A stretch of 64,000 nt of DNA. Origin: Muribaculaceae bacterium. GTDB lineage: Bacteria; Bacteroidota; Bacteroidia; Bacteroidales; Muribaculaceae. Of the stretch, positions 1 to 64,000 are shown piece after piece (the first letter of the stretch is position 1; each line of letters begins with the position of its first letter). The position numbers and the translations under genes were made by a program. The stretch covers positions 1-64,000 of the forward strand of contig JAFLUA010000009.1 of assembly GCA_022508985.1 (NCBI GenBank), in the 5' to 3' direction. The notes under the pieces are model-generated. The model did not search any database. It was given only the letters and a program-made list of their open reading frames with translations, and was not told the DNA's origin.

Positions 1-84
<84 letters not shown>

Positions 85-88
85 CTGT

Positions 89-125
89 AGCCCTCGAAGA
101 CATCTGTCTCCGAGGGCTCTTTTTG
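89..125 (+). terminator. Rho-independent terminator of the rRNA operon
   Basis: An 8-bp perfect stem (AGCCCTCG at 89-96, CGAGGGCT at 111-118) is followed at once by a T-rich tail. It sits a few bases behind the 5S rRNA end. Confidence 0.9.
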
Positions 126-162
126 TGGTATGACGGGAGTGTTCTGTATCTGCGGAGCAAAC

Positions 163-190
163 AAAAAGGGGCGTAGTTGCCGACGCCCCC
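163..190 (-). terminator. Terminator of the 545-aa membrane protein operon
   Basis: GGGGCGT (168-174) pairs with ACGCCCC (183-189) around an 8-nt loop. Five A residues precede it on the plus strand, which read as a U-tract on the minus strand. It lies about 85 nt beyond the stop of the minus-strand gene ending at 275, so it most likely ends that operon. Confidence 0.75.
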
Positions 191-274
191 CAGTATTAGC
201 ATGATTGGATTTTGTTAAGACAAATTCTGCAATTATAATTTATACTTTTTATAAGCCGAATTTGCGCGAATTTA

Positions 275-1912
275 TCACAAGATGTAATGGAATATTTCCC
301 AACACAAAAGTCCGATAAGAAGCACCAAAATTATTTTAGCTAAGTTGCCGCTGCCAGTTTCAACTTCTTCCCAATCCGATCCATCGGTCGATACTTCTTC
401 GGTAGAGATAGACCCTCCAATAGCTCCACCAATAATAGCACCGAAAATACAACCTATACCACCTATAAATAATCCGACAACGAATCCGATCAAGGCGTAT
501 ATCCAAATTTTGTTTTTGTTGTTAATTATGTCGTCTATAGTTTTGTATTTCGGGCCTTCACCAGCTTGCTTGTGAGCTGTCGATTGCGCATAAATATTAA
601 TCTTCTCTATTTTTAAGTTATAACGGTCCTGGGCTCCTGAAGCAATTGCAAAACTTCTCCACATAAATATAATTGCTATAACAACTGTCCAGAATATCGA
701 CCAGCCAGTACTAATTAAGGTGTATATAGGTAAAGAACAGCAGGCCGTTAGCAGAAGTCCGTTAATTATTATTGTTCTACTCACTGCGTCCCTCTTATTC
801 GATGCCTCTTCAGCGTTAACTCTTAGGTAATGGTTAATTTTGTAGGCTTCGTTTTTATAATAAGAGTCCAACAAAACAGAAGAACCTCCCTCGGCAGCAA
901 TTTGGCCCATAACCGATAGCGTGAATGGAAAAGTACGATGCGTTTGAAGTGTGGCTAACAATTCCTTGTCTTTAATTAATATTACTTCTTTCAGCTTAAT
1001 GAAATCCCATTTACCTTGCATCACTTCGGTTATTCTCTCACTTAAATTATCGGTAAACGATTTCTTGTTTTCTCCATACTCACTAAAAAGGTTGAAAAGG
1101 ATATTTGTATTTACATCTTCCATATCTGGGATAGAATATGGAGCTGAGAAAATGTCGTTATCCCAATCAGTGAGCAACGCTTTGAGATAATTCAGGTATA
1201 GAAGATGAAACCAACTGTTTCTTAATGATTTAATACGTGCTTTCCATACTTGGTCATAATATTCAGCTTCCTTCTTATAATAGCTATACTGTATAGGTTG
1301 ATCAGTGTCCTTTATCAAATCCGACCAATTATCCTGCATCAATTTATTGCAATTAGGCAATTCTGCTTCAACGATGCTAAGTTTCTGTCTGGCCATTTTT
1401 TTAAGACGTGGATAGACCTCAGTACGTAACTTGAATTCCATCTTTGTAGCTCCGAGAATTTTACTCAAGCCCGTAGAGGCGATAGCTAAGATACTGTAAA
1501 ATTCGGCAGTCTCTGCCTCTTCTTCAGAAAGATATTCCGGTTCGCGCCCTGCTGCAATTAATTCGGCCTGACGATTGAAAAAGTCACTTAATTTTGCAAA
1601 GTTCTCATTAATCAATGCGAGTTCACCAAATATTTCAGAACATAGCGCGTCAATTTTTTCGTATATCTTAGCGTCATAATTTGCTCTTTGAAGCCCCTTG
1701 CTTTTATCGAGGAGTTGTGTGTTGTCGTAAATCATGTCTTGCGTTGCATTAAGCTGCGCATTTAAGCCGTTTCGTTCATCACTGATTGTTGTTGCATTGT
1801 GCGCAGAATCAGGACAATACGATGGCTCTTCTTGATTCTCGGCTACTTGCAGATCCAGCTCGGCATTTAACTGCTGGAATGCTTTTAAACCGTTTTCTTC
1901 TGCTGTATTCAT
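275..1912 (-). CDS. Uncharacterised 545-aa membrane protein with glycine-zipper segment
   Basis: The family is not recognised. The N-terminal ~370 residues are acidic and mostly helical in appearance, without an obvious enzyme motif. The C-terminal third is membranous: a hydrophobic pair at about residues 380-420, then a long segment near 470-505 rich in GxxxG-like spacing (VGLFIGGIGCIFGAIIGG), and a last hydrophobic helix ending at the C-terminus. No signal peptide is visible, so the large soluble part is probably cytoplasmic. It starts 12 nt behind the 139-aa gene and forms a two-gene operon with it, facing away from a WYL regulator. The region is visibly AT-richer than the housekeeping genes to the right, and its place behind an rRNA operon suits an accessory locus. 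A membrane effector of a defence or stress module is a guess from context only. Confidence 0.8.
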   Translation of the reverse strand: MNTAEENGLKAFQQLNAELDLQVAENQEEPSYCPDSAHNATTISDERNGLNAQLNATQDMIYDNTQLLDKSKGLQRANYDAKIYEKIDALCSEIFGELALINENFAKLSDFFNRQAELIAAGREPEYLSEEEAETAEFYSILAIASTGLSKILGATKMEFKLRTEVYPRLKKMARQKLSIVEAELPNCNKLMQDNWSDLIKDTDQPIQYSYYKKEAEYYDQVWKARIKSLRNSWFHLLYLNYLKALLTDWDNDIFSAPYSIPDMEDVNTNILFNLFSEYGENKKSFTDNLSERITEVMQGKWDFIKLKEVILIKDKELLATLQTHRTFPFTLSVMGQIAAEGGSSVLLDSYYKNEAYKINHYLRVNAEEASNKRDAVSRTIIINGLLLTACCSLPIYTLISTGWSIFWTVVIAIIFMWRSFAIASGAQDRYNLKIEKINIYAQSTAHKQAGEGPKYKTIDDIINNKNKIWIYALIGFVVGLFIGGIGCIFGAIIGGAIGGSISTEEVSTDGSDWEEVETGSGNLAKIILVLLIGLLCWEIFHYIL

Positions 1913-1924
1913 AGTTTATAGTAA

Positions 1925-2344
1925 TTACATATTAATTAATCTATCTAATTCTGCGAAATATCCTTGATGTTCCATCTGGAGCATTTTTAGGCAAGTCTCG
2001 CAAGCATATTTTTCTGCTTCGCTATTAACGCCAACCATAAGATGTTCATTAAGTTTAGACCTAATCTCATCAATGCGTTTCATTCTTTGATCAAGACTAT
2101 TCTGTATATATGGGCTAATTTCATCGAATCGTCTGCTTCGCTCGTCCCAATTGGCCATCATTCTCTGAAATTCAAGTTCTTGCTGCTGTCTGGCTATCTG
2201 AATATCCTTAAAAGCAGCAACCAGAGCAGCCCCTTGATTTACCAAACCTCTGCCAGACTCAAGACATTGGCTCATTTTTGCTATGAAAATCTGAGTCTTG
2301 TCACTAACATCTTCAAATTTTTGTAAGTAAGCATCTTCTCTCAT
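1925..2344 (-). CDS. Uncharacterised 139-aa helical protein
   Basis: The family is not recognised. The protein is small, charged and almost wholly helical in appearance. It has heptad-like stretches (QQQELEFQRMMANWDERSRRF and the following DQRMKRIDEIRSKLNEHL region) and one CxxC pair (CETC) near residue 115. No signal peptide or membrane segment is visible. It is the first gene of a two-gene minus-strand operon whose second gene is a large membrane protein starting 12 nt downstream, so a partner or regulatory subunit of that protein is plausible. Coding status rests on the clean frame, the short spacing and the absence of a better frame on the other strand. Confidence 0.75.
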   Translation of the reverse strand: MREDAYLQKFEDVSDKTQIFIAKMSQCLESGRGLVNQGAALVAAFKDIQIARQQQELEFQRMMANWDERSRRFDEISPYIQNSLDQRMKRIDEIRSKLNEHLMVGVNSEAEKYACETCLKMLQMEHQGYFAELDRLINM

Positions 2345-2405
2345 AAGAATTATTTGTTCTTTAGTAATACAAAAAGCGTGATACTGTTCTTAAATTTCTC
2401 ATCTT

Positions 2406-2530
2406 AAGTCGGGCTCTGGTAAACCTTGGCAGATGAAAAAAAGCAGACAGCCTCACGCCTGTAAATTGAACATACAGATTGAGAGCTTCCGATTTATTCC
2501 TGCCTTTTTAAGTTTACCAGACTTTGACTT
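2406..2530. repeat. 125-bp element with imperfect terminal inverted repeats
   Basis: The left end (2406-2427, AAGTC....TCTGGTAAACCTT) and the reverse complement of the right end (2510-2530, AAGTC....TCTGGTAAACTT) agree over most of about 21 bp, with about 82 nt between them. It lies in the 378-bp divergent region between the two-gene operon and the WYL gene. No target-site duplication was seen. It could be a small MITE remnant, a small RNA hairpin or coincidence. Confidence 0.4.
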
Positions 2531-2678
2531 ACAGAATAAGATCGTCAACGATAAATATGTGAGGGAAAACCATTGTGATCCATTTTCCCAGTTGCAAATT
2601 TACAGATTTTTTCACAATAAAAAAATATTTGTGCGGTAGATAGCTGTCTGCTTAGTTTCCGGCAAAATTAAATGTCGA

Positions 2679-2699
2679 CTATGACAAATATTGTCATAG
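2679..2699. promoter_or_regulatory. Perfect palindrome upstream of the WYL gene, candidate operator
   Basis: CTATGACAA (2679-2687) and TTGTCATAG (2691-2699) are perfect 9-bp inverted arms around ATA. The centre lies about 33 nt before the WYL start codon and about 20 bp upstream of the -7 box at 2708-2715, where the -33 contact is expected. This is where a repressor would block transcription, so WYL autoregulation is the simplest reading. Confidence 0.6.
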
Positions 2700-2707
2700 A
2701 CATTGAT

Positions 2708-2715
2708 TAATTTTG
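2708..2715 (+). promoter_or_regulatory. -7 promoter box of the WYL gene
   Basis: TAATTTTG fits the Bacteroidota TAnnTTTG element. It lies only 7 nt before the ATG, so the transcript would be almost leaderless if this box is used. No separate TTG at the normal 19-21 nt spacing was found; the palindrome occupies that place. Confidence 0.5.
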
Positions 2716-2722
2716 TCGTGTT

Positions 2723-3622
2723 ATGAATAAGTATATATTTTGTTTATGGCTTGTCGGCAAGCTGAAAAGAAGGAAGATGACTTTGTCTGAAATCCGCGAA
2801 GATTGGGATAAGAGTTATCTTAACGAAGATAGAAAACCTCTTGGAGCACGTACATTCCAGCGATATAGAGAATGTGCCGAGATGATTTTTAATGTTATTA
2901 TTGAATGTGATAAATCGACTAATTCATATTTCATTAAAGATAAATCATCGGTCGATGAATGGCTTGTCAGCGCCCTTAGAGTACGTCATCTTTCGAACAT
3001 GGTGAATCACAGTGCTCTTATTCAACTTGAGGATTCTCCATCGGGAAGCGAGAATCTCGACATTGTACTTCAGGCATGCATCAACAAGAAATCACTCTCG
3101 TTAACCTATAAGTCTCCTTATCAGCCGGCAAAACATATAACTTGCATTCCATTATTTGTCCGGCTTTATAAGCAACGATGGTATGTCGTGACTAAACCGA
3201 CAGATAAGGATTACTTTTCGGTCTTGGCCTTGGAAAGGATGTTAGACATAGAAGAGCAAAACGCTCCTCAAAACAACCTGTTGCCCAAAGAAATAAAGCC
3301 CGAAGAATTTTTCAAAAACAGTTTTGGCATAATTTGTGGAGATAATCCTGTTAAAATAGTTGTGCGTGCTTTTTGGCCTCAAAATCAATATCTTATTGAG
3401 ACACCACTTCATCATTCTCAAAAGGTTTTGGATAGTACCAAGAATTGGACCGATTTTGAATTATATCTTTCACCTACCTACGATTTAAAACAAGAGCTTT
3501 TGTGGAATCGAGATAAGCTGGCTGTAATATCCCCGCAATGGCTAAAAGATGAAGTAATTGACATTCTTGAACGAATGATCAATTCTTATCGTACTGGCCT
3601 CCCATTTTGCAAAGATGAATAG
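2723..3622 (+). CDS. WYL-domain transcriptional regulator
   Basis: This is a predicted DNA-binding regulator of the WYL family. The N-terminal ~70 residues form a winged-helix-like unit (LSEIREDW ... LGARTFQRYRECAEMIF), and the WYL ligand-sensing domain spans about residues 120-175. The name-giving position reads W153-Y154-V155 (RWYVVTK) instead of WYL. The C-terminal ~110 residues match the usual C-terminal extension of WYL proteins. The ATG at 2723 is preferred over the one at 2777 because residues 1-18 belong to the first helix of the family. WYL proteins are often regulators of defence or DNA-damage genes. Here the obvious target is the divergent two-gene operon, and a palindrome in the shared region is a likely binding site. 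Confidence 0.88.
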   Translation: MNKYIFCLWLVGKLKRRKMTLSEIREDWDKSYLNEDRKPLGARTFQRYRECAEMIFNVIIECDKSTNSYFIKDKSSVDEWLVSALRVRHLSNMVNHSALIQLEDSPSGSENLDIVLQACINKKSLSLTYKSPYQPAKHITCIPLFVRLYKQRWYVVTKPTDKDYFSVLALERMLDIEEQNAPQNNLLPKEIKPEEFFKNSFGIICGDNPVKIVVRAFWPQNQYLIETPLHHSQKVLDSTKNWTDFELYLSPTYDLKQELLWNRDKLAVISPQWLKDEVIDILERMINSYRTGLPFCKDE

Positions 3623-3877
3623 AGCTTCTGTCTAAATAGAGTCCAGCAATAATCAAAACAAATCCCTATGGTAATTATTTGACAGTGTTCCTTCGGAATC
3701 TCGGCATAGACAACGACTTGGCCAAACGTACATCCAAATGTGGCCACCGCTACGAATAGGTTGTGAGGCGTACGTGAGAAGTCGGATCCATATGCAGAGA
3801 AATCCTTTTGCACATAGGATTAGTCGGAGGGCTTGAATACTGTTTAGTTGCCTTTTATCTGTTGGTGTTATAGCTTG
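3623..3877. other. Intergenic stretch between convergent genes, nothing recognised
   Basis: About 255 bp separate the WYL stop from the stop of the DUF2752 gene. There is one 75-codon open frame on the minus strand (3586-3813), but it overlaps the WYL 3' end and matches nothing recognised. No tRNA, clear terminator or repeat was found. Confidence 0.5.
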
Positions 3878-4258
3878 TTAGATGTTTCGCAAAATCCAAT
3901 AAATAATGATAGAAATGAGGATAATGCTCAATACTATCGGATTGAGCGCAAAGGCGTGTAAACGTGGATGATGGTGTCGTAGTGCCTCAACGATTATATA
4001 AAATGTTGCTACCGGAATAGCAAAAAAGACAAAAGGGTTATAGTGCCATGCATCGGCGATATTGCCGTGGAGAAATGAATGTAATGCACGTTGAAAGCCG
4101 CATCCCGGGCAGTCGAATCCGGTAATAGTTTTGAATGCACATCTGGGCATCCACCCGGAAGAAGGATCGATGTGGTAATAAAAAAGAGTTATAATAGCTA
4201 AAACGAGCACGGCGGCTATTAAAGCCGCCGTCGGACGTAGATGTTTAGAGTATTTCAT
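3878..4258 (-). CDS. DUF2752 family membrane protein
   Basis: This small membrane protein of 126 aa carries the DUF2752 signature CPGCGFQRA, followed by ALHSFLHGNIADAWHYNPF. Two to three membrane segments are visible: one N-terminal (ALIAAVLVLAIITLFY), one after the signature (FVFFAIPVATFYIIVEAL) and one at the C-terminus (IVLSIILISIIIYWIL). The biochemical role of the family is unknown. The start is set at the ATG at 4258, which overlaps the upstream stop as ATGA and implies translational coupling. A longer frame to 4327 would run back into the upstream gene and adds a non-homologous N-terminus. It forms an operon with the GYF/CD225 gene. Confidence 0.85.
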   Translation of the reverse strand: MKYSKHLRPTAALIAAVLVLAIITLFYYHIDPSSGWMPRCAFKTITGFDCPGCGFQRALHSFLHGNIADAWHYNPFVFFAIPVATFYIIVEALRHHHPRLHAFALNPIVLSIILISIIIYWILRNI

Positions 4259-4827
4259 TCGCCAAAGAAAGCGCTCATAAGCATTACAGGTATTATGCCA
4301 AGAGCGATGGCCACCATAATTAGCCAAGCCGCTATCTCTGAAGCTTTGCGAGCACGATCGATTCGTCCGTTGTTATAAAACGTTGATACGCAAATCGATG
4401 CCACGAGACCAGCCAGGCTGATAGGGGAACAGCAGCAAATGGTGAGGAATATCGACCATCCGATGTAGGTTGGAGGACATGGCTCATCGGGTAGATTTTT
4501 CGGCCGTATAAAAGTGCCTGGAGCGTATTTCGAAGTCGGAGTGTTTTCTGCTGCCGATACTTCGCCGTTGTTAACTTCAAGTTGAGATGTCTCCGACAAA
4601 GTGTTGTCGGCGTCGTTTTGCTGACGCTCAGTATCGTTTATTTCGTTCGCATTATGTGCTAATGAGCCATCAAAAAGAGGCCGTAATTCATCGAGCGAGC
4701 CGGCGGGATACCATTTTGGCAGGCCCTCAAACCACACTTTAGTATTTTGGTCAACAGGCTTGTCAAGAAGCTCTTCCAAAGAGAATGGGCCTTGTTGTTG
4801 ACCGTCGAGAAAAATCCAGATTTTCAT
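4255..4827 (-). CDS. GYF-like / CD225 (dispanin) membrane protein
   Basis: The protein has two parts. Residues ~1-52 resemble a GYF_2 domain (FLDGQQQGPFSLEEL ... KVWFEGLPKWYPAG), a small peptide-binding fold often fused to membrane tails. After an acidic, low-complexity linker, residues ~115-190 form a CD225/dispanin-like unit: a proline-cysteine start (PCPPTYIGWSIFLTICCC), a first hydrophobic helix, a charged loop with R-A-R-K-A, and a second hydrophobic helix. This architecture is common in Bacteroidota, but its function is unknown. It starts 3 nt behind deoC and overlaps the DUF2752 gene by 4 nt, so the four genes mazG-like, deoC, this one and DUF2752 are probably co-transcribed. Confidence 0.82.
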   Translation of the reverse strand: MKIWIFLDGQQQGPFSLEELLDKPVDQNTKVWFEGLPKWYPAGSLDELRPLFDGSLAHNANEINDTERQQNDADNTLSETSQLEVNNGEVSAAENTPTSKYAPGTFIRPKNLPDEPCPPTYIGWSIFLTICCCSPISLAGLVASICVSTFYNNGRIDRARKASEIAAWLIMVAIALGIIPVMLMSAFFGE

Positions 4828-4830
4828 AGT

Positions 4831-5730
4831 TTAGAAATGATTTACATCGTGGCCAGCGATGCTTGAAAGGAGAGCGTTGGCAAGGCTTGACGCTCCGATT
4901 CTGAAATATTCGTTGCTAAGCCATTCTTCACCAAGGACTTCCTTGATTACTGTATAATATTTAACTGCGTCTTCGGTTGTTCTAATGCCACCAGAAGCCT
5001 TAAAACCAACTTTTTTGCCGGTTTTATTATAGTATTCCTTAATAGCTTCGGCCATAACGTATGCCGCTTCGAGGGTAGCTCCGGGGTATTCTTTTCCGGT
5101 TGAGGTTTTGAGGAAATCGGCGCCGGAATACAGCGACAGTACGGCTGCTTTTTTGATATTAGCCGCCGTTTTGAGTGCACCAGTTTCGAGTATCACTTTG
5201 AGGCGGCCATCGCGCGTAGCTTCTTTCTGCTCAGAAATTTCGTCGCAAACCGATTCGTAGTCTTTATCAAAAAAATATCCCAGATTGAACACTATGTCGA
5301 TTTCGTCGGCACCATTTGCAATGGCGAGAGAAGTCTCTGCTATTTTAACTTCTTCGAACGATTGGCTCGATGGGAACGAACCTGAAACGCAAGCTAATTT
5401 TACAGAGCTAACCTCTAAGACGGTGCGAACGACAGATGCAAAATTAGGGTAAACGCATATCGCGGCTACATTGCCAAGCGAAGGAAATAGCTCTTCGAAG
5501 CTATTAACGGCTTCGGTAAAACGTGCTACCGACGATGGGCTGTCGACCGACCGCAATGTAGTGAGGTCGATAGAATTGAATAGGAATTTATAAACGTCGG
5601 CATTATTGTTTTCGGCAAAATGCGCGTCAATTATTTTTGCCACGGCAGCAGATACTGCTGCATCGTCTTCAACGACTTTACTGGCAGCTATAGCCTGCTG
5701 ATATTTGTCGGGAATCAGTTCTTCAGACAT
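4831..5730 (-). CDS. deoC: Deoxyribose-phosphate aldolase
   Basis: DeoC cleaves 2-deoxy-D-ribose 5-phosphate to acetaldehyde and glyceraldehyde 3-phosphate in cytosolic deoxynucleoside salvage. The protein has 299 aa, the longer DeoC type with an extra N-terminal ~50 residues. The Schiff-base lysine region is seen as DFLKTSTGKEYPGAT, the second essential lysine as GFKASGGIRT, and the strand motif as KVILETGAL. It starts 7 nt behind the MazG-like gene. No other deo genes are nearby. Confidence 0.95.
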   Translation of the reverse strand: MSEELIPDKYQQAIAASKVVEDDAAVSAAVAKIIDAHFAENNNADVYKFLFNSIDLTTLRSVDSPSSVARFTEAVNSFEELFPSLGNVAAICVYPNFASVVRTVLEVSSVKLACVSGSFPSSQSFEEVKIAETSLAIANGADEIDIVFNLGYFFDKDYESVCDEISEQKEATRDGRLKVILETGALKTAANIKKAAVLSLYSGADFLKTSTGKEYPGATLEAAYVMAEAIKEYYNKTGKKVGFKASGGIRTTEDAVKYYTVIKEVLGEEWLSNEYFRIGASSLANALLSSIAGHDVNHF

Positions 5731-5737
5731 ATTGTTG

Positions 5738-6106
5738 CTATTTAATTGTTGTGTTAGAGTTTCTTAGTTTAGGGTTGTTGAGGTGTCGTTTGCTATCGCG
5801 AGCATTCTTTTTAGCGATATTGCTTGCAAAGGCCTCTCCCAGATTGATGCCTGTTTGATTAGCAATTGCAAGGAGCACCCAAAGGACATCGGCCAATTCA
5901 TCAGCTAAGTTTAGACTCTCGCCATTTTTTGTCGATTGGTCGCCATATTGTCGCGCCATAATGCGCGCCACTTCGCCAACTTCTTCGGTCAATATTGCCA
6001 TGTTGGTGAGAGGCGAGAAGTAGCGAACGCCGATAGTCTGAATCCACTCATCAACAAATTTTTGAGCCGATTCGATGGTAATGTCGTTAGCCTCTTGTAT
6101 TTGCAT
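5738..6106 (-). CDS. MazG-like nucleotide pyrophosphohydrolase
   Basis: This is a 122-aa single-domain member of the all-alpha NTP pyrophosphatase superfamily. The metal-binding acidic motifs are present: EEVGEVAR (E-E-x-x-E type) and, about 30 residues later, LADELADVLW (E-x-x-D). Such proteins hydrolyse (d)NTPs to monophosphates and are thought to clean the nucleotide pool. The substrate cannot be told from sequence. It heads a probable operon with deoC (7 nt gap), which fits nucleotide metabolism. Confidence 0.88.
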   Translation of the reverse strand: MQIQEANDITIESAQKFVDEWIQTIGVRYFSPLTNMAILTEEVGEVARIMARQYGDQSTKNGESLNLADELADVLWVLLAIANQTGINLGEAFASNIAKKNARDSKRHLNNPKLRNSNTTIK

Positions 6107-6175
6107 AATATCGTAATTCGAGTGTAAAATTAACGATAAGATTTTATTTTTACAAGTACTAAGACGAGCAATTTC

Positions 6176-7249
6176 TCACGCTTTGTTTCCGGTAAGTAGC
6201 AAAGAAAGTATTTTAGAGGGTTCTATCAGTTTTATAATGCCGAGTACAACAGCAACAATGCAAGCGGCCCAAAAGGCTGTGAACAGCAACATAGGCACGA
6301 GCGAAACATTGACAGCGTTAAGAGCCGGACGGAACAAATCGCCCATAGGGAAAAGGAAGAAGTAGTGTAAGAGATAGATGCCGAGGCTCTGCTTACCGAG
6401 ATACTCCCAAAGAGATGCTGCCCTGCGAGCCATGTTAGAGGCTTCGGGTGAGTATGCGGTGTTGCTCCATCTTTCAAAAACGGCGAGACTAAAAGTGGCA
6501 AGACATATATACCCGGCCGAGTCGATGCAGAGTTTTGTTATCGGAGACAAATTGAATTCCCAAGGCCAGCACCCCATATATAGGCAGACGGCAAAGATAA
6601 GCATGGCTGCTGTCTGCAACCACGAGTTGTGAATGGCGTTCATATAGCCGTCTCTATACTTCGCGGCCAAGACTCCAAACATAAAGATGGGGAAGAAAGC
6701 AGCTACAAGTTCGAGGCTGATATATCCGGCAACGGCAGCTGGGCAGATGTTGTAGCAGAATAAAAGAATAGCACAAACGCATAAGGTTGTGAGAATTGAC
6801 GCGACCGCGTTGCGACATAGATTTAGCAACGGTGTAATAGCGGCATAAAGGAGCACTATTTCAAAAAGAACAAGAGTAAACCAATAGCCATTTTTCCAAG
6901 TGTCGCCCCATAGCCCTGAGAATGTGGAGTTTAGTGGCGATTGTACTCCCGAGTGAGGGAAATACCACATCCACAAAGAGCTCACCACGAGCATGGGAAG
7001 CAACAGGCGGATGGCGCGATTTTTGAGCGCGGGGCACGCAATTCGGCCTGACGCACCTATTTTGAACGTAAACCAGCCACTGATGAAAAAGAACAAAGGC
7101 ATGTGGATGTGTTCTATAAACTTAAATAGTGGAGCACGGTCGATTTCGCGTACGCACATAGCTATTACGTGCCCCATGACAACAAGAAAGATTGCCACAC
7201 CCTTCATCATATCGAAGTAGTGTAATCGTTGTTTTATAGGATTAGTCAT
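6176..7249 (-). CDS. Acyltransferase family 3 membrane protein
   Basis: This integral membrane acyltransferase has 357 aa and about ten hydrophobic segments. The N-terminal signature DMMKGVAIFLVVMGHVI, with its histidine, and the RLLLPMLVVSSLW segment are typical of the acyltransferase_3 / OafB-like family. The usual substrates are surface sugars or glycans to which an acetyl or other acyl group is added, but the substrate here is unknown. It is transcribed alone, divergently from rpmB. Candidate -7 boxes on its strand are TAAATTTG (7274-7281) and TAATTTTG (7311-7318). Confidence 0.9.
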   Translation of the reverse strand: MTNPIKQRLHYFDMMKGVAIFLVVMGHVIAMCVREIDRAPLFKFIEHIHMPLFFFISGWFTFKIGASGRIACPALKNRAIRLLLPMLVVSSLWMWYFPHSGVQSPLNSTFSGLWGDTWKNGYWFTLVLFEIVLLYAAITPLLNLCRNAVASILTTLCVCAILLFCYNICPAAVAGYISLELVAAFFPIFMFGVLAAKYRDGYMNAIHNSWLQTAAMLIFAVCLYMGCWPWEFNLSPITKLCIDSAGYICLATFSLAVFERWSNTAYSPEASNMARRAASLWEYLGKQSLGIYLLHYFFLFPMGDLFRPALNAVNVSLVPMLLFTAFWAACIVAVVLGIIKLIEPSKILSLLLTGNKA

Positions 7250-7437
7250 TGTGTAGAATATTATTTTTCATAGCAAATTTACTTCATTTATTTTTTTTGG
7301 CAAAATTAATCGGGTGGGGCGGGTAGTATTTATGAAAAATGAAGACCTGGAAAAAGTAAAACGAAGGATGCTTATCGACTAATTTATGGGCAAAAAAACG
7401 ATAATTAAAAGAAGTTCATAAATTTGTAGTGTAAATA

Positions 7438-7469
7438 TTTGCCGGAATGAAAAAAAAATCGTTACTTTG
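7438..7469 (+). promoter_or_regulatory. Promoter of the rpmB-rpmG operon
   Basis: TTTG (7438-7441), a 20-nt spacer and TTACTTTG (7462-7469) match the Bacteroidota -33/-7 pattern with one deviation in the -7 box. The start of transcription would be near 7475, leaving a leader of about 125 nt. The remaining part of the 349-bp divergent region (7250-7437) holds only the acyltransferase promoter boxes and AT-rich sequence. Confidence 0.7.
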
Positions 7470-7471
7470 CA

Positions 7472-7517
7472 GTCCGGATTATGGAGCTGTGCATTTAAAG
7501 CCGCCGGACCGATGCAC
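7472..7517 (+). ncRNA. Structured 5' leader of rpmB, possible pseudoknot
   Basis: Two 6-bp helices interlock. GTCCGG (7472-7477) can pair with CCGGAC (7504-7509), and GTGCAT (7489-7494), which lies inside that loop, can pair with ATGCAC (7512-7517) outside it. This gives an H-type pseudoknot at the very 5' end of a ~125-nt leader. Ribosomal-protein operons often have such leaders for autoregulation by the encoded protein, but no named leader class was recognised. Confidence 0.4.
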
Positions 7518-7598
7518 CCGGAGGTGATATGAGGCATGCAATAAGCGCCGTAACACATTGATGATAAAAGAAATAAAAACGATAAACCAATAACAGCC

Positions 7599-7862
7599 AT
7601 GTCAAAGATTTGTCAAATCACAGGCAAAAAAGCGATGGTGGGAAATAACGTTTCGCACTCGAAACGTCGTACCAAACGCAAATTTAATGTAAATCTTTTC
7701 ACCAAAAAATTCTATTGGGTAGAACAAGATTTGTGGATTAGTCTCACTATTTCTGCAGCCGGACTGCGTACGATAAACAAACTCGGTCTAAACGCAGCGA
7801 TGACCCAGGCTTATGAAAAGGGTTTCCTCCAGGCATCGGATATCAAACCCGTCGGTTTCTAA
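7599..7862 (+). CDS. rpmB: 50S ribosomal protein L28
   Basis: Large-subunit ribosomal protein bL28, 87 aa, close to the usual Bacteroidota length. The N-terminus [20 protein letters not shown] is the family signature, followed by [15 protein letters not shown] and the helical C-terminus [12 protein letters not shown]. It is the first gene of rpmB-rpmG-DUF4295, with 30 nt to rpmG. A separate promoter and structured leader precede it. Confidence 0.98.
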
Positions 7863-7892
7863 AATTTACCTACTTTTTAATCTGACGAAACT

Positions 7893-8081
7893 ATGGCAAA
7901 GAAAGCAAAAGGTAATCGCGTGCAGGTAATACTTGAGTGCACCGAACATAAAGATAGTGGTATGCCCGGCACAAGCCGCTACATCACCACCAAAAATCGT
8001 AAGAATACAACAGAGCGTCTTGAGCTTAAGAAGTACAATCCCATTCTTAAGAAGATGACAATTCATAAAGAAATAAAATAA
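7893..8081 (+). CDS. rpmG: 50S ribosomal protein L33
   Basis: Ribosomal protein bL33, 62 aa, with [26 protein letters not shown] and the end [17 protein letters not shown]. It lacks the CxxC pairs of the zinc-binding L33 form and has only a single cysteine (ECTEHK), so it is a zinc-independent type. It sits between rpmB and the DUF4295 gene, with 11 nt to the latter. Confidence 0.97.
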
Positions 8082-8092
8082 AACACTGAGAT

Positions 8093-8242
8093 ATGGCAAA
8101 GAAAACTGTCGCTTCGCTCCAGAAAGGCGAAGGCCGCACCTACAGCAAGGTAATAAAGATGGTGAAGTCGCCCAAAACCGGTGCTTACATCTTCAAAGAA
8201 GAAATGGTTCCTAACGATGCTGTGAAAGACGCCCTCAAATAA
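8093..8242 (+). CDS. DUF4295 family small basic protein
   Basis: A 49-aa lysine-rich protein beginning MAKKTVASLQKGEGRTYSKV and ending VPNDAVKDALK. Its size, charge and place directly after rpmB-rpmG match the DUF4295 family, which is restricted to Bacteroidota. A ribosome-associated role is likely from context, but its function is not established. The start ATG lies 11 nt behind the rpmG stop. Confidence 0.9.
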   Translation: MAKKTVASLQKGEGRTYSKVIKMVKSPKTGAYIFKEEMVPNDAVKDALK

Positions 8243-8266
8243 GTAAATTTCACTGCAACCCTATAA

Positions 8267-8305
8267 AGGCAGGACGCACCGGAAGCGAGTGCTCCTGCCT
8301 GTTTT
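8267..8305 (+). terminator. Terminator of the ribosomal protein operon
   Basis: AGGCAGGA (8267-8274) pairs with TCCTGCCT (8293-8300), and after a one-base bulge GCAC pairs with GTGC inside it. GTTTTC follows. It lies 25 nt behind the DUF4295 stop and only 8 nt before the nadE ATG. Confidence 0.8.
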
Positions 8306-8312
8306 CATTAAT

Positions 8313-10256
8313 ATGCAACACGGATTTTTTCGCGTCGCCAGTGCGGCGCCCAAGGTTACGGTAGGCAATACTGCAGCCAACACATCAAACATAGTATCTC
8401 TCATCGGCCGCGCCCATGCAGCCGGCGCTGATGCCGTAGTTTTTCCGGAGCTTTCGATTACGGGTTACACTTGTGGCGAGTTGTTCCATAATGCGACATT
8501 GCTTAAAGGAGCTGTCGACGGCGTCAAAGAAATAGTGTTGGCGACACTATCGACACCCGATATCCTTGTCGTTGTAGGGGCTCCTATCGTTGTCGGCCAT
8601 GCATTGTATAACTGTGCCGTTATTATCCTTAATGGCAAGGTAGAAGCCGTAGTGCCAAAGACTTATATCCCCAATTATAATGAGTTCTACGAGAAACGAT
8701 GGTTTACGGCAGCGCCAAAAAACGGCAGCGGTGAATTGATAGAACTTTATCCCGGAGTGGAAGTGCCTTTTGTTGCCGGCGGGGTGTATAACTTTGGCGG
8801 CGTGGAGATCGGTGTCGAGGTATGCGAAGATTTATGGACACCCATACCGCCGAGTTCTCACATGGCAATGAACGGAGCCGAGGTTATATTCAACTTGTCG
8901 GCCAGCGACGACTTGGTGGGGAAATACTCCTATCTGGCCAACTTGTTGCGCCAACAATCGGCCCGTTGTTTCTGTGCCTACGTTTATGCTTCGGCGGGAT
9001 TTGGCGAATCGTCGACCGACCTTGTGTTCGATGCCAAGCTGGTAATAGCAGATAACGGCAACATTGTAGGAATCAACAAGCGTTGGCAAGGTGAAAACCA
9101 GTTGGTTATGGGTGATGTTGATATATTGGCAATCAGGCGCGATCGAGTACACAATACTTCATTTAACGATTGCGCCCGTCGCGAAGCCAAGGAATTATAT
9201 AAAAAGACCTTGCCTTGTACGCTAAGACCGGTCGACAATTGGCAATTGCTCCGTAATATTGACGCTCATCCATTTGTCCCGGCAACGGATGAAAATCTCA
9301 AAGAACGTTGCGAAGAAATAATAGGCATTCAGGTGGCCGGCTTGGCACAGCGACTCGACGCTACAGGTTGCAAACGCCTTGTGATAGGCATCTCCGGAGG
9401 TCTCGACTCAACACTGGCTCTACTTGTAGCGACAAGGACTTTCGATCGCCTCGGGCTTGACCGAAAAGGTATTCTTGGAGTTACGATGCCGGGCTTTGGG
9501 ACCACCGATCGCACGCGCAACAATGCCATAGTACTGATGGAGACACTTGGCGTCGATATGCGCGAAATATCTATTGTTGCGGCTGTTAATCAGCATTTTG
9601 AAGATATCGGCCACGATGCGTCGGTGCACGATGTTACCTACGAAAATTGCCAAGCTCGTGAGCGTACGCAGCTATTGATGGACATTGCAAACCAGACCGG
9701 CGCTATGGTGCTTGGCACAGGCGACTTGTCGGAATTAGCCCTTGGCTGGGCCACATATAACGGCGACCACATGTCGATGTATGGCGTAAATGCCGGTGTG
9801 CCTAAAACACTTGTAAAGCATCTGGTGCGTTACTTTGCCACCATTACCGATAACGAAGCCGAGCGAGTAGCTTTGCTCGACATAGTAGACACGCCCATAA
9901 GCCCCGAACTGATACCGGCAGAGGCCGATGGCACCATTAGCCAGAAAACGGAAGACCTTGTCGGGCCATACGAATTGCATGATTTTTTCATTTATTACAC
10001 CTTGCGTTGTGGATCTACGCCGAGGCGCATTCTTGTCTTGGCCGAAAAAGCCTTTGAAGGAGTTTATGACAGAGCTACGATATTGAAGTGGGAAAAAGTG
10101 TTCTTCCGTCGTTTCTTCTCTCAGCAGTTTAAGCGGTCGTGTATGCCCGACGGACCGAAAATAGGGTCGGTATGCCTATCACCGCGCGGCGATTGGCGTA
10201 TGCCCTCCGATGCGTCGTCGGCATTGTGGCTCAAAGAGCTTGAGGAGTTGTCGTGA
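8313..10256 (+). CDS. nadE: Glutamine-dependent NAD+ synthetase
   Basis: NadE makes NAD+ from deamido-NAD+ with ATP and ammonia released from glutamine. The 647-aa protein has an N-terminal nitrilase-type glutaminase (Glu in VVFPELSITGYTCG, Lys in VVPKTYIPNYNEFYEKRWF, Cys in GVEVCEDLW) and a C-terminal synthetase with the PP-loop GISGGLDSTLALL. The ATG at 8313 is chosen because an earlier in-frame GTG at 8289 lies inside the terminator stem. The tilS gene follows after 4 nt, so the two are probably one transcript. Confidence 0.97.
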   Translation: MQHGFFRVASAAPKVTVGNTAANTSNIVSLIGRAHAAGADAVVFPELSITGYTCGELFHNATLLKGAVDGVKEIVLATLSTPDILVVVGAPIVVGHALYNCAVIILNGKVEAVVPKTYIPNYNEFYEKRWFTAAPKNGSGELIELYPGVEVPFVAGGVYNFGGVEIGVEVCEDLWTPIPPSSHMAMNGAEVIFNLSASDDLVGKYSYLANLLRQQSARCFCAYVYASAGFGESSTDLVFDAKLVIADNGNIVGINKRWQGENQLVMGDVDILAIRRDRVHNTSFNDCARREAKELYKKTLPCTLRPVDNWQLLRNIDAHPFVPATDENLKERCEEIIGIQVAGLAQRLDATGCKRLVIGISGGLDSTLALLVATRTFDRLGLDRKGILGVTMPGFGTTDRTRNNAIVLMETLGVDMREISIVAAVNQHFEDIGHDASVHDVTYENCQARERTQLLMDIANQTGAMVLGTGDLSELALGWATYNGDHMSMYGVNAGVPKTLVKHLVRYFATITDNEAERVALLDIVDTPISPELIPAEADGTISQKTEDLVGPYELHDFFIYYTLRCGSTPRRILVLAEKAFEGVYDRATILKWEKVFFRRFFSQQFKRSCMPDGPKIGSVCLSPRGDWRMPSDASSALWLKELEELS

Positions 10257-10260
10257 GGCG

Positions 10261-11625
10261 GTGAAAGAAGGCGACTACATAGAAATTTTTGAGGCAAAGG
10301 TCGGTAATTATATTGCCGAAAAATCGTTGTTGCACAGCGAAGCCCCGGTTGTAGTCGCGCTAAGTGGTGGTGCCGATTCGGTAGCTCTGCTTGCTGTGCT
10401 GTCGCGTATGCACTACGATTGCAGGGCTGCACACTGTAATTTTCACTTGCGTGGCGAAGAGTCGATGCGTGATATGCGTCACTGTCAAGAGCTGTGTAGG
10501 GCATTGGACGTAGATTTTTATGTGCGTGATTTCGATGTAGAAGAGTATCGACGTTCCAATCCCGGAGAGTCGGTTGAAATGGCGTGCCGAGAGTTGCGTT
10601 ATGCGTGGTTTAATGATTTGTTAGACCGCGAAGGCGCCCAGTCGGTAGCCGTAGGCCATCATCGCGAGGACCGCGCCGAGACATTTATGCTAAACTTGAT
10701 GCGCGGTGCCGGGATTGCCGGACTTACGAGCATGAATCCGCGTAGTGGAAATGTGGTTCGCCCATTGCTCTCTGTCTCGAGGGCGGAAATAGAGCGTTAT
10801 CTCGAAGAACTTGGTCTTTCGTATGTCGTAGATAGTAGCAACGCCTCCGATGAGTATCGCCGTAACCGCCTTCGCAACCGCGTTTTCCCTATGCTCGAAG
10901 AAGCCTTCCCCGGTGCGACCGATTCCGTTTTACGCAGTGTGTCGCACCTTGAAAGTGCCCGAAATATTTTTTACGAGGCTGTAGAGCAAAAGAGAAAACG
11001 GTATTTTAGCGGAAATGTCGTGATGCTGTCAGATATGATATCTGCTGAAAAAGAAGTGGCGACGCTTTTATTCGAATTTCTGCGTCCCTTAAAATTTACG
11101 TATGCCCAGATACTCGACATCCTTGAGGCTTCAACAACGTCGGGAGCACATTTTTGCAGTAGTGATGGCGCTGTCTTAGCCGAACTAAGTCGCGGCCGTC
11201 TCGAAATAGTAGATGCGCGACGGCTTAAGTTGTCGGCCGACGAGCGCTATAGCGTTAGCCTGCAACACGATATAGCGGTGCCGTTGCACATTGCCATTAC
11301 GCAGCATAGACGCGATGAATTTGTCCCCGAAAAGGAATTGGGCCCGGCGGTAGCTTATATAGATGTAGCCGCATTAGGCGATAATGCCGTGTGGGAGTTG
11401 CGCCATTGGCATCGAGGCGACCGTATCGTGCCCTTTGGCTCGCGAAAGTCTAAATTAGTAAGCGACCTCTTTGTTGATGCGCATTTTACGGCAGCTCAAA
11501 AACGTGAAGCGTGGATATTAACTCGTAATGACGAAATTGTGTGGATACCTCTATTGCGAAACTCGGCATTGTTCTCAATTGCGTCTAACACAGAATATTA
11601 TCTGCGACTTGAGGTCGTTGTTTGA
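10261..11625 (+). CDS. tilS: tRNA(Ile)-lysidine synthase
   Basis: TilS attaches lysine to C34 of the AUA-reading tRNA-Ile. The 454-aa protein has the N-type ATP pyrophosphatase loop VALSGGADSVALL, the downstream GHHREDRAETFMLNLMRGAG motif and a C-terminal TilS substrate-binding domain (ELRHWHRGDRIVPFG). The start is set at GTG 10261, 4 nt behind the nadE stop. The only in-frame ATG (10210) lies within nadE and would add 17 non-homologous residues. Confidence 0.93.
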   Translation: MKEGDYIEIFEAKVGNYIAEKSLLHSEAPVVVALSGGADSVALLAVLSRMHYDCRAAHCNFHLRGEESMRDMRHCQELCRALDVDFYVRDFDVEEYRRSNPGESVEMACRELRYAWFNDLLDREGAQSVAVGHHREDRAETFMLNLMRGAGIAGLTSMNPRSGNVVRPLLSVSRAEIERYLEELGLSYVVDSSNASDEYRRNRLRNRVFPMLEEAFPGATDSVLRSVSHLESARNIFYEAVEQKRKRYFSGNVVMLSDMISAEKEVATLLFEFLRPLKFTYAQILDILEASTTSGAHFCSSDGAVLAELSRGRLEIVDARRLKLSADERYSVSLQHDIAVPLHIAITQHRRDEFVPEKELGPAVAYIDVAALGDNAVWELRHWHRGDRIVPFGSRKSKLVSDLFVDAHFTAAQKREAWILTRNDEIVWIPLLRNSALFSIASNTEYYLRLEVVV

Positions 11626-11666
11626 TGCCGTTTGTCGGTGAAATGAAAGTTTTTGTGTGAAAAGCA

Positions 11667-11695
11667 TTGCAATATAAAAAAAGATAGTACTTTTG
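11667..11695 (+). promoter_or_regulatory. Promoter of the lipoprotein-DUF5723 pair
   Basis: TTG (11667-11669), an 18-nt spacer and TACTTTTG (11688-11695) fit the Bacteroidota consensus. The leader to the ATG at 11842 would be about 140 nt, long enough for post-transcriptional control, though no structure was recognised in it. Confidence 0.65.
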
Positions 11696-11841
11696 CACGC
11701 AAAATTTGAAATAGTCATAAAAACAAAACCATAATAACTTTAACAAAAAGACCTAATAGCAAATTCTTATCGGAGCATTGTCTTGACTCCGTAGATGAGT
11801 TGGTGTAAAAATTCAATTAACAATTTAATATAAGGCATTCA

Positions 11842-13566
11842 ATGAAAAGAACATCTTATTGGAGCTTACCTATTCTATTATTAGCGGTGCTATCGTCGTG
11901 TATAGACAAAAACTACGATCTTTCCGACATTGACACCACTACAGAAATCAAAGTTACCGATTTGGTTATACCCATCAATCTTGATGAAGTGACACTTGGA
12001 GATATTATCTCAATTAAAGAAGGTAGCGAGCTACGCAAAGTAACTATCAACGGAGAGACATTCTATGCAGTTGATAAGTCGGGTGAATTTTCTTCTGAAA
12101 AGATTCACATTGCCGAATTCCAGGCTCCGGCTCCGGTTGTTACACCAAGTGTCATATCCTATACCGGACTTCCGTCAACCGGAGGCATCGATGTAAAGTT
12201 CCCGCTCAACCAAATAGCCGAGACTACCGTCGACTATGAAGCATCCGACATCGACGCCTCAATAGTCTCAATTTCAGCTCTTTTTATTAAACCTGTCGTA
12301 ATCGACATTCGATTCAGCAGTGCCGATTATTCGCATATGGATTTTGTAAGCCTTACAGATCTTAATATCGACTTTCTCAAGGGGCTTATCGTAGATGCAG
12401 ATGCGTCGGGTAACGTTATATATGAGCCTGACTCGGGCCAACTCAACATCAAAAAACTCCAATTTGGTAAAGACGGCACCGTTACAGTTACTCTTCCTGT
12501 GAACGGTATAAAGAAACTCGAACGTGCGTTTAATGCTAACCACGAATTGAGTATTAAAGAGCAGATTGTAGTCAATAAAGCCGATATAAACATTAAAAGC
12601 GCTCAAGGACTGCCGTCAAATATCTCTATTACGATAGATTATATTTTCCCAGAATTCGATTTTATAGGTTTTTCGGGTGTGGTGAAATATGATCTCGAAG
12701 GCATCTCAATAGCCCCCGTAGTGCTAAATAGTTTGCCCGATTTCCTCGCCGGTGAAGAAACAAATCTCGTGTTAGCTAATCCGCAGATATATCTATCGCT
12801 TAACAACCCGATGGCATCCTACAACCTCAGTTTTCAGACCGGTATCTCGATAACGCCAATCCATGATTATGATGCAGGCCCGGAAGCGTCTCTTATGCTC
12901 GACAAGGGCTTCTTTGAGGTGAGCGCTACTGGTGGAACACAGAACTTTGTGCTCTCACCTGAGAAGCCGTCAAATATACCGGCTGATTTTGAACAGAACA
13001 TCTCTTGGGAACCTTTTACCGCTCTTAGTAGCGTAGTTGAGGGCCCCGGAATTCCCAAAGAGCTAACCCTCGATATCGTAAACCCGCGAGTGCCGGAGCA
13101 GAAAGTCGACCATTTCATGCTTAACACCGACCTTGACGGTGTTGTAGGGAAGTGGGAATTCCTTGCTCCTCTTGCTATGAAGGAAGGTGCCGACTCAAAG
13201 ATTGTTTATGCCGACCGCAAAACGGGATGGAACGACGAAGATGTTGATGCCATAAAAATCTCAAAGCTCGTCCTTACGATGACTGTCGATAATAATCTTC
13301 CGCTCAACGCTGTTCTTTCGGGCTCTCCACTGGGCCTTGACGGCAATGCTATCCCGGGAGTAAGCATTAAGCCGGTTGAGCTAAAAGCTAACACTACCGG
13401 GCAAGAAGTAGAACTCTCGGTGGAAGGAACTGTGACACACCTCGATGGCTTTGAATTTGCCGCAACAGTTACATCGTCGAGTGGTGTGGTTCTGTCTCCT
13501 GCCCAAACACTTAAATTACATAACATCCGTTGCCGTGTGAGCGGCTCATATATTAAAAAGCTCTAA
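11842..13566 (+). CDS. Uncharacterised outer-surface lipoprotein (NYDLSDID type)
   Basis: A predicted lipoprotein of 574 aa. The signal peptide ends in the lipobox LSSC, with Cys near residue 20, followed by IDKNYDLSDIDTTTEI, a start seen in many Bacteroidales envelope proteins. The rest appears beta-rich, with repeated short hydrophobic strands and several Pro/Gly turns, and no enzyme motif. It lies 12 nt before the DUF5723 gene, and the two form an operon between a TAnnTTTG promoter and a strong terminator. A joint role at the outer membrane is likely, but the function is unknown. Confidence 0.82.
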   Translation: MKRTSYWSLPILLLAVLSSCIDKNYDLSDIDTTTEIKVTDLVIPINLDEVTLGDIISIKEGSELRKVTINGETFYAVDKSGEFSSEKIHIAEFQAPAPVVTPSVISYTGLPSTGGIDVKFPLNQIAETTVDYEASDIDASIVSISALFIKPVVIDIRFSSADYSHMDFVSLTDLNIDFLKGLIVDADASGNVIYEPDSGQLNIKKLQFGKDGTVTVTLPVNGIKKLERAFNANHELSIKEQIVVNKADINIKSAQGLPSNISITIDYIFPEFDFIGFSGVVKYDLEGISIAPVVLNSLPDFLAGEETNLVLANPQIYLSLNNPMASYNLSFQTGISITPIHDYDAGPEASLMLDKGFFEVSATGGTQNFVLSPEKPSNIPADFEQNISWEPFTALSSVVEGPGIPKELTLDIVNPRVPEQKVDHFMLNTDLDGVVGKWEFLAPLAMKEGADSKIVYADRKTGWNDEDVDAIKISKLVLTMTVDNNLPLNAVLSGSPLGLDGNAIPGVSIKPVELKANTTGQEVELSVEGTVTHLDGFEFAATVTSSSGVVLSPAQTLKLHNIRCRVSGSYIKKL

Positions 13567-13578
13567 AACAACGACAGT

Positions 13579-14961
13579 ATGAAATATTCAATAAAGAACC
13601 TTTTACTTTCGTGTGCGTTGCTTCTTGCTGCATCGCTCACAGTAGGCGCTCAGACTACTTATTCCGGATATTTCCTTGAAGGTTACGACTATCGCTATCA
13701 GATGAACCCGGCAATCGGAAATGAAACTATGGTTGTAGCCATGCCCGCAATAGGCAACTTCAACGTTGCCACACATGGCTCGCTAAACCTGAAAAATATT
13801 ATATATACATTAAATGGCAAAACTGTGCTCTTTACCAATCCCGGAATATCTACTTCCGAGGTTATGAGTCATGTTAAAGATCGCAACCGCTTGGGGCTAA
13901 ATACCAAAATCGACCTTATGAGCGTCGGTTTTAAAGCTTTGGGCGGTTATAACGTAGTGTCTTTGTCGGCCTTGGCTAATGTAGAGACATCGGTTCCGGG
14001 TGCTTTCTTTTCGTTAGCAAAAGAAGGGTTGACAAATACGACTTACGATATTTCCAATATGTTTGCCAATGTCAATGCTTACGGGCAAATAGCTCTCAAT
14101 CATAGTCGTGACATTAAAAAGGTTCCTGGACTTCGCGTTGGTGCTACGCTTAAAGTATTGGTTGGTGTCGGAAATGTCGATTTTGACTTTAAGAATGCTC
14201 ACCTACAATTAGATGAAAATGAGTGGATAGCGCAAACTAATGCCGATGTTTATGCCTCGGTCGGTGGATTGCGGTTCGATAAAAAAACAAGTGAAAAGAC
14301 GGGCCGCGACTATGTGTCGGGAGCAAACCTCGATGGTGGCTTCGCCCCAAATGGCTTTGGCCTCGGTTTTGACCTTGGCGCCGAATATAAATGGCGCGAT
14401 TTTAATTTCTCGCTTGCCATCCTCGATTTCGGATTTATGAGTTGGGGTAAGACGCAACATGCCTCTACCAACGGCCCGCATACTGTAAATACAGGCGCGT
14501 TTACGTTTAACGCATCAGGCAGCGCTCCTAATTCTTTTAGCAACGAGTGGGATCGTCTTTCTAAAGACCTCGAGGAATTGTATCAGCTTCGCGATATGGG
14601 TGCACTATCGTCGCGTACTAAAATGCTTGGAGCTACGCTCAATGTTGGAGCCTCGTATGAGCTCCCGGCATATCGAAAGTTGCACTTCGGCTTACTCAGC
14701 ACAACACGTATCAACGGTAAGTATAGTTGGACACAAGTCCGTCTATCGGCTAACGTACGCCCTGTTAAGCTATTGTCGGTAGATATAAACGGAGTGGTTG
14801 GTACATTTTCCGGTGGTTTTGGTTGGCTGTTCAATTTTCACGCACCGGGCTTCAACCTATTTGCAGGCATGGATTACACTCTTGGAAAACTTAGCAAGCA
14901 AGGTGTGCCTCTGAATTCAAATAGCGCATTCAACTTCGGCTTAAACTTCCCGCTGAAGTAG
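13579..14961 (+). CDS. DUF5723 family outer-membrane-type protein
   Basis: This 460-aa protein has a clear signal peptide (basic start, then LLLSCALLLAASLTVGAQ). The mature part begins GYFLEGYDYRYQMNPAIGNE, which resembles the DUF5723 start, and continues as alternating beta strands with aromatic ends, finishing in FNFGLNFPLK, a beta-barrel-like C-terminus. An outer-membrane barrel is probable; cargo or partner is unknown. It is paired with the preceding lipoprotein, 12 nt apart. Confidence 0.82.
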   Translation: MKYSIKNLLLSCALLLAASLTVGAQTTYSGYFLEGYDYRYQMNPAIGNETMVVAMPAIGNFNVATHGSLNLKNIIYTLNGKTVLFTNPGISTSEVMSHVKDRNRLGLNTKIDLMSVGFKALGGYNVVSLSALANVETSVPGAFFSLAKEGLTNTTYDISNMFANVNAYGQIALNHSRDIKKVPGLRVGATLKVLVGVGNVDFDFKNAHLQLDENEWIAQTNADVYASVGGLRFDKKTSEKTGRDYVSGANLDGGFAPNGFGLGFDLGAEYKWRDFNFSLAILDFGFMSWGKTQHASTNGPHTVNTGAFTFNASGSAPNSFSNEWDRLSKDLEELYQLRDMGALSSRTKMLGATLNVGASYELPAYRKLHFGLLSTTRINGKYSWTQVRLSANVRPVKLLSVDINGVVGTFSGGFGWLFNFHAPGFNLFAGMDYTLGKLSKQGVPLNSNSAFNFGLNFPLK

Positions 14962-14986
14962 AATTGGGTCTACGACAATATCAAAT

Positions 14987-15033
14987 GCGACCCTGCCATC
15001 ACCCTTCGGTGTTGTGGCGGGGCCGCTTTTTTC
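14987..15033 (+). terminator. Terminator behind the DUF5723 gene
   Basis: A long imperfect stem runs from GCGACCCTGCCATCAC to GTGTTGTGGCGGGGCCGC around a CTTC-type loop and is followed by six T residues. It separates the envelope pair from the parAB operon. Confidence 0.75.
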
Positions 15034-15068
15034 GTCCTTCTTGGTCTTGTCGATAAATTGTTAGTTTT

Positions 15069-15099
15069 TTCGTGGAACAAAGTTTTGGCGTTTCACGAA
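15069..15099. promoter_or_regulatory. Inverted ParB-like half-sites over the parA promoter
   Basis: TTCGTGGAAC (15069-15078) and GTTTCACGAA (15090-15099) are inverted with one mismatch over ten positions. The cores CGTGGAAC and GTTTCACG equal halves of the common chromosomal parS palindrome, but arranged outside-in with 11 bp between them. They flank the -33 element at 15084-15087, so this is a candidate autoregulatory operator for ParB or ParA. No complete parS was seen in the window. Confidence 0.5.
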
Positions 15100-15114
15100 A
15101 AATTTGTTACTTTG
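15084..15114 (+). promoter_or_regulatory. Promoter of the parA operon
   Basis: TTTG (15084-15087), a 19-nt spacer and TTACTTTG (15107-15114) match the Bacteroidota pattern with one deviation. The leader is about 20 nt. Confidence 0.7.
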
Positions 15115-15141
15115 TAGGCTAAAATAAGACTACAAAAGATT

Positions 15142-15927
15142 ATGGGAAAAATCATAGCAATTGCCAATCAAAAGGGGGGTGTGGGAAAAACTACCACCTC
15201 GATAAATTTGGCGGCATCTCTTGCTGCCGAAGGTAAGAAGGTGCTCATCATCGATGCCGACCCTCAGGCTAATGCTACGTCGGGCTATGGCATCGACCCG
15301 CGAAATATGACAACATCGATATATGAATGCATGGTCGACGGCTATCCTCTCGATGGCTCCGAGGTGCAGACGTGTATGGATGGTTTGTTTCTGGTAGGTT
15401 CGCGCATAGATCTTGCCGGAGCCGAGATAGAGTTGATAAATCGTCCGGAGCGTGAACGTGTTCTTGAAAAGTTGCTGCGTCCCGTTAAAGATAAATATGA
15501 TTATATCATTATCGACTGTTCGCCATCGTTGGGCTTGATTACAGTAAATGCCCTCACTGCGGCAAACTCAGTTATAATACCCGTCCAAGCCGAGTATTTT
15601 GCGCTCGAAGGTATCAGCAAGTTGCTGAATACTATAAGAATAATTAAATCACGGCTAAACCCTACCCTCGAAATCGAAGGTTTCCTCCTCACAATGTACG
15701 ATGCGCGTCTGCGTCTCGCTAACCAGATTTACGAGGAGCTCAAAGGCCATTTTGCCGATATGGTGTTTGATACGGTGATACCGCGCAACATACGTCTGAG
15801 CGAAGCTCCCAGCCATGGTCTCCCGGCCTTGCTTTACGATGCCGAAAGCCGTGGCGCAACGAGCCACGTATTGCTGGCCAAAGAATTAATAGCAAAGAAT
15901 AACCGGCGCTTGCGCCCGACTAATTAA
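15142..15927 (+). CDS. parA: Chromosome-partitioning ATPase ParA (Soj)
   Basis: This Walker-type ATPase moves ParB-bound origin regions apart. The 261-aa protein starts directly with the deviant Walker A motif [11 protein letters not shown] (residues 10-20) and has the Walker A' DADPQANAT and the Walker [13 protein letters not shown]. It lacks an N-terminal HTH, so it is the short chromosomal Soj type. parB follows after 12 nt. The promoter carries inverted ParB-like half-sites. Confidence 0.97.
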
Positions 15928-15939
15928 TAACCGATAATT

Positions 15940-16827
15940 ATGAGAGAAAAACGTAACGCTCTCGGTCGAGGTCTCGACTCGCTTATTTCTATGGACGATG
16001 TGCCGGCAAGCGGTTCGTCGGCTATAAACAATATCCCACTGGAGGCTATTTCGCCCAATCCCGACCAGCCGCGCACTAATTTCGACGATGATGCACTTGA
16101 AGAATTGGCAGCGTCGATACGGCAGTTGGGCATAATACAGCCGCTGTCGTTGCGCAAAACAGGCCCCGACTCCTATCAGATAATCGCCGGTGAGCGACGT
16201 TATAGGGCAGCCCTTATGGCCGGGTTGTCGTCGGTGCCCGCTTATATTCGCACCGCTAACGATGTAGAGTTGACCGAAATGGCGCTTATTGAGAATATCC
16301 AACGCGAAGACCTCAACGCCATTGAAATTGCTCTTACTTTTAGAAAACTCATAGAACAATACAATCTTACGCAAGAGCGCCTCAGTGAGCGCATTGGCAA
16401 AAAACGTGCTACTATCGCCAACTTCCTGCGCCTGTTGAAACTGCCGGCTGAGGTTCAGCTCGGTTTGCGTGATAAGCGCGTCGACATGGGTCATGCGAGA
16501 GCCTTATTGACGATAAGCAACCCGGCTTTGCAGCTCAAGCTATATAATGAGATACTGAAACAAGGCCTGTCGGTTAGACGTGTTGAAGAACTTGCGAGAG
16601 CGTATGAAAATGGAAGCGTGCAGAAAGTGACAAATCCTAAGGCCTCGCGATTGTCGCAAAACGATTACGATGTGCTTAAGCGCCACCTGTCTACGACCTT
16701 CCGTGCACCCGTGCAGTTTTCGTGCGACAAGCAAGGCAAAGGAAAGATAACGTTCTCGTTCAAAAACGAAGAGGAACTCGAACGACTGATAACGCTTTTT
16801 GACTCTATAAAGCAGAATGATATTTAG
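15940..16827 (+). CDS. parB: Chromosome-partitioning protein ParB (Spo0J)
   Basis: A CTP-dependent DNA clamp that loads at parS and spreads. The 295-aa protein has the N-terminal start KRNALGRGLDSLI, the CTP-binding boxes (PNPDQPR and GERRYRAALMAG), the ENIQREDLNAIE motif, and an HTH (LTQERLSERIGKKRATIANFLRLLKLP) near residues 145-172. A C-terminal dimerisation region follows. It overlaps the next gene by 11 nt. Confidence 0.97.
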   Translation: MREKRNALGRGLDSLISMDDVPASGSSAINNIPLEAISPNPDQPRTNFDDDALEELAASIRQLGIIQPLSLRKTGPDSYQIIAGERRYRAALMAGLSSVPAYIRTANDVELTEMALIENIQREDLNAIEIALTFRKLIEQYNLTQERLSERIGKKRATIANFLRLLKLPAEVQLGLRDKRVDMGHARALLTISNPALQLKLYNEILKQGLSVRRVEELARAYENGSVQKVTNPKASRLSQNDYDVLKRHLSTTFRAPVQFSCDKQGKGKITFSFKNEEELERLITLFDSIKQNDI

Positions 16828-17647
16828 TAGGGCGATAAAACAGCAGTTACAACACACACGTCTTTTTTTGATGTGCGTGTTGCTGTGTTTTTTAACGGCT
16901 ATGCCGGCTTTAGCGCAAGATAAAAAAATGCCGCTACGACCTACACATCACGAAATTCCCAATAGGCACACCGTAAACCCGCCCGACACTACGGCTGTTG
17001 TCTCCGAGGATTTCCTTGACGATCTCGAGGCCGACTCCGTCAAAGTAGCAGTTGCCGACGGAGAACTCACCGCACACCTTTCTACATCGGCAGAGCCGCA
17101 GTATGTGGCCGTTGAAGAATCGCCGTACGACCGTTGGGAAGAACGCGATGTAGAGTTTAATCCCGACCCTACACGTGCCGTATGGATATCGGCTCTATTT
17201 CCCGGATTGGGACAGCTCTATAACCGCCGATATTGGAAACTGCCCATCATAATAGGAGGATATATGGGGCTTGTATATGCTACTTCGTGGAATAACACCA
17301 TGCTTAGCGATTACACCGTGGCATATCGCGACATTATGGATTCCGACCCATCTACCAACTCTTACATGAATCTCTTCCCCCCAAATACGAAGGAAAGCGA
17401 TATCGACAAATCGTGGCTCACCAATGTGCTGCAGTCGCGCAAAAATTATTTCAGGCGTAATCGCGACCTGTGTATTATATCGATGGTGGGTGTCTATCTC
17501 CTCGCAATGGTCGATGCTTACGTCGATGCGTCTCTATCGCATTTCGATATATCGCCCGATTTATCGATGGATGTAGCTCCAATGTTGTTTCAAGAGGAGA
17601 GAGGAATGAAACCGTCGGTAGGCCTCTCGTGGGCTATAAACTTTTGA
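16817..17647 (+). CDS. DUF5683 domain membrane protein
   Basis: A 276-aa envelope protein of unknown function. A signal or anchor helix lies at residues ~12-33 (LFLMCVLLCFLTAMPALA), then an acidic linker, then the DUF5683 core with WISALFPGLGQLYNRRYWKLPIIIGGYMGLVYATSW and a second membrane helix (CIISMVGVYLLAMVDAYVDASL). The family is regularly found behind parB in Bacteroidota. It overlaps parB by 11 nt and precedes the lytic transglycosylase by 26 nt, so one operon joins segregation and wall remodelling. Confidence 0.88.
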   Translation: MIFSRAIKQQLQHTRLFLMCVLLCFLTAMPALAQDKKMPLRPTHHEIPNRHTVNPPDTTAVVSEDFLDDLEADSVKVAVADGELTAHLSTSAEPQYVAVEESPYDRWEERDVEFNPDPTRAVWISALFPGLGQLYNRRYWKLPIIIGGYMGLVYATSWNNTMLSDYTVAYRDIMDSDPSTNSYMNLFPPNTKESDIDKSWLTNVLQSRKNYFRRNRDLCIISMVGVYLLAMVDAYVDASLSHFDISPDLSMDVAPMLFQEERGMKPSVGLSWAINF

Positions 17648-17673
17648 ATACCTATAATTCAACAAATATATAA

Positions 17674-19371
17674 ATGAAATTTGTTACAAAAATATTATTA
17701 AGTGTGGCTGTAGCCACTATTTCATGGCCTGTTACCGCTCAATCGGTGTTGTCAGTATCGGACGATACTATGACTCCGACAATTATTCTCCCCGAGAGTG
17801 TTGAAACAGACACTAAAGCCATGCTCGACAACTGGTATCTTAAGAATTATGCTGTTCTTGATTATGATGCCGATAGTCGCTCTTCCGACGATTTTTCCGA
17901 TGAAGTTTTATTGGAGCGCCTGATGGCTCTGCCTACGGTTATAGAAATGCCCTACAACTCGGTAGTGAAAAATACTATCCGTTTTTATGCCAACCGCAAG
18001 CAACTTGTTGAAAATCTGTTGGGTCTTTCGCTATATTATATGCCGATTTTTGAGGAGGCTCTCGAAAGGAATGGTATGCCGCTGGAGTTACGCTACCTGC
18101 CGGTGATAGAGTCGGCTCTTGTGCCTACAGCTGTTTCAAAAGCAGGAGCGGCAGGTCTGTGGCAGTTTATGCCGGCTACGGCTACAGGGCTTGGACTTGA
18201 AGTAAATTCGCTTATAGACCAGCGTCGCGACCCTTACCTCTCGTCGGAAGCTGCGGCCCGTTATCTAAAACAACTTTACACGACATATAAAGATTGGTCC
18301 TTAGCTATTGCTGCTTATAATTGCGGCCCGGGAAATGTGAATAAGGCATTACGACGTGTGGGCGACGGAAAACACGACTTTTGGGACATATATCCTTTCC
18401 TTCCGTCGGAAACACGTGGATATGTGCCCGCTTTTATTGCAGCAAACTACATAATGACCTATCACAAAGACCATAACATATCGCCTGCATTGGCCAAGAG
18501 ACCTATTGTGGTGGATACGGTGCACGTGAATAAGCGCGTTCATTTCGAACAAATATCGCAAGTAATGGAGATCCCTATCGACGAATTGCGTATGCTTAAC
18601 CCTCAATTCCGCCAAGATCTTATCCCCGGCGATATCAAGCCTTATTCGCTCGTTTTGCCATCGTTGCAGGTATATGCATATATAGCAAATGAAGATTCTA
18701 TTATAAACCATAATGCAAGCAATTACGCCCGACGTGGTGTTGTAGAACCAGCTACGGGAGGTGTTACCGGTCGTGACTCGCGTGGTGAATATTACGAAGA
18801 AGAAGTTATTCAATATCACACAGTGAAACGCGGCGAAACCTTGACTAAGATTGCTAATAAATATGGCGTTACGATAGCTTCGATACACCAAAACAATAAG
18901 GTCGGTAAGAGCGTAAGGCAAGGCCAACGCCTGAAAATTAAGACCATGCAGCGCAAATACAAGACGCCGGCCGAGGAGCTCGCTACGCAGAAACAAACTA
19001 CGACACCGGCCGACAGCACAGCAACGTCGCAAGCCGATAATAAACCCGTGCAGAGTGTAACTGCAGAAACCGATTCTATCTCTACAGCCGATGAAGTGGC
19101 AGCTGCATTTGTGCCTCAGCAAGAAATCGATCCTAAAGAAGGCGATGTGAAGGTTTCGGTAAAGAAACCGGAGCCGGCTAAAAAGACAACGACCTCGAGA
19201 AATACCTCCAACGCAGCCTCTAAACCTATAACACACACTGTGAAACGTGGCGAGAGCCTATATAAAATTGCTATTCGATACGGTGTAACGATACAGGCTA
19301 TCAAGAAAGAAAATAACTTGAAGAGCGATCAGATTCAGGCTGGTCAGAGAATTAGAATACCGAGTAAATAA
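17674..19371 (+). CDS. MltD-like membrane-bound lytic transglycosylase with LysM domains
   Basis: It cleaves the MurNAc-GlcNAc bond of peptidoglycan to form 1,6-anhydro ends. The 565-aa protein has a signal peptide (residues 1-23) and a family 1 SLT domain at ~120-240, with the catalytic Glu in LPVIESALVPTAVSKAGA, then GLWQFMPAT and AIAAYNCGPGNV. Two LysM repeats follow, at ~384-428 (HTVKRGETLTKIANKYG) and ~520-564 (HTVKRGESLYKIAIRYG). A Thr/Ala/Lys-rich linker separates the LysM units. No lipobox is evident, so it is probably a soluble periplasmic enzyme. Confidence 0.92.
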   Translation: MKFVTKILLSVAVATISWPVTAQSVLSVSDDTMTPTIILPESVETDTKAMLDNWYLKNYAVLDYDADSRSSDDFSDEVLLERLMALPTVIEMPYNSVVKNTIRFYANRKQLVENLLGLSLYYMPIFEEALERNGMPLELRYLPVIESALVPTAVSKAGAAGLWQFMPATATGLGLEVNSLIDQRRDPYLSSEAAARYLKQLYTTYKDWSLAIAAYNCGPGNVNKALRRVGDGKHDFWDIYPFLPSETRGYVPAFIAANYIMTYHKDHNISPALAKRPIVVDTVHVNKRVHFEQISQVMEIPIDELRMLNPQFRQDLIPGDIKPYSLVLPSLQVYAYIANEDSIINHNASNYARRGVVEPATGGVTGRDSRGEYYEEEVIQYHTVKRGETLTKIANKYGVTIASIHQNNKVGKSVRQGQRLKIKTMQRKYKTPAEELATQKQTTTPADSTATSQADNKPVQSVTAETDSISTADEVAAAFVPQQEIDPKEGDVKVSVKKPEPAKKTTTSRNTSNAASKPITHTVKRGESLYKIAIRYGVTIQAIKKENNLKSDQIQAGQRIRIPSK

Positions 19372-19387
19372 CTTAATATTTTATATA

Positions 19388-21370
19388 ATGGAAACGAGCA
19401 AATTGCCTAATGAAGTGCCTTTGACCGACATCGACCCTGTCGAATTGCCCGACAATGCCTTCACCGAACTTGCCCCGGGCGAAGAATATCGCCCCTTAAT
19501 GCATCCGGCGCGTGAGTATGCCGAAGTTACGCCATACTCTGTAATAACCGGTCTCATTTTAGCTGTAATATTTAGTGCTGCAGCGGCTTATCTCGGCCTA
19601 AAAGTGGGCCAGGTATTTGAAGCCGCCATTCCTATTGCAATTATTGCTGTAGGCCTATCCGGTTGGCTTAAAAAGAAAGACCCCATGGGTCAAAATGTTA
19701 TAATACAGTCGATTGGCGCTTGCTCCGGCGTTATCGTTGCGGGTGCTATCTTCACGCTTCCGGCCTTGTATATTCTGCAAGAGTCTCATCCTGAAATTAC
19801 TGTAAACTTCCTCGAAGTATTTCTGAGTTCGCTTTTTGGGGGTATGCTTGGTATCCTGTTCTTCATACCCTTCCGCAAGTATTTTGTTAAAGATATGCAT
19901 GGTAAATACCCCTTCCCCGAGGCTACAGCTACGACTCAAGTTCTTGTTAGCGGGCAGAGCTCGAAGTCGGGTGAAGGTGGACAGGCAAAACTTCTTGTCG
20001 TTGCCGCACTCATCGGTGGTATTTACGATTATATTGTCGCTACTTTCGGTTGGTGGACCGAAGTAGTAACGACCACAGCCTATTCATGGGGCCAGACGCT
20101 CGCGGCAAAAACAAAGTTTGTGTTTTCATGCAATACCGGTGCCGCTGTTCTTGGCTTGGGATATATCGTAGGTCTAAAATATGCCTTTGTGATATTTGCC
20201 GGCTCAATATTTGTGTGGTGGTTTATAATACCACTTTTGGGCGCTTATGGCTCGGCCGATATCGCCGCTATGAGTGCTTCGGAGATTTTTTCCAACTATG
20301 CGCGCATGATTGGTATCGGTGGCATTGCCATGGCCGGTCTTATTGGCGTTATCAAGTCGCGTAAAATTATAGGCCAAGCCGTTGGCCTTGCATCACGCGA
20401 GCTTAAGGGTGCGCAAGCTCAGAAAACAGTAAGATGGCAGCTCGATATTTCGATGAAGCACGTCGTTTATTTCTCGGCGCTGGCATTGCTCGGTGTGCTG
20501 CTATTCTTCTGGTTTGGGGTTATACACACCTTCTGGCAGGCCCTTGTCGCTTGGCTTGTCGTTACGGTTATAGCCTTCCTCTTCACCACGGTAGCTGCAA
20601 ATGCCATTGCTATAGTAGGTAGCAACCCTGTAAGCGGTATGACTCTAATGACACTCATTATAGCGTCGGGCGTATTTGTTGCGATAGGTGTTAACGGTAC
20701 ATCCGGAATTGTCGCTTCGATGATACTTGGCGGCGTGGTATGTACGGCATTATCAATGGCCGGTGGTTTTGTTACCGACTTGAAAATCGGTTACTGGCTC
20801 GGTTCTACTCCCAAAAAACAGGAAACATGGAAATTCCTCGGCACGCTCGTATCGGCGGCTACTGTTGGCGCCGTTATGTTGATGCTCAACAAAGTGTATG
20901 GTTTCACAGGCCCCGACGCAATGGCTGCACCTCAGGCAAATGCTATGGCCAAGGTTATCGAGCCTATGATGATGGGCGGCGCTACGCCCTGGACTCTTTA
21001 TATCGTTGGCGCTATTCTAGCGCTGATTCTTAATTGGTTAGGTATTCCGGCTCTTGCTTTCTGCTTGGGTATGTTCCTCCCCCTCCATCTCAATGTGCCT
21101 ATGCTTGTGGGTGGTATCGTTAATCACTTTGTAAGCCATAGCTCGAAAGATGCTGAGGTATGTAAAGCGCGTACCGACCGTGGCACACTTATTTCTTCGG
21201 GTCTTATTGCCGGTGGTGCTTTATTTGGCGTATTTGCCGCTATTACAATATTCTGCGGTGCTAAAGTGCCTTCAAATGGCAATGAATTCATGCCTCAGAT
21301 TTTAGGATTGGTAGCCTACGCTGCTCTTATCGCTTATCTATACATTGCTTCGCGAAAAGCGAAAAAATAA
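19388..21370 (+). CDS. OPT family oligopeptide transporter
   Basis: An inner-membrane protein of 660 aa with about 14 hydrophobic helices and the OPT signatures: PYSVITGLILAVIFSAAAAYLGLKVGQVFEAAIP near the start, GKYPFPEATATTQVLVSG, and NWLGIPALAFCLGMFLPLHLNVPMLVGG near the end. OPT proteins import small peptides or metal chelates with protons. It lies 16 nt behind the transglycosylase and abuts the MATE gene with no gap, so it may recover wall peptides, though this is inference from order. Confidence 0.94.
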   Translation: METSKLPNEVPLTDIDPVELPDNAFTELAPGEEYRPLMHPAREYAEVTPYSVITGLILAVIFSAAAAYLGLKVGQVFEAAIPIAIIAVGLSGWLKKKDPMGQNVIIQSIGACSGVIVAGAIFTLPALYILQESHPEITVNFLEVFLSSLFGGMLGILFFIPFRKYFVKDMHGKYPFPEATATTQVLVSGQSSKSGEGGQAKLLVVAALIGGIYDYIVATFGWWTEVVTTTAYSWGQTLAAKTKFVFSCNTGAAVLGLGYIVGLKYAFVIFAGSIFVWWFIIPLLGAYGSADIAAMSASEIFSNYARMIGIGGIAMAGLIGVIKSRKIIGQAVGLASRELKGAQAQKTVRWQLDISMKHVVYFSALALLGVLLFFWFGVIHTFWQALVAWLVVTVIAFLFTTVAANAIAIVGSNPVSGMTLMTLIIASGVFVAIGVNGTSGIVASMILGGVVCTALSMAGGFVTDLKIGYWLGSTPKKQETWKFLGTLVSAATVGAVMLMLNKVYGFTGPDAMAAPQANAMAKVIEPMMMGGATPWTLYIVGAILALILNWLGIPALAFCLGMFLPLHLNVPMLVGGIVNHFVSHSSKDAEVCKARTDRGTLISSGLIAGGALFGVFAAITIFCGAKVPSNGNEFMPQILGLVAYAALIAYLYIASRKAKK

Positions 21371-22660
21371 ATGAAACATAGGCGCGAAATATTTGCAATC
21401 GCGCTGCCGGCTATTATTTCTAATTTAACAACGCCGGTCCTCGGGCTCGTCGATGTGGCTATAACAGGCCACATCGGCGCTGCCGTTTATATAGGAGCCA
21501 TCGCTATTGGCGGCACCATATTCAATATGTTGTATTGGCTTTTTGGCTTTTTGCGTATGGGCACAAGCGGTCTAACGGCGCAAGCCTATGGCGCCAGAGA
21601 TTCAAGCACGGAAGCTATAGTGCTATGTCGTTCGCTGCTCATAGCTGTAGCCGTTGGCCTTTTGATGCTGATATTTTCAGCTCCGATATTGTCTATTACC
21701 TTGCGTGTTATGGGCGCCGATGCTGTAACGACGTCGCTGGCGGCTCGCTACTTCAGTATCTGTATATGGGGAGCCCCGGCTGTGATGATAAGTTATGCGA
21801 TATCGGGTTGGTTTATAGGTATGCAAGATTCCAAGTCGGCAATGTGGACGGCCATTACGACCAACCTAACGAATATTGCCGTAAGCGCGGCTCTCGTTTT
21901 TGGCCTACAATGGAAAATTGAAGGGGTTGCAACCGGAACACTTGTGGCTCAATGGGCCGGTGCCGCTCTTGCGTTATTGATAGTAGTTTTTCGATATCGC
22001 CCAAAAACTCCTCCTTTGAGGTCTTTATCAGATAGAAAAGAGCTGCTTTCATTCTTCAGAATTAATGTCGACATATTTTTTCGCACCTGTTGTTTGGTAA
22101 CTGTTACGGTGTGGTTTACCCATGCTGGGGCTATACAAACGCCGGAAGTGCTTGCCGCAAATACCATTTTGATGCAGTTTTTCTTGCTCTTCTCTTATTT
22201 CATCGACGGCTTTGCCTATGCCGGAGAGGCCCTTGCCGGTAAATACGTAGGAGCCGGCGATAATTCTCGTCTTGTTGGCGTTGTTGCGTCGCTCCTAAAA
22301 TCGGGCCTACGGTGTGCTCTGGTGGTAACCCTTATCTATTTTCTTTTTGGGGAATGGTTTATATCGATACTTGCCGATGATGCCACCGTTGTAGAAACGA
22401 CTTGCCGTTTCTTGCCATGGGCTATAGCAGTGCCCTTATGCGGATTTCTGGCCTTTATTTGGGACGGCGTTTTCATAGGGCTGGTGGCAACACGTCGCAT
22501 GCTGTTTTCAATGCTTATAGCCGTAGGAGTCTTCTTCTCGCTGTATTATATCCTCTTCCCGACTTTTAGCAACAATGCCCTTTGGCTGGCGTTCAATGCA
22601 TACCTCATCGTGCGAGGATTGATGCAGTGGCTATATTGGACAAAATCAATAAAGCCTTGA
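21371..22660 (+). CDS. MATE family efflux transporter (DinF-like)
   Basis: A cation-coupled multidrug exporter with 429 aa and 12 hydrophobic segments. MATE features are IALPAIISNLTTPVLGLVDVAITGH at the start and LFGFLRMGTSGLTAQAYGA in the first bundle; the second bundle begins near residue 230. The DinF/NorM subtype is suggested by the start sequence. The ATG follows the OPT stop directly, and its own stop abuts the stop of miaA on the opposite strand with no base between. Confidence 0.92.
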   Translation: MKHRREIFAIALPAIISNLTTPVLGLVDVAITGHIGAAVYIGAIAIGGTIFNMLYWLFGFLRMGTSGLTAQAYGARDSSTEAIVLCRSLLIAVAVGLLMLIFSAPILSITLRVMGADAVTTSLAARYFSICIWGAPAVMISYAISGWFIGMQDSKSAMWTAITTNLTNIAVSAALVFGLQWKIEGVATGTLVAQWAGAALALLIVVFRYRPKTPPLRSLSDRKELLSFFRINVDIFFRTCCLVTVTVWFTHAGAIQTPEVLAANTILMQFFLLFSYFIDGFAYAGEALAGKYVGAGDNSRLVGVVASLLKSGLRCALVVTLIYFLFGEWFISILADDATVVETTCRFLPWAIAVPLCGFLAFIWDGVFIGLVATRRMLFSMLIAVGVFFSLYYILFPTFSNNALWLAFNAYLIVRGLMQWLYWTKSIKP

Positions 22661-23575
22661 TTATTTGTGCAGCAAAGCATTGTCGATGATGGCGCAAGCT
22701 TGCTCAAAAGCATTGTCGGGGTTAAGCCATATTATATCGGGGTCGCGCTTTAGCCACGTGAGCTGTTTTTTTGCATAGACACGTGTGTTTTTTGCTATGC
22801 GCGCTATTGCTGTTTCACGATCCATCTCACCGCGAAAATATGCCGCCAACTCTTTGTAGCCTACGGTGTTGAGCGAATTGAAATTTCCTTTTGCAAACGC
22901 TGCTCGCGCTTCAGCTTCAAGGCCGGCTTCAATCATTACGGCCACGCGAGTGTTTATGCGCTCAAATAGTTTTTCGCGTTGCCACTCGATAGCTATTTTT
23001 ATGATGGTGAACGGCCGTTTTTGAGCTTGCCCTGTACGGAAGGTAGAATAAGGCTTGCCGGCTTGCAAACTTACTTCTAAAGCATGAACTACCCGTCGGG
23101 TATTGCACCGGTCGACAATAGAGTAATATTGTGGGTCTACAATATGTAATTGAGCTAAAACGCCTTCGAGCCCATGTTGATTTAGTAGATTGAGAACGTA
23201 TTGTCGGGTAGCATCGTCGATAGTAGGCATATCGTCGATGCCTTTTGTGAGAGCGTCGACATACATCATAGAGCCGCCGCTCACCACGGCGACATTGCTT
23301 TTTGCCCATATCGAGGGCAATAGTCGCATTGCATCAGCTTCAAAACGGGCGGCACTGTAATAATCGTCAAGGTCGAGAATGCCTACAAGATGATGGAAGG
23401 CACGGCCTCGCTCCTCCTCTGTAGGCGCGGCCGTGCCTATGGGTATATCTTTATAAATCTGACGAGAGTCTGCCGATATTATTTCGGTGCCATAGCGTGA
23501 GGCTAAATCAATGGCAAGCGACGTTTTGCCGGATGCCGTGGGGCCTGTTACGACAACCAAAATATTGTCGGACAT
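22661..23575 (-). CDS. miaA: tRNA dimethylallyltransferase
   Basis: MiaA adds an isopentenyl group to A37 of tRNAs that read U-starting codons. The 304-aa protein has the P-loop VTGPTASGKTSLA at the N-terminus, the following EIISADSRQIYKDIPIGTAAP, and KKQLTWLKRDPDIIWLN near the C-terminus. The ATG at 23575, 4 nt behind the pepT stop, is preferred over an upstream frame to 23620, which lies in pepT. It is convergent with the MATE gene. Confidence 0.96.
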   Translation of the reverse strand: MSDNILVVVTGPTASGKTSLAIDLASRYGTEIISADSRQIYKDIPIGTAAPTEEERGRAFHHLVGILDLDDYYSAARFEADAMRLLPSIWAKSNVAVVSGGSMMYVDALTKGIDDMPTIDDATRQYVLNLLNQHGLEGVLAQLHIVDPQYYSIVDRCNTRRVVHALEVSLQAGKPYSTFRTGQAQKRPFTIIKIAIEWQREKLFERINTRVAVMIEAGLEAEARAAFAKGNFNSLNTVGYKELAAYFRGEMDRETAIARIAKNTRVYAKKQLTWLKRDPDIIWLNPDNAFEQACAIIDNALLHK

Positions 23576-23579
23576 ATCA

Positions 23580-24812
23580 TCATTTTTTGCCTTCGGCAAC
23601 AATTTTGGCAATTTCCACAATCACGCCTGTAGCCTTTTCCATCGAGGGGATGGGCACATACTCGTAGCGGCCGTGGAAGTTTAGCCCTCCGGCAAAGATA
23701 TTGGGGCAGGGGAGACCCTTAAACGATAATTGAGCGCCGTCGGTGCCGCCACGGATAGGCTGTACTTTAGGCGTGATATCGAGGCGGCGCATTGCTTCTT
23801 CGGCAATTTCAATTATATGCATCACCGGCTCGATTTTCTCGCGCATATTATAATATTGGTCTTTGATTTCGAGCGAGCAACAATCGGGGAACTCGTGGTT
23901 GATTTTACGCGCAAGGTGCTCGAATTCTTTTTTGCGGCGCTCGAAACGGTCGCGGTCATGGTCGCGTATGATATATGTCAATACGGTTTTTTCTACCGAC
24001 CCTTCCATCGAAATAAGGTGATAGAACCCTTCGTAGCCCTCGGTGTGCTCCGGTGTTTCCCAGCGTGGCAGCATAATGACAAACTGGTTGGCAATACGCA
24101 TCGAATTTATCATTTTGTGTTTGGCATAGCCGGGGTGCACGTTACGTCCGGCGAAGCTGACGCGAGCTACGGCCGCATTGAAATTCTCAAATTCGAGTTC
24201 TCCTATTTCGCCGCCGTCCATCGTATATGCAAAATCGCATCCAAATTGCTCTACATCGAACTTATGCGCGCCTTGCCCAATCTCTTCATCGGGATTGAAG
24301 CCTACGCGGATTTTGCCATGCTTGATTTCGGGATGCTGGATCAGATAATCCATCGCGGTAATAATCTCGGCAACACCGGCCTTATCATCGGCGCCAAGGA
24401 GTGTATTGCCGTCGGTTACGATAATGTCTTGACCGATATAGTTGTTTAGCTCGGGGAAATCGGTGGGCGAAAGTGTGGTGCCAGTCGCATTGTTGAGCAC
24501 GATATCGCCGCCGGCATATTTCTGCACTATACGCGGTGCCACATGGCGGCCCGACATATCGGGTGATGTGTCAAGGTGGGCTATAAAGCCTATTGTTGGT
24601 ACTTCAACACCGACAGGAAGATTCGAGGGCAAGGTAGCCATTAGATAGCCATTCTCATCGAGGGTAATGTCTTCGAGACCAAGTGCTTCGAGCTCTTTTT
24701 TGAGATGCTCGGCAAACACCAGCTGGCCGGGAGTTGAAGGTGTCATATTTGTGAGTTCGTCGCTCTGTGTGTCGAACTTCACATATTGGAGAAATCTGTC
24801 TACGAGGTTCAT
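23580..24812 (-). CDS. pepT: Peptidase T (tripeptide aminopeptidase)
   Basis: A dizinc M20B aminopeptidase that removes the N-terminal residue of tripeptides in the cytosol. The 410-aa protein has the metal-binding motifs [38 protein letters not shown] and [10 protein letters not shown], and a late [15 protein letters not shown]. It sits in a tight minus-strand series, 4 nt behind the lipoprotein stop and 4 nt before miaA. Confidence 0.96.
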
Positions 24813-24816
24813 AGTG

Positions 24817-25614
24817 TTATTCGATTAAGCGCCAGGGAATGGCTGCTGTGAGTGTTTTATTGCCTTTTTTCTCGGTGTATACATAGCGATAACCATCGAT
24901 CGACAGGCTGCGTAGCAGGTCTTCGATAATCGGGCGGCATGCACCGAAATTGTTATAGCGTTCTTGCAGTTTTTTGAGATATCGGCCCGTGAGTTGCGAT
25001 TGCTTGAGGTTGGAGTAGCTTTGCGCGCGTTCGAACGTTAAGGTATATTGAGCAAAGCCTCCGACAATGCTTAACTCAGCTTCTTCGGCGTTGTACTCAT
25101 CTTTATATGTGTCGCAACGGCTTTCTAAAATCTCTACGACGTTGGTGCGAGCAGCATTATAGTTTAGCTCCATAGGTTTAAGGCGTAGGAGTAGTTTGAG
25201 ACGGTTTGCCGTAACAGCATACTCACGCGAATTGCCATCGGCATCGCTAAGTGTTATATTCAGCGAACCTTCTTCTTTTGACAAGGTATTTATAATCTCG
25301 TCGAGGTTGGGCCCTGTGTGGCTCTTGAGATATTGTGCTAATACAAATTGCACGAGCTCATCGCTGCATTTTTCAACTTCAATAGTAGGATCGCTAAACT
25401 CGATGGCGACACCTAACACGGCATCGGTGTATTCTACGTCGATGTTTTCAATGAACATAGGACTTTCTTCGGCAAGAGCTTTGAGCACACCGTTAAGGCG
25501 CAGGCTCTGTGATACGAGCGGATAGGGTTCTGTCGATTTTTTTCCACCGCAAGAGCTAAGGCCCAGAAGTGCAACAACTCCTGCAAGCATAATGCTGAGT
25601 ATTCGTGTTTTCAT
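24817..25614 (-). CDS. Uncharacterised lipoprotein, 265 aa
   Basis: The family is not recognised. The ATG at 25614 gives a normal lipoprotein signal peptide ([24 protein letters not shown]) with lipobox LSSC. A longer frame to 25683 adds a non-signal N-terminus and is rejected. The mature part is a mix of helix and strand with no enzyme motif. It has many acidic residues and ends in a basic/hydrophobic segment ([19 protein letters not shown]). It lies 72 nt behind the LytTR regulator and 4 nt before pepT, and may belong to that transcript. Confidence 0.8.
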
Positions 25615-25686
25615 AGTTAAATAGATGTGGTATTTTGTGCAAAAATAATGATTATTCGGTAGATAGACAATAGATAGGCCCACCTT

Positions 25687-26418
25687 CTACTCGTTGCCGC
25701 CGCCCAAGAGCGCGAAGAAACGGCGTTTGTAGCTGTCGCTAATAGGGATGCAGCGCCCGGCTATAATAATTGAATTTCGCTCGATGAGACGTATTTTATC
25801 AAAGTTGACAATGAACGAGCGGTGAACGCGTATAAATCGGGGTTGTGCCAAGGCGTCTTCAAGTGATTTCATGCTCATTAGCGATAGCACTGGCTTGGTG
25901 TCTCCCTCGATATATATTTTTACATAATCTTTTAGTCCTTCAATGTATATGATATCGGATAGCGGAATGCGCAATAATCGATATTCGCTTTTTACTAACA
26001 GAAAATCGGGACTTGCCTGTTGGCTCTCATTTGCAGGTGCGATAGCCGATTCGGTAGCTTCCAGTTCTTTGAGGGCTCGTGTAGCTGCGCGTATAAAATC
26101 TTCGTAGCTAACGGGCTTGAGCAAATAGTCGAGCGCATTTACTTTGAAGCCTTCCACGGCGTGGTCGGCATAAGCCGTTGTAAAAACAATTTTAACGTTA
26201 TCGGATACGAGATTGGCCAGCTGCATACCTGATAGTCGAGGCATGCGGATATCAAGAAACACAAGATCAACGCTGCCTTGCTGTATTATAGCGAGAGCTT
26301 CTTCGGCGCTGTTGACTTCTGCCTCGAGCGACAGAAACGGTGTCCGTGAAACATAGTTACTGATTAATTTTGCTGCAAGTGGTTCATCATCAACCACCAG
26401 GCATCGTATTTGTCGCAT
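25687..26418 (-). CDS. LytTR-family response regulator
   Basis: A 243-aa response regulator. The receiver domain spans ~1-120, with the acidic pair D10-D11, the phosphoacceptor D56 (LVFLDIRMP) and the Lys in LLKPVSYEDF. The LytTR DNA-binding domain is at ~140-240 (FLLVKSEYRLLRIPLSDIIYIEGLKDYVKIY ... RVHRSFIVNFDKI). It lies 14 nt behind its kinase. LytTR systems in Bacteroidota control envelope or stress genes; no target is evident here. Confidence 0.94.
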   Translation of the reverse strand: MRQIRCLVVDDEPLAAKLISNYVSRTPFLSLEAEVNSAEEALAIIQQGSVDLVFLDIRMPRLSGMQLANLVSDNVKIVFTTAYADHAVEGFKVNALDYLLKPVSYEDFIRAATRALKELEATESAIAPANESQQASPDFLLVKSEYRLLRIPLSDIIYIEGLKDYVKIYIEGDTKPVLSLMSMKSLEDALAQPRFIRVHRSFIVNFDKIRLIERNSIIIAGRCIPISDSYKRRFFALLGGGNE

Positions 26419-26432
26419 TTTTTTCTTTAGTT

Positions 26433-27530
26433 TTATGCTTGTGGAATATTTAGCGGTATCGACAATTGTGCTTCGTAGATGTTGTTGCGTTTACTTATAT
26501 TTAAAACGGCCTTGTTGCCGTAGAGTAATTGCAATCGACGTCGAAGATTAACCAATCCGATACCGGAATCTTTAGCCGCCTTCTCGTCGTCGGTTAGCGA
26601 ATATGAATTTTTAGTTGCGAATGCTATTTGCGCGTCTTTAACACACATAGATATTTCGATAGGCTCGGTATCGTTGCCGGTGATGCCAAATTTGAAAGCA
26701 TTTTCAACGAGCGCTACAAACAACAGTGGGGGTATGTTAATGCTTTCGTAGTGCGTAATGTCGATGTTGACTTTCACCTCGCGGTGACAAATTCTTAATC
26801 TCATAAGCGACACATAGTCTTCGATAAATTGAGCCTCTTGAGAGAGTCGTACACTGTTTACATCTTCATAAAGCATATACCGAAGCAGGGCCGACAAGCG
26901 GTGTAGTGCTTTTTTTGCTTCATCGGGGCCGATGTCGACAAGGGCGTATATGGTGTTAAGTGTATTGAAAAGAAAATGTGGATTGAGCTGGCTTTTTAGA
27001 TGCGCCAGTTCCGACGACCGTTGCTCGGCAAGCATTTTTTGTTGCTGGTTGTCGATATTGGCCCATATTGTGGGAAGACGAAGTGCTACCGATAGCCCGA
27101 TGGTGAGTATTATCATCACGGCATCTCGCAACACAAACGACGCCGAGCGGAACACCTGTTGCCATATACTCATTTCGATAGTGTGGCGGAAAGGCCGTGA
27201 AAATAGTGTTGTTGATAGGTGTCCAAGCGTAAGGCCGATCACAAGCACTATCAAGTTGTATAGCAAAAAACGGCTTATGCGAAGCACGCGGCCGGGTTTG
27301 GCTAAAGTACGATCGATGATAATGAAGTAGTTAACGTAAAATGCAGATATATATATGAGCGTCTTGATATAGAATCCGGGATAAAATATAAACCCTCGAC
27401 GATGCGGAAAGGCTATCGTTAGCACGAGTTCCGGCAATATAAACAGTATTAGCATAAACAAAACGTGCGCGCATATTGAAACTCCGCGTTTACGTTTGTT
27501 TTCTTTGATGTCGTTGGTGTATTCTGTCAT
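26433..27530 (-). CDS. LytS-type sensor histidine kinase
   Basis: A 365-aa membrane kinase with four hydrophobic helices in residues ~18-155, then the His_kinase domain with phosphoacceptor H185 in LNPHFLFNTLNTIYALV, and a C-terminal HATPase (VENAFKFGI, DSGIGLVNLRRRLQLLYG). No periplasmic sensor domain of any size is present, so the membrane part itself may sense. It is the first gene of the pair, with its own likely promoter. Confidence 0.94.
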   Translation of the reverse strand: MTEYTNDIKENKRKRGVSICAHVLFMLILFILPELVLTIAFPHRRGFIFYPGFYIKTLIYISAFYVNYFIIIDRTLAKPGRVLRISRFLLYNLIVLVIGLTLGHLSTTLFSRPFRHTIEMSIWQQVFRSASFVLRDAVMIILTIGLSVALRLPTIWANIDNQQQKMLAEQRSSELAHLKSQLNPHFLFNTLNTIYALVDIGPDEAKKALHRLSALLRYMLYEDVNSVRLSQEAQFIEDYVSLMRLRICHREVKVNIDITHYESINIPPLLFVALVENAFKFGITGNDTEPIEISMCVKDAQIAFATKNSYSLTDDEKAAKDSGIGLVNLRRRLQLLYGNKAVLNISKRNNIYEAQLSIPLNIPQA

Positions 27531-27547
27531 ATCTTAATGCTTGTATC

Positions 27548-27579
27548 GCAAAATTGGCAATTTATACTATGTATTCAAA
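27548..27579 (-). promoter_or_regulatory. Promoter of the LytS/LytTR operon
   Basis: On the minus strand TTTG (27576-27579), a 20-nt spacer and CAATTTTG (27548-27555) fit the Bacteroidota pattern with one deviation at the first base of the -7 box. It lies 18 nt before the kinase start codon. Confidence 0.55.
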
Positions 27580-27639
27580 ATATTAATCGACAAAATGCCA
27601 TTTTATACCGATAAACCGAATGGCACTATGATTAAAATT

Positions 27640-30444
27640 TTATGGTGTTGACTTGTTTATATCAAGTTTTTCGGCTAAAAATTTACCTGTTATACTTGAC
27701 TCGTGGCGCGCTATCTCTTCGGGAGTCCCGCATGCAACGATATTGCCTCCGGCATCACCGCCGTCGGGCCCCAAATCAATAATATGGTCGGCACATTTTA
27801 TAACATCGAGGTTGTGCTCAACAACAATGAGCGTGTGTCCTAAACTGATGAGATCGTCGAATGCCTTCAGCAACAAGTGGATGTCGTGGAAGTGTAGCCC
27901 AGTGGTCGGTTCGTCGAAGATGAAAATCTGAGGCTCCCAATTGCCTAACGACAGGTAATAAGCCAACTTCACACGCTGATTCTCACCTCCTGAAAGCGTC
28001 GACGACGATTGCCCCAACTTTATATATCCAAGACCTACATCTTGCAATGGTTTCAGCCGTTGCACTATCTTGCGCTCGCATAGGTCAGATGATTGCGAGA
28101 AGAATTCTATTGCCTCATCGACTGTGAGTTCGAGTATGTCGAAAATATTTTTATTGCGGTATTTTACATCGAGGACATCGCGCTTAAACCTTTTCCCATG
28201 ACAATCTTCACACTCGATGGTGACGTCGGCCAGAAACTGCATCTCAATTGTAATTTGGCCCTCTCCTTTGCATGTTTCGCAGCGGCCGCCCTCTGTGTTA
28301 AAGGAGAAGAAGCCGGCAGGCATATCCATTTGCTTTGCAGCTTGTTGAGAAGCCATCAATACGCGTATTTCATCGTAGGCTTTAAGATAGGTTGCCGGAT
28401 TGGAGCGTGTGGAGCGCCCTATGGGGTTTTGATCGACAAATATTACGCCGTGTGCGCGTTTGATATCGCCCGTAAGGTTGCCGAAACGTCCCGGAGCATC
28501 GCCTTCGCCATTGTATTCACGGGCCAAGGCTCGATAAAAAATGTCCCTGACGAGTGTCGATTTGCCGGAGCCACTAACGCCTGTAACACACGTCATAACG
28601 CCAAGCGGAAAATCAACGCTGATATCTTTGAGGTTATGCTCGGTGGCATTGTTAACGCGTATATAGTCGCGCCATTTGCGCCTGTGGGCAGGCACCGGTA
28701 TTGATAGAGCTCCGGTTAAGTATTTCATAGTATAGCTTTCGGAGCATTCGTTGAGTTTGTCGGGAGTTCCTTGATATACTATATTTCCGCCCCCGGTGCC
28801 GGCTCCCGGCCCTACATCGATGATGCGATCGGCGGCGCGCATAATTTCCTCGTCGTGTTCTACGACAACGACGGTGTTGCCCAAGCTTTGAAGTTTGCGC
28901 AGTACATCGATAAGACGACCGGTATCGCGCGAATGTAATCCTATCGACGGCTCATCGAGGATATACAACGATCCTACAAGGCTGCTCCCGAGCGAAGTGG
29001 CCAGATTGATGCGTTGGCTCTCACCTCCTGAAAGGCTATTGCTGAGGCGGTCTAATGTAAGATATCCGAGCCCTACATCTACCAAAAAGGTGAGACGCTT
29101 GTTAATTTCAACGAGTAGTCGTGAGGCAATAGCACGATCTCGTTCGTCAAGATCAATATTATTAAACCAGTCAAGTAGATTGTCTACAGGCATGCCGACA
29201 AGCTGTGTTATCGTTGCCCCTCCAACTTTGACGTATGAAGCGTCGATTCTGAGTCGGCTCCCATGGCAGCATCGACAAGTCGTTTTACCTCGATAGCGTG
29301 CCAGTATCATACGATACTCCACAGCCGCTCGCTTGGCCGAAACCTCCGCAAAGAAGTCGTTGATACCTTTTATTTCCTTGCCGTCACCTTCCCATAGCAA
29401 GCGGCGTTGCTCTTCGCTTAGCTTGTGATATGGCTGGTGAATGGGAAATCTCGCTTTGCTACTACTATTTATGAAAGCAGTACGCCATTTGACCGACGAC
29501 GGGCCACGCCATGGCGCCACGCAGTTTTCATATAACGACAATGTCGGATTTGGTATGACAAGCTCTTCTGCTATATCGAGAGTCTTGCCGAAACCTTCGC
29601 ACACGGGGCAGGCCCCAAGAGGATTGTTAAAGTTAAACATTTGTTCCGATACCTCTTGGAATATTATGCCGTCGGCTTCGTAGCGTTTCGAAAAATTGTG
29701 GCGCTTAACCTTGCCGTCGCTATTCCACACAAGAAGTGAGCATTGCCCGTTGCCCTCGAAAAATGCCGTTTCGGCCGATTCCGATAGTCGCGAAAGCTCA
29801 TCGCCCTCATATTCAACGGCGAGGCGGTCGATGAGTAGGTCGGGCAGTTGCTTTGAGCGTGTGGACTCGAAATCTACAATCTCTACAAATTCGTTTTTAG
29901 AGTTTACGATGCGCGAGTAGCCCTCTTTTGTATATATTTCGAGTTGTGTCACAAGGTCGCGGCCGTCGCGAAGTATTATAGGAGCTACAACAGCGATACG
30001 CGTGCCCTCGGGGTAACTTGTAGCCGCTTTTACAACATCTTCTACCGTATGCTTTTTTACTTGCTCGCCCGAGACCGGTGAATACGTCCGCCCGATGCGG
30101 CCGAAAAGCATACGCATATAGTCGTAGATTTCAGTCGATGTGCCTACGGTCGAACGCGGATTGCGAGTATTTACTTTCTGTTCAATGGCAATAGCCGGTG
30201 GCAAGCCTTTTATGAAGTCGCATTCAGGCTTCCGAAGCTTTCCCATAAATTGTCGCGCATAGGCCGACAGGCTCTCAACGTAGCGGCGACGGCCTTCTGC
30301 ATAGAGTGTGTCGAAGGCCAACGACGATTTTCCCGACCCTGAAAGGCCGGTTATGACAACTAATTCGTTACGGGGTATTTCAACATCGATATTTTTGAGA
30401 TTGTTTACTCGAGCCCCTTTTATTGTGATATTGGAAACTGACAT
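27640..30444 (-). CDS. uvrA: UvrABC excision nuclease subunit A
   Basis: The damage-recognition ATPase of nucleotide excision repair, 934 aa, normal length. It has two ABC ATPase units (Walker [15 protein letters not shown] and [13 protein letters not shown]; signatures [14 protein letters not shown] and [14 protein letters not shown]). The zinc-binding pairs [24 protein letters not shown] and CEDCHGKR are present, as is the UvrB-contact region after the first Walker A. It starts 9 nt behind the hydrolase gene, so it is co-transcribed with metabolic genes. No LexA-like box was recognised. Confidence 0.98.
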
Positions 30445-30453
30445 GGAAAATGT

Positions 30454-31251
30454 TTAGATGCCATCAATGGTGAAATCGTCGGCATCGCCGGCTACAGGGA
30501 ATTTCGTTCGGAATTCATCTTGAGCGCTGCGAGATAAGTCGGAGCTTACGAAAAGGCCGTTACTATGTCCTATCGGCGCTCCGAGATAGTCGTAAATGGG
30601 GCTAAGATTATCGTATACGCCAAAGCGATCTTCGCCGCCGCGATTTGCGCCTATAACATAGCATTGGTTCTCTATGGCTCGCGCTATAAGAAGATGCTCG
30701 AAAGCGTAGGAACGCGATTGTGGCCAATTCGATACTACCAACAATAAATCGTATTGATTGTTTCGCGATCGGCACCACACCGGGAAACGCAAGTCGTAGC
30801 ATACTATCAATGCTATGTTCCACCCGCGAAAACGCACTGTTTTAACGGCATCGGAGCCTCCTTTGAAGATTTCAGCCTCTTTACTAATTGAAAACAGATG
30901 GCGCTTATCGTAAAATGTTTCTTCGCCGCTCGGCTCGATAATGAAGCCGCGGTTATATAAATGCGGTGGAGTAGAGGCCAGAAAACTGCCGGCGATTGCG
31001 GTGTTATATTTCGACGCGAGTGCCTTGAGCCGGTCGACAGTGTCTCCGGTGTTTCTCTCGGCAAGCTCTTTCAGCAATAGCGGCTCATCTTCGAAGCCAG
31101 TGGAGAATAGCTCGGGTAGCACTACAAGGTCGGTGCTCTCTGGCAAGTGGCCGAAAGCTTCTTCAACGGCTCTTAGATTGGTTTCTTTTTCGCCCCATTT
31201 GATATCTAAAGGCAAGGTGGCTACTCGGAATCGGTCGGTGAGACTATTCAT
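30454..31251 (-). CDS. Nitrilase-superfamily amidohydrolase (omega-amidase type)
   Basis: A 265-aa carbon-nitrogen hydrolase. The Glu-Lys-Cys triad is in [20 protein letters not shown] and [12 protein letters not shown]. The length and the CYDLRFP motif fit the YafV/omega-amidase group, which hydrolyses 2-oxoglutaramate or 2-oxosuccinamate, but the substrate is not proven. It overlaps the acyltransferase by 4 nt and precedes uvrA by 9 nt. Confidence 0.88.
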
Positions 31252-31793
31252 TCTGTTGTAAATTTATCGCGGTATTTACCGGTAAAAGGTGCGTAAAAAT
31301 CTTTTATTGCGCGCATGTCGGCTTCAATGTCGCCGCTCGGAGTGAATACTCGGTCTACCATAATACGTTTTGTAGGGAAATCGAATGCTCCAAGCACGAT
31401 AGGTATGTCGGCTTGCTTCGCTATGTGGAGAAAGCCGGTGTGCCATTGCGAGGTGCGGCTACGTGTGCCTTCGGGCGTGATGGCGAGGACAAGGCGCTCC
31501 GCCTTTCGGAATTTTTCGACAAGGATATCGGTAAGCGAGCCTTTGCCCGGTTTTTTACGTGGCACGGCGATGCCTCCTATGGCCCTAAATATGGCGCCAA
31601 GAGGCCAGAAAAACCAGGTGTCTTTCATAAGAAAACCGGCACGTCGGCCTACTGAGCAATAGGCAAGCTCGCCTAACACAAAATCCCAATTGCTGGTGTG
31701 CGGGGCTACGCATATTATGCATTTGGGATAATCGGGCACGGTTACACTAACCGTCCAACCGAACAGTCTCAAAATCCTTGCGCAGATATTCAT
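31248..31793 (-). CDS. Lysophospholipid acyltransferase-like protein (PlsC family)
   Basis: An acyltransferase of 181 aa with the H-x4-D motif APHTSNWDFV and the glycerolipid-binding motif ITPEGTRSRTSQW. This short form lacks a long N-terminal membrane domain and resembles the soluble or peripheral 1-acyl-glycerol-3-phosphate acyltransferases widespread in Bacteroidota. The acyl acceptor is uncertain. It shares one base with the upstream gene's stop and overlaps the amidase by 4 nt. Confidence 0.88.
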   Translation of the reverse strand: MNICARILRLFGWTVSVTVPDYPKCIICVAPHTSNWDFVLGELAYCSVGRRAGFLMKDTWFFWPLGAIFRAIGGIAVPRKKPGKGSLTDILVEKFRKAERLVLAITPEGTRSRTSQWHTGFLHIAKQADIPIVLGAFDFPTKRIMVDRVFTPSGDIEADMRAIKDFYAPFTGKYRDKFTTE

Positions 31794-32155
31794 TATTCTG
31801 CTGCAGCTTCCTTCAGAGTCTGGCGTACTTCTTCAGGCAGGGCCGAATTCATCTCTTTAATGATTTCGTCGACTGCTTTATCAAAGTCGCTTAAAAGGTT
31901 GTCGTATGCTGTGCGGTAGTATGCGCGACGTTCTTTGTTATATTCAGCCTTTTCGGCAAAATCGCGGAGCGCTTTGTCGAAATTTACGCTAACTTTCGAT
32001 ATCGTGCTCGATTGTAATGCCGCTACTTTGGTTACTATATCATACACCTTTTTGCCGTCTACAACAGGGAAGGCTACTTTGGCAAGTATGATTTCAGAAG
32101 CGAGGGCGCCGCAAGTGTTGCGGATAAATTTTTTGAGGTCGCGTTTTGATGCCAT
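31793..32155 (-). CDS. Conserved hypothetical helical protein, 120 aa
   Basis: The family is not recognised. The protein is helical and charged (FDKALRDFAEKAEYNKERRAYYRTAYDNLLSDFDKAV). It starts MASKRDLKKFIRNTCGALASEI and has no signal peptide or membrane helix, so it is cytoplasmic. Its stop codon shares one base with the start of the acyltransferase gene, which implies coupling. It lies 39 nt behind thrC. Confidence 0.78.
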   Translation of the reverse strand: MASKRDLKKFIRNTCGALASEIILAKVAFPVVDGKKVYDIVTKVAALQSSTISKVSVNFDKALRDFAEKAEYNKERRAYYRTAYDNLLSDFDKAVDEIIKEMNSALPEEVRQTLKEAAAE

Positions 32156-32194
32156 ATTTCCGTTATTTGAATTTAATATTTTGTAAAGAGTTAT

Positions 32195-33508
32195 TTATTG
32201 GGTGTTTAAGAGATGCTTGCGTAGCGCCGGCAATGTCGGCGGTATCATTATAGGGTGGCGTTTTGCACCCATGAAGCGAGTGAGTTGCACCGGTAGCTCG
32301 ATGGCCGAAGCAGTGATGCGTGTCATAATATCAAGTTGCTTTGCAGGATGCCCTGTGGCAAAAATCACCATAGGCACTTTGCCGGAGTTGTTATCGGTAG
32401 CGGCGCGGTATGCGATAGCTCCATGAGGGTCTACGGTATATCCGCTATCGTTGCGCAGGGCGTTGATAGTATCGGCAACATCTTTGTCGCCGACCGACAC
32501 CGGCAATATTTCGCGTTTCATGGCCTGTAAATCGCCATTATAGATATAGTTGAGCCGAGGCCATCCCGATGGATATGTCATGTCGAGCGATGGCGCTGTG
32601 GTGCGTATCGGAGTCTGTCCGACATTCTTTGTGTCGACACCATTAACAAGCGGCGACAGGTGATTGTTGGCATTTGTAGCAGCTATTACAAGCCCGGTGG
32701 GTAGTCCCATCCGCTTAGCCATGATTGTGGCCACCAAGTTGCTCAAATTGCCGCACGGCATGGAGTAGACAGCTTTATCGGCATCTTTGACTCCGGCAGC
32801 GAGCAATCGGGCGTAGGCGTGCATCGAAAATGCTATCTGAGGTATGAGACGGGCTATGTTTATCGAGTTGGCGCCAGTGAGGTTGAGGCTTGTTAGGCCG
32901 CTATCTGATATTGCGCTTTGAAGAAGTCGCTTGCAGTCGTCGACAGTGCCAAGCACCTCCACCGGATGGATATTTTCGCCTAATGAGGAAAATTGCGCTG
33001 TTTGTGTGCGTGAGAGCAACCCTTTGGGATAGAGCACCGATACCTTAATCCCTTCCATCTTGAAAAAGCCGTTGGCTGTCGCTGCTCCCGAGTTGCCGGT
33101 TGTCGCTACCAAGATGTTGCGTTTATATCCGGGCTTGCGGCTGTCGAGATATTGCATTAGGCGTGCTGTGAAGCGTGCACCGTAATCCTTAAATGTCAAC
33201 GTAGGGCCATTGAATAGCTCAAGGATGTACGTGTTGTCGGAAATTTTTCTGAGCGGTGCGTCGAAGGCAAAGGCATCGTAAACAATCGATTTAAGCTCCG
33301 AGGCCGCTATGTCGTTGCCGAAAAACGATGTAGCCACAACATAGGCTATCTCGCGCATATTCATCTCGCTTATGTTGTTGAAGAATGCACGAGGTATTGT
33401 CGGTATCGTTTCGGGCATAAACATGCCGCCGTCTTGTGCAATACAGTGGTTTATTGCTTCGTCGAGGCCGACAGTGTTATTGCGGTTGTTGGTGCTGGTA
33501 AATCGCAT
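32195..33508 (-). CDS. thrC: Threonine synthase
   Basis: A PLP enzyme converting O-phosphohomoserine to threonine. The 437-aa protein has the N-terminal RFTSTNNRNNTVGLDEAI, the PLP lysine in ELFNGPTLTFKDYGARF and the phosphate-binding VATTGNSGAATANG. This is the longer fungal/Bacteroidota type of ThrC. Other thr genes are not adjacent. It lies 41 nt behind the coiled-coil gene. Confidence 0.97.
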   Translation of the reverse strand: MRFTSTNNRNNTVGLDEAINHCIAQDGGMFMPETIPTIPRAFFNNISEMNMREIAYVVATSFFGNDIAASELKSIVYDAFAFDAPLRKISDNTYILELFNGPTLTFKDYGARFTARLMQYLDSRKPGYKRNILVATTGNSGAATANGFFKMEGIKVSVLYPKGLLSRTQTAQFSSLGENIHPVEVLGTVDDCKRLLQSAISDSGLTSLNLTGANSINIARLIPQIAFSMHAYARLLAAGVKDADKAVYSMPCGNLSNLVATIMAKRMGLPTGLVIAATNANNHLSPLVNGVDTKNVGQTPIRTTAPSLDMTYPSGWPRLNYIYNGDLQAMKREILPVSVGDKDVADTINALRNDSGYTVDPHGAIAYRAATDNNSGKVPMVIFATGHPAKQLDIMTRITASAIELPVQLTRFMGAKRHPIMIPPTLPALRKHLLNTQ

Positions 33509-33549
33509 TGTTGCTACCTATTCAGCGCTTGTTCGGTTTTCGTGTTATA

Positions 33550-34818
33550 TCAGAATAGCGACAGTTGTGCGTCGTTTTCGGGCTTGCGGTTCTTCTTTGC
33601 CGGTTCCTGGTAGCCAAATTCGGGGTCGGGTTGTAGCAACGGGCTTACTTCACCCGGGGCAGGCTCTGATACAAACCAGTCAGGGCACTCAAATTCATCT
33701 TCAATTGCCGCCATTTCTTCCGGCAAATTGTTTTTGCCGTCGGTTTCTTGTTTCTTATCGACGACGGCAGAGCCGACAGCAAACAAGCCCTCTTCTGCCG
33801 TTGCGGTCTTCAACGCATTGCGAGCCGCTTCTTTCACTTCGGCAAGCTCCGATTGTAGTTTCTTGTTATCGGTTTTGAGTTGTTCGATGCGTTCGTCGCG
33901 TTTGCGTATAACATCTTCAACCAGCTCCATCTGTGCCTGTATCTCAGATATGCTATCAACTAAGTTGCGAGCTTCTGCAAGCGATTCTTCAACCTTTTGA
34001 CGGCCGTCGCGTTCTTGCAAGAACTGTTTGCGCATATCATCGTACATCGACACGTTCATATCAATCTGGTTGCGAGCATCGGCCAGTTCGCCTTCGAGTT
34101 TCTCGGCGCGTGCTATGGCAGCAGCCAATTCTTCTGGGTCGACGGCGGGCTTGTTCTCGGCAATGACAGCTTTGAGGCGTTCTATCTCCTGCGCCATCTC
34201 CGTTGCCGATTCATTCTGCAGGTCGGCCACTTTGAGTTTGTTTATCAGACTTTTGTTCTCAAGCATCGACTGCTCAAGCTCGGCTTCGTTCTTAGCCAGC
34301 TGCGACTCAAGGTCGGCAACGCGCTCCGCGAGGGCACGATGACGGCGGTCGGCGCTAAGTTTTTGTTCGCGAAGCGATGCCTGTTGCTGTTCAATCTGCT
34401 GTATGTCGGTGCGCAGACGCTCCGATTCACGTTTGGCGTTTTCTGTGGCTCCGCGTAGCTTGGCCTCGGCATAACGCTCGGCCTGAAATATCAGGCTGTT
34501 GAGATATTCGTCGATATCTTTGTCGAGAGCTTCCGATAAGCGTTGGCTCTGTGCCTGTGGGTCGATGCTATGACTTAGAAAATCGGGCAACGACTCATTG
34601 AATATTGCCACAACGCCGTCGAAGATGCGTTTTTTCATCTCTTGGCTTACTTCCGGCCGTTCGGGCGTAGCTGTGGCTGCTGTTTCAACAGTTACATCGA
34701 CATCGTTTGTATGAGATGACTCAGTGTAGGCGCTCCCTACGTCGCCGCCTTCTTCGTAGTCGAAATCATTGTCGGGGCCGAACCCAAACATGTTTTTTAT
34801 TGCAGAAACGAAACTCAT
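33550..34818 (-). CDS. Long coiled-coil protein, 422 aa
   Basis: The family is not recognised. Residues ~95-330 are an almost unbroken coiled coil rich in Glu, Gln, Lys and Arg with heptads (QQIEQQQASLREQKLSADRR; later EQLKTDNKKLQSELAEVKEA). The N-terminus is acidic (FGFGPDNDFDYEEGG) and the C-terminus is disordered, ending KNRKPENDAQLSLF. The final QLSLF resembles a clamp-binding motif (QLxLF), so contact with the DNA polymerase sliding clamp is possible. It starts within the stop of the 1001-aa PPDK_N protein (4-nt overlap), so the two are made together. Confidence 0.8.
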   Translation of the reverse strand: MSFVSAIKNMFGFGPDNDFDYEEGGDVGSAYTESSHTNDVDVTVETAATATPERPEVSQEMKKRIFDGVVAIFNESLPDFLSHSIDPQAQSQRLSEALDKDIDEYLNSLIFQAERYAEAKLRGATENAKRESERLRTDIQQIEQQQASLREQKLSADRRHRALAERVADLESQLAKNEAELEQSMLENKSLINKLKVADLQNESATEMAQEIERLKAVIAENKPAVDPEELAAAIARAEKLEGELADARNQIDMNVSMYDDMRKQFLQERDGRQKVEESLAEARNLVDSISEIQAQMELVEDVIRKRDERIEQLKTDNKKLQSELAEVKEAARNALKTATAEEGLFAVGSAVVDKKQETDGKNNLPEEMAAIEDEFECPDWFVSEPAPGEVSPLLQPDPEFGYQEPAKKNRKPENDAQLSLF

Positions 34819-37800
34819 TGTATATCGGTTGGTTGAAGTGTTTTGTCAATATTGTATTCGGGTTTGAGTATGGTGCCCAAGCCCGAACGGCCGTTTATGG
34901 CGATGTTTAGCGGGTTTGCAAATGTTACGATGCGTATATATGCGTCTTCGTAGTCGGCGGGCAGGGCATCGAGGTAGGCGCTGTCGTAGTAGCCGCTTCC
35001 GCCGGCGGGGTCGACGGTGAAGTAACCCACACCAAAAGAGGTGAGATTTTGAAAAAAGTGTGTGCCCTGGCTCGGCTCGATGCGGTAGGTGCCCGTCGAG
35101 GCTTCCACGATGACACGAGCGGCCGAGATATCGGTCCAGCGAACGGGTATGCCTAAGGCTGAATCCGACGACCCCCATCGTCCGGGGCCTATCAGCACAT
35201 AGCCGGTGCCTTTCTTCATAAAATCGGCGTTGATTTGCCGTATGAGAGGTACAAGGATATTGTTGTTAGACGAATCGAAAACGCCCGGTTTTACGTATAC
35301 GACGGTCCGAACTCCTTCAATCATACCGTTGCCAAGAGCTGTGGTGGTGCGTAGTATGAGTTCGTTGTCGGGGCGTTCAAGCACATCGTCGTTGATAAGG
35401 TTTTTCTTGTCGATTATAGGCCTGATTTGCAACCAATAGAGGTGTCCCTTGATGCCTTCTTCATTGGGCTTGGCGGCTATATTGCCTGCAAACTCTATTT
35501 CGATGGGACGCTGCATGGCCGTTTGCCCTTCGCTGAGCATAAAATCGAGAGCTTCTGCCAAGGGTAGTGTCTTGTCGCGCAGTATGTTGGTAAAGGTGGC
35601 TACACGTCGGCCGCGCCCTTCCTCATAGTCTTTGAGAACGCCATCGGTGGCATCGTAGGTCGATACCATATATTTCAAAGCGCCGGTGTTGGCAAAATCT
35701 TGAATGTTCTTCTTGATGATATTTGTGCCTTCGTCGACTTCGATTGTGAAGTTGCGCGATTGGTCGGGCTTGAGTGCAAAAAGCGTTGTCTGCGTGTCGC
35801 GTAGTGCCAGATCGAGTGTCGATGTCTGCAGCGCGTGCTCGGCATGGCGAGGCGAGAAACGCAGTCCGCGACCGCCATCGACGATATATTTGCCTAAGCC
35901 TATGGCTATTTCCACAACGCCGTCTTCGGGTTGCTCATCGCCGAGGGGATAGTAGTTGAGCGACCGGCCAACACCCGAAAACGATGGGAAATAATAGCCG
36001 TTGCGGTCGTCGCCTATCACTTCTTGCAAGATTACGGCCATCTTCTCTTGGTCGATAACATTGCTCGTAGCCGTCATATATGTTTTGCTCGCCGAGTAGA
36101 AAACCGAGGCATAGACACCTTTGATGGCATCGGTGAGCCATTTAAGCCGCACATCGACGTCGTTGTCGGCGGGCACCATGTAGGTTGAATAGATGCCGGC
36201 AAAAGGCTGGTAGTGAGAGTCTTCCAGTAAGCTCGAACTGCGCACGGCCAAGGGGCCGTCGACAACGTCGAAAAGGGCCATGAGGTCTTCACGTACGCGC
36301 TCAGGGAGCCGTGCCGACAGGAAAGCCGATAGTATCTCTTTGTCGTCGACATTGCTCAACGCCAAGGGATACAGGTTGTTGGCCTGCATGAACTCGTCGA
36401 AGATATCTGTACACAGCACCACGGTGCGCGGTATCGAGATGGCGAGGCCGTGGTAATTGTCACATATAGGGTTCTTCTTGATGATAGAATCGACAAAAGC
36501 GAGGCCACGCCCTTTGCCGCCCAAGCTGCCTTGCCCTATGCGCGCAAAATTGGAGTAGTGGTCGAAGCGGTCTTTTTGGAAGATGGCAACGACGCCGCGA
36601 TTCTTCATCTTGCGATATTTTACTATCAAATCAAAGAACAGCTGCTTCACAGCCGGCGCCTCCTCGATGCCGTTGAAGCGGTGGCGCTTTACAACGTCGG
36701 CAATGGGGAAGAGGGCGCGTGAATAGAGCCACCGCGATATATCGTTGCGAGAGGCATGGTAGAAGAGCGATTCGGCTGGTATGTCAAAGATATTGTTTTG
36801 CATATCTTTGAGGTTGCGGATAGTCATTATGGGCTCGAGGTTGGCCGGATTGCGTATTATGAAATCGCCAAAGCCGAAGTTATCCATAATGGCCTCGCCG
36901 AGGTCTACCGACAGTTTCTTGGAGTTTTTGTCGATGAACACGCCGCCAAAGGCTGCTGTCGCGGCGGCATTGGTCGTTTCCGACGATTCGATGATGATGG
37001 GAAGGTAGGGGTCGTGCTCTCGGAAATATTGAGCCAGTCTCAAGCCGGCCTTGCTGTCTTTGCGGCCGTCGCGGGCAAACGACACATCGCTTATCACGCC
37101 AAGCATCTTATTGCCGTATTTCTCATAGAGGGCCACGGCCTCTTCGTAGGTACGTGCCAACATCACCTTTGGGCGCCCGCGCATTCGCAGCATCTGTTCG
37201 TGCTGGTTGAGGGCCTCGGTAGAGAATAGTTTCGACTGTTTGAGCAGAAATTTATATATGTGCGGCAATACCGACGAGTAGAAGCGGACCGAGTCTTCTA
37301 CCAGTAAGATGGCCTGCACGCCCACTGTCGACACATCGTCGACATTGAGCTTATCTTCCAGTAGCTTTATTATGGCAAGCAGCAAGTCCATATTGCCGAG
37401 CCAGCTGAACACGTAGTCAACGTTCGACAGGTCTTGCATGGCTAATCGACGCGACACCTCTTTGCTGAATGGGGTGAGTACTACCAAAGGCACGGCCGGA
37501 AACTCGGCTTTCAAGAGAGCGGCGCCTTCGAAGGTCTCCGAGATGTCGCCGCCAGGCATCGCTATAACCAGGTCGACATCCATAGTGCGCATCATGGCGA
37601 GGGCCTCGCTCGTGTTGCTCACCCTGGCCACGCGCGGCGGTGAACTGAGGTTGAGCGCAACGTATTCGTTGTAGAGTTGTTCTTCTACACGACCGTCTTC
37701 TTCCATCATAAATGCGTCGTAGGGCGAGGCTATGAGCAACACATTGAAGATGCGGTGTTGCATCAGAGCCTGAAATGACGTATCCTTTAGATACATGCGG

Positions 37801-37820
37801 CTTAGCGCTTCCTCATTCAT
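34815..37820 (-). CDS. Receiver-like / PPDK_N (PEP-pyruvate-binding) protein, 1001 aa
   Basis: Two receiver-like domains precede a pyruvate-phosphate-dikinase ATP-grasp domain. In the first (residues ~25-150) the phosphoacceptor place reads DLVIAMPG, with Ala87 instead of Asp. The second (~168-300) keeps E175-D176 and D245 (GVISDVSF). The PPDK_N part runs from about 400 to 850, with ARIGQGSLGGKGRGLAFVDSII and AVRSSSLLEDSHYQPFAG. The phosphohistidine and PEP-binding domains of true PPDK/PpsA are absent, so it is unlikely to make PEP. It may be an ATP-dependent phosphotransferase or a signalling protein. It overlaps the coiled-coil gene by 4 nt. Confidence 0.88.
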   Translation of the reverse strand: MNEEALSRMYLKDTSFQALMQHRIFNVLLIASPYDAFMMEEDGRVEEQLYNEYVALNLSSPPRVARVSNTSEALAMMRTMDVDLVIAMPGGDISETFEGAALLKAEFPAVPLVVLTPFSKEVSRRLAMQDLSNVDYVFSWLGNMDLLLAIIKLLEDKLNVDDVSTVGVQAILLVEDSVRFYSSVLPHIYKFLLKQSKLFSTEALNQHEQMLRMRGRPKVMLARTYEEAVALYEKYGNKMLGVISDVSFARDGRKDSKAGLRLAQYFREHDPYLPIIIESSETTNAAATAAFGGVFIDKNSKKLSVDLGEAIMDNFGFGDFIIRNPANLEPIMTIRNLKDMQNNIFDIPAESLFYHASRNDISRWLYSRALFPIADVVKRHRFNGIEEAPAVKQLFFDLIVKYRKMKNRGVVAIFQKDRFDHYSNFARIGQGSLGGKGRGLAFVDSIIKKNPICDNYHGLAISIPRTVVLCTDIFDEFMQANNLYPLALSNVDDKEILSAFLSARLPERVREDLMALFDVVDGPLAVRSSSLLEDSHYQPFAGIYSTYMVPADNDVDVRLKWLTDAIKGVYASVFYSASKTYMTATSNVIDQEKMAVILQEVIGDDRNGYYFPSFSGVGRSLNYYPLGDEQPEDGVVEIAIGLGKYIVDGGRGLRFSPRHAEHALQTSTLDLALRDTQTTLFALKPDQSRNFTIEVDEGTNIIKKNIQDFANTGALKYMVSTYDATDGVLKDYEEGRGRRVATFTNILRDKTLPLAEALDFMLSEGQTAMQRPIEIEFAGNIAAKPNEEGIKGHLYWLQIRPIIDKKNLINDDVLERPDNELILRTTTALGNGMIEGVRTVVYVKPGVFDSSNNNILVPLIRQINADFMKKGTGYVLIGPGRWGSSDSALGIPVRWTDISAARVIVEASTGTYRIEPSQGTHFFQNLTSFGVGYFTVDPAGGSGYYDSAYLDALPADYEDAYIRIVTFANPLNIAINGRSGLGTILKPEYNIDKTLQPTDIQ

Positions 37821-37860
37821 ATTGCAAATATAATCAATTTTTTCAGCTTCTCATAAAATA

Positions 37861-38220
37861 TTTTATCAAAAAAAGGACGAGGTGGGGATATTGTCGGCTC
37901 ACCGAGCCGACGATGGTGGATGGGATGCCGGCGCGTGTCCCCAGCCTGCGCTGCGCCCTACGGGCTTGCTTGACAGGGTTTGTCCTAATTGACGCCTCTC
38001 CGCCCCGATCAATAGCTGGCGAAAAGGCTTGGAGAGCCGATAATACGGAAAATCGACGAAGTCGCTTGCGAAGCAAGAAACCCCAGTCGAGCGCGTAGCG
38101 CGGAGACTGGGGAGGTCGGTGCGCACCTCCTCTCTCGGCGGGTCGGAGACTCGCCAATGTCACCGCGTCCACAGCCACGGAGCGCTCTCGCTATATCGCT
38201 CGCGCGCCCCACACTTGGCG
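37861..38220. repeat. Structured intergenic repeat block A
   Basis: This region lies between the 1001-aa gene's start and the terminator of the first susCD operon, and has no credible gene. It is a chain of hairpins: GTCGGCTC-ACC-GAGCCGAC (37893-37911, perfect), GGCTT-GGA-GAGCC (38026-38038), CCCCAGTC/GACTGGGG (38081-38088 with 38105-38112, perfect, enclosing GCGC-GTA-GCGC), GGAGGT/ACCTCC (38111-38116 with 38125-38130) and GGCGGGTC-GGA-GACTCGCC (38137-38155, one G-U). Positions 37942-38002 match block B at 56 of 61 bases. Confidence 0.7.
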
Positions 38221-38222
38221 GC

Positions 38223-38252
38223 AAAAAAAAAGAGGTGTGCGGATGCACACCC
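38223..38252 (-). terminator. Terminator of the first susC-susD operon
   Basis: GGTGTGC (38234-38240) and GCACACC (38245-38251) pair around GGAT. On the minus strand the stem is followed by a run of nine or so U residues (plus-strand A tract before it). It lies about 25 nt behind the susD stop. A T-rich stretch on the other side makes it potentially bidirectional. Confidence 0.88.
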
Positions 38253-38277
38253 CTTTTCTATTGAGATTTTTGTAGGA

Positions 38278-40170
38278 TTAGTTTTGATTTGAATCCCACC
38301 ATACGGGAATAGTCCACATATCGGCTGCATTCCACCAACCGTCGTAGCTGCCATTTGTCATAGTAGCACCGGGTACCTTTTCACCGATAGCGTTGAGCTG
38401 TGCGGTGTTGTAGTTGAACTCGTGGCTCGAAACCTGTGCGCGACGAGGATATTTGCCCATAGGAATGTTGAGTTGAGCACTGCCATTGAGGTAGTATTCG
38501 CCGGGAACTTTCCAGTTAAGGAAGATTTCGGGATCATAGTCGTAGCGGCGCATATCGTTCCACTTTTCGGGTGAGAATGACATAGCGATGCGTTTTTGAG
38601 TCATAATCTTGCCAAGAGTGATGTCGGCTGCTGTACCGATACCATTGTTGAGGAAGTTGTCGATATCGGCTTGTTCCATCGGGGTGAACGAGGGGCAAGT
38701 AGCGTAGCGGCTGTCTTGGTTAACCCATACGTTGAGTTGCTCATTCATAGCATCGATATTAGCCTTGATACCATTTTTGTATGCGGTGAAAGCTTCCGAT
38801 TTGTTGCCCTGGTTGAAGAGGACTTCAGCGCGGATAAAGCAAGCTTCTGAATAAGAACCAATGAAGTGAGGCGAGGTAGCGCGGGTGTAGAACGTACCCG
38901 AGAGGGTAGAGTTGTCGTTACCGGCTACAACATAGCGGAACATGTTGGGCTGTGCTTGGAAGCCTACCGAGCGGCTACGTTGGTCGATAAACACTGTGTC
39001 GCCATCGTGGCCAGTCACAGCTGTAATGGCAAAACCACCATTTACAAAAGCATCCGGAGCCTGTACGCCACTATTGAGCAGACGCGGGTTGTTGGTGTCG
39101 TTAACCATATCAATACCGATAGTACGACGCCAGAGGCCGTTGTCGCTATATTTTATAGTCTGCTGATAGGCTGATGTTGCATCTTGGCCGTTAGCATGAG
39201 CCCAGGTGAGGATTTTGTCGGCACGGGGGTCTTCAACGCCATAGCCACCGAAGTTGGTGAGGTTTTCGTATACTGTACGCGGGAAGTAGTAACCGCTATT
39301 CATACCGATTACAGAGAATAGACCGCTCCAGTCGGTAGGTTCTGCCCAACCAAGGTTATCGTTAGGTGTGTTACCGGTGTCGGTAGGACGATAGGTCATG
39401 TTGTCGGAATTGCTCTGCATAGCTTTGTCGAGGCTGGCAAGGATAGCTGCCGGGTCGTATTTGAGGTCGGCTGCACTACCATTACCTTTCTTCGAGAGCT
39501 TGTTGAGCTGACGAGCTTTGAGGAAGTAAGCAAATTTGATCCATTTGTTCACGTCGCCATTGCCCCAAGCATCGTTTGCCGAGAGAGCCACAGCGTTCGG
39601 GCCCTGTGTCATCGAGAGATATTCGATACCTGTTTCGAGGTCGGCAAGCACGTGTTCAAACATTTCCTTACCGGTGTCGTAGAAAGGTGTTACGTTTTCA
39701 CCGAGAGCATCGTTGTAGGGAAGTTCGCCATGAAGGTCGTTCATCAAGGCAAAACCAAGAGCTTTGATTACATAAGCAGCACCGATGTAGTGATATGCTT
39801 CAGCTTTTTCTGCCGATGAAATTAGGTCGTTAAGGTTACATGCAGCACCTACATACCACCATTGGTAAGCCGTTGTTGTTGGGAAATAAACGGTTGTGCC
39901 GGCGGTAAATTGCCATTGGCCTAAGATGCCGTATGTGCCAGTACGTGCGTTTGTTACAATGTCGCCTGTAATAACTTCGGTAGGACGACCTGCGATATTT
40001 ATCGCGTGATTGGTGTAGAATTGGATATGAGCGAGGCGCTGGTAGTATTCGGCAGCCGCGTTTGTAGGCGTATTCGGGTTGGTGTTTACATCAAGCCAGT
40101 CGTTGCAAGAGGTCGTCAGTAGCCCGCAAGCCCCGATAAGCGCCGGTATGATATATTTTGTTAGTTTCAT
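38278..40170 (-). CDS. SusD/RagB-family nutrient-binding lipoprotein
   Basis: The outer-surface lid protein of a SusCD importer, 630 aa. The lipoprotein signal peptide MKLTKYIIPALIGACGLLTTSC is followed by NDWLDVNTNPNTPT, typical of the SusD-like_2 group. A helical TPR-like body and the conserved C-terminal QKRIAMSFSPEKWNDMRRYDYDP follow. The ATG at 40170 is preferred over a TTG-initiated extension to 40182. It follows its susC by 27 nt. The substrate cannot be read from sequence; no glycosidase is adjacent. Confidence 0.93.
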   Translation of the reverse strand: MKLTKYIIPALIGACGLLTTSCNDWLDVNTNPNTPTNAAAEYYQRLAHIQFYTNHAINIAGRPTEVITGDIVTNARTGTYGILGQWQFTAGTTVYFPTTTAYQWWYVGAACNLNDLISSAEKAEAYHYIGAAYVIKALGFALMNDLHGELPYNDALGENVTPFYDTGKEMFEHVLADLETGIEYLSMTQGPNAVALSANDAWGNGDVNKWIKFAYFLKARQLNKLSKKGNGSAADLKYDPAAILASLDKAMQSNSDNMTYRPTDTGNTPNDNLGWAEPTDWSGLFSVIGMNSGYYFPRTVYENLTNFGGYGVEDPRADKILTWAHANGQDATSAYQQTIKYSDNGLWRRTIGIDMVNDTNNPRLLNSGVQAPDAFVNGGFAITAVTGHDGDTVFIDQRSRSVGFQAQPNMFRYVVAGNDNSTLSGTFYTRATSPHFIGSYSEACFIRAEVLFNQGNKSEAFTAYKNGIKANIDAMNEQLNVWVNQDSRYATCPSFTPMEQADIDNFLNNGIGTAADITLGKIMTQKRIAMSFSPEKWNDMRRYDYDPEIFLNWKVPGEYYLNGSAQLNIPMGKYPRRAQVSSHEFNYNTAQLNAIGEKVPGATMTNGSYDGWWNAADMWTIPVWWDSNQN

Positions 40171-40197
40171 ATTGATTTTCAAAATTGAAGTGTTTTA

Positions 40198-43100
40198 TTA
40201 GAAAGTCAAGTTGATACCGAAAGCGAAGCTTGCTGTAGCGGGAACACCGCAGTAATCGAAGCCTACCGATGACGAGCCACCTACACCGGCACCTGAAGCG
40301 GCTGCTTCGGGGTCGCCGTCATAGTTGGTGAAGAGCAACAAGTTGCTTGCCGAGGCCGTGATAACGGCGCGTTTGAAGGCTTTAGTCTTGGCAAGGAGCG
40401 ACTTGGGAAGGCTGTAAGACAAGCTGAGGGTACGTAGACGAAGGCTGTTAACCTTTGTGATATAGTTAGCTGTTTCGTTTCCGTAGTAGCTGGTATAATA
40501 GTTCTTGATGATGTTGTAACCGAGCTGTGTCGTACCGTTTATGGTGTATACCTGGTCGGGAGCAAATTCATAGTGACGGTCTTCGTAAATGGGGTTGTCG
40601 TTTGTACCTACGTTTTCAACACCGTCGATAACGAGGGTCTGATTACGTACGTCGGCTGAGAACTGGCTCGTACCGGCATTGGTCATGGTGTATTTTGTGC
40701 CGTTATAAACGTCGCCACCTACGCGGAATTCCCACAGCATGTCGAGTGTGAAGTCTCTGAAACGGAGTGTGTTGGTCCAACCGCCGGTGAATGTCGATTC
40801 ACGGTTACCTACTTCAATCTTAGTTGCGTCGGCTAATGGCATGCCGTTTGCATTAAGCACAACCTTGCCTTCGTGTTGCTTGTAGTTATTATAGTTCGCT
40901 GCGGTGGGGTCGTCGGCTTTTACGCGTTGCCATTTCGTACCGGAAATTGCCATGAAGTCGCCTCCCGAGAACGAAGCAGCCTGTGCTGTGCCAAATTGTA
41001 CGTCGGTTACGTACATAATATCCATACCTTTCAAGAGGCCTTCGAGGCGGCCACGGTTACCTGCCATGTTGATACCTGTTTCCCATGTCCAGTCTCTTGT
41101 GTCGACGGGCGTGCCGCTGATCATCAATTCCATACCTTTGTTGAGCACGTTACCTGCGTTGAACGAGCAGAAGATATAACCTGTCGATTGCGGGCCGCGC
41201 GGCGAAAGAATCTGGTTGAATGAGTTGTTGGTATAGTATGCATAGTCGAATTTCAAGCGATTCTTGAACAAGCGAAGTTCGAGACCGATTTCGGTCGACT
41301 CTGTCATTTCGGGTTTGAGATAGGGGTTACCACGTGTCCACGTGTTGCCAAGCGATACCATGCCACCTACATAAGAGCCTACGGGCCAAAGGTCGGTATT
41401 GGTTTCGTATGCACCGGTGTCTTTACCTACTTTTGCCCAGCTGGCGCGGATCTTACCGAATGTGAGAATGTTGTCGTTATACTCGGGGTTGATTTGCTTG
41501 ATAAGTTCGGTGAACACCAAAGCACCCGATACCGACGGGTAGAAGTAAGAGCGGTTTTCCAGAGGAAGTGTCGAGGTCCAGTCGTTACGACCTGTTACTG
41601 TCAAGAACACGGTGTTGCGCCAGTCGGCACGGAATTCACCGAAGAGACCTACGAGGCGCTTGTTACTGATTGAGTAAGAGAATTTCTTGCTCGACTCGGG
41701 AGCGTTGTCGTATGAGAAGAAGTCGGGCACTTGGAAGCCGTATGCCATACGATATGTGCTCGTTGAGTGTGTGTCGTCGGTAGAGAGACCGGCGAGGAGA
41801 TTGAGGTTGAAGTCGCCAAACTGTTTGTTGAAGTTGGTCATCAAGCTGTGGTTGAGGTATTGATATTCGCGAGTGTTGTTACTCATCATACCGTCTTGCC
41901 ATTCGAGCTTGGCAACGCCACCGGCGGCAAGAGTCTTGTTGTTGTCGGTGGTATATGTGTCGATACCTAAGCGATAGCTTACCCACCACCAGTCGGTGAT
42001 GTCGGCTTTGATGCTGAAGTTACCGGTGAAGCGGCGTGTCTTATCCCATAGTTTGTTCTTGTTGATAATCCAGTAGGGGTTGTCGCTTTCGTTCCACGGG
42101 TCGAGGCGGTCGCCAAACATACGATAGCGTGTGCCGTCTTCGTTGAGATAATGACGCATGTCGTCGGTCGTGCCAAAGTTGAACAGGCGGGTGAGGGCAC
42201 CGTCGCCGCTTGAGTTATAAAGGCCGCCCGAGGTGAGAGTCTTGTCGGTGTTGGCCTGCGAGTAAGCAGCATTGGCACCGAAGGTAAACATTTTCCATTT
42301 CTGTTCGCCATTGAAGCGGAAGGTAGCTTTGCTATAGCCTGTTTCGGGAACAACACCGGTCTGGTCGTAGTAAGACCCCGAGAGGTAGAAGCTGCTGTTT
42401 TCAGTACCACCAGCTACGCTCACGTTGGTATCCCATATACCGCCATTCTGGAAGAAGTTGCCGATATTGTCGTATACGCGGTCGTTGGCACCATATTTTT
42501 CACCCCAAGAGGTGTAGGCATAGTCGTTGTAAACAGTGCCGGTATATACGCCACCGCTATAGAGGTCTTCCATATAACCGCGCTTATATTGTGTCTGAGC
42601 TTTGGGCACGTTCTTAACCCATGAGCTGATATAGCGAGCCGAGAGGTTTACCTCTACTGTGCCTGCTTTACCTTTCTTCGTGGTGATGAGGACAACGCCG
42701 TTGGCTGCACGCGAACCGTAAAGTGCCGATGCGGCCGGGCCCTTAAGAATAGACATGCTCTCGATATCTTCGGGGTTGATGTCCATTACACGGTTAGACG
42801 ATGTTGTTGACGAGTTGGTAGAACCGTCGAAGGCCGAGTTGCCGCCTACACTCGACGAGTTATCATAGATGATACCGTCGACTACGAAAAGAGGCTGGCT
42901 GTCTTTGGTCTCAGCTGCCGAAGTAGCACCGCGGAGGATAATCTGCGCACCCGAACCTGCGGCACCCGACGATTGGGTGATATTAACACCTGCCACTTTA
43001 CCTGCCAGCGACGAAATGGCGTTGGAGGTCTTGTTTTTCATTAGCTCGTCGGAGTTGAGCTCATCGAGAGCATAACCCAGCGACTTGCGGTCTTTCTTAA

Positions 43101-43464
43101 TACCAAGAGCCGTTACCACAACTTCGTCGAGGTTGGTTGAATTGGGTGTAAGGACTACCTTCACGGGCTGGCCGTTATACACAACTTCGCTTGTGTTGTA
43201 GCCTACATAGCTGAATACGAGAGTGCTCCCTGCGGGGGCATTTACGCTGAAGTTACCATCGATATCGGTAACCACACCGCCGGTTTGGCCTTTTACTACG
43301 ACTGATACGCCGATCAAAGGCTCGCCGTTTTCGTCAACAACCGTACCGGTTGCGCGTGAGCTTTGCGCCGTGGCTGTAAACCCGTACGATGGCGAGCCAC
43401 TGAAGACTGCCGTCATGCCGAGCGATAGGCACAGTGCAAAAAACAAAACTAACTGTTTTTTCAT
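40198..43464 (-). CDS. SusC/RagA-family TonB-linked outer membrane protein
   Basis: The beta-barrel transporter of the first SusCD pair, 1088 aa. It has a signal peptide (LVLFFALCLSLGMTAVFSG), a carboxypeptidase-D-like regulatory domain (GTVVDENGEPLIGVSVVVKG), a TonB box region (LDEVVVTALGIKKDRK), a plug (ALSSLAGKVAGVNI-like, ILRGATS, ESMSILKGPAASALYGSRAANGVVLITTKKG) and a barrel ending ATASFAFGINLTF. No signalling extension for an anti-sigma factor is present. Its leader of about 150 nt carries three direct repeats. Confidence 0.96.
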   Translation of the reverse strand: MKKQLVLFFALCLSLGMTAVFSGSPSYGFTATAQSSRATGTVVDENGEPLIGVSVVVKGQTGGVVTDIDGNFSVNAPAGSTLVFSYVGYNTSEVVYNGQPVKVVLTPNSTNLDEVVVTALGIKKDRKSLGYALDELNSDELMKNKTSNAISSLAGKVAGVNITQSSGAAGSGAQIILRGATSAAETKDSQPLFVVDGIIYDNSSSVGGNSAFDGSTNSSTTSSNRVMDINPEDIESMSILKGPAASALYGSRAANGVVLITTKKGKAGTVEVNLSARYISSWVKNVPKAQTQYKRGYMEDLYSGGVYTGTVYNDYAYTSWGEKYGANDRVYDNIGNFFQNGGIWDTNVSVAGGTENSSFYLSGSYYDQTGVVPETGYSKATFRFNGEQKWKMFTFGANAAYSQANTDKTLTSGGLYNSSGDGALTRLFNFGTTDDMRHYLNEDGTRYRMFGDRLDPWNESDNPYWIINKNKLWDKTRRFTGNFSIKADITDWWWVSYRLGIDTYTTDNNKTLAAGGVAKLEWQDGMMSNNTREYQYLNHSLMTNFNKQFGDFNLNLLAGLSTDDTHSTSTYRMAYGFQVPDFFSYDNAPESSKKFSYSISNKRLVGLFGEFRADWRNTVFLTVTGRNDWTSTLPLENRSYFYPSVSGALVFTELIKQINPEYNDNILTFGKIRASWAKVGKDTGAYETNTDLWPVGSYVGGMVSLGNTWTRGNPYLKPEMTESTEIGLELRLFKNRLKFDYAYYTNNSFNQILSPRGPQSTGYIFCSFNAGNVLNKGMELMISGTPVDTRDWTWETGINMAGNRGRLEGLLKGMDIMYVTDVQFGTAQAASFSGGDFMAISGTKWQRVKADDPTAANYNNYKQHEGKVVLNANGMPLADATKIEVGNRESTFTGGWTNTLRFRDFTLDMLWEFRVGGDVYNGTKYTMTNAGTSQFSADVRNQTLVIDGVENVGTNDNPIYEDRHYEFAPDQVYTINGTTQLGYNIIKNYYTSYYGNETANYITKVNSLRLRTLSLSYSLPKSLLAKTKAFKRAVITASASNLLLFTNYDGDPEAAASGAGVGGSSSVGFDYCGVPATASFAFGINLTF

Positions 43465-43531
43465 AACAAAAATTTAGTTTAATGAAATGTTAAAATAGTA
43501 TTAGATTAACTACTTGTTTAATTAAGGTATA

Positions 43532-43579
43532 TCTGTAGAATGTTTAATTTATCTGTAGAATATTTGGTTGTCTGTAGAA
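43532..43579 (-). repeat. Three TTCTACAGA direct repeats in the susC leader
   Basis: On the minus strand TTCTACAGA occurs at 43579-43571, 43560-43552 and 43540-43532, with starts 19 and 20 nt apart and AT-rich spacers. They lie about 70-115 nt before the susC start and behind the candidate -7 box, so they would be in the transcribed leader. They could be protein-binding sites on one face of the DNA helix (two turns apart), or RNA sites. Confidence 0.6.
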
Positions 43580-43623
43580 ACGGTGAATCCTGTTATGAAT
43601 ATCACTCCTAAATTTTGGCGTGG

Positions 43624-43631
43624 CAAATATA
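43624..43631 (-). promoter_or_regulatory. -7 box of the first susC-susD operon
   Basis: TATATTTG on the minus strand is a perfect TAnnTTTG. No TTG was found at the usual upstream spacing. An A-tract (minus strand, 43657-43674) lies where an upstream activating element would be. The predicted start near 43618 gives a leader of about 150 nt. Confidence 0.6.
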
Positions 43632-43656
43632 AATAAAATTTTTGCGAGAATTGTTA

Positions 43657-43674
43657 TTTTTTTTTTTTTTTTTT
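43657..43674 (+). repeat. Homopolymer of 18 T
   Basis: Eighteen consecutive T residues on the plus strand (A on the susC strand) lie about 25 bp upstream of the susC -7 box. Such tracts slip during replication and could alter promoter spacing or bending, and they are also sequencing-error prone. Confidence 0.8.
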
Positions 43675-43720
43675 GTTAAAAAATATTACACGACCCCTAA
43701 TTTTGTTCACCAGCGTAGGG

Positions 43721-43955
43721 GGCACAGCACGTCGCGAGGTGGTGTGCCATGAGGTGACGGCTCGGAGAGCCGATGTAAGGATAACCACAGCCTGCGCTAC
43801 ACCCTATGGGCTTGCTTGACAGGGGTTATCCTAATTGACGCCTCTCCGAGGCGTCCTCATCCTGGCACTGCTCGCTAACGCTCGCGTACTCGGCTATCTA
43901 TGGTTACGCCCGTCTCGGGCGTGGCTGTCGCCGTCGGCGCGATCCAATTCCTTAT
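43721..43955. repeat. Structured intergenic repeat block B
   Basis: The region lies between the first susC promoter and the terminator of the second susCD operon, and has no credible gene. Hairpins: GGCACA/TGTGCC (43721-43748), CGGCTC-GGA-GAGCCG (43758-43772, perfect), GACGCCTC-TCC-GAGGCGTC (43837-43855, perfect) and ACGCCCG-TCT-CGGGCGT (43906-43922, perfect). GGATAAC (about 43779-43785) can pair with GTTATCC around a 40-nt loop. Positions 43788-43848 match block A at 56 of 61 bases. Confidence 0.7.
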
Positions 43956-43963
43956 TGCGCTAC

Positions 43964-43996
43964 AAAAAAAGAGGGGCACCGGATGGTGCCCCTCTC
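43964..43996 (-). terminator. Terminator of the second susC-susD operon
   Basis: GAGGGGCACC and GGTGCCCCTC form a perfect 10-bp stem around GGAT; seven A residues on the plus strand give the U-tract on the minus strand. It lies about 25 nt behind the second susD stop, and shares its loop and geometry with the terminator of the first susCD operon. Confidence 0.92.
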
Positions 43997-44015
43997 TTGT
44001 GTATTTAGCTTTTGA

Positions 44016-45851
44016 TTACCAGCCTTTAGTTTGAGAAAGGGTGTAGCCTTTTTCAGCGTAAGACTCGATCAAAGCGGGAGTCAAAGGATAGAGATAAGCG
44101 CGGTTTTCGTCGAATGCGTTACGCGGGATAGCGTTGGTCGGTACGTAGAAACCGTGCATTTGAGCCAAGTTAGAACCGTTGTAAACAGTCCACTTGCTTT
44201 GGTCGAGCACGTCAGCAACGTTGGTAACGACTGCAGTAGAACCTGACGACATGTTGCCAGTGAGTTCTTCGTTGAAGTCGATTTCGCAACCGAGCATAGT
44301 AGCCGGGTATTTGCGGTTGTCCATGTAGCTGAGTTTGCCCCAACGACGGATGTCAACGAGACGGCTGTATTCGAGAGCGAGCTCAAGACGACGTTCGCGA
44401 CGGATTTCCCAGAGGAGGGGATCAACCGACGGGTCACGGTCGGGGTCGAAGTCGGCTGTGATGTCAGCAACTTTGAGGGGAGCTGTGTTAACAGCGCCGT
44501 TTTCTTGACCTACTTCGTCAACGGGACGAGCGCGGAGCACGTTGATTGATTTGTCGATAGCGGCTTGGTCGGCCTGGCCGAGTTCTGCTTTAGCTTCGAT
44601 CCAGTTGAGGAGCACTTCGCCGTAGCGCATTACCGGTGCAAAGTTAACGTTTGTTACCGATGCATATTCCGGGTGCTGCTGCATTTGACCTGTACCTTGG
44701 AATGTCGGGCCAATGCGGTCGATAAACTTATAAGGATAAACGCGTGTAGCTGAAGAGATATTGGGTTTTGTGCCAATAAGAGCTTCGAGGCGCGGGTCGC
44801 GAGTCTGAGCGAGGTCCTTAATTTTGAACGAACCGGCGTTAGCTACGCTTGATTTCTGATAAACTTTACCGTCGTTGCAGATAACCGACTGGAGGAAAGC
44901 GAGGTTGAGGGCGCAAGGAGCCGATTCTTCACCGTTGCTATAAGAAGCGATACAGTGGCGTACAGCCTGAGCGTCGCTATAAGCGCGGTAGAGGAGGGGT
45001 TCGCTACCCATACCGGCAGCGTTGAACGAGCCGAATACTTCGCGGATAGGTTTGTCGATAGCGTATCTGCCGCTGTTGATTACGAGGTCGCCTGCTTCAA
45101 CTGCGAGTTGGAAGTATTTCTGAGCGAGAGATGCATTGTTTTCGTTGTATTTCTGCCAAGCACCTTCGAAGATCATCCATTGGCTGATGAAACCTGCCGC
45201 AACGTAGCGGTTGAGCACGTTTGTGCCGTCGTTTGTACGCATGTTGGCGAGGATTTCTTTACACATGTCATAAACATGGTCCATTACAACGGTACGCGGG
45301 TCGCGGTCTTTGTAAAGTTCGTCGAGTTCGTTTGTTTGTACTGTCTTTTCATAGTAGGGAACATCGCCGAAAGAGTTTACGAGACGATAGTATTCAAACG
45401 ATTTGAAGAATTTAGCAACTGCCATCCAGTGCTTGTAAGCTTCTTCTGAGAGAACACCTTTTTCATTCATCATCTCGATGCGGTCCATGAACACGTTTGC
45501 TTTACGTACCTGGGCAAAAGTCCATGTTTGACCGTTCGACCAGTTGAGTACAGAAGTACCTGTAGAGCCTCCGGCACCACTTGTAGTAGCTGTCGGGAAG
45601 TTGGCTTGCATACCGCTGGAAGCGTAGTCGTCGGAATAGGTCATCTGGCGGTGGGTGTAGTTAGCTGTCCAACCGCTATTGTAGCCTATAAAGTATTCGG
45701 TATAGAAACCGTTGGCATAGAGACGAGCATCTTCTTCGCTATTCCAGAACGTCTCGTCGGTAGGCGTGTTAAGTTGTGGACGGTCGAGCACATAGTCGCA
45801 TGACGAAAGAGTCAATACGGCTGCTGCGGCCATTATGAATAATTTTTTCAT
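44016..45851 (-). CDS. SusD/RagB-family nutrient-binding lipoprotein
   Basis: The second SusD-like protein, 611 aa. The signal peptide MKKLFIMAAAAVLTLSSC ends in lipobox LSSC and is followed by DYVLDRPQLNTPTDETFWNSEEDARLYANGFY, the RagB/SusD start. The conserved PVMRYGEVLLNWIEAKAELG and IRRERRLELALEYSRLVDIRRWG motifs of the SusD C-terminal half are clear. It follows its susC by 12 nt. Sequence similarity to the first SusD is low, so the two pairs are not a recent duplication. Confidence 0.95.
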   Translation of the reverse strand: MKKLFIMAAAAVLTLSSCDYVLDRPQLNTPTDETFWNSEEDARLYANGFYTEYFIGYNSGWTANYTHRQMTYSDDYASSGMQANFPTATTSGAGGSTGTSVLNWSNGQTWTFAQVRKANVFMDRIEMMNEKGVLSEEAYKHWMAVAKFFKSFEYYRLVNSFGDVPYYEKTVQTNELDELYKDRDPRTVVMDHVYDMCKEILANMRTNDGTNVLNRYVAAGFISQWMIFEGAWQKYNENNASLAQKYFQLAVEAGDLVINSGRYAIDKPIREVFGSFNAAGMGSEPLLYRAYSDAQAVRHCIASYSNGEESAPCALNLAFLQSVICNDGKVYQKSSVANAGSFKIKDLAQTRDPRLEALIGTKPNISSATRVYPYKFIDRIGPTFQGTGQMQQHPEYASVTNVNFAPVMRYGEVLLNWIEAKAELGQADQAAIDKSINVLRARPVDEVGQENGAVNTAPLKVADITADFDPDRDPSVDPLLWEIRRERRLELALEYSRLVDIRRWGKLSYMDNRKYPATMLGCEIDFNEELTGNMSSGSTAVVTNVADVLDQSKWTVYNGSNLAQMHGFYVPTNAIPRNAFDENRAYLYPLTPALIESYAEKGYTLSQTKGW

Positions 45852-45863
45852 GATTTCTTAAAT

Positions 45864-48800
45864 TTAGAAGTTTAACTGAATACCAACGTTGAAGTTCATC
45901 ATAGCCGGTGTTCCTACACCAGTACGTCCTGAGTTGTAGTTAGATGAGTTCCACATAGAAACGCCAGACTTAACTTCGGGGTCGATGGGCAGACCGTGTA
46001 GTTTGTCGAATGTAGCGATGTTTTCAGCTGCTACATATACGCGGAGGCGGTTGATGAGAGCCTTGCGAGTGAGCTCGCTCGGGAGTGTGTAACCGAGAGT
46101 GATATTCTTGATGCGGAAGTAAGCAAGGTTGAGCAAGTAGCGGTCAGATACTTGGTATGTCATCACTGTGCTTGAGCCGGCTGCGTTAAGAGCGCGGGGA
46201 TAGAATGCGTCGGTATGTTCTTCTGTCCAGTAGTCGCTTGCGATAGCTTGAGGCATAGCACCGTCGCCAGTGTTCCAACCCGGAGTTACGAGCGGACCTT
46301 CACCCCAGATTTTACGTTTGCCGATACCTTGACCGAAGATAGAGAAGTCGAAACCTCTGTAGTTAACGCCGAGGCGTACACCATATTCGTAGCGAGGTGT
46401 GCTGTTACCAATCTTCACGCGGTCGCCGTGGTCGTCGAGCATGCTGGTGTTCGGGTGGATGCGGCCGTCGCCGTCGATATCTTTATACTTAACGTCGCCG
46501 GGGCCAATCAAGATTGAACCGCTCTGGAAGTAGTCTTCGTAGATACCGTTGGGGTCAGAGAGTTTGTTCATCTGTTTTGCACCTGTTGTGCCTTCGGGTA
46601 CTTCTTTACCGTCGAGAGCCCATACAGTTACGTGGTTGCCGGCAGCGTCGTAAACGAAGTCGTCTTTCTGGTAGAGACGGTCTACAACATAGCCCCAGAT
46701 TTCACCGTATTCCTTACCGTTGTAGTTGCTGGTGATAACTTGGCTCGAACCATATTTTGTGATGTGAGTCAAAGCGTCAGATAATGTAACGGTAGCGTTA
46801 ACAGAGAGGTCTTTGTTGAACTGGTGGTTGTAGTCGAGGGTAAGTTCCCAACCGCGTGTGCGGAGGTTACCATAGTTACCTGTGGGAGCGCCTGCACCGA
46901 AGGTTACGGGGATACCTTCGCCCGGCACGAGCATGTTCTTAGTGTCGCGTTGATACCAGTCGAAAGCAACACCGAGGCGGTTGTTGAAGAAGCGAGCGTC
47001 GATACCAACGTCGGCTGTCTGGATGTCCTGCCATGTGATGTCACCTGCAACGGCAGCGGGAGTACCTACGTAAACGGCTTTGTCACCGCTCGGTGTAATC
47101 CAGGTACCGGTAGCCTGAGAGATAGTAGCAACGTAGAGTGAAGAGCTTACCGATTGGTCACCAATCGAACCCCACGAACCGCGGATCTTGAATTGAGAGA
47201 GAGCGGGTTGTGCCCATTTCATCCAAGCTTCCTGGTCGAGACGCCAACCGAGAGAGAACGACGGGAATGCACGCCATTTCATACCTACGGGGAACTTCGA
47301 AGAAGCATCGTAGCGTACGTTAGCTTCGAGCAAGTAGCGGTCGAAGAGAGCGTAGTTGATACGGCCGAAGAAACCGAGCTGGCCTTCCCAGTAGAGGTTA
47401 CCGCTTGATGTCTGTGTACCTGTAGTCTTGTCGAATGAAGGACGGAGGATGTCGCTAAGGTTGGTGATCTGTGCCCAGTGGTTTTCAGAATCCCAGTCAG
47501 CACGGTTCATACCGATCATAGCTTTGAGTTGGTTGTTTTCGTTGATCTTCCAATCATAGTCCATAGTCATGTTAAGAGTATGGCGCTTGTCGTTGGTGAT
47601 AGAACGATAGATGTGGTCGGGGTTACTACCGTTAGATGTGTATTGATAGTAGTTGAGGTAGTAAGCGGGCATAGCTTCGGGATCGCTTTGAGAAACAACC
47701 TGGCCTGCTTTGTTAACGTAAACGCGGTTGCCGTTGTCGTCGTAGCGAGCAACACCTGCCGCCCATGTGTCACCGGCGGTGAATTTCGTACCGGGACGGA
47801 AGATAGAGAGGTCTTCTTTTGCGAATGTATAATCGAGGTTGAAGTGCCAGTTTTCGGTGAAGTTAAGTGTCAAACCGAAGTTAGCATTCATATAAGAGTT
47901 CTGGCGAGAAGCTGTGTTAGAGTTCTGGAGTTCCCAGTACGGGCTGCGGATACCATAACCTCTTTCGTCAACGCCGAAGGGCTGATAGTGGTCCCAACGA
48001 TAGAGATAGTACCATGCGTCGGCTGTTGTCGAGCTTGTAGCATAGCTATACTCTTTGTTACGGAGTGAATATTGCAAACCGGCACGAACAGAGAGGTATT
48101 TGTTAACCTCGGTGCTGAGACGAGCAGCAATGTTGTAACGATGGAATTGGTCAACTTTAGCAGCTTTGTTAAGACCGTCCTGTGCGAGGTAACCGAGGCT
48201 GATAGTATATTGTGTCTTGCCTGCTTTACCTGTAACAGAAGCGTTGTGCTTCATTGTGGGAGCCCATTCGCGAATGTAGTATTCGTACGGGTCGTAAGGA
48301 CGGAGGAAGAGTTTGCGGTTGTTGGCGTCAACAACCCAGTCACGACCATAGGTGAAAGGATCGTCTTTGCCTACTTTGCCGCTCCATTTGTCGAGCCATT
48401 CTCTTTGGAGAGCAACAGCTTCGTCGGTGATATACCAGAAAGCACCTACTACAGTACCTTTGGCAGCGTGCAATGCATCGAGACGATATTGCGAACCGTC
48501 GATAGTTGCCATTTCGATGTCTTTCGAAACGTTCGACCAAGCGAAGTTACCTGAGTAAGATACGTCAACGCGGTCGGTGGTTGCACCTTTCTTAGATGTG
48601 ATGAGGATTACACCGAAAGCAGCTTTGGCACCATAGATAGATGCAGAAGCAGCGTCTTTAAGAATAGAGATAGACTCGATGTCGTCGGGGTTAACAACCT
48701 GGATTGAGGGGATCTCAACGTTATCCAAGAGGATAAGTGGAGAAGCACCACCTTGGAAAGAACCGATCTGACCGCGGATGCGGATTGTCGGGTCTGAACC

Positions 48801-49310
48801 AACCTCACTGTCGGGGAGGGTAATGTTAAGACCTGCGGTTGTGCCTTGGAGACCACGACCAACGTCGGGAATTTGACGGCCAACGAGAGCCTTGTCAACG
48901 TCGACGGTAGCAACGGCGCCAGTGAGGTTCTCACGACGCTGTGTGCCGTAACCAACGACTACAATGTTGTCGAGAGCTTCGCTCGACGGCTCGAGTACGA
49001 CGTGCATCGTAGGAGCAGCTTTCTGCTGTACGGTCTTGCAACCGATAAAGCTGAATTCAAGGGTGGCACCCTGTTTTACGGTGATGGTAAAGTTACCATT
49101 GATGTCTGTAGAGACGCCTGTTTTCTGACCTTTTTCAGTAACACTTGCGCCTATAATAGGCTCACCGTCAGTTTCTACGACTGTACCGCGAACGGTAATC
49201 GTACCTTGAGTCGCATTGTTAGCCTGCGGCTCCTGTGCAGCATAGGCTTGCATTCCCATGCCAAACAAGAAACAACAAGAAACAATGAGATAACTTAACT
49301 GTTTTCTCAT
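45864..49310 (-). CDS. SusC/RagA-family TonB-linked outer membrane protein
   Basis: The barrel transporter of the second pair, 1148 aa. It has a signal peptide ending near AYAAQ, a carboxypeptidase-D-like domain (GTVVETDGEPIIGASVTEKG), a TonB box region (DNIVVVGYGTQRRENLTGAV), a plug (LQGTTAGLNITLPDSEVGSDPTIRIRG and ISILKDAASASIYGAKAAFGVILITSKKG) and a barrel ending MMNFNVGIQLNF. The A-x-x-A-F-G-V in the plug replaces the commoner R-A-A-N-G-V. No regulator or enzyme gene is attached. Confidence 0.96.
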   Translation of the reverse strand: MRKQLSYLIVSCCFLFGMGMQAYAAQEPQANNATQGTITVRGTVVETDGEPIIGASVTEKGQKTGVSTDINGNFTITVKQGATLEFSFIGCKTVQQKAAPTMHVVLEPSSEALDNIVVVGYGTQRRENLTGAVATVDVDKALVGRQIPDVGRGLQGTTAGLNITLPDSEVGSDPTIRIRGQIGSFQGGASPLILLDNVEIPSIQVVNPDDIESISILKDAASASIYGAKAAFGVILITSKKGATTDRVDVSYSGNFAWSNVSKDIEMATIDGSQYRLDALHAAKGTVVGAFWYITDEAVALQREWLDKWSGKVGKDDPFTYGRDWVVDANNRKLFLRPYDPYEYYIREWAPTMKHNASVTGKAGKTQYTISLGYLAQDGLNKAAKVDQFHRYNIAARLSTEVNKYLSVRAGLQYSLRNKEYSYATSSTTADAWYYLYRWDHYQPFGVDERGYGIRSPYWELQNSNTASRQNSYMNANFGLTLNFTENWHFNLDYTFAKEDLSIFRPGTKFTAGDTWAAGVARYDDNGNRVYVNKAGQVVSQSDPEAMPAYYLNYYQYTSNGSNPDHIYRSITNDKRHTLNMTMDYDWKINENNQLKAMIGMNRADWDSENHWAQITNLSDILRPSFDKTTGTQTSSGNLYWEGQLGFFGRINYALFDRYLLEANVRYDASSKFPVGMKWRAFPSFSLGWRLDQEAWMKWAQPALSQFKIRGSWGSIGDQSVSSSLYVATISQATGTWITPSGDKAVYVGTPAAVAGDITWQDIQTADVGIDARFFNNRLGVAFDWYQRDTKNMLVPGEGIPVTFGAGAPTGNYGNLRTRGWELTLDYNHQFNKDLSVNATVTLSDALTHITKYGSSQVITSNYNGKEYGEIWGYVVDRLYQKDDFVYDAAGNHVTVWALDGKEVPEGTTGAKQMNKLSDPNGIYEDYFQSGSILIGPGDVKYKDIDGDGRIHPNTSMLDDHGDRVKIGNSTPRYEYGVRLGVNYRGFDFSIFGQGIGKRKIWGEGPLVTPGWNTGDGAMPQAIASDYWTEEHTDAFYPRALNAAGSSTVMTYQVSDRYLLNLAYFRIKNITLGYTLPSELTRKALINRLRVYVAAENIATFDKLHGLPIDPEVKSGVSMWNSSNYNSGRTGVGTPAMMNFNVGIQLNF

Positions 49311-49580
49311 GATAAGATAATTAAATTAAACAAATAGTTAATAGTGTTTTCTTTTCTCATTGGTGGTTTTTATACCTTATTTTTACTTTCTCAGTCGTTT
49401 TTTGTCTGAAAAAGTATGTATCTTTGTTGCTGTATTTTCTCAGATAATGTGCTGTTTGTGTTAAATTTATTCACAAAAATATTTGCAAAGCTTTACTCTT
49501 CGCGGTTCAAATTTACACAAAGTTTTCAAATCAAGCTAAGATTTAACATTCTTTAACGAAAAAAATATTTAATCGCAATA

Positions 49581-49671
49581 AGACGCGGAGTGTCTACTAA
49601 CCATTCACAACAATATACGATGAAACGCAGAGCCGCGGAGCGGCTATTTATTGTGCAGCCCGTCCCGGGCT
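49581..49671. repeat. Structured intergenic repeat block D
   Basis: Three 15-nt hairpins with 6-bp arms and three-base loops lie in 91 bp: AGACGC-GGA-GTGTCT (49581-49595, one G-U), AGCCGC-GGA-GCGGCT (49631-49645, perfect) and AGCCCG-TCC-CGGGCT (49657-49671, perfect). None has a T-tract, so they are not terminators. The second shares its core GCCGC-GGA-GCGGC with a hairpin in block C. Confidence 0.7.
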
Positions 49672-49712
49672 ATGATGGTCGCCTCTTGCTTTTACGATTG
49701 GAAAAAACTTTG

Positions 49713-49720
49713 TAATTTTG
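49713..49720 (+). promoter_or_regulatory. -7 box of the tsaD operon
   Basis: TAATTTTG is a perfect TAnnTTTG and lies 19 nt before the tsaD ATG. No TTG at the optimal spacing is present; the nearest candidates are 12 and 24 nt away. Confidence 0.55.
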
Positions 49721-49739
49721 CGTACACATTATTAATAAG

Positions 49740-50765
49740 ATGAATCAAGAAGGTATTATTATATTAGGTATAGAGTCGTCGTGCGACGACACGTCGGCTG
49801 CCGTTATCAGCGACGGCCTATTATTAAGTAATGTGATAGCGTCGCAGACGGTGCATGAGGAGTATGGCGGTGTGGTGCCCGAGTTGGCCTCGCGCGCACA
49901 CCAGCAGAACATTGTTCCGGTTGTCGATGCGGCCATACGCCGTGCCGGCATCACTAAAAGCGATATCTCGGGCATAGCTTTTACGCGGGGCCCCGGCCTG
50001 ATAGGGTCGCTCTTGGTGGGCACGAGTTTTGCCAAAGGTCTTTCATTGGGTCTGAGGGCGCCTATAATAGATGTAAACCATCTCCACGGACATGTGTTGT
50101 CGCACTTCATACGTGAGACGCCGACCGACCGCGTGCCACGCTTCCCGTATCTGTGTCTGCTCATCTCGGGCGGCAACTCGCAATTGATATTAGTGAAGAG
50201 CTATAACGACATGGAGATACTCGGACGCACCATCGACGACGCCGCCGGCGAGGCCTTCGACAAATGTGCCAAGGTGATGGGCCTGCCTTATCCCGGTGGG
50301 CCGCATATCGACCGTCTCGCCGCCGAGGGCGATGCCTCGCACTTTAAGTTTGCGCGGCCGCATATCGCCGGTCTCGATTATAGCTTCAGTGGACTGAAGA
50401 CCTCGTTCCTCTACACCTTGCGCGACGGCCTCAAGATCGACCCCGATTTCATCGACAAGAACCGGGCCGACCTCGCAGCGTCGTTGCAATCCACGATAAT
50501 AGCAATCTTGCTCGACAAACTCGAGAAGGCGGTGGCGCAGACCGGCGTCGATACCGTTGCCATCGGCGGCGGGGTGTCGGCCAACTCGGGCGTGAGGGCT
50601 GCCGTTGCCGATTTCTGCGCGCGCAAGGGTCTCGACGCATTCATACCCGAGCGAAAATATACTACCGACAATGCCGCCATGGTTGCTATGGCCGGCTATT
50701 TCAAATATCTTGATAAACAATTCTGCCCCTACGATGCAACACCATATGCCAGAGTCGAAATCTAA
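49740..50765 (+). CDS. tsaD: tRNA threonylcarbamoyladenosine synthase subunit TsaD
   Basis: TsaD transfers threonylcarbamoyl to A37 of ANN-reading tRNAs together with TsaB and TsaE. The 341-aa protein has the N-terminal ILGIESSCDDTSAAV, the metal-binding DVNHLHGHVLSHF (H-x3-H type), CLLISGGNSQLI and the late TTDNAAMVAMAG. A tsaE gene is also in the window (62444-62869). It overlaps cinA by about 20 nt. Confidence 0.98.
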   Translation: MNQEGIIILGIESSCDDTSAAVISDGLLLSNVIASQTVHEEYGGVVPELASRAHQQNIVPVVDAAIRRAGITKSDISGIAFTRGPGLIGSLLVGTSFAKGLSLGLRAPIIDVNHLHGHVLSHFIRETPTDRVPRFPYLCLLISGGNSQLILVKSYNDMEILGRTIDDAAGEAFDKCAKVMGLPYPGGPHIDRLAAEGDASHFKFARPHIAGLDYSFSGLKTSFLYTLRDGLKIDPDFIDKNRADLAASLQSTIIAILLDKLEKAVAQTGVDTVAIGGGVSANSGVRAAVADFCARKGLDAFIPERKYTTDNAAMVAMAGYFKYLDKQFCPYDATPYARVEI

Positions 50766-51999
50766 GGCACGTTCGCTATCTATTATTATAATAGGTGATG
50801 AAATATTGTTGGGCCGCGTTGTCGACACCAATTCGGGTCTGGTGGCCCGTACCTTCGGCGCCGACGGCTGGCTTGTCAAGAATATACGCACCGTGGCCGA
50901 CAAGGCCGCCGACATACGTGCCGCCATCGTTGCAGCCCTCGATGAGAGCGACCTCGTCGTTACCACCGGAGGCCTTGGACCCACGCGCGACGATATCACC
51001 AAAAGCGTCCTCATCGACGTCTTTGGCGGCGAGTTGCGCCTCGATGCTTCCGTGACAGAAAATATAGAGAGTATCTTTGCGGGCCGCAACCTGAAAATGA
51101 ATGAGTTGACGGCGATGCAAGCTCTTGTGCCTACCACGTGTCGTGTGATACAAAACCGCTACGGCACAGCGCCTGTCATGTGGTTTGAGAAAGAGGGCAG
51201 GGTACTCGTTGCCATGCCCGGCGTGCCCTACGAGACGCGTGGAGCCTTGCCCGAAGTGGCACGACAAGTGTATGAGCACTTCGGTAGCGGCGGCGCCATC
51301 TTACATCGCGAATTTACGGTGACAGGCATCACCGAGTCGGCTCTCGCACAGCGTCTCACCGACTTTGAAGACCGTTTGTCCGACAATTACAAGCTGGCCT
51401 ATCTACCTGTCTTTGGTGAGATTACCTTGCGCCTTGATGCCGATTTTACGGAGGACGGCGATGTTGCCGACTTCGACATAGTGGTCAATGACCTCAAAGA
51501 AAGCGTCGGGTGCTACCTTGCGGCCGACGGCAAACTGTCGCCGGCCGAGATCTTGCTGCACAAATTGCGCCAACACGGCTATAGCGTGGCCACGGCTGAG
51601 AGTTGTACGGGAGGCAATATAGCGCATACGATAACGGCGATAGCCGGATGCTCCGACGTGATGCGCGGCGGTGTGGTGGCTTATTCCAACGATGTCAAGA
51701 GCCACGTGCTCGCCGTTGATGCCGACACCATAGCAGCTCATGGAGCCGTCAGCGAGCCTACAGTCGAAGGCATGGCCGTGGGTGTGCGACGCCTTTGTGC
51801 CGCCGATTGCGGTATTGCCACATCGGGCATAGCGGGTCCCGGAGGAGGCTCGCCCGAGAAACCTGTTGGTACAGTGTGGATTGCAGCGTCGACGCCAACG
51901 CAGACGGTGGCTCGTTGCTATCGCTTTACGGGCGACCGTAGCGCTGTAATAGAGCGCGCCACGGCACAGGCCTTAGTGCTATTATCTGAATTATTGTAA
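50746..51999 (+). CDS. cinA: CinA-family protein (competence/damage-inducible, NMN deamidase)
   Basis: The 417-aa protein has an N-terminal molybdopterin-binding-like (MoCF) domain with SIIIIGDEILLGRVVDTNS and VVTTGGLGPTRDD, and a C-terminal PncC-type nicotinamide-nucleotide amidase domain with AESCTGGNIAHTI, GVVAYSNDVKSHVL and ATSGIAGPGGGSPEKPVGTVW. Its biochemical role is pyridine nucleotide repair. The start at ATG 50746 is preferred; ATG 50734 is possible; the frame extends further back inside tsaD but without homology. It overlaps the tsaD end, implying coupling. Confidence 0.94.
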   Translation: MPESKSKARSLSIIIIGDEILLGRVVDTNSGLVARTFGADGWLVKNIRTVADKAADIRAAIVAALDESDLVVTTGGLGPTRDDITKSVLIDVFGGELRLDASVTENIESIFAGRNLKMNELTAMQALVPTTCRVIQNRYGTAPVMWFEKEGRVLVAMPGVPYETRGALPEVARQVYEHFGSGGAILHREFTVTGITESALAQRLTDFEDRLSDNYKLAYLPVFGEITLRLDADFTEDGDVADFDIVVNDLKESVGCYLAADGKLSPAEILLHKLRQHGYSVATAESCTGGNIAHTITAIAGCSDVMRGGVVAYSNDVKSHVLAVDADTIAAHGAVSEPTVEGMAVGVRRLCAADCGIATSGIAGPGGGSPEKPVGTVWIAASTPTQTVARCYRFTGDRSAVIERATAQALVLLSELL

Positions 52000-52020
52000 C
52001 GATTAATACCTTAATATACC

Positions 52021-53520
52021 ATGAAAAAACTTTTGTTTTCACTTTGTTTGACGATTGTGGCGAGCGCTCTCGCTTCGGCTCGTACGCTGCCTGCGATAAC
52101 TATCGGCAACGATACTTTACAAATCGACACCGTATTTCATGCCAAAGTGGGCCCCGGCACCACGCATACAGCCTTGCATCTGTCGGGCGAAAATCCGCTC
52201 GATGTGTTCTATCTCACCATCGACAGAAACACCCCGGGAGTGTCGTTGCGCTCCGTAGTTGGCGAAAAACTTGCAGGCCGCACCAAGACATCGGCCATGG
52301 CCGAGATGTCGTCGAACGACTCGACGCTATTCTTTGCCGGTGTCAACGCCGACTTCTTCGTTACGCGAGGCGAGGCCTCGAACGGCAGCACTAAAGTAGG
52401 CTCTACGGTGAACGCTGCTATAGTTGGTGGTGAGGTGTATAAAGCCACAAACAGCGGTTGCCAGTTTGTTATCGACGCCGATGGCATAGCGCATATAGGG
52501 TCGCTCAACTTCTATGGCGGTGTGGCCTTTTGCGGTGCAAACAGCGTAGAGTTTCATGGTATAAACGAAATGTCGACCGACAACGGCCTCACCCTCTACA
52601 CGCCACGTTTCTGGGGTAGTACCAACCAAGGCGACTATGCCGGGCTGTGTGCCGAAGTAGTGTGCCGCCTCGTCGACGGCGATGCCTTTGTAGCCGGTAG
52701 AAAATATCGCCTTGAAGTAGTGTCACAACCTACATTCGACGGCGATGCTGTAATCCCCGACGATGGATACGTGCTTTGTGGCCGCGGTGAAGATATGGCA
52801 AACGGCACGATCGGCGCGAAAGATTTTGTTGCCGCTCTGGTGCCGGGCGATATAGTTGAGATTGATAATATCGTGGCTACAGCCGACGGGAAACGCATCT
52901 ATCCCGTTGAATGTGTGTCGGGTACGCCCGAAAACGTGAGAGGAGGGGCTAAAATCGAACCTGAGCGCCCGAGCAACCTCACCACCTACCGCCACCCGCG
53001 TACGGCAATAGGTATCGGTGACGGCGGCTCGAAAATAGTGATGCTCGTGGTCGATGGCCGTGGTTTCTCGGTGGGTGTTACTACCGATATGCTTGCCGAC
53101 CTGATGCTTTATGCCGGAGCTACCGAAGCCGTCAACCTCGACGGCGGCGGTTCGTCGGCTCTTTATACACAGGCCCTCGGAGTGCGAAACCGCACCAGTG
53201 ACGGCCCCGAACGCGCTGTTGGCAACGCCATCTATGCTGTCGTGTCGGGCAAGGTGAACGATGACCAAGTCGCCGAAATACAGTTTGCCGACTGGCGCCG
53301 CGATGTGCGTTTCGGCGAGACTATCACGCCCAGAGTATTTGCCTATAATGCCCTTGGCGTGTTGATTGATAGCGATTACCGCGACTTCTCTTTGTCGTGT
53401 GAACGCGAGGTCGGACTCATCGATTCCGACGGCAAATCGGTGCGCGTCACCGGCGATGGAATCATCACTGCTACATCCGGCGATTTTAGTGCAAAAATGC
53501 CCGTTTTTCTTAGCGAATAA
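52021..53520 (+). CDS. Secreted phosphodiester glycosidase family protein
   Basis: The 499-aa protein has a signal peptide (MKKLLFSLCLTIVASALASA) and, at about residues 190-420, the phosphodiester glycosidase (NAGPA-like) domain. The signature is seen in HPRTAIGIGDGG, VMLVVDGRG and EAVNLDGGGSSALY, and the GNAIYAVV that ends the domain. The C-terminal ~80 residues look like an Ig-like fold. The family uncovers sugar-phosphate diesters or cleaves related bonds. It is likely periplasmic or exported. It lies 21 nt behind cinA, possibly on the same transcript. Confidence 0.9.
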   Translation: MKKLLFSLCLTIVASALASARTLPAITIGNDTLQIDTVFHAKVGPGTTHTALHLSGENPLDVFYLTIDRNTPGVSLRSVVGEKLAGRTKTSAMAEMSSNDSTLFFAGVNADFFVTRGEASNGSTKVGSTVNAAIVGGEVYKATNSGCQFVIDADGIAHIGSLNFYGGVAFCGANSVEFHGINEMSTDNGLTLYTPRFWGSTNQGDYAGLCAEVVCRLVDGDAFVAGRKYRLEVVSQPTFDGDAVIPDDGYVLCGRGEDMANGTIGAKDFVAALVPGDIVEIDNIVATADGKRIYPVECVSGTPENVRGGAKIEPERPSNLTTYRHPRTAIGIGDGGSKIVMLVVDGRGFSVGVTTDMLADLMLYAGATEAVNLDGGGSSALYTQALGVRNRTSDGPERAVGNAIYAVVSGKVNDDQVAEIQFADWRRDVRFGETITPRVFAYNALGVLIDSDYRDFSLSCEREVGLIDSDGKSVRVTGDGIITATSGDFSAKMPVFLSE

Positions 53521-53836
53521 GGTTTATATTATTTGAAATCATTATAAATAGTAGGTAACTTTTATTTTTAACAAAAAATAGCGCCACAAATATCGCAAAG
53601 CTATGTTTATTTTTTGTCGCGCAAATGAACTTAAAAGATGTGTCGGCTTCTAAATACCTATATTTCAGCTGAATTGCGGTTTTGAAAGGCTTGGTTTTTA
53701 GTGCTTATCACAGATGTTGCTTAAATATCTGTAATAAATACACTTGCAGAAAAAATCAAAAATGCAAAAAAAAATGCACTTGTTTTGAAAAAAATTTTTT
53801 AGGAATTTTGTAACCGCAAAAGCAACCCCATAAAAA
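53521..53836. other. AT-rich region upstream of dnaA
   Basis: 316 bp without a gene. It holds several A/T runs and the promoter of dnaA. One partial DnaA-box-like word (TTATCACA near 53704) occurs, but no cluster of TTATCCACA boxes, so there is no support for an origin here. Confidence 0.55.
53780..53810 (+). promoter_or_regulatory. Promoter of dnaA
   Basis: TTG (53780-53782), a 20-nt spacer and GAATTTTG (53803-53810) match the Bacteroidota pattern, with G for T at the first base of the -7 box. The leader to the ATG is about 20 nt. Confidence 0.55.
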
Positions 53837-55228
53837 ATGACGAACACTCACCAAGAATTATGGGCGCAATGCTGTCAATTTATAAAAGACAACATTTCGC
53901 CTCAACACTTCGACACTTGGTTCCGCGATATCACTTGCGATAGCTTTGATGCCGTGGAGCGCAAGCTCGTGTTGAAGGTGCAGTCGTCGTTTTTTGTTGA
54001 TATCATCGAGGCACGATTCTTGCCTGTAGTGCGTGCGGCCGTCAAAAAAGTTTTTGGCGAGAATGTGAGCATCTTCTATCGCTACCTCATCGTTAACAAC
54101 GACCCCACCACAGGAACGAGCCAGAAGAGTGTGGCACCGTCGCAGAGCATTATAGCCCAACCCAAACCGGCTGCAAACCCTTTCCGCAGCGAGCCTAACG
54201 AAGACTTTGATTCGCAGCTTAACCCGCGCTATACTTTCGAGAATTATTGTGTGGGCGACAGCAACAAGATAGCGTGCTCGATAGGCGAGGCCATCGGCAA
54301 CGATCCGTCGTTGAAGACGTTTAACCCGCTATTTGTATTCGGCCCCTCGGGCGTGGGTAAAACGCACCTCATACAGGCTATCGGCATACGCGTAAAAGAG
54401 CGCAACCCGCAGGCAAGAGTGCTTTACGTCACGGCGCGTCTCTTCCAGAGCCAGTATACGGCAGCCGCTTCGAAGAACATCAACAATTTCTTCCATTTCT
54501 ATCAGGGTATCGACACGCTCATCATCGACGATATTCAAGACCTGCAGAATATGCCGGGCACTCAGAATACGTTCTTCCATATCTTCAACCATCTGCACAA
54601 TCACAGCAAGCAGATAATAATGTCGAGCGACCGTTCGCCGGCTGAGATGGAAGGCTTTGAAGAGAGGCTGTTGAGCCGCTTCAAATGGGGTATGCAGGTC
54701 GAACTCGAACGCCCCGACATCTCGTTGCGCCGCAGTGTGTTGAAACTCAAGGCCGAGCAAGATGGTTTGTCGTTGCCGACAGAAGTGGCCGAGTATATTG
54801 TTTCAAACATAACCAATAGCGTGCGAGAGCTCGAAGGCGTTGTTGTATCTCTTGTCGCTCATGCGGCTGCACTCAACACCGATATCACGCTCGAATTGGC
54901 ACAACGCGTCCTTGCCAATGCCGTGAAGATTAACCGCAAGCAGGTAAACTTTGAGATGGTAGCCGAGGCGGTAGCTTCATATTACAACATCCTCCCCGAT
55001 CAACTCTTCACCAAGACGCGTAAGCGTGAGGTTTCCGATGCCCGTCAGGTTGTGATGTATCTCGCTAAAAAGCTGGCTAAGATGCCGCTGACAACGATAG
55101 GCCATAAAATCGACCGCACACACGCTACGGTAATTTACGCTATCAACAATATCGAAGACCGTATGTCGACAGAGCGTAAATTGGTGGCCGATATCAACGC
55201 TATAGAAGCCTCGATAACAGGTCGTTGA
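53837..55228 (+). CDS. dnaA: Chromosomal replication initiator DnaA
   Basis: The AAA+ initiator that melts oriC, 463 aa. Domain I lies at the N-terminus (LWAQCCQFIKDNISPQHFDTWF). The AAA+ core has Walker A GPSGVGKTHLIQ and Walker B LIIDDIQDLQ. Domain IV, which binds DnaA boxes, has VSDARQVVMYLAKKLAKMPLTTIG and DRTHATVIYAI, where the usual GRDHTTVxHA is modified. No dnaN or recF follows, as is usual in Bacteroidota. It is monocistronic. Confidence 0.98.
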   Translation: MTNTHQELWAQCCQFIKDNISPQHFDTWFRDITCDSFDAVERKLVLKVQSSFFVDIIEARFLPVVRAAVKKVFGENVSIFYRYLIVNNDPTTGTSQKSVAPSQSIIAQPKPAANPFRSEPNEDFDSQLNPRYTFENYCVGDSNKIACSIGEAIGNDPSLKTFNPLFVFGPSGVGKTHLIQAIGIRVKERNPQARVLYVTARLFQSQYTAAASKNINNFFHFYQGIDTLIIDDIQDLQNMPGTQNTFFHIFNHLHNHSKQIIMSSDRSPAEMEGFEERLLSRFKWGMQVELERPDISLRRSVLKLKAEQDGLSLPTEVAEYIVSNITNSVRELEGVVVSLVAHAAALNTDITLELAQRVLANAVKINRKQVNFEMVAEAVASYYNILPDQLFTKTRKREVSDARQVVMYLAKKLAKMPLTTIGHKIDRTHATVIYAINNIEDRMSTERKLVADINAIEASITGR

Positions 55229-55282
55229 TAGAATGCTTACGGCATAGGCGTAGCCGTTAACAGCACTATTTTTTTTCGTAGA

Positions 55283-56005
55283 TTATTTAAGAATCGAAGC
55301 AATCTGTCGCCCCGAAGCCGACGGCAGAAGTTTTGTCAGGTAGTCGTACATCAGGCGGTACGATTCGACCGGAGTGCGCCCTTTTGATGTCTCGACAAAA
55401 TCTTCTCCAAAAAGATTTTCGGGCGTATTATATCGTGCAAGGCCCCAACCGAATTCCTTTCCTGTTTTACTCACGGCATACTCAAAATCTTCGATTACGA
55501 TGTGTGTGCCCATCTGCAACGACGTCAGTGAGCGCTCGAGGGCATTGCGGTTAACCTTATATTCAACATCGCCCAGGCCCGTGAGGTCGACAAGGTCGGT
55601 GGCAGTGCGCTTACGGCGTGGCAGTGCCTCAAAAAGTCTTTTCAGGTCGGGCGACAACATAGAGCCGAACTCCTCGATAGCGTTCAGCACCGTCGTGTCG
55701 CCAAGTTTGCCTTCGCTGCCGGATATAAGAGGCCGCGATGCACGACGCCAATTGACAAAATCGGCAAACCATTCAAGACTGATATACATCGTTTTACAAC
55801 CGAAAAACTTGCCGTAGGCGCATTTGCGACGACGGATAACAGGTCCTTTCCATTCCCACGGGCCGTCGAGGTCTTTGACAAACCATAAGTCGGGGTCGCT
55901 CATCTCTTCAACGGAAAAACCGGCAATGCTATTGCGGAAAAATGGCAGAAACCCTAACTCAAGTACCCGCTCTTCAAGGTCGTGTGCGCTGCTAAGGAGT
56001 CTCAT
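55283..56005 (-). CDS. Conserved protein, possibly AlkZ-related winged-helix type
   Basis: A 240-aa cytoplasmic protein. The conserved start (LEERVLELGFLPFFRNSIAGFSVEEMSDPDLWF followed by GPWEWKGPV and YGKFF) recalls a Bacteroidota/Firmicutes family that I remember as AlkZ-related; this is recollection, not proof. The catalytic QxQ/QxD motif of AlkZ DNA glycosylases was not found, so enzyme activity is doubtful. It overlaps the end of exonuclease III by 4 nt, and this coupling with a repair gene is consistent with a DNA repair role. Confidence 0.75.
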   Translation of the reverse strand: MRLLSSAHDLEERVLELGFLPFFRNSIAGFSVEEMSDPDLWFVKDLDGPWEWKGPVIRRRKCAYGKFFGCKTMYISLEWFADFVNWRRASRPLISGSEGKLGDTTVLNAIEEFGSMLSPDLKRLFEALPRRKRTATDLVDLTGLGDVEYKVNRNALERSLTSLQMGTHIVIEDFEYAVSKTGKEFGWGLARYNTPENLFGEDFVETSKGRTPVESYRLMYDYLTKLLPSASGRQIASILK

Positions 56006-56757
56006 AGCTTGATGTCAACGCCTACGGGGCAGTGGTCGGAGCCAAGTACTTCGGGATAGATTGATGCGTCGTTGAGAAGCCCGGCAATGCGCTCCGACAC
56101 AATGAAATAGTCGATACGCCAGCCCACATTGCGTGCGCGAGCTCCACCGCGGTAACTCCACCAGCTGTAGGCCGCTTTTTTGTCGGGATTGAAATGACGG
56201 TAAGTGTCGACATATCCGGCGTCGAGAAAACGCGTCATGCAGGCACGTTCTTCATCGGTAAAACCGGCGTTGTGGTGGTTCGACGATGGATTTGCAAGGT
56301 CTATTTCCTTGTGTGCCACGTTCATATCGCCACACACTATTACGGGCTTTGTCATGTCGAGTTCCTGGATGAATTTGAGGAATTCAGCTTCCCAATCAAC
56401 GCGATAGTCTAAGCGCGCAAGCTCGCTCTGCGAATTTGGCACATACACATTCACCAGATAGAAATCGACATACTCTAACACCAAAACGCGCCCCTCGTGG
56501 TCGTGACGCTCCACACCGATGCCGCGTCGAACCGAGAGAGGACGATGCCGCGTAAATATAGCAGTGCCCGAATATCCCTTGCGCTCTGCGTAGTTATAGT
56601 AAGCCTCGTAGCCGTCGAAATGCAAGTCGATTTGTCCTTCCTGCAGCTTCGTCTCTTGAAGACATACAAAATCGGCGTCGAAGCCTTTGAAAATTTCAGC
56701 GAAACCTTTACTAACAATGGCTCTGAGACCATTGACATTCCATGATATAAATTTCAT
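56002..56757 (-). CDS. xth: Exodeoxyribonuclease III
   Basis: An AP endonuclease and 3'-5' exonuclease of base excision repair, 251 aa. Motifs: MKFISWNVNGLRAIVSKG, LQETKLQEGQI, VCGDMNVAHKEIDLANP, YSWWSYRGGARARNVGWRIDYF and SDHCPVG at the end, which contains the catalytic His. It is the first gene of a two-gene operon with the 240-aa protein. Confidence 0.97.
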   Translation of the reverse strand: MKFISWNVNGLRAIVSKGFAEIFKGFDADFVCLQETKLQEGQIDLHFDGYEAYYNYAERKGYSGTAIFTRHRPLSVRRGIGVERHDHEGRVLVLEYVDFYLVNVYVPNSQSELARLDYRVDWEAEFLKFIQELDMTKPVIVCGDMNVAHKEIDLANPSSNHHNAGFTDEERACMTRFLDAGYVDTYRHFNPDKKAAYSWWSYRGGARARNVGWRIDYFIVSERIAGLLNDASIYPEVLGSDHCPVGVDIKL

Positions 56758-56775
56758 AGCTCAAAATATTTGCTG

Positions 56776-56783
56776 CAAAGATA
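56776..56783 (-). promoter_or_regulatory. -7 box of the xth operon
   Basis: TATCTTTG on the minus strand is a perfect TAnnTTTG, 18 nt before the start codon. TTG at 56800-56802 gives a 16-nt spacer, somewhat short. Confidence 0.65.
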
Positions 56784-56820
56784 GCGATTTTTTCGTTCAC
56801 AACGGGGCATATATGACATC

Positions 56821-57060
56821 GTCGGCTCGCCGCCCCGCTCACCCCATCCGCGCAGCATCGAGTCGGAGATTCGACAATGTCCCATGCCGCGGAGCGGCTA
56901 CACTATGGTTAGCCGTGTACAGGGAGCGATAGCGAGCTATGCCCGGATTGCGCCGTAAAAAAATTGAATCAGTGCCGGAGGTACGGCACTTCGCGACTAA
57001 GGTGTCGCCCGCCCTCGGTATCTCCACCCTCTCTGGCGGCTCGGAGAGTCGCCAATATTA
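56821..57060. repeat. Structured intergenic repeat block C
   Basis: This lies between the divergent xth and gltX promoters, with no credible gene. Hairpins: CGAGTC-GGA-GATTCG (56859-56873, one G-U), GCCGC-GGA-GCGGC (56886-56898, perfect), AGTGCCG/CGGCACT (56971-56990, perfect 7-bp arms, 6-nt loop) and GGCGGCTC-GGA-GAGTCGCC (57035-57053, one G-U). After two of them the word CAATGTC or CAATATT follows, as behind the last hairpin of block A. Confidence 0.7.
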
Positions 57061-57098
57061 CGTTGGCGCGCTAGCAATCGCCGATACTGCTAAAAATA

Positions 57099-57130
57099 TT
57101 TGTGTAAATTGCCACATTTAATTAATTTTG
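57099..57130 (+). promoter_or_regulatory. Promoter of gltX
   Basis: TTTG (57099-57102), a 20-nt spacer and TAATTTTG (57123-57130) are a perfect match to the Bacteroidota consensus, 21 nt before the ATG. Confidence 0.85.
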
Positions 57131-57151
57131 CGGCATTAAAAGCATTATAAA

Positions 57152-58693
57152 ATGTCTACATCACAAAGAGAAGTGCGTGTGCGTTTTGCACCATCACCAA
57201 CAGGTCCTCTGCACATCGGAGGCGTTCGTACTGCATTGTATAATTATCTGTTTGCGCGTCAGCATGGCGGCAAGATGATTCTTAGAATAGAAGATACCGA
57301 CTCCCAGCGCTTTGTGCCTGGAGCCGAAGATTATATCAACGAAGCTTTGGCATGGCTTGGTATAGAGATTGACGAAGGCGTTCGCGAAGGCGGTCCTTAC
57401 GGCCCCTACAAGCAGAGCGAGCGTCGCGACATCTATCGCGAGCACGTCAAAATGCTCCTTGATAGCGGTAAGGCCTATATCGCTTTCGATACTCCGGTCG
57501 AGCTCGATGCTAAACGTGCTGAAATAGCTAATTTCCAGTATGATGCGTCGACACGTATGTCGATGCGTAACTCACTCACTATGCCTGTCGACGAGGTGGC
57601 AAGGCTAATAGCCGATGGCGTGCAGTATGTGGTGCGCTTCCGTATCGACCCGGGACGCGATGTCGCTGTCGACGACCTTATCCGCGGTCGCGTAACAATC
57701 AAGAGTGACATACTCGACGACAAGGTGCTTTATAAGAGTGCCGACGACCTGCCTACATACCATCTCGCCAACATTGTCGACGACCATCTGATGAAAGTGT
57801 CGCACGTGATTCGCGGTGAGGAATGGCTCCCATCAGCTCCATTGCATGTGCTTTTGTATGAGGCTTTTGGATGGGCCGATACCGCACCGGCATTTGTCCA
57901 CCTGCCACTCCTGCTCAAGCCCGATGGAAAAGGTAAATTGAGTAAGCGCGACGGCGATCGCCTTGGATTCCCTGTTTTTCCCCTCGAATGGCACGACCCC
58001 AAGAGTGGCGAAACATCGTCGGGATATCGTGAAAGCGGTTATTTGCCACAAGCTGTTGTCAACTTCCTGGCTTTGCTGGGATGGAACCCGGGCGACGATA
58101 CCGAGGTAATGTCGATGGACGAGCTTATTAGCAAATTCTCGCTCGACCACTGCTCACGTGCCGGTGCTAAATTTGCATACGAAAAAGGTAAGTGGTTTAA
58201 TCATACATATTTACAAACTATGCCAGACGCCGATTTGGCCGAGCTGTTTAAGCCTGTGATGAAAGACAACGGCGTTGACCCTGACGATTTTTCCGACGAG
58301 TACATTACACGTGCGGTGGGAATGGTTAAGAGCCGTATAAATTTTGTGCGCGACTTGTGGGATAATGCCCGTTTCTTCTTTGTTGCTCCGACTAAATACG
58401 AACCTAAGGCGGTGAAAAAACGCTGGAGCGAAGAGATGCCTACTATCATGACGGCATTGGCTAACCTCTTGGAGGGCGAAAGCAACTTCGATGGCGCTTA
58501 TCTTGAGCCTAAAGTTCTTGGATGGATTGAGCAAAACGGCTACCACCTTGGTAATGTGATGAATGCATTCCGTCTCACGGTGGTAGGCGAGTGTAAAGGT
58601 CCTCACATGTTTGATATAACCGACCTTATGGGCCGAGAAGCTACCGTTGCTCGTATCCGCGCTGGAGTAGAGCGCATAAAACCGGTGGAATAA
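57152..58693 (+). CDS. gltX: Glutamyl-tRNA synthetase
   Basis: A class I aminoacyl-tRNA synthetase charging tRNA-Glu, 513 aa. The HIGH motif is [22 protein letters not shown] and the KMSKS-like motif is [23 protein letters not shown] lies between them. The length is at the upper end of normal. The ArgC-like gene follows after 15 nt in the same direction. Confidence 0.98.
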
Positions 58694-58708
58694 TAGAAAA
58701 ATATACCT

Positions 58709-59614
58709 ATGATAAAAGTTGGAATATACGGCCCCGATGCTGTTAACGACCCCGTTAGAAAGCAGCTGTTGCGCCTTTTATTGCGACACCCCGATGTCGA
58801 CCTTCGGGCAGTTGCATCGCCTGCCGGCAATACTGTGCCATTGTCGATCCTACACCCTGTCTACGCCGGTGAGACCGATTTAACACTCGAGCGTGTATTG
58901 AACCTCGACGGCCTCGACGTGCTTTTCGTTATCGACGAAGAAAATATCACAGAAGAGATACGCGAGAAGTTCAATAGCGACGAGAATTTCCGCCTTATTG
59001 TTATCGGAAATGCCGACCACTTGCGTGCTGACCGACCGGCAGAGTTTGTGTATGGCTTGCCGGAATACTATCGTAAGGCCCTCGTGCGTGATGCCAGAGC
59101 CGCTGTGTCGCCAAGAGCCGAGGCTATGCTTATCGAACTTGCACTGCTGCCGCTTGCTAAAAACGAAATGCTGAATGCTCCCGTTGAGGTCATGATGGCA
59201 ACAAATCGCCCTTGGAGCCTTGATGATGCAACGGAAGAAGCTCGCGTGACCCTTCAGCAAGTACAGCCTTCGTTTATCCACACCATAACTTCGATGGCAG
59301 CCGACGAGGCTCCGTTTGAGCGACTCGACTTGGTGGCTCGACTCGAAACACCGATTGCAATCGAAGAAATAGAGCGTCTTTACAATGAGGCATACGAAGA
59401 CCATAGCTTTGTTTATCTCCTTCCCGATGAAACGACCATCGACGAAGATCTTAGAGGTAGCAATAAGTGTCTGATTCAACTTTCGCGCGGTGCCGATGGA
59501 GTCCTAATTGTAAAAGCTACACTCGATGCTCTTACTAAAGGTTGCACGGGCACTGCCGTTCACCTTATGGACTTGCTCTTCGGGCTATACGAACGCACCG
59601 GATTATCTATTTGA
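58709..59614 (+). CDS. ArgC-like protein lacking the catalytic cysteine (pseudoenzyme)
   Basis: The 301-aa protein aligns by eye with N-acetyl-gamma-glutamyl-phosphate reductase along its length: LLRLLLRHPDVDLRAVASP, LDGLDVLFVI, FVYGLPEYYRKAL, ELALLPLAKNEMLNAPVEV, and at the C-terminus NKCLIQL ... VKATLDALTKGCTGTAV-LMDLLFGLYERTGL. The place of the catalytic motif (family NPGCFAT) reads VSPRAEAM, with no Cys. The Gly-rich NADP loop (GASGYTG) reads GPDAVND, keeping one Gly. It thus cannot work as ArgC and may bind a ligand or have a regulatory role. It is co-directional with gltX, a glutamate link. Confidence 0.85.
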   Translation: MIKVGIYGPDAVNDPVRKQLLRLLLRHPDVDLRAVASPAGNTVPLSILHPVYAGETDLTLERVLNLDGLDVLFVIDEENITEEIREKFNSDENFRLIVIGNADHLRADRPAEFVYGLPEYYRKALVRDARAAVSPRAEAMLIELALLPLAKNEMLNAPVEVMMATNRPWSLDDATEEARVTLQQVQPSFIHTITSMAADEAPFERLDLVARLETPIAIEEIERLYNEAYEDHSFVYLLPDETTIDEDLRGSNKCLIQLSRGADGVLIVKATLDALTKGCTGTAVHLMDLLFGLYERTGLSI

Positions 59615-59651
59615 TTTCTTTTTAAGAACTACCGGTCAAAATCTAACGATT

Positions 59652-61079
59652 GTGTGTAGAACGTTTCTAATCAGTTTCTTAGTGCTGAGTTATCAGCTCA
59701 TTTACGCGACATCAATTGATGGCGATAGTATTGAGTGGACTGCACAAAATGCCAGCCAAACACTACCGATTCTCTACATTAACACAGAAGACTCGGTGCC
59801 TGTTGTCGATAAAGAGACGAAAATACCTGCAGGGCTATGGGTCGAAATTCCTGATGCCTGTGAAAGTAAAGATTTTACACTGGGGTCATTGGAAGAGCCG
59901 GTAGAAATTACCATAAAAGGGCGAGGAAATGCCTCTTGGTTGCTTGATAAAAAACCTTATAAAATTAAATTTGAGAAAAAGACTGAATTTCTCGGCATGC
60001 CTAAGCAAAAGCATTTCGCTTTGCTCAATTCTTCGGGCGGTTCCGGGATAGCTCAAATGATGGGTATGGAGCTCGCCCGAATAGCCGGTATGGATTGGGC
60101 TCCTCGGCTCGTTCCGGTAGAATTGGTTCTGAACGGTGAATATTTGGGCCTTTATAATGTGGCCGAAAGCATCAAGATAGATAAAAATCGTGTTAATATA
60201 TACGAACAAGAAGACTTAAACGAAGACGAAGAAACTATTCCATACGGTTGGCTCGTCGAGATTGACAATTATAGCGATTCGTGCCAGATAGTGATTAAGG
60301 AGCCTGGTTGGACTACAATGCGAGTCACTTACCACACTCCCGAAGAGTTATCGGAGATGCAGGAGAATTGGCTTTATGATGAATTCTATAAGTTGAATGA
60401 AACCATATATTCCAAAGAAGACTCTATCAAAGAATCTTGGGCAAATATAATCGATGCGCACTCGTTGGCTAAATTATTTTTAGTTCGTGAGGTATTAGGC
60501 GATAAAGATGGGTTTAACGGAAGTTTTTATCTTTATAAAGACAAAGGTGAAAATAGCATTTGGAAGGCCGGCCCAATGTGGGATCCGATGCTGGATTGTG
60601 CTCAGCCTCCTACCGATTGGGTTATGAACAACCTGCCAAGCTATTCTAAATGGAAGATTATTCCACAGGTCTTTTACACAAAAGCGTTCTCAGATGCTTT
60701 TATAGATGAATGGCAGACATTCTATCCAAAGTTGGAAGATATAGCCGCTTATATGGAAGACTATGCTTCTAAGGTGTGTGAAGCAAGTAGTGCCGACAAA
60801 AATAGATGGCCGGATGCCGCATTGATAACCATCGATGCCGTAAAAAGCAGAGTCCAATGGATTCGTAATAGCTCTAAATGGATTGATGAAAATAAATATT
60901 ATTACGACGATTACCTATCCGGAATTGACAACGTCGTTGTTGAAGAATCGGGAGATTCCGAAATCTATACTTTAGATGGCCGTAAAGTTCCTCAAATTAC
61001 GGCAAAAGGCATTTATATCATCAAAATAAAGATGGATAATGGCACGATAGAAACAAAAAAGATTTTCTACCAGCCTTAA
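59652..61079 (+). CDS. CotH-family secreted protein with C-terminal sorting-like domain
   Basis: CotH proteins are atypical kinases, and many bacterial ones are surface or secreted. About 475 aa from the GTG at 59652, which gives a signal peptide (CRTFLISFLVLSYQLIYA). The open frame begins at 59526 but that part lies inside the previous gene, and no ATG follows before residue ~158. Core motifs are KGRGNASWLLDKKPYKIKFEKK-type, LGLYNVAESIKIDKNRVN and MWDPMLDCAQ. The C-terminus (IYTLDGRKVP ... KGIYIIKIKMDNG) resembles short T9SS-type or prokaryotic C-terminal beta domains. It is AT-richer than gltX. Confidence 0.8.
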   Translation: MCRTFLISFLVLSYQLIYATSIDGDSIEWTAQNASQTLPILYINTEDSVPVVDKETKIPAGLWVEIPDACESKDFTLGSLEEPVEITIKGRGNASWLLDKKPYKIKFEKKTEFLGMPKQKHFALLNSSGGSGIAQMMGMELARIAGMDWAPRLVPVELVLNGEYLGLYNVAESIKIDKNRVNIYEQEDLNEDEETIPYGWLVEIDNYSDSCQIVIKEPGWTTMRVTYHTPEELSEMQENWLYDEFYKLNETIYSKEDSIKESWANIIDAHSLAKLFLVREVLGDKDGFNGSFYLYKDKGENSIWKAGPMWDPMLDCAQPPTDWVMNNLPSYSKWKIIPQVFYTKAFSDAFIDEWQTFYPKLEDIAAYMEDYASKVCEASSADKNRWPDAALITIDAVKSRVQWIRNSSKWIDENKYYYDDYLSGIDNVVVEESGDSEIYTLDGRKVPQITAKGIYIIKIKMDNGTIETKKIFYQP

Positions 61080-61180
61080 TTCTGTTGCGATATCGTAGCA
61101 TTTGCATAAAAGAGTGGAGCTATTGGCAAACAGCTCTAAGACGTGATTTTTGCGAAGATTTTTCGCGAAATGAAATTGAG

Positions 61181-61699
61181 CTAAGAAAAAAGACGAGCAA
61201 GATTTTGGCATCCGCTCTCAAGAAGATCAAGTACCAACTCAAAGCCTTCAGCTCCCTCGTAATATGGGTCTGGGATATAGTCGTAGCGCATAGCCTTGTC
61301 GACAAGTGCTGCCATGGGTATTATTTTATCTTCAGCTTCAACACTCGGCGCGAGACGTCGCAGATCGCTCTCATTTTGAGAATCCATCGGTATGATAATA
61401 TCAAAATCATCAAAGTCAGCTGCTGATACTTGTCGGCACCGGTGGGTCAGTTCTATCCCGCGCCGACGTGCGTGCACCCTCATGCGATTGTCGGGAAGCT
61501 GACCTATATGCCAGCGTCCGGTTCCGGCAGAGTCTATAATCCAATTGTCTGCACAGCCTTGGTTTTCAACGATATCGCTCAACACTCCTTCGGCAGCCGG
61601 AGAGCGACAGATATTGCCCAAACAAATGAAAAGCACTCTTATCGGTTTTTTATCTTTGAGTAATGCAAGGGTATTTTGCTGCTTAGGAGATAGTTCCAT
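61181..61699 (-). CDS. Low-molecular-weight protein-tyrosine phosphatase
   Basis: A 172-aa member of the LMW-PTP family. The P-loop CLGNICRSP (C26 to R32) and the general-acid loop IPDPYYEG are intact, so activity is expected. The ATG at 61699 is preferred over an upstream frame to 61753, which lies within birA. The start overlaps birA by 17 nt. Such enzymes often regulate capsule or EPS tyrosine kinases, but none is nearby. Confidence 0.92.
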   Translation of the reverse strand: MELSPKQQNTLALLKDKKPIRVLFICLGNICRSPAAEGVLSDIVENQGCADNWIIDSAGTGRWHIGQLPDNRMRVHARRRGIELTHRCRQVSAADFDDFDIIIPMDSQNESDLRRLAPSVEAEDKIIPMAALVDKAMRYDYIPDPYYEGAEGFELVLDLLESGCQNLARLFS

Positions 61700-62447
61700 C
61701 AGTTTTGTCGTTAAATATAAAAGATACTTCTTTGAATGCATACTTGCGCCCATTCGATAGCGTTAGCATACCGTTGAGGTCGACATCTGTTATGTGTCCA
61801 TAGAACAGACCGTTATGCTCATCGAAGAATGGATGCTGCCCCGAGGTTCTTATCAATTTTTGCATGTAATCAGCTTTGAGCCGCGCCGGGTCGGGACAAT
61901 CATCGTACATATCGAATTGCTCAACTAATTTGTCGACACATTGTTCAAGATATGGTTTTAGCGGCGTAAGTCTCCCGGTGAGCAGAGCTATTGAAGTGGG
62001 GTTGGGAGCGTCGGATACAAAAATCGTTTGGTTCACATTTAGGCCTATGCCTACTATCGCGCGTTCGATAGCGCTGCCCGACAACTTATTTTCAATTAAG
62101 ATTCCGCATATTTTTTTGTCGCCGACATATATGTCGTTGGGCCATTTTACTTTGGCTTTTAGGTCGGAGCCATATTCGGCGAAAATGGAGTCGAGACTCT
62201 CTACGATAGCCAAAGACACTATCATAGATAGTTCAAATTGCCTCACGGCATCGAGCCTATGCGGGAGCAACAGAAGCGAGAATGTGAGATTTTCACCGGG
62301 CGCCGCCTCCCACGAGTTACCACGCTGGCCGCGTCCTGCCGTTTGCTCGCGGCATGCTATTGTGTGCCCGTGATGGCAATCGCTGCGCTCAGCTAATATG
62401 CTATTGGTTGAGGTGCAGGAGTCGATATATTCTATAGCGAAGCTCAT
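61683..62447 (-). CDS. birA: Biotin--[acetyl-CoA-carboxylase] ligase
   Basis: It attaches biotin to carrier proteins via biotinyl-AMP. The 254-aa protein has the biotin-binding [15 protein letters not shown] motif and [21 protein letters not shown]. No N-terminal HTH is present, so it is the monofunctional ligase and does not repress biotin genes. It overlaps tsaE by 4 nt. Confidence 0.96.
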
Positions 62448-62869
62448 TCCGATATCTCGAGAGTACGCGAATCATCGTCGTTGACGCGTATGCGCACCGT
62501 CACGGTGTCGGATGGCAAGACCGGCGCTATTCTTTCGGGCCATTCAATAAGGCACAGTGCGCCCGAGTCGAAATAGTCTTCAATGCCAAGCTCGAGAGCT
62601 TCGTCGAGGTCGTCAATGCGGTAGAAGTCAAAATGATATATCAACTCCGCTGTCGTGTCCGACCGATATTCGTTTATAAGAGCGAACGTAGGTGATGCAG
62701 TATCGTCGGAGTCTACACCGAGCGTGCGGCATAGCTGATTTATAAACGTTGTTTTACCGGCTCCCATATCGCCGTAAAAGGCAAAAACGGTATTGTCGCC
62801 CATTAATTCGACAAATTGTAGTGCTGCCTTAGGCAGTGCCTCGAGATTTTCAACGTTGATAGTCTTCAT
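62444..62869 (-). CDS. tsaE: tRNA threonylcarbamoyladenosine biosynthesis ATPase TsaE
   Basis: The ATPase that drives turnover of the TsaBD complex, 141 aa. Walker A is [14 protein letters not shown]; the [10 protein letters not shown] and [17 protein letters not shown] motifs and [13 protein letters not shown] are typical. It is 15 nt behind porX. tsaD lies about 12 kb away on the opposite strand. Confidence 0.96.
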
Positions 62870-62884
62870 ATCTTGCTTGCTTGA

Positions 62885-64000
62885 TTATTTAGGTGATAGC
62901 GTTATCAGCGGTATGAGCATTTCTTCAAGTGAGATACCGCCGTGCTGGAACGTGCCTGTATAATATTGCACGTAGTAGTTATAATTGTTTGGATAGGCAA
63001 AAAAATCGTCGCGGGCGGCAAAAACGTACGTGGTAGACACGTTGGGGGAAGGGAGCCCGAAACGACTCGGATTTTTTATCTCAAAAACTTGCTTGGGATT
63101 GTACGCAAGATTCTTGCCGAGTTTATACCGCAAGTTGGTATTGGTGTTTTTGTCGCCAACGACCTTTATGGGGTTGTCTACGCGTATGGTGCCATGGTCG
63201 GTGGTGAGCACTATTTTATAGCCTTTTTCGGCAATGCGACGGAAAATCTCGAGGGCCGATGAGTGTTTAAACCACGATTCGGTGAGTGAGCGATAGGCGG
63301 CGTTGGTCGATGCGAGTTCACGTATCATTTTCGACTCGGTGCGTGCATGCGACAGCATGTCGATAAAGTTGAAGATGATGACATTCAAGTCGTTATTCTC
63401 AAGACTATTGAATTCGCGTAACAGCTTCTCGCCGGAGGCATTGTCGTTTATCTTGTTATATGAGAAGCGGCAGCTGCGTCGATAGCGCTCAAATTGCGTG
63501 GCTATGAGCGGTGCCTCATTACTGTTTTTGCTTTCTTCGGCATCCTCATCAATCCACAGTTCAGGAAACATTTTCTCAATCTGAATAGGCATCAGCCCGG
63601 AGAAAATAGAGTTTCGGGCATATTGTGTGGCGGTGGGTAAAATGCTGGTATATAGTTGTTCATCGAAACTGAAATACTCGGCCAGCAATGGCTTGATTGT
63701 GCGCCATTGGTCAAGACGGAAGTTATCAATCAGTATGAAGAACACTTTTTCGCCGGCATCGAGCAGTGGGAATACCTTTCGAGGGAATACCTGAGGGCTC
63801 ATCAATGGTCTGTTCTCATCGTCGGTAACCCATGTTTCGTATTTGCGACGCACCCATTTGAAAAACTCTGAGTCGGCTTCTTTTTTCTGCATTTCGAGCA
63901 TCTCGCCCATATTGGTGCCGGCTTGAGCAAGCTCCATTTCTCTAAAGACGAGCCTGTCGTAGAGGTCGTACCAGTCTTCGATGGTGTCGGCGCTATTTAT
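62885..64000 (-). CDS. porX: PorX-type response regulator with PglZ/alkaline-phosphatase domain, 5' end missing
   Basis: The frame is open to the right edge of the window, so 372 codons are seen; full PorX has about 515-525 aa. The N-terminal receiver and helical linker lie mostly outside. The visible part starts in the linker (SADTIEDWYDLYDRLVF) and continues with the alkaline-phosphatase-like core: VFFILIDNFRLDQWRTI, SILPTATQYARNSIFSGLMP, and VLTTDHGTIRV near the end. In species with T9SS, PorX links a two-component signal to T9SS genes. It heads the operon porX-tsaE-birA-LMW-PTP. Confidence 0.9.
   Translation of the reverse strand: MNSADTIEDWYDLYDRLVFREMELAQAGTNMGEMLEMQKKEADSEFFKWVRRKYETWVTDDENRPLMSPQVFPRKVFPLLDAGEKVFFILIDNFRLDQWRTIKPLLAEYFSFDEQLYTSILPTATQYARNSIFSGLMPIQIEKMFPELWIDEDAEESKNSNEAPLIATQFERYRRSCRFSYNKINDNASGEKLLREFNSLENNDLNVIIFNFIDMLSHARTESKMIRELASTNAAYRSLTESWFKHSSALEIFRRIAEKGYKIVLTTDHGTIRVDNPIKVVGDKNTNTNLRYKLGKNLAYNPKQVFEIKNPSRFGLPSPNVSTTYVFAARDDFFAYPNNYNYYVQYYTGTFQHGGISLEEMLIPLITLSPK

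Follow-up and report, generated by a model that had tools for sequence, protein, structure and literature searches.

Hairpins in four intergenic blocks

The stretch of DNA analysed here, a 64-kb window of a Muribaculaceae genome, contains four intergenic blocks (A to D) with short hairpins carrying a three-base loop. All ten GGA/TCC hairpins of the initial annotation were recovered when arms and loops were read out, and an eleventh with 5-bp arms was located at 56972-56984. The features of the blocks are listed below, R1 being the model described in the following section.

37886..37911, minus strand: block A, family I hairpin with loop GGT, perfect 8-bp arms and tail AATATC (R1 match, 38.6 bits)
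37939..38004, minus strand: block A, unit AATTAGGACAAACCCTGTCAAGCAAGCCCGTAGGGCGCAGCGCAGGCTGGGG seen in the sequence, with a GGA hairpin whose pairing is lost (just 3 of 8 pairs left; 37999, minus strand) and similar places elsewhere (query 79-142)
38026..38038, plus strand: block A, GGA hairpin of 5 bp with T-G closure, followed by GATAATACGG
38040..38112, plus strand: block A, tail and module with GAA mini-hairpins (GACGAAGTC, CTTGCGAAGCAAG) seen in the sequence; places of 90-97% identity elsewhere in the genome (query 162-252 and parts)
38081-38112, plus strand: second GC-rich hairpin of this module, CCCCAGTC...GACTGGGG
38137..38162, plus strand: block A, GGCGGGTC-GGA-GACTCGCC (hairpin at 38137-38155 among the initial ten), tail AATGTC (R1 match, 38.4 bits)
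43758..43772, plus strand: block B, CGGCTC-GGA-GAGCCG, tail ATGTAAGGATAACC
43830..43855, minus strand: block B, GACGCCTC-GGA-GAGGCGTC (TCC loop on the plus strand), tail AATTAGGATAACCCC (R1 match, 34.2 bits)
49581..49595, plus strand: block C, AGACGC-GGA-GTGTCT
49631..49645, plus strand: block C, AGCCGC-GGA-GCGGCT, terminator-like in the scan
49657..49671, minus strand: block C, AGCCCG-GGA-CGGGCT (TCC on the plus strand); its loop is closed by G-C and is thus not C-GNA-G
56857..56882, plus strand: block D, ATCGAGTC-GGA-GATTCGAC, tail AATGTC (R1 match, 35.8 bits)
56883..56946, plus strand: block D, second subfamily, GCCGC-GGA-GCGGC (56886-56898), the remainder being tail TACACTATGGTTAGCC and a second hairpin-like stretch with GCCCGG at its end; copies at C11:240973 (exact over 23 bp) and C11:269862 (78% over 127 bases), and a like layout next to a Y1 gene in L156
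56972..56984, plus strand: block D, GTGCC-GGA-GGTAC, 5 bp, absent from the initial list
57034..57060, plus strand: block D, TGGCGGCTC-GGA-GAGTCGCCA, tail AATATT (R1 match at 57035-57060, 37.0 bits)

The suggestion that these hairpins are more ordered than chance held up. Blocks A to D (1,291 bp) contain 11 GGA/TCC triloops with arms of at least 5 bp, whereas 1000 dinucleotide shuffles gave 0.13 on average and never more than 2; with arms of at least 6 bp there are 8 (shuffle mean 0.04, maximum 1). Chance or generally GC-rich palindromes, an explanation that the short stems might invite, are refuted by these shuffles, none of which reached the observed count, and by the covariation of the arms described below, so that we assign this origin a negligible probability. 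Across the whole window nine GGA/TCC hairpins have arms of at least 6 bp, eight of them inside the four blocks and the ninth within a gene at 48704. When the window and 20 sampled stretches were combined (464 kb), GGA/TCC made up 21 of 109 intergenic triloops, a share that is not an unbiased genome rate because 8 of the 20 stretches were picked for resemblance to block A (7) or block D (1). Among the 469 ORF triloops of the same set, which include some repeat copies lying inside spurious ORFs, GGA/TCC does not appear in the 20 commonest types.

A C-G pair closes the GGA loop in 8 of the 10 initially annotated hairpins, the exceptions being 38026-38038 (T-G) and 49657-49671 (G-C). According to the account in PMC4686876, C-GNA-G is the rule for extraordinarily stable DNA mini-hairpins (Hirao, Yoshizawa), with a GNA loop on a G-C stem; judged by sequence, the C-G-closed family hairpins should fall under this rule, which is described there as a property of oligonucleotides. 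In an energy model of DNA folding, the GGA and TCC strands are equally stable.

The intergenic position would likewise suit elements acting as RNA, be they terminators, mRNA 3' ends or decoys for a CsrA-like protein, since CsrA binds GGA in loops. We regard such a role as very improbable: the hairpins lie on both strands, few are terminator-like, all four GNA loops rather than GGA alone occur at the Y1 loci described below, and Rfam at gathering score returned no match in the window except 5S rRNA. The initially noted absence of a T-tract applies to most hairpins, though 49631-49645 (tail ATTTATTG) and, on the minus strand, 56990-56971 are terminator-like in the scan.

A dispersed family with covarying arms

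The hairpins had been thought to occur in blocks A to D only, which proved too narrow: block A resembles 33 other places in the genome (E at most 10), 17 of them with E below 0.01, and block B is one of these 17. Model R1, built from 22 copies, gave 29 matches in the 2.07-Mb genome, training copies included. In being dispersed between the genes of one genome these copies are REP-like, although their number is low compared with REPs, which usually exceed 100 per genome (PMC2817692). The copies of this genome that were read are mosaics without evident common ends. An empty counterpart of block D was sought across the genus, in 49 genomes among which was the window's own; 46 matched, and none provided such a site, as both flanking genes were found but no single match spanned both.

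That the arms differ while their pairing is kept was borne out by covariation, with a score of 0.471 (0.146 when shuffled) and 32 cells in which both sides had changed (11.6 when shuffled); none of 500 shuffles reached either value. Two of the five covariation measures, namely pairs with change on both sides and further pair types, were not above shuffles (134 and 164 of 500). Of 25 copies selected solely on their 3' half, 22 kept at least 6 of 8 pairs and 15 kept all eight. Neighbouring hairpins within 110 nt are in direct order in 15 of 19 cases (window and seven repeat-bearing stretches), and GT[AG]G within 0-2 nt before the 5' foot was seen in none of 25 copies (window and 20 stretches). 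The family loop comprises three bases and the tail, judged by eye, is AATAAGG or AATGTC, unlike in CGTC REPs, for which PMC3733652 gives a CGTC terminus and a loop of 4-5.

Y1 transposase genes and C-GNA-G hairpins in relatives

No Y1 transposase gene was detected in the window's genome, and the link to such an enzyme therefore rests on relatives. The initial guess of an unlinked enzyme stands up in relatives, where an IS200-like Y1 gene encoding a Y---Q--HH motif is surrounded by clustered hairpins that have the same loop but different arms. The arms GGCGAGTC and GTCGCCTC are common to the window's genome and the surroundings of the Y1 gene of G031.

At 70 Y1 family loci selected by protein alone, C-GNA-G accounts for 157 of 446 triloop hairpins (arms of at least 6 bp), compared with 0 of 74 at 20 displaced sites. 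The four commonest combinations of loop and closing pair at these loci are CGGAG (77), CGAAG (42), CGCAG (21) and CGTAG (17), the next reaching 8. The GNA hypothesis was formed on these family loci and then tested on a named set of 80 loci and a class-2 control; the independence of the named set is incomplete, as five sets of identical proteins recur across groups and several titles are from Muribaculaceae. In the named set, C-GNA-G makes up 166 of 397 hairpins within 500 bp of the Y1 gene and 14 of 193 beyond 1 kb, with at least one such hairpin at 59 of the 80 loci; none with arms of at least 6 bp lies within 500 bp at 21 of the 80 named and 19 of the 59 complete family loci. The crowding extends to some other phyla, since 21 loci outside Bacteroidales, picked by title, gave 30 of 95 near and 3 of 68 far, with C-GNA-G present at 14 of the 21. 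C-G closure is not strict, T-GAA-A (37) and T-GGA-A (13) also occurring among the 397, and T-GAA-A (20 of 95) is the top single type outside Bacteroidales. At an Actinobacillus locus (L283) the hairpin region has 10 matches in its genome, itself included; the other three with E below 0.01 are all found no more than about 2 kb away from it, so that dispersal is not demonstrated there.

The strand of the loop is fixed relative to the gene. This was counted at 71 of the 80 named loci; the other nine were truncated by the end of a contig or not on the list and were dropped. GNA is on the gene strand in 39 of 42 nearest hairpins upstream, and on the opposite strand in 32 of 38 nearest hairpins downstream. 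Neighbours within 110 nt are direct in 132 of 153 cases at family loci and 91 of 110 at named loci. Among 210 hairpins of the named set, 14 have a tail pattern on the 3' side and none has its mirror image on the 5' side, a small fraction for a pattern written after viewing examples.

The Y---Q--HH motif was present at 148 of 150 loci (69 of 70 family, 79 of 80 named). The Y1 protein P0001, which has 147 aa and comes from G031, scores 71.5 bits with the IS200 model (cut-off 55), and the ISHp608 transposase matches it with E 3.5e-8. As a cognate protein, a classical class-2 RAYT, a type with the motif Y...NP, was rejected, P0001 reaching 24.7 bits with the NCBIfam model REP_Tyr_transpos against a cut-off of 80, and in a quick tree the class-2 proteins fall together on a side of their own (support 100). 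Quentin et al. 2018 (PMC6006769) place Y1 proteins with Y---Q--HH in TnpA_Y1 subclass 1.2, which, as described there, shares with ours a length of about 148 aa, low copy number and Bacteroidetes among its hosts, but is entered in their Table 1 with REP 'no', whereas most loci here bear C-GNA-G hairpins. Of 148, just 18 have Q after W (5 not read), 45 have DHIH or DHVH, and 102 have NH.H as the HuH motif; since the WQ and DH[IV]H motifs are in the minority, we use the label 'subclass-1.2-like'. The proteins belong to the same family as those of IS200/IS605 elements (IS608, ISDra2), which likewise use single-strand hairpins but have those of the left and right ends on the same strand; here, in contrast, the nearest left and right hairpins lie on opposite strands and arrays of several hairpins occur.

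Many bacterial genomes are rich in REP-type repeats, the best-known of which have a GTAG foot and a RAYT enzyme. Our hairpins resemble such GTAG REPs and their class-2 RAYT/TnpA_REP genes (REPtrons), as presented in PMC3733652, PMC6006769 and PMC8266576, in being short, dispersed intergenic palindromes with alternative complementary arms that adjoin a Y1 HUH gene, in our case in relatives. That they are GTAG REPs or BIMEs moved by a class-2 RAYT is nevertheless highly unlikely, a shade more so than an RNA role, given the missing GT[AG]G foot, the C-GNA-G loop and 3' tail as the constant parts, the direct order of neighbours and the IS200-like protein. Moreover, in a comparison restricted to loci of at least 3,200 bases (59 of 70 family, 23 of 30 class-2, 9 of 11 weak Y1_Tnp, 20 of 20 controls), class-2 RAYT loci of the same order bear other loops, led by T-ACA-A (22 of 136) and T-GCA-A (21 of 136), with C-GNA-G at 6 of 136 against 124 of 229 at Y1 loci by the same count; the long-frame weak Y1_Tnp loci gave 2 of 18. 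The REP part of the initially proposed REP/BIME likeness thus stands as an analogy, whereas BIMEs and REPINs consist of inverted REPs and ours are mostly direct. In Bacteroidetes, the atypical hairpins associated with TnpA_Y1 subclass 2.6 likewise lack GT[AG]G, lie beside a Y1 gene and have copies elsewhere, but the protein given for them in PMC6006769 carries YIH[QN]NP.

The Y1 gene lies between inverted repeats at 47 of 59 complete loci, 10 of 23 class-2 loci and 0 of 20 controls. TIRtrons, as portrayed by Di Nocera et al. 2013 (PMC3733652), also have a Y1 gene between inverted repeats, some dispersed and some self-complementary; their proteins differ in sharing motifs that separate RAYTs from IS200 transposases, and the section on them describes no GNA loop. 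In G100, one of the relatives, the hairpin pair is carried inside a 147-bp element that has inverted ends and is flanked by target duplications. Of its 44 matches of at least 112 bases, 16 share identical ends (query 15-161), and duplication-like flanks occur at 19 of 23 copies versus 12 of 506 mismatched flank pairs. Because these hairpins are carried by a MITE, Y1 is not the sole route of hairpin spread. The fixed ends and flanks of G100, together with the inverted repeats at Y1 genes, would fit hairpins that are passengers of DDE-type MITEs in general, Y1 genes merely bearing the same decorations (transcription barriers or parts of long inverted repeats). We consider this unlikely, albeit the most credible of the alternatives: a search of the window and of seven repeat-bearing stretches for the inverted end of G100, in two exact forms of 13 bases, gave no match, the mosaic copies of the window's genome show no common ends, and hairpins with unrelated arms crowd Y1 genes across many genomes, unlike displaced sites.

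A candidate loop-marked class of REP-like elements

Taken together, we think it probable that the hairpins of the window are orphan, non-autonomous REP-like DNA elements of a class whose mark is a C(GNA)G loop on one strand, in this case GGA, with arms that drift while staying paired, and that their cognates in relatives are small IS200-like Y1 (HUH) transposases with Y---Q--HH, near subclass 1.2. As initially stated, no described family with a GGA loop was found in the open-licence literature searched, and a REP-like class defined by its loop is what is new in this best reading, movement by Y1 being inferred. The Y1 enzyme would bind the hairpin while the DNA is single-stranded, as in replication, with the sheared G-A loop as the putative recognition feature, and would cut within the conserved tail that directly follows the hairpin on its 3' side (ATTRTGGTTAACC or a similar sequence); such cutting may have moved or copied the units. 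The window's genome would since have lost its Y1 gene, unless the assembly, which is in 18 contigs, lacks it, with the copies remaining.

The fit of the loop to a stable DNA fold suggests that such an enzyme may recognise shape rather than sequence. Enzymes reading small DNA hairpins are exemplified by the virion RNA polymerase of phage N4 at its promoters. A more tentative proposal, which we hold to be possible but rather doubtful, is that recognition of the C(GNA)G mini-hairpin fold on one strand is common to an entire branch of IS200-like Y1 transposases. If true, the arms would be free to drift in sequence, the entry of subclass 1.2 as lacking REPs could be explained, and the very stable GNA fold would have a natural role that is widespread. 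A class marked by its loop and tied to another Y1 branch would widen the REP kind and link a well-studied oligonucleotide fold to a natural enzyme, with the C-GNA-G triloop as a simple signature for searches.

Triloop hairpins in the window and across its genome

All ten hairpins with a GGA/TCC loop reported in the initial annotation were found to be present, together with an eleventh at 56972-56984. The four intergenic regions that bear them, blocks A-D, hold 11 GGA/TCC triloops with arms of at least 5 bp, whereas 1000 dinucleotide shuffles average 0.13 and never exceed 2; this bears out the impression of more order than expected by chance. With arms of at least 6 bp, the 64-kb window has nine such triloops, of which eight are inside the four blocks. 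The supposed restriction to these blocks did not hold, as the genome contains 33 other places similar to block A (E ≤ 10); 17 fall below 0.01, and block B is among these 17. The list obtained for block D is comparable. Besides the window, 20 genome stretches were read, eight of which had been selected for likeness to block A or D. The surroundings of the blocks are as follows:

34815-37820, adjoining block A: 1001-aa protein; N-terminal PPDK domain, plus a response-regulator match that is weak and under the cut-off
38278-49310, between blocks A, B and C: two SusD-like/TonB-dependent-receptor gene pairs
56002-58693, flanking block D: Exo_endo_phos-family gene and class I tRNA synthetase (E/Q type) gene

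None of the 48 other genomes of the genus showed both block D flank genes in one match to a 1.5-kb query, and in one relative (G294) about 2.7 kb separates the two; block D may mark a rearrangement.

Two subfamilies were distinguished:

Best defined subfamily: NNCGNNTC-GGA-GANNCGNN, tail either AATAAGG, often continued by AACCCC and another GC-rich hairpin, or AATGTC/AATATC
Second subfamily, block D: GCCGC-GGA-GCGGC, tail TACACTATGGTTAGCC

In 22 copies of the best defined subfamily, which had been picked for their pairing, both-side changes were observed in four of the eight arm pairs (32 such cells), with a covariation score of 0.471 versus 0.146 in shuffled copies. The score, the both-side cells and the percentage paired (97.7) were reached in none of 500 shuffles; the numbers of pairs changed on both sides (4 versus 3.1) and of pair types (9 versus 8.1) were not exceptional. 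Because of the way these copies had been picked, a second selection was made by loop and 3' half only, which yielded 25 places in the window and the 20 stretches, 15 with 8/8 pairs and 22 with at least six. Covariation and this second selection both support the earlier claim that the arms differ yet pair. The hairpins form a family dispersed through this genome: a covariance model built from the 22 copies gave 29 matches across it at E ≤ 0.01, with the training copies included and no fewer than two places counted twice, once per strand. At the same threshold the model matched 20 of 198 genomes of the bacterial family (Muribaculaceae), the window's own included, mostly weakly.

Irregular forms were also observed. 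In stretch L035, the hairpin at 4124-4149 has a TCC loop, yet its flank AATGTCACCATG keeps the usual orientation, as would be expected from palindrome loop inversion by template switching. The same stretch (4003-4190, 10105-10180 and 12015-12050) repeatedly contains half hairpins (AGTCGGA) joined to a TATAGCCGCGGCGCGTG-like stretch and a complete hairpin, where the joint looks to have been made at the loop. Stretch L039 (9560-9760) holds a GACGAAGTCGCTTGAGAAGCAAGAAACC-like module in tandem copies, itself with GAA triloop palindromes.

Y1 transposases in this genome and its relatives

For the proposed unlinked mobilising enzyme, relatives offer a candidate; in the window's own genome no match was obtained with Pfam Y1_Tnp, with P0001 (the 147-aa IS200-like Y1 transposase of the relative G031; E ≤ 10) or with a model of class-2, REP-associated Y1 proteins (RAYT; E ≤ 1e-8). 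As positive control, the Y1_Tnp search gave a match in 5 of 14 named genomes. Within the family, Y1_Tnp matched 116 of 198 genomes and P0001 161 of 397. At three of nine Y1 loci examined, the gene lies amid GGA hairpins; at a fourth (G100) a single hairpin of this kind is present. The arms beside the gene are:

G031: GCGAGTC, TCGCCTC (found also in the window's genome)
G011: GCGCATC
G070: ACATGTC

P0001 passes the NCBIfam threshold for IS200 transposases and falls far short of the REP-associated one; among solved structures, ISHp608 and related transposases are closest to it in sequence. The motif Y---Q--HH, present in 148 of 150 loci, marks TnpA_Y1 subclass 1.2, for which the REP column of Table 1 reads 'no' in the accessible text of PMC6006769. 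Since WQ (18/148) and DH[IV]H (45/148) are present only in part, the protein is termed 'subclass-1.2-like'. In a quick tree based on few columns, the class-2 proteins formed a group of their own (support 100).

Loop type and hairpin arrangement at Y1 loci

At 70 Y1 loci (30 returned by search, L132-L161, and 40 chosen among the matches listed, out of a larger total), GNA triloops closed by a C-G pair (C-GNA-G) account for 157 of 446 triloop hairpins with arms of at least 6 bp, versus 0 of 74 in 20 control stretches several kb off on contigs bearing such Y1 genes. No triloop types are commoner at these loci than the four GNA loops, G-GNA-C was found 8 times there and 4 times in controls, and 51 of 89 GGA/TCC hairpins fall into the two 250-bp bins adjoining the gene. 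At these loci the loop is kept while the arms vary.

Among the best 80 of 545 confirmed loci from genomes with names (named set), C-GNA-G makes up 166 of 397 triloops near the Y1 gene versus 14 of 193 far from it, with at least one within 500 bp at 59 loci and at least two at 45. Since T-GAA-A (37) and T-GGA-A (13) are common near the gene as well, closure by C-G is strongly preferred but not obligatory. At 21 loci titled outside Bacteroidales, many of them metagenome bins with possibly wrong names, the share was 30/95 near versus 3/68 far (14 of 21 loci), and T-GAA-A (20) was the commonest single type. Hairpin-bearing loci of this group include Spirosoma, Akkermansia, Chryseobacterium, Planctomycetes and a complete Actinobacillus chromosome; a Spirochaetaceae locus (L246) is without such hairpins. 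As a control from the same order, 23 of 30 class-2 RAYT loci (L318-L347, Bacteroidales; YIH.NP motif in 25/30) were counted, at which C-GNA-G contributes 6 of 136 triloops, with T-ACA-A (22) and T-GCA-A (21) leading. The loop type therefore goes with the protein branch, and a difference in loop type between Y1 subclasses may be general. A GNA loop with at least two G-C pairs is also the rule of extraordinarily stable DNA mini-hairpins, according to the accessible part of PMC4686876.

Neighbouring C-GNA-G hairpins (arms of at least 5 bp, within 110 nt) stand in direct order in 132 of 153 cases at family Y1 loci, 91 of 110 in the named set and 15 of 19 in the window and seven repeat-bearing stretches of its genome. 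On the upstream side the closest hairpin carries GNA on the gene strand (39 of 42 loci), and on the downstream side the closest one carries it on the opposite strand (32 of 38); the Y1 gene lies between two hairpin arrays that face each other. Inverted repeats (22-289 bases) flank it at 47 of 59 loci, versus 0 of 20 controls and 10 of 23 class-2 loci. Conservation around the hairpins is on the 3' side. Eight of 15 fully inspected loci (L132, L133, L134, L136, L137, L141, L150 and L152) carry hairpin A, a ATTRTGGTTAACCCC-like tail and a second hairpin, and all eight have a shorter hairpin B with a GYCTTRTG-like tail.

Spread of the hairpins and relation to known families

Evidence against a simple Y1 story comes from the G100 genome (L358-L387), where a 147-bp element bears hairpins A and B, two direct GGA hairpins, between inverted ends (TAATGTC(A/G)CTAAA); 44 of its 71 matches span at least 112 bases. 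Of 23 copies inspected, two of which (L368, L376) have common flanks, 19 are bordered by repeats of 8-12 bp, versus 12 of 506 mismatched left/right pairs; such repeats mark a DDE-type MITE. As this MITE carries hairpins, transport as passengers is another way in which these can spread. The window and seven repeat-bearing stretches of its genome lack two 13-base forms of the MITE end.

The likeness to REP elements drawn in the initial annotation stands as to the REP/REPtron kind, but the enzyme is IS200-like, not a classical RAYT, and neighbours are in direct order. Its statement that no described family has such a loop agrees with the accessible open-licence literature, including PMC3733652, PMC6006769 and PMC8266576, in which neither a REP class with GNA loops nor a REP belonging to subclass 1.2 turned up; the supplements of PMC6006769 (REPs by gene) could hold such hairpins. 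Judged by this literature, the Y1-linked GNA-loop hairpins are a new class within the REP/REPtron kind. In the available text of PMC8266576, some loop positions of Stenotrophomonas and Marinomonas REPs tolerate no change and the IS608 and ISDra2 transposases contact loop bases; the E. coli enzyme, by contrast, has no loop sequence preference. Loop contact is thus known for relatives of the Y1 protein.

The window hairpins are best read as orphan members of this GNA-loop REP-like class. Y1 would bind the folded strand during replication and the cut would fall in the 3' tail of the hairpin, whereby units would spread through the genome, from which the Y1 gene would have been lost.
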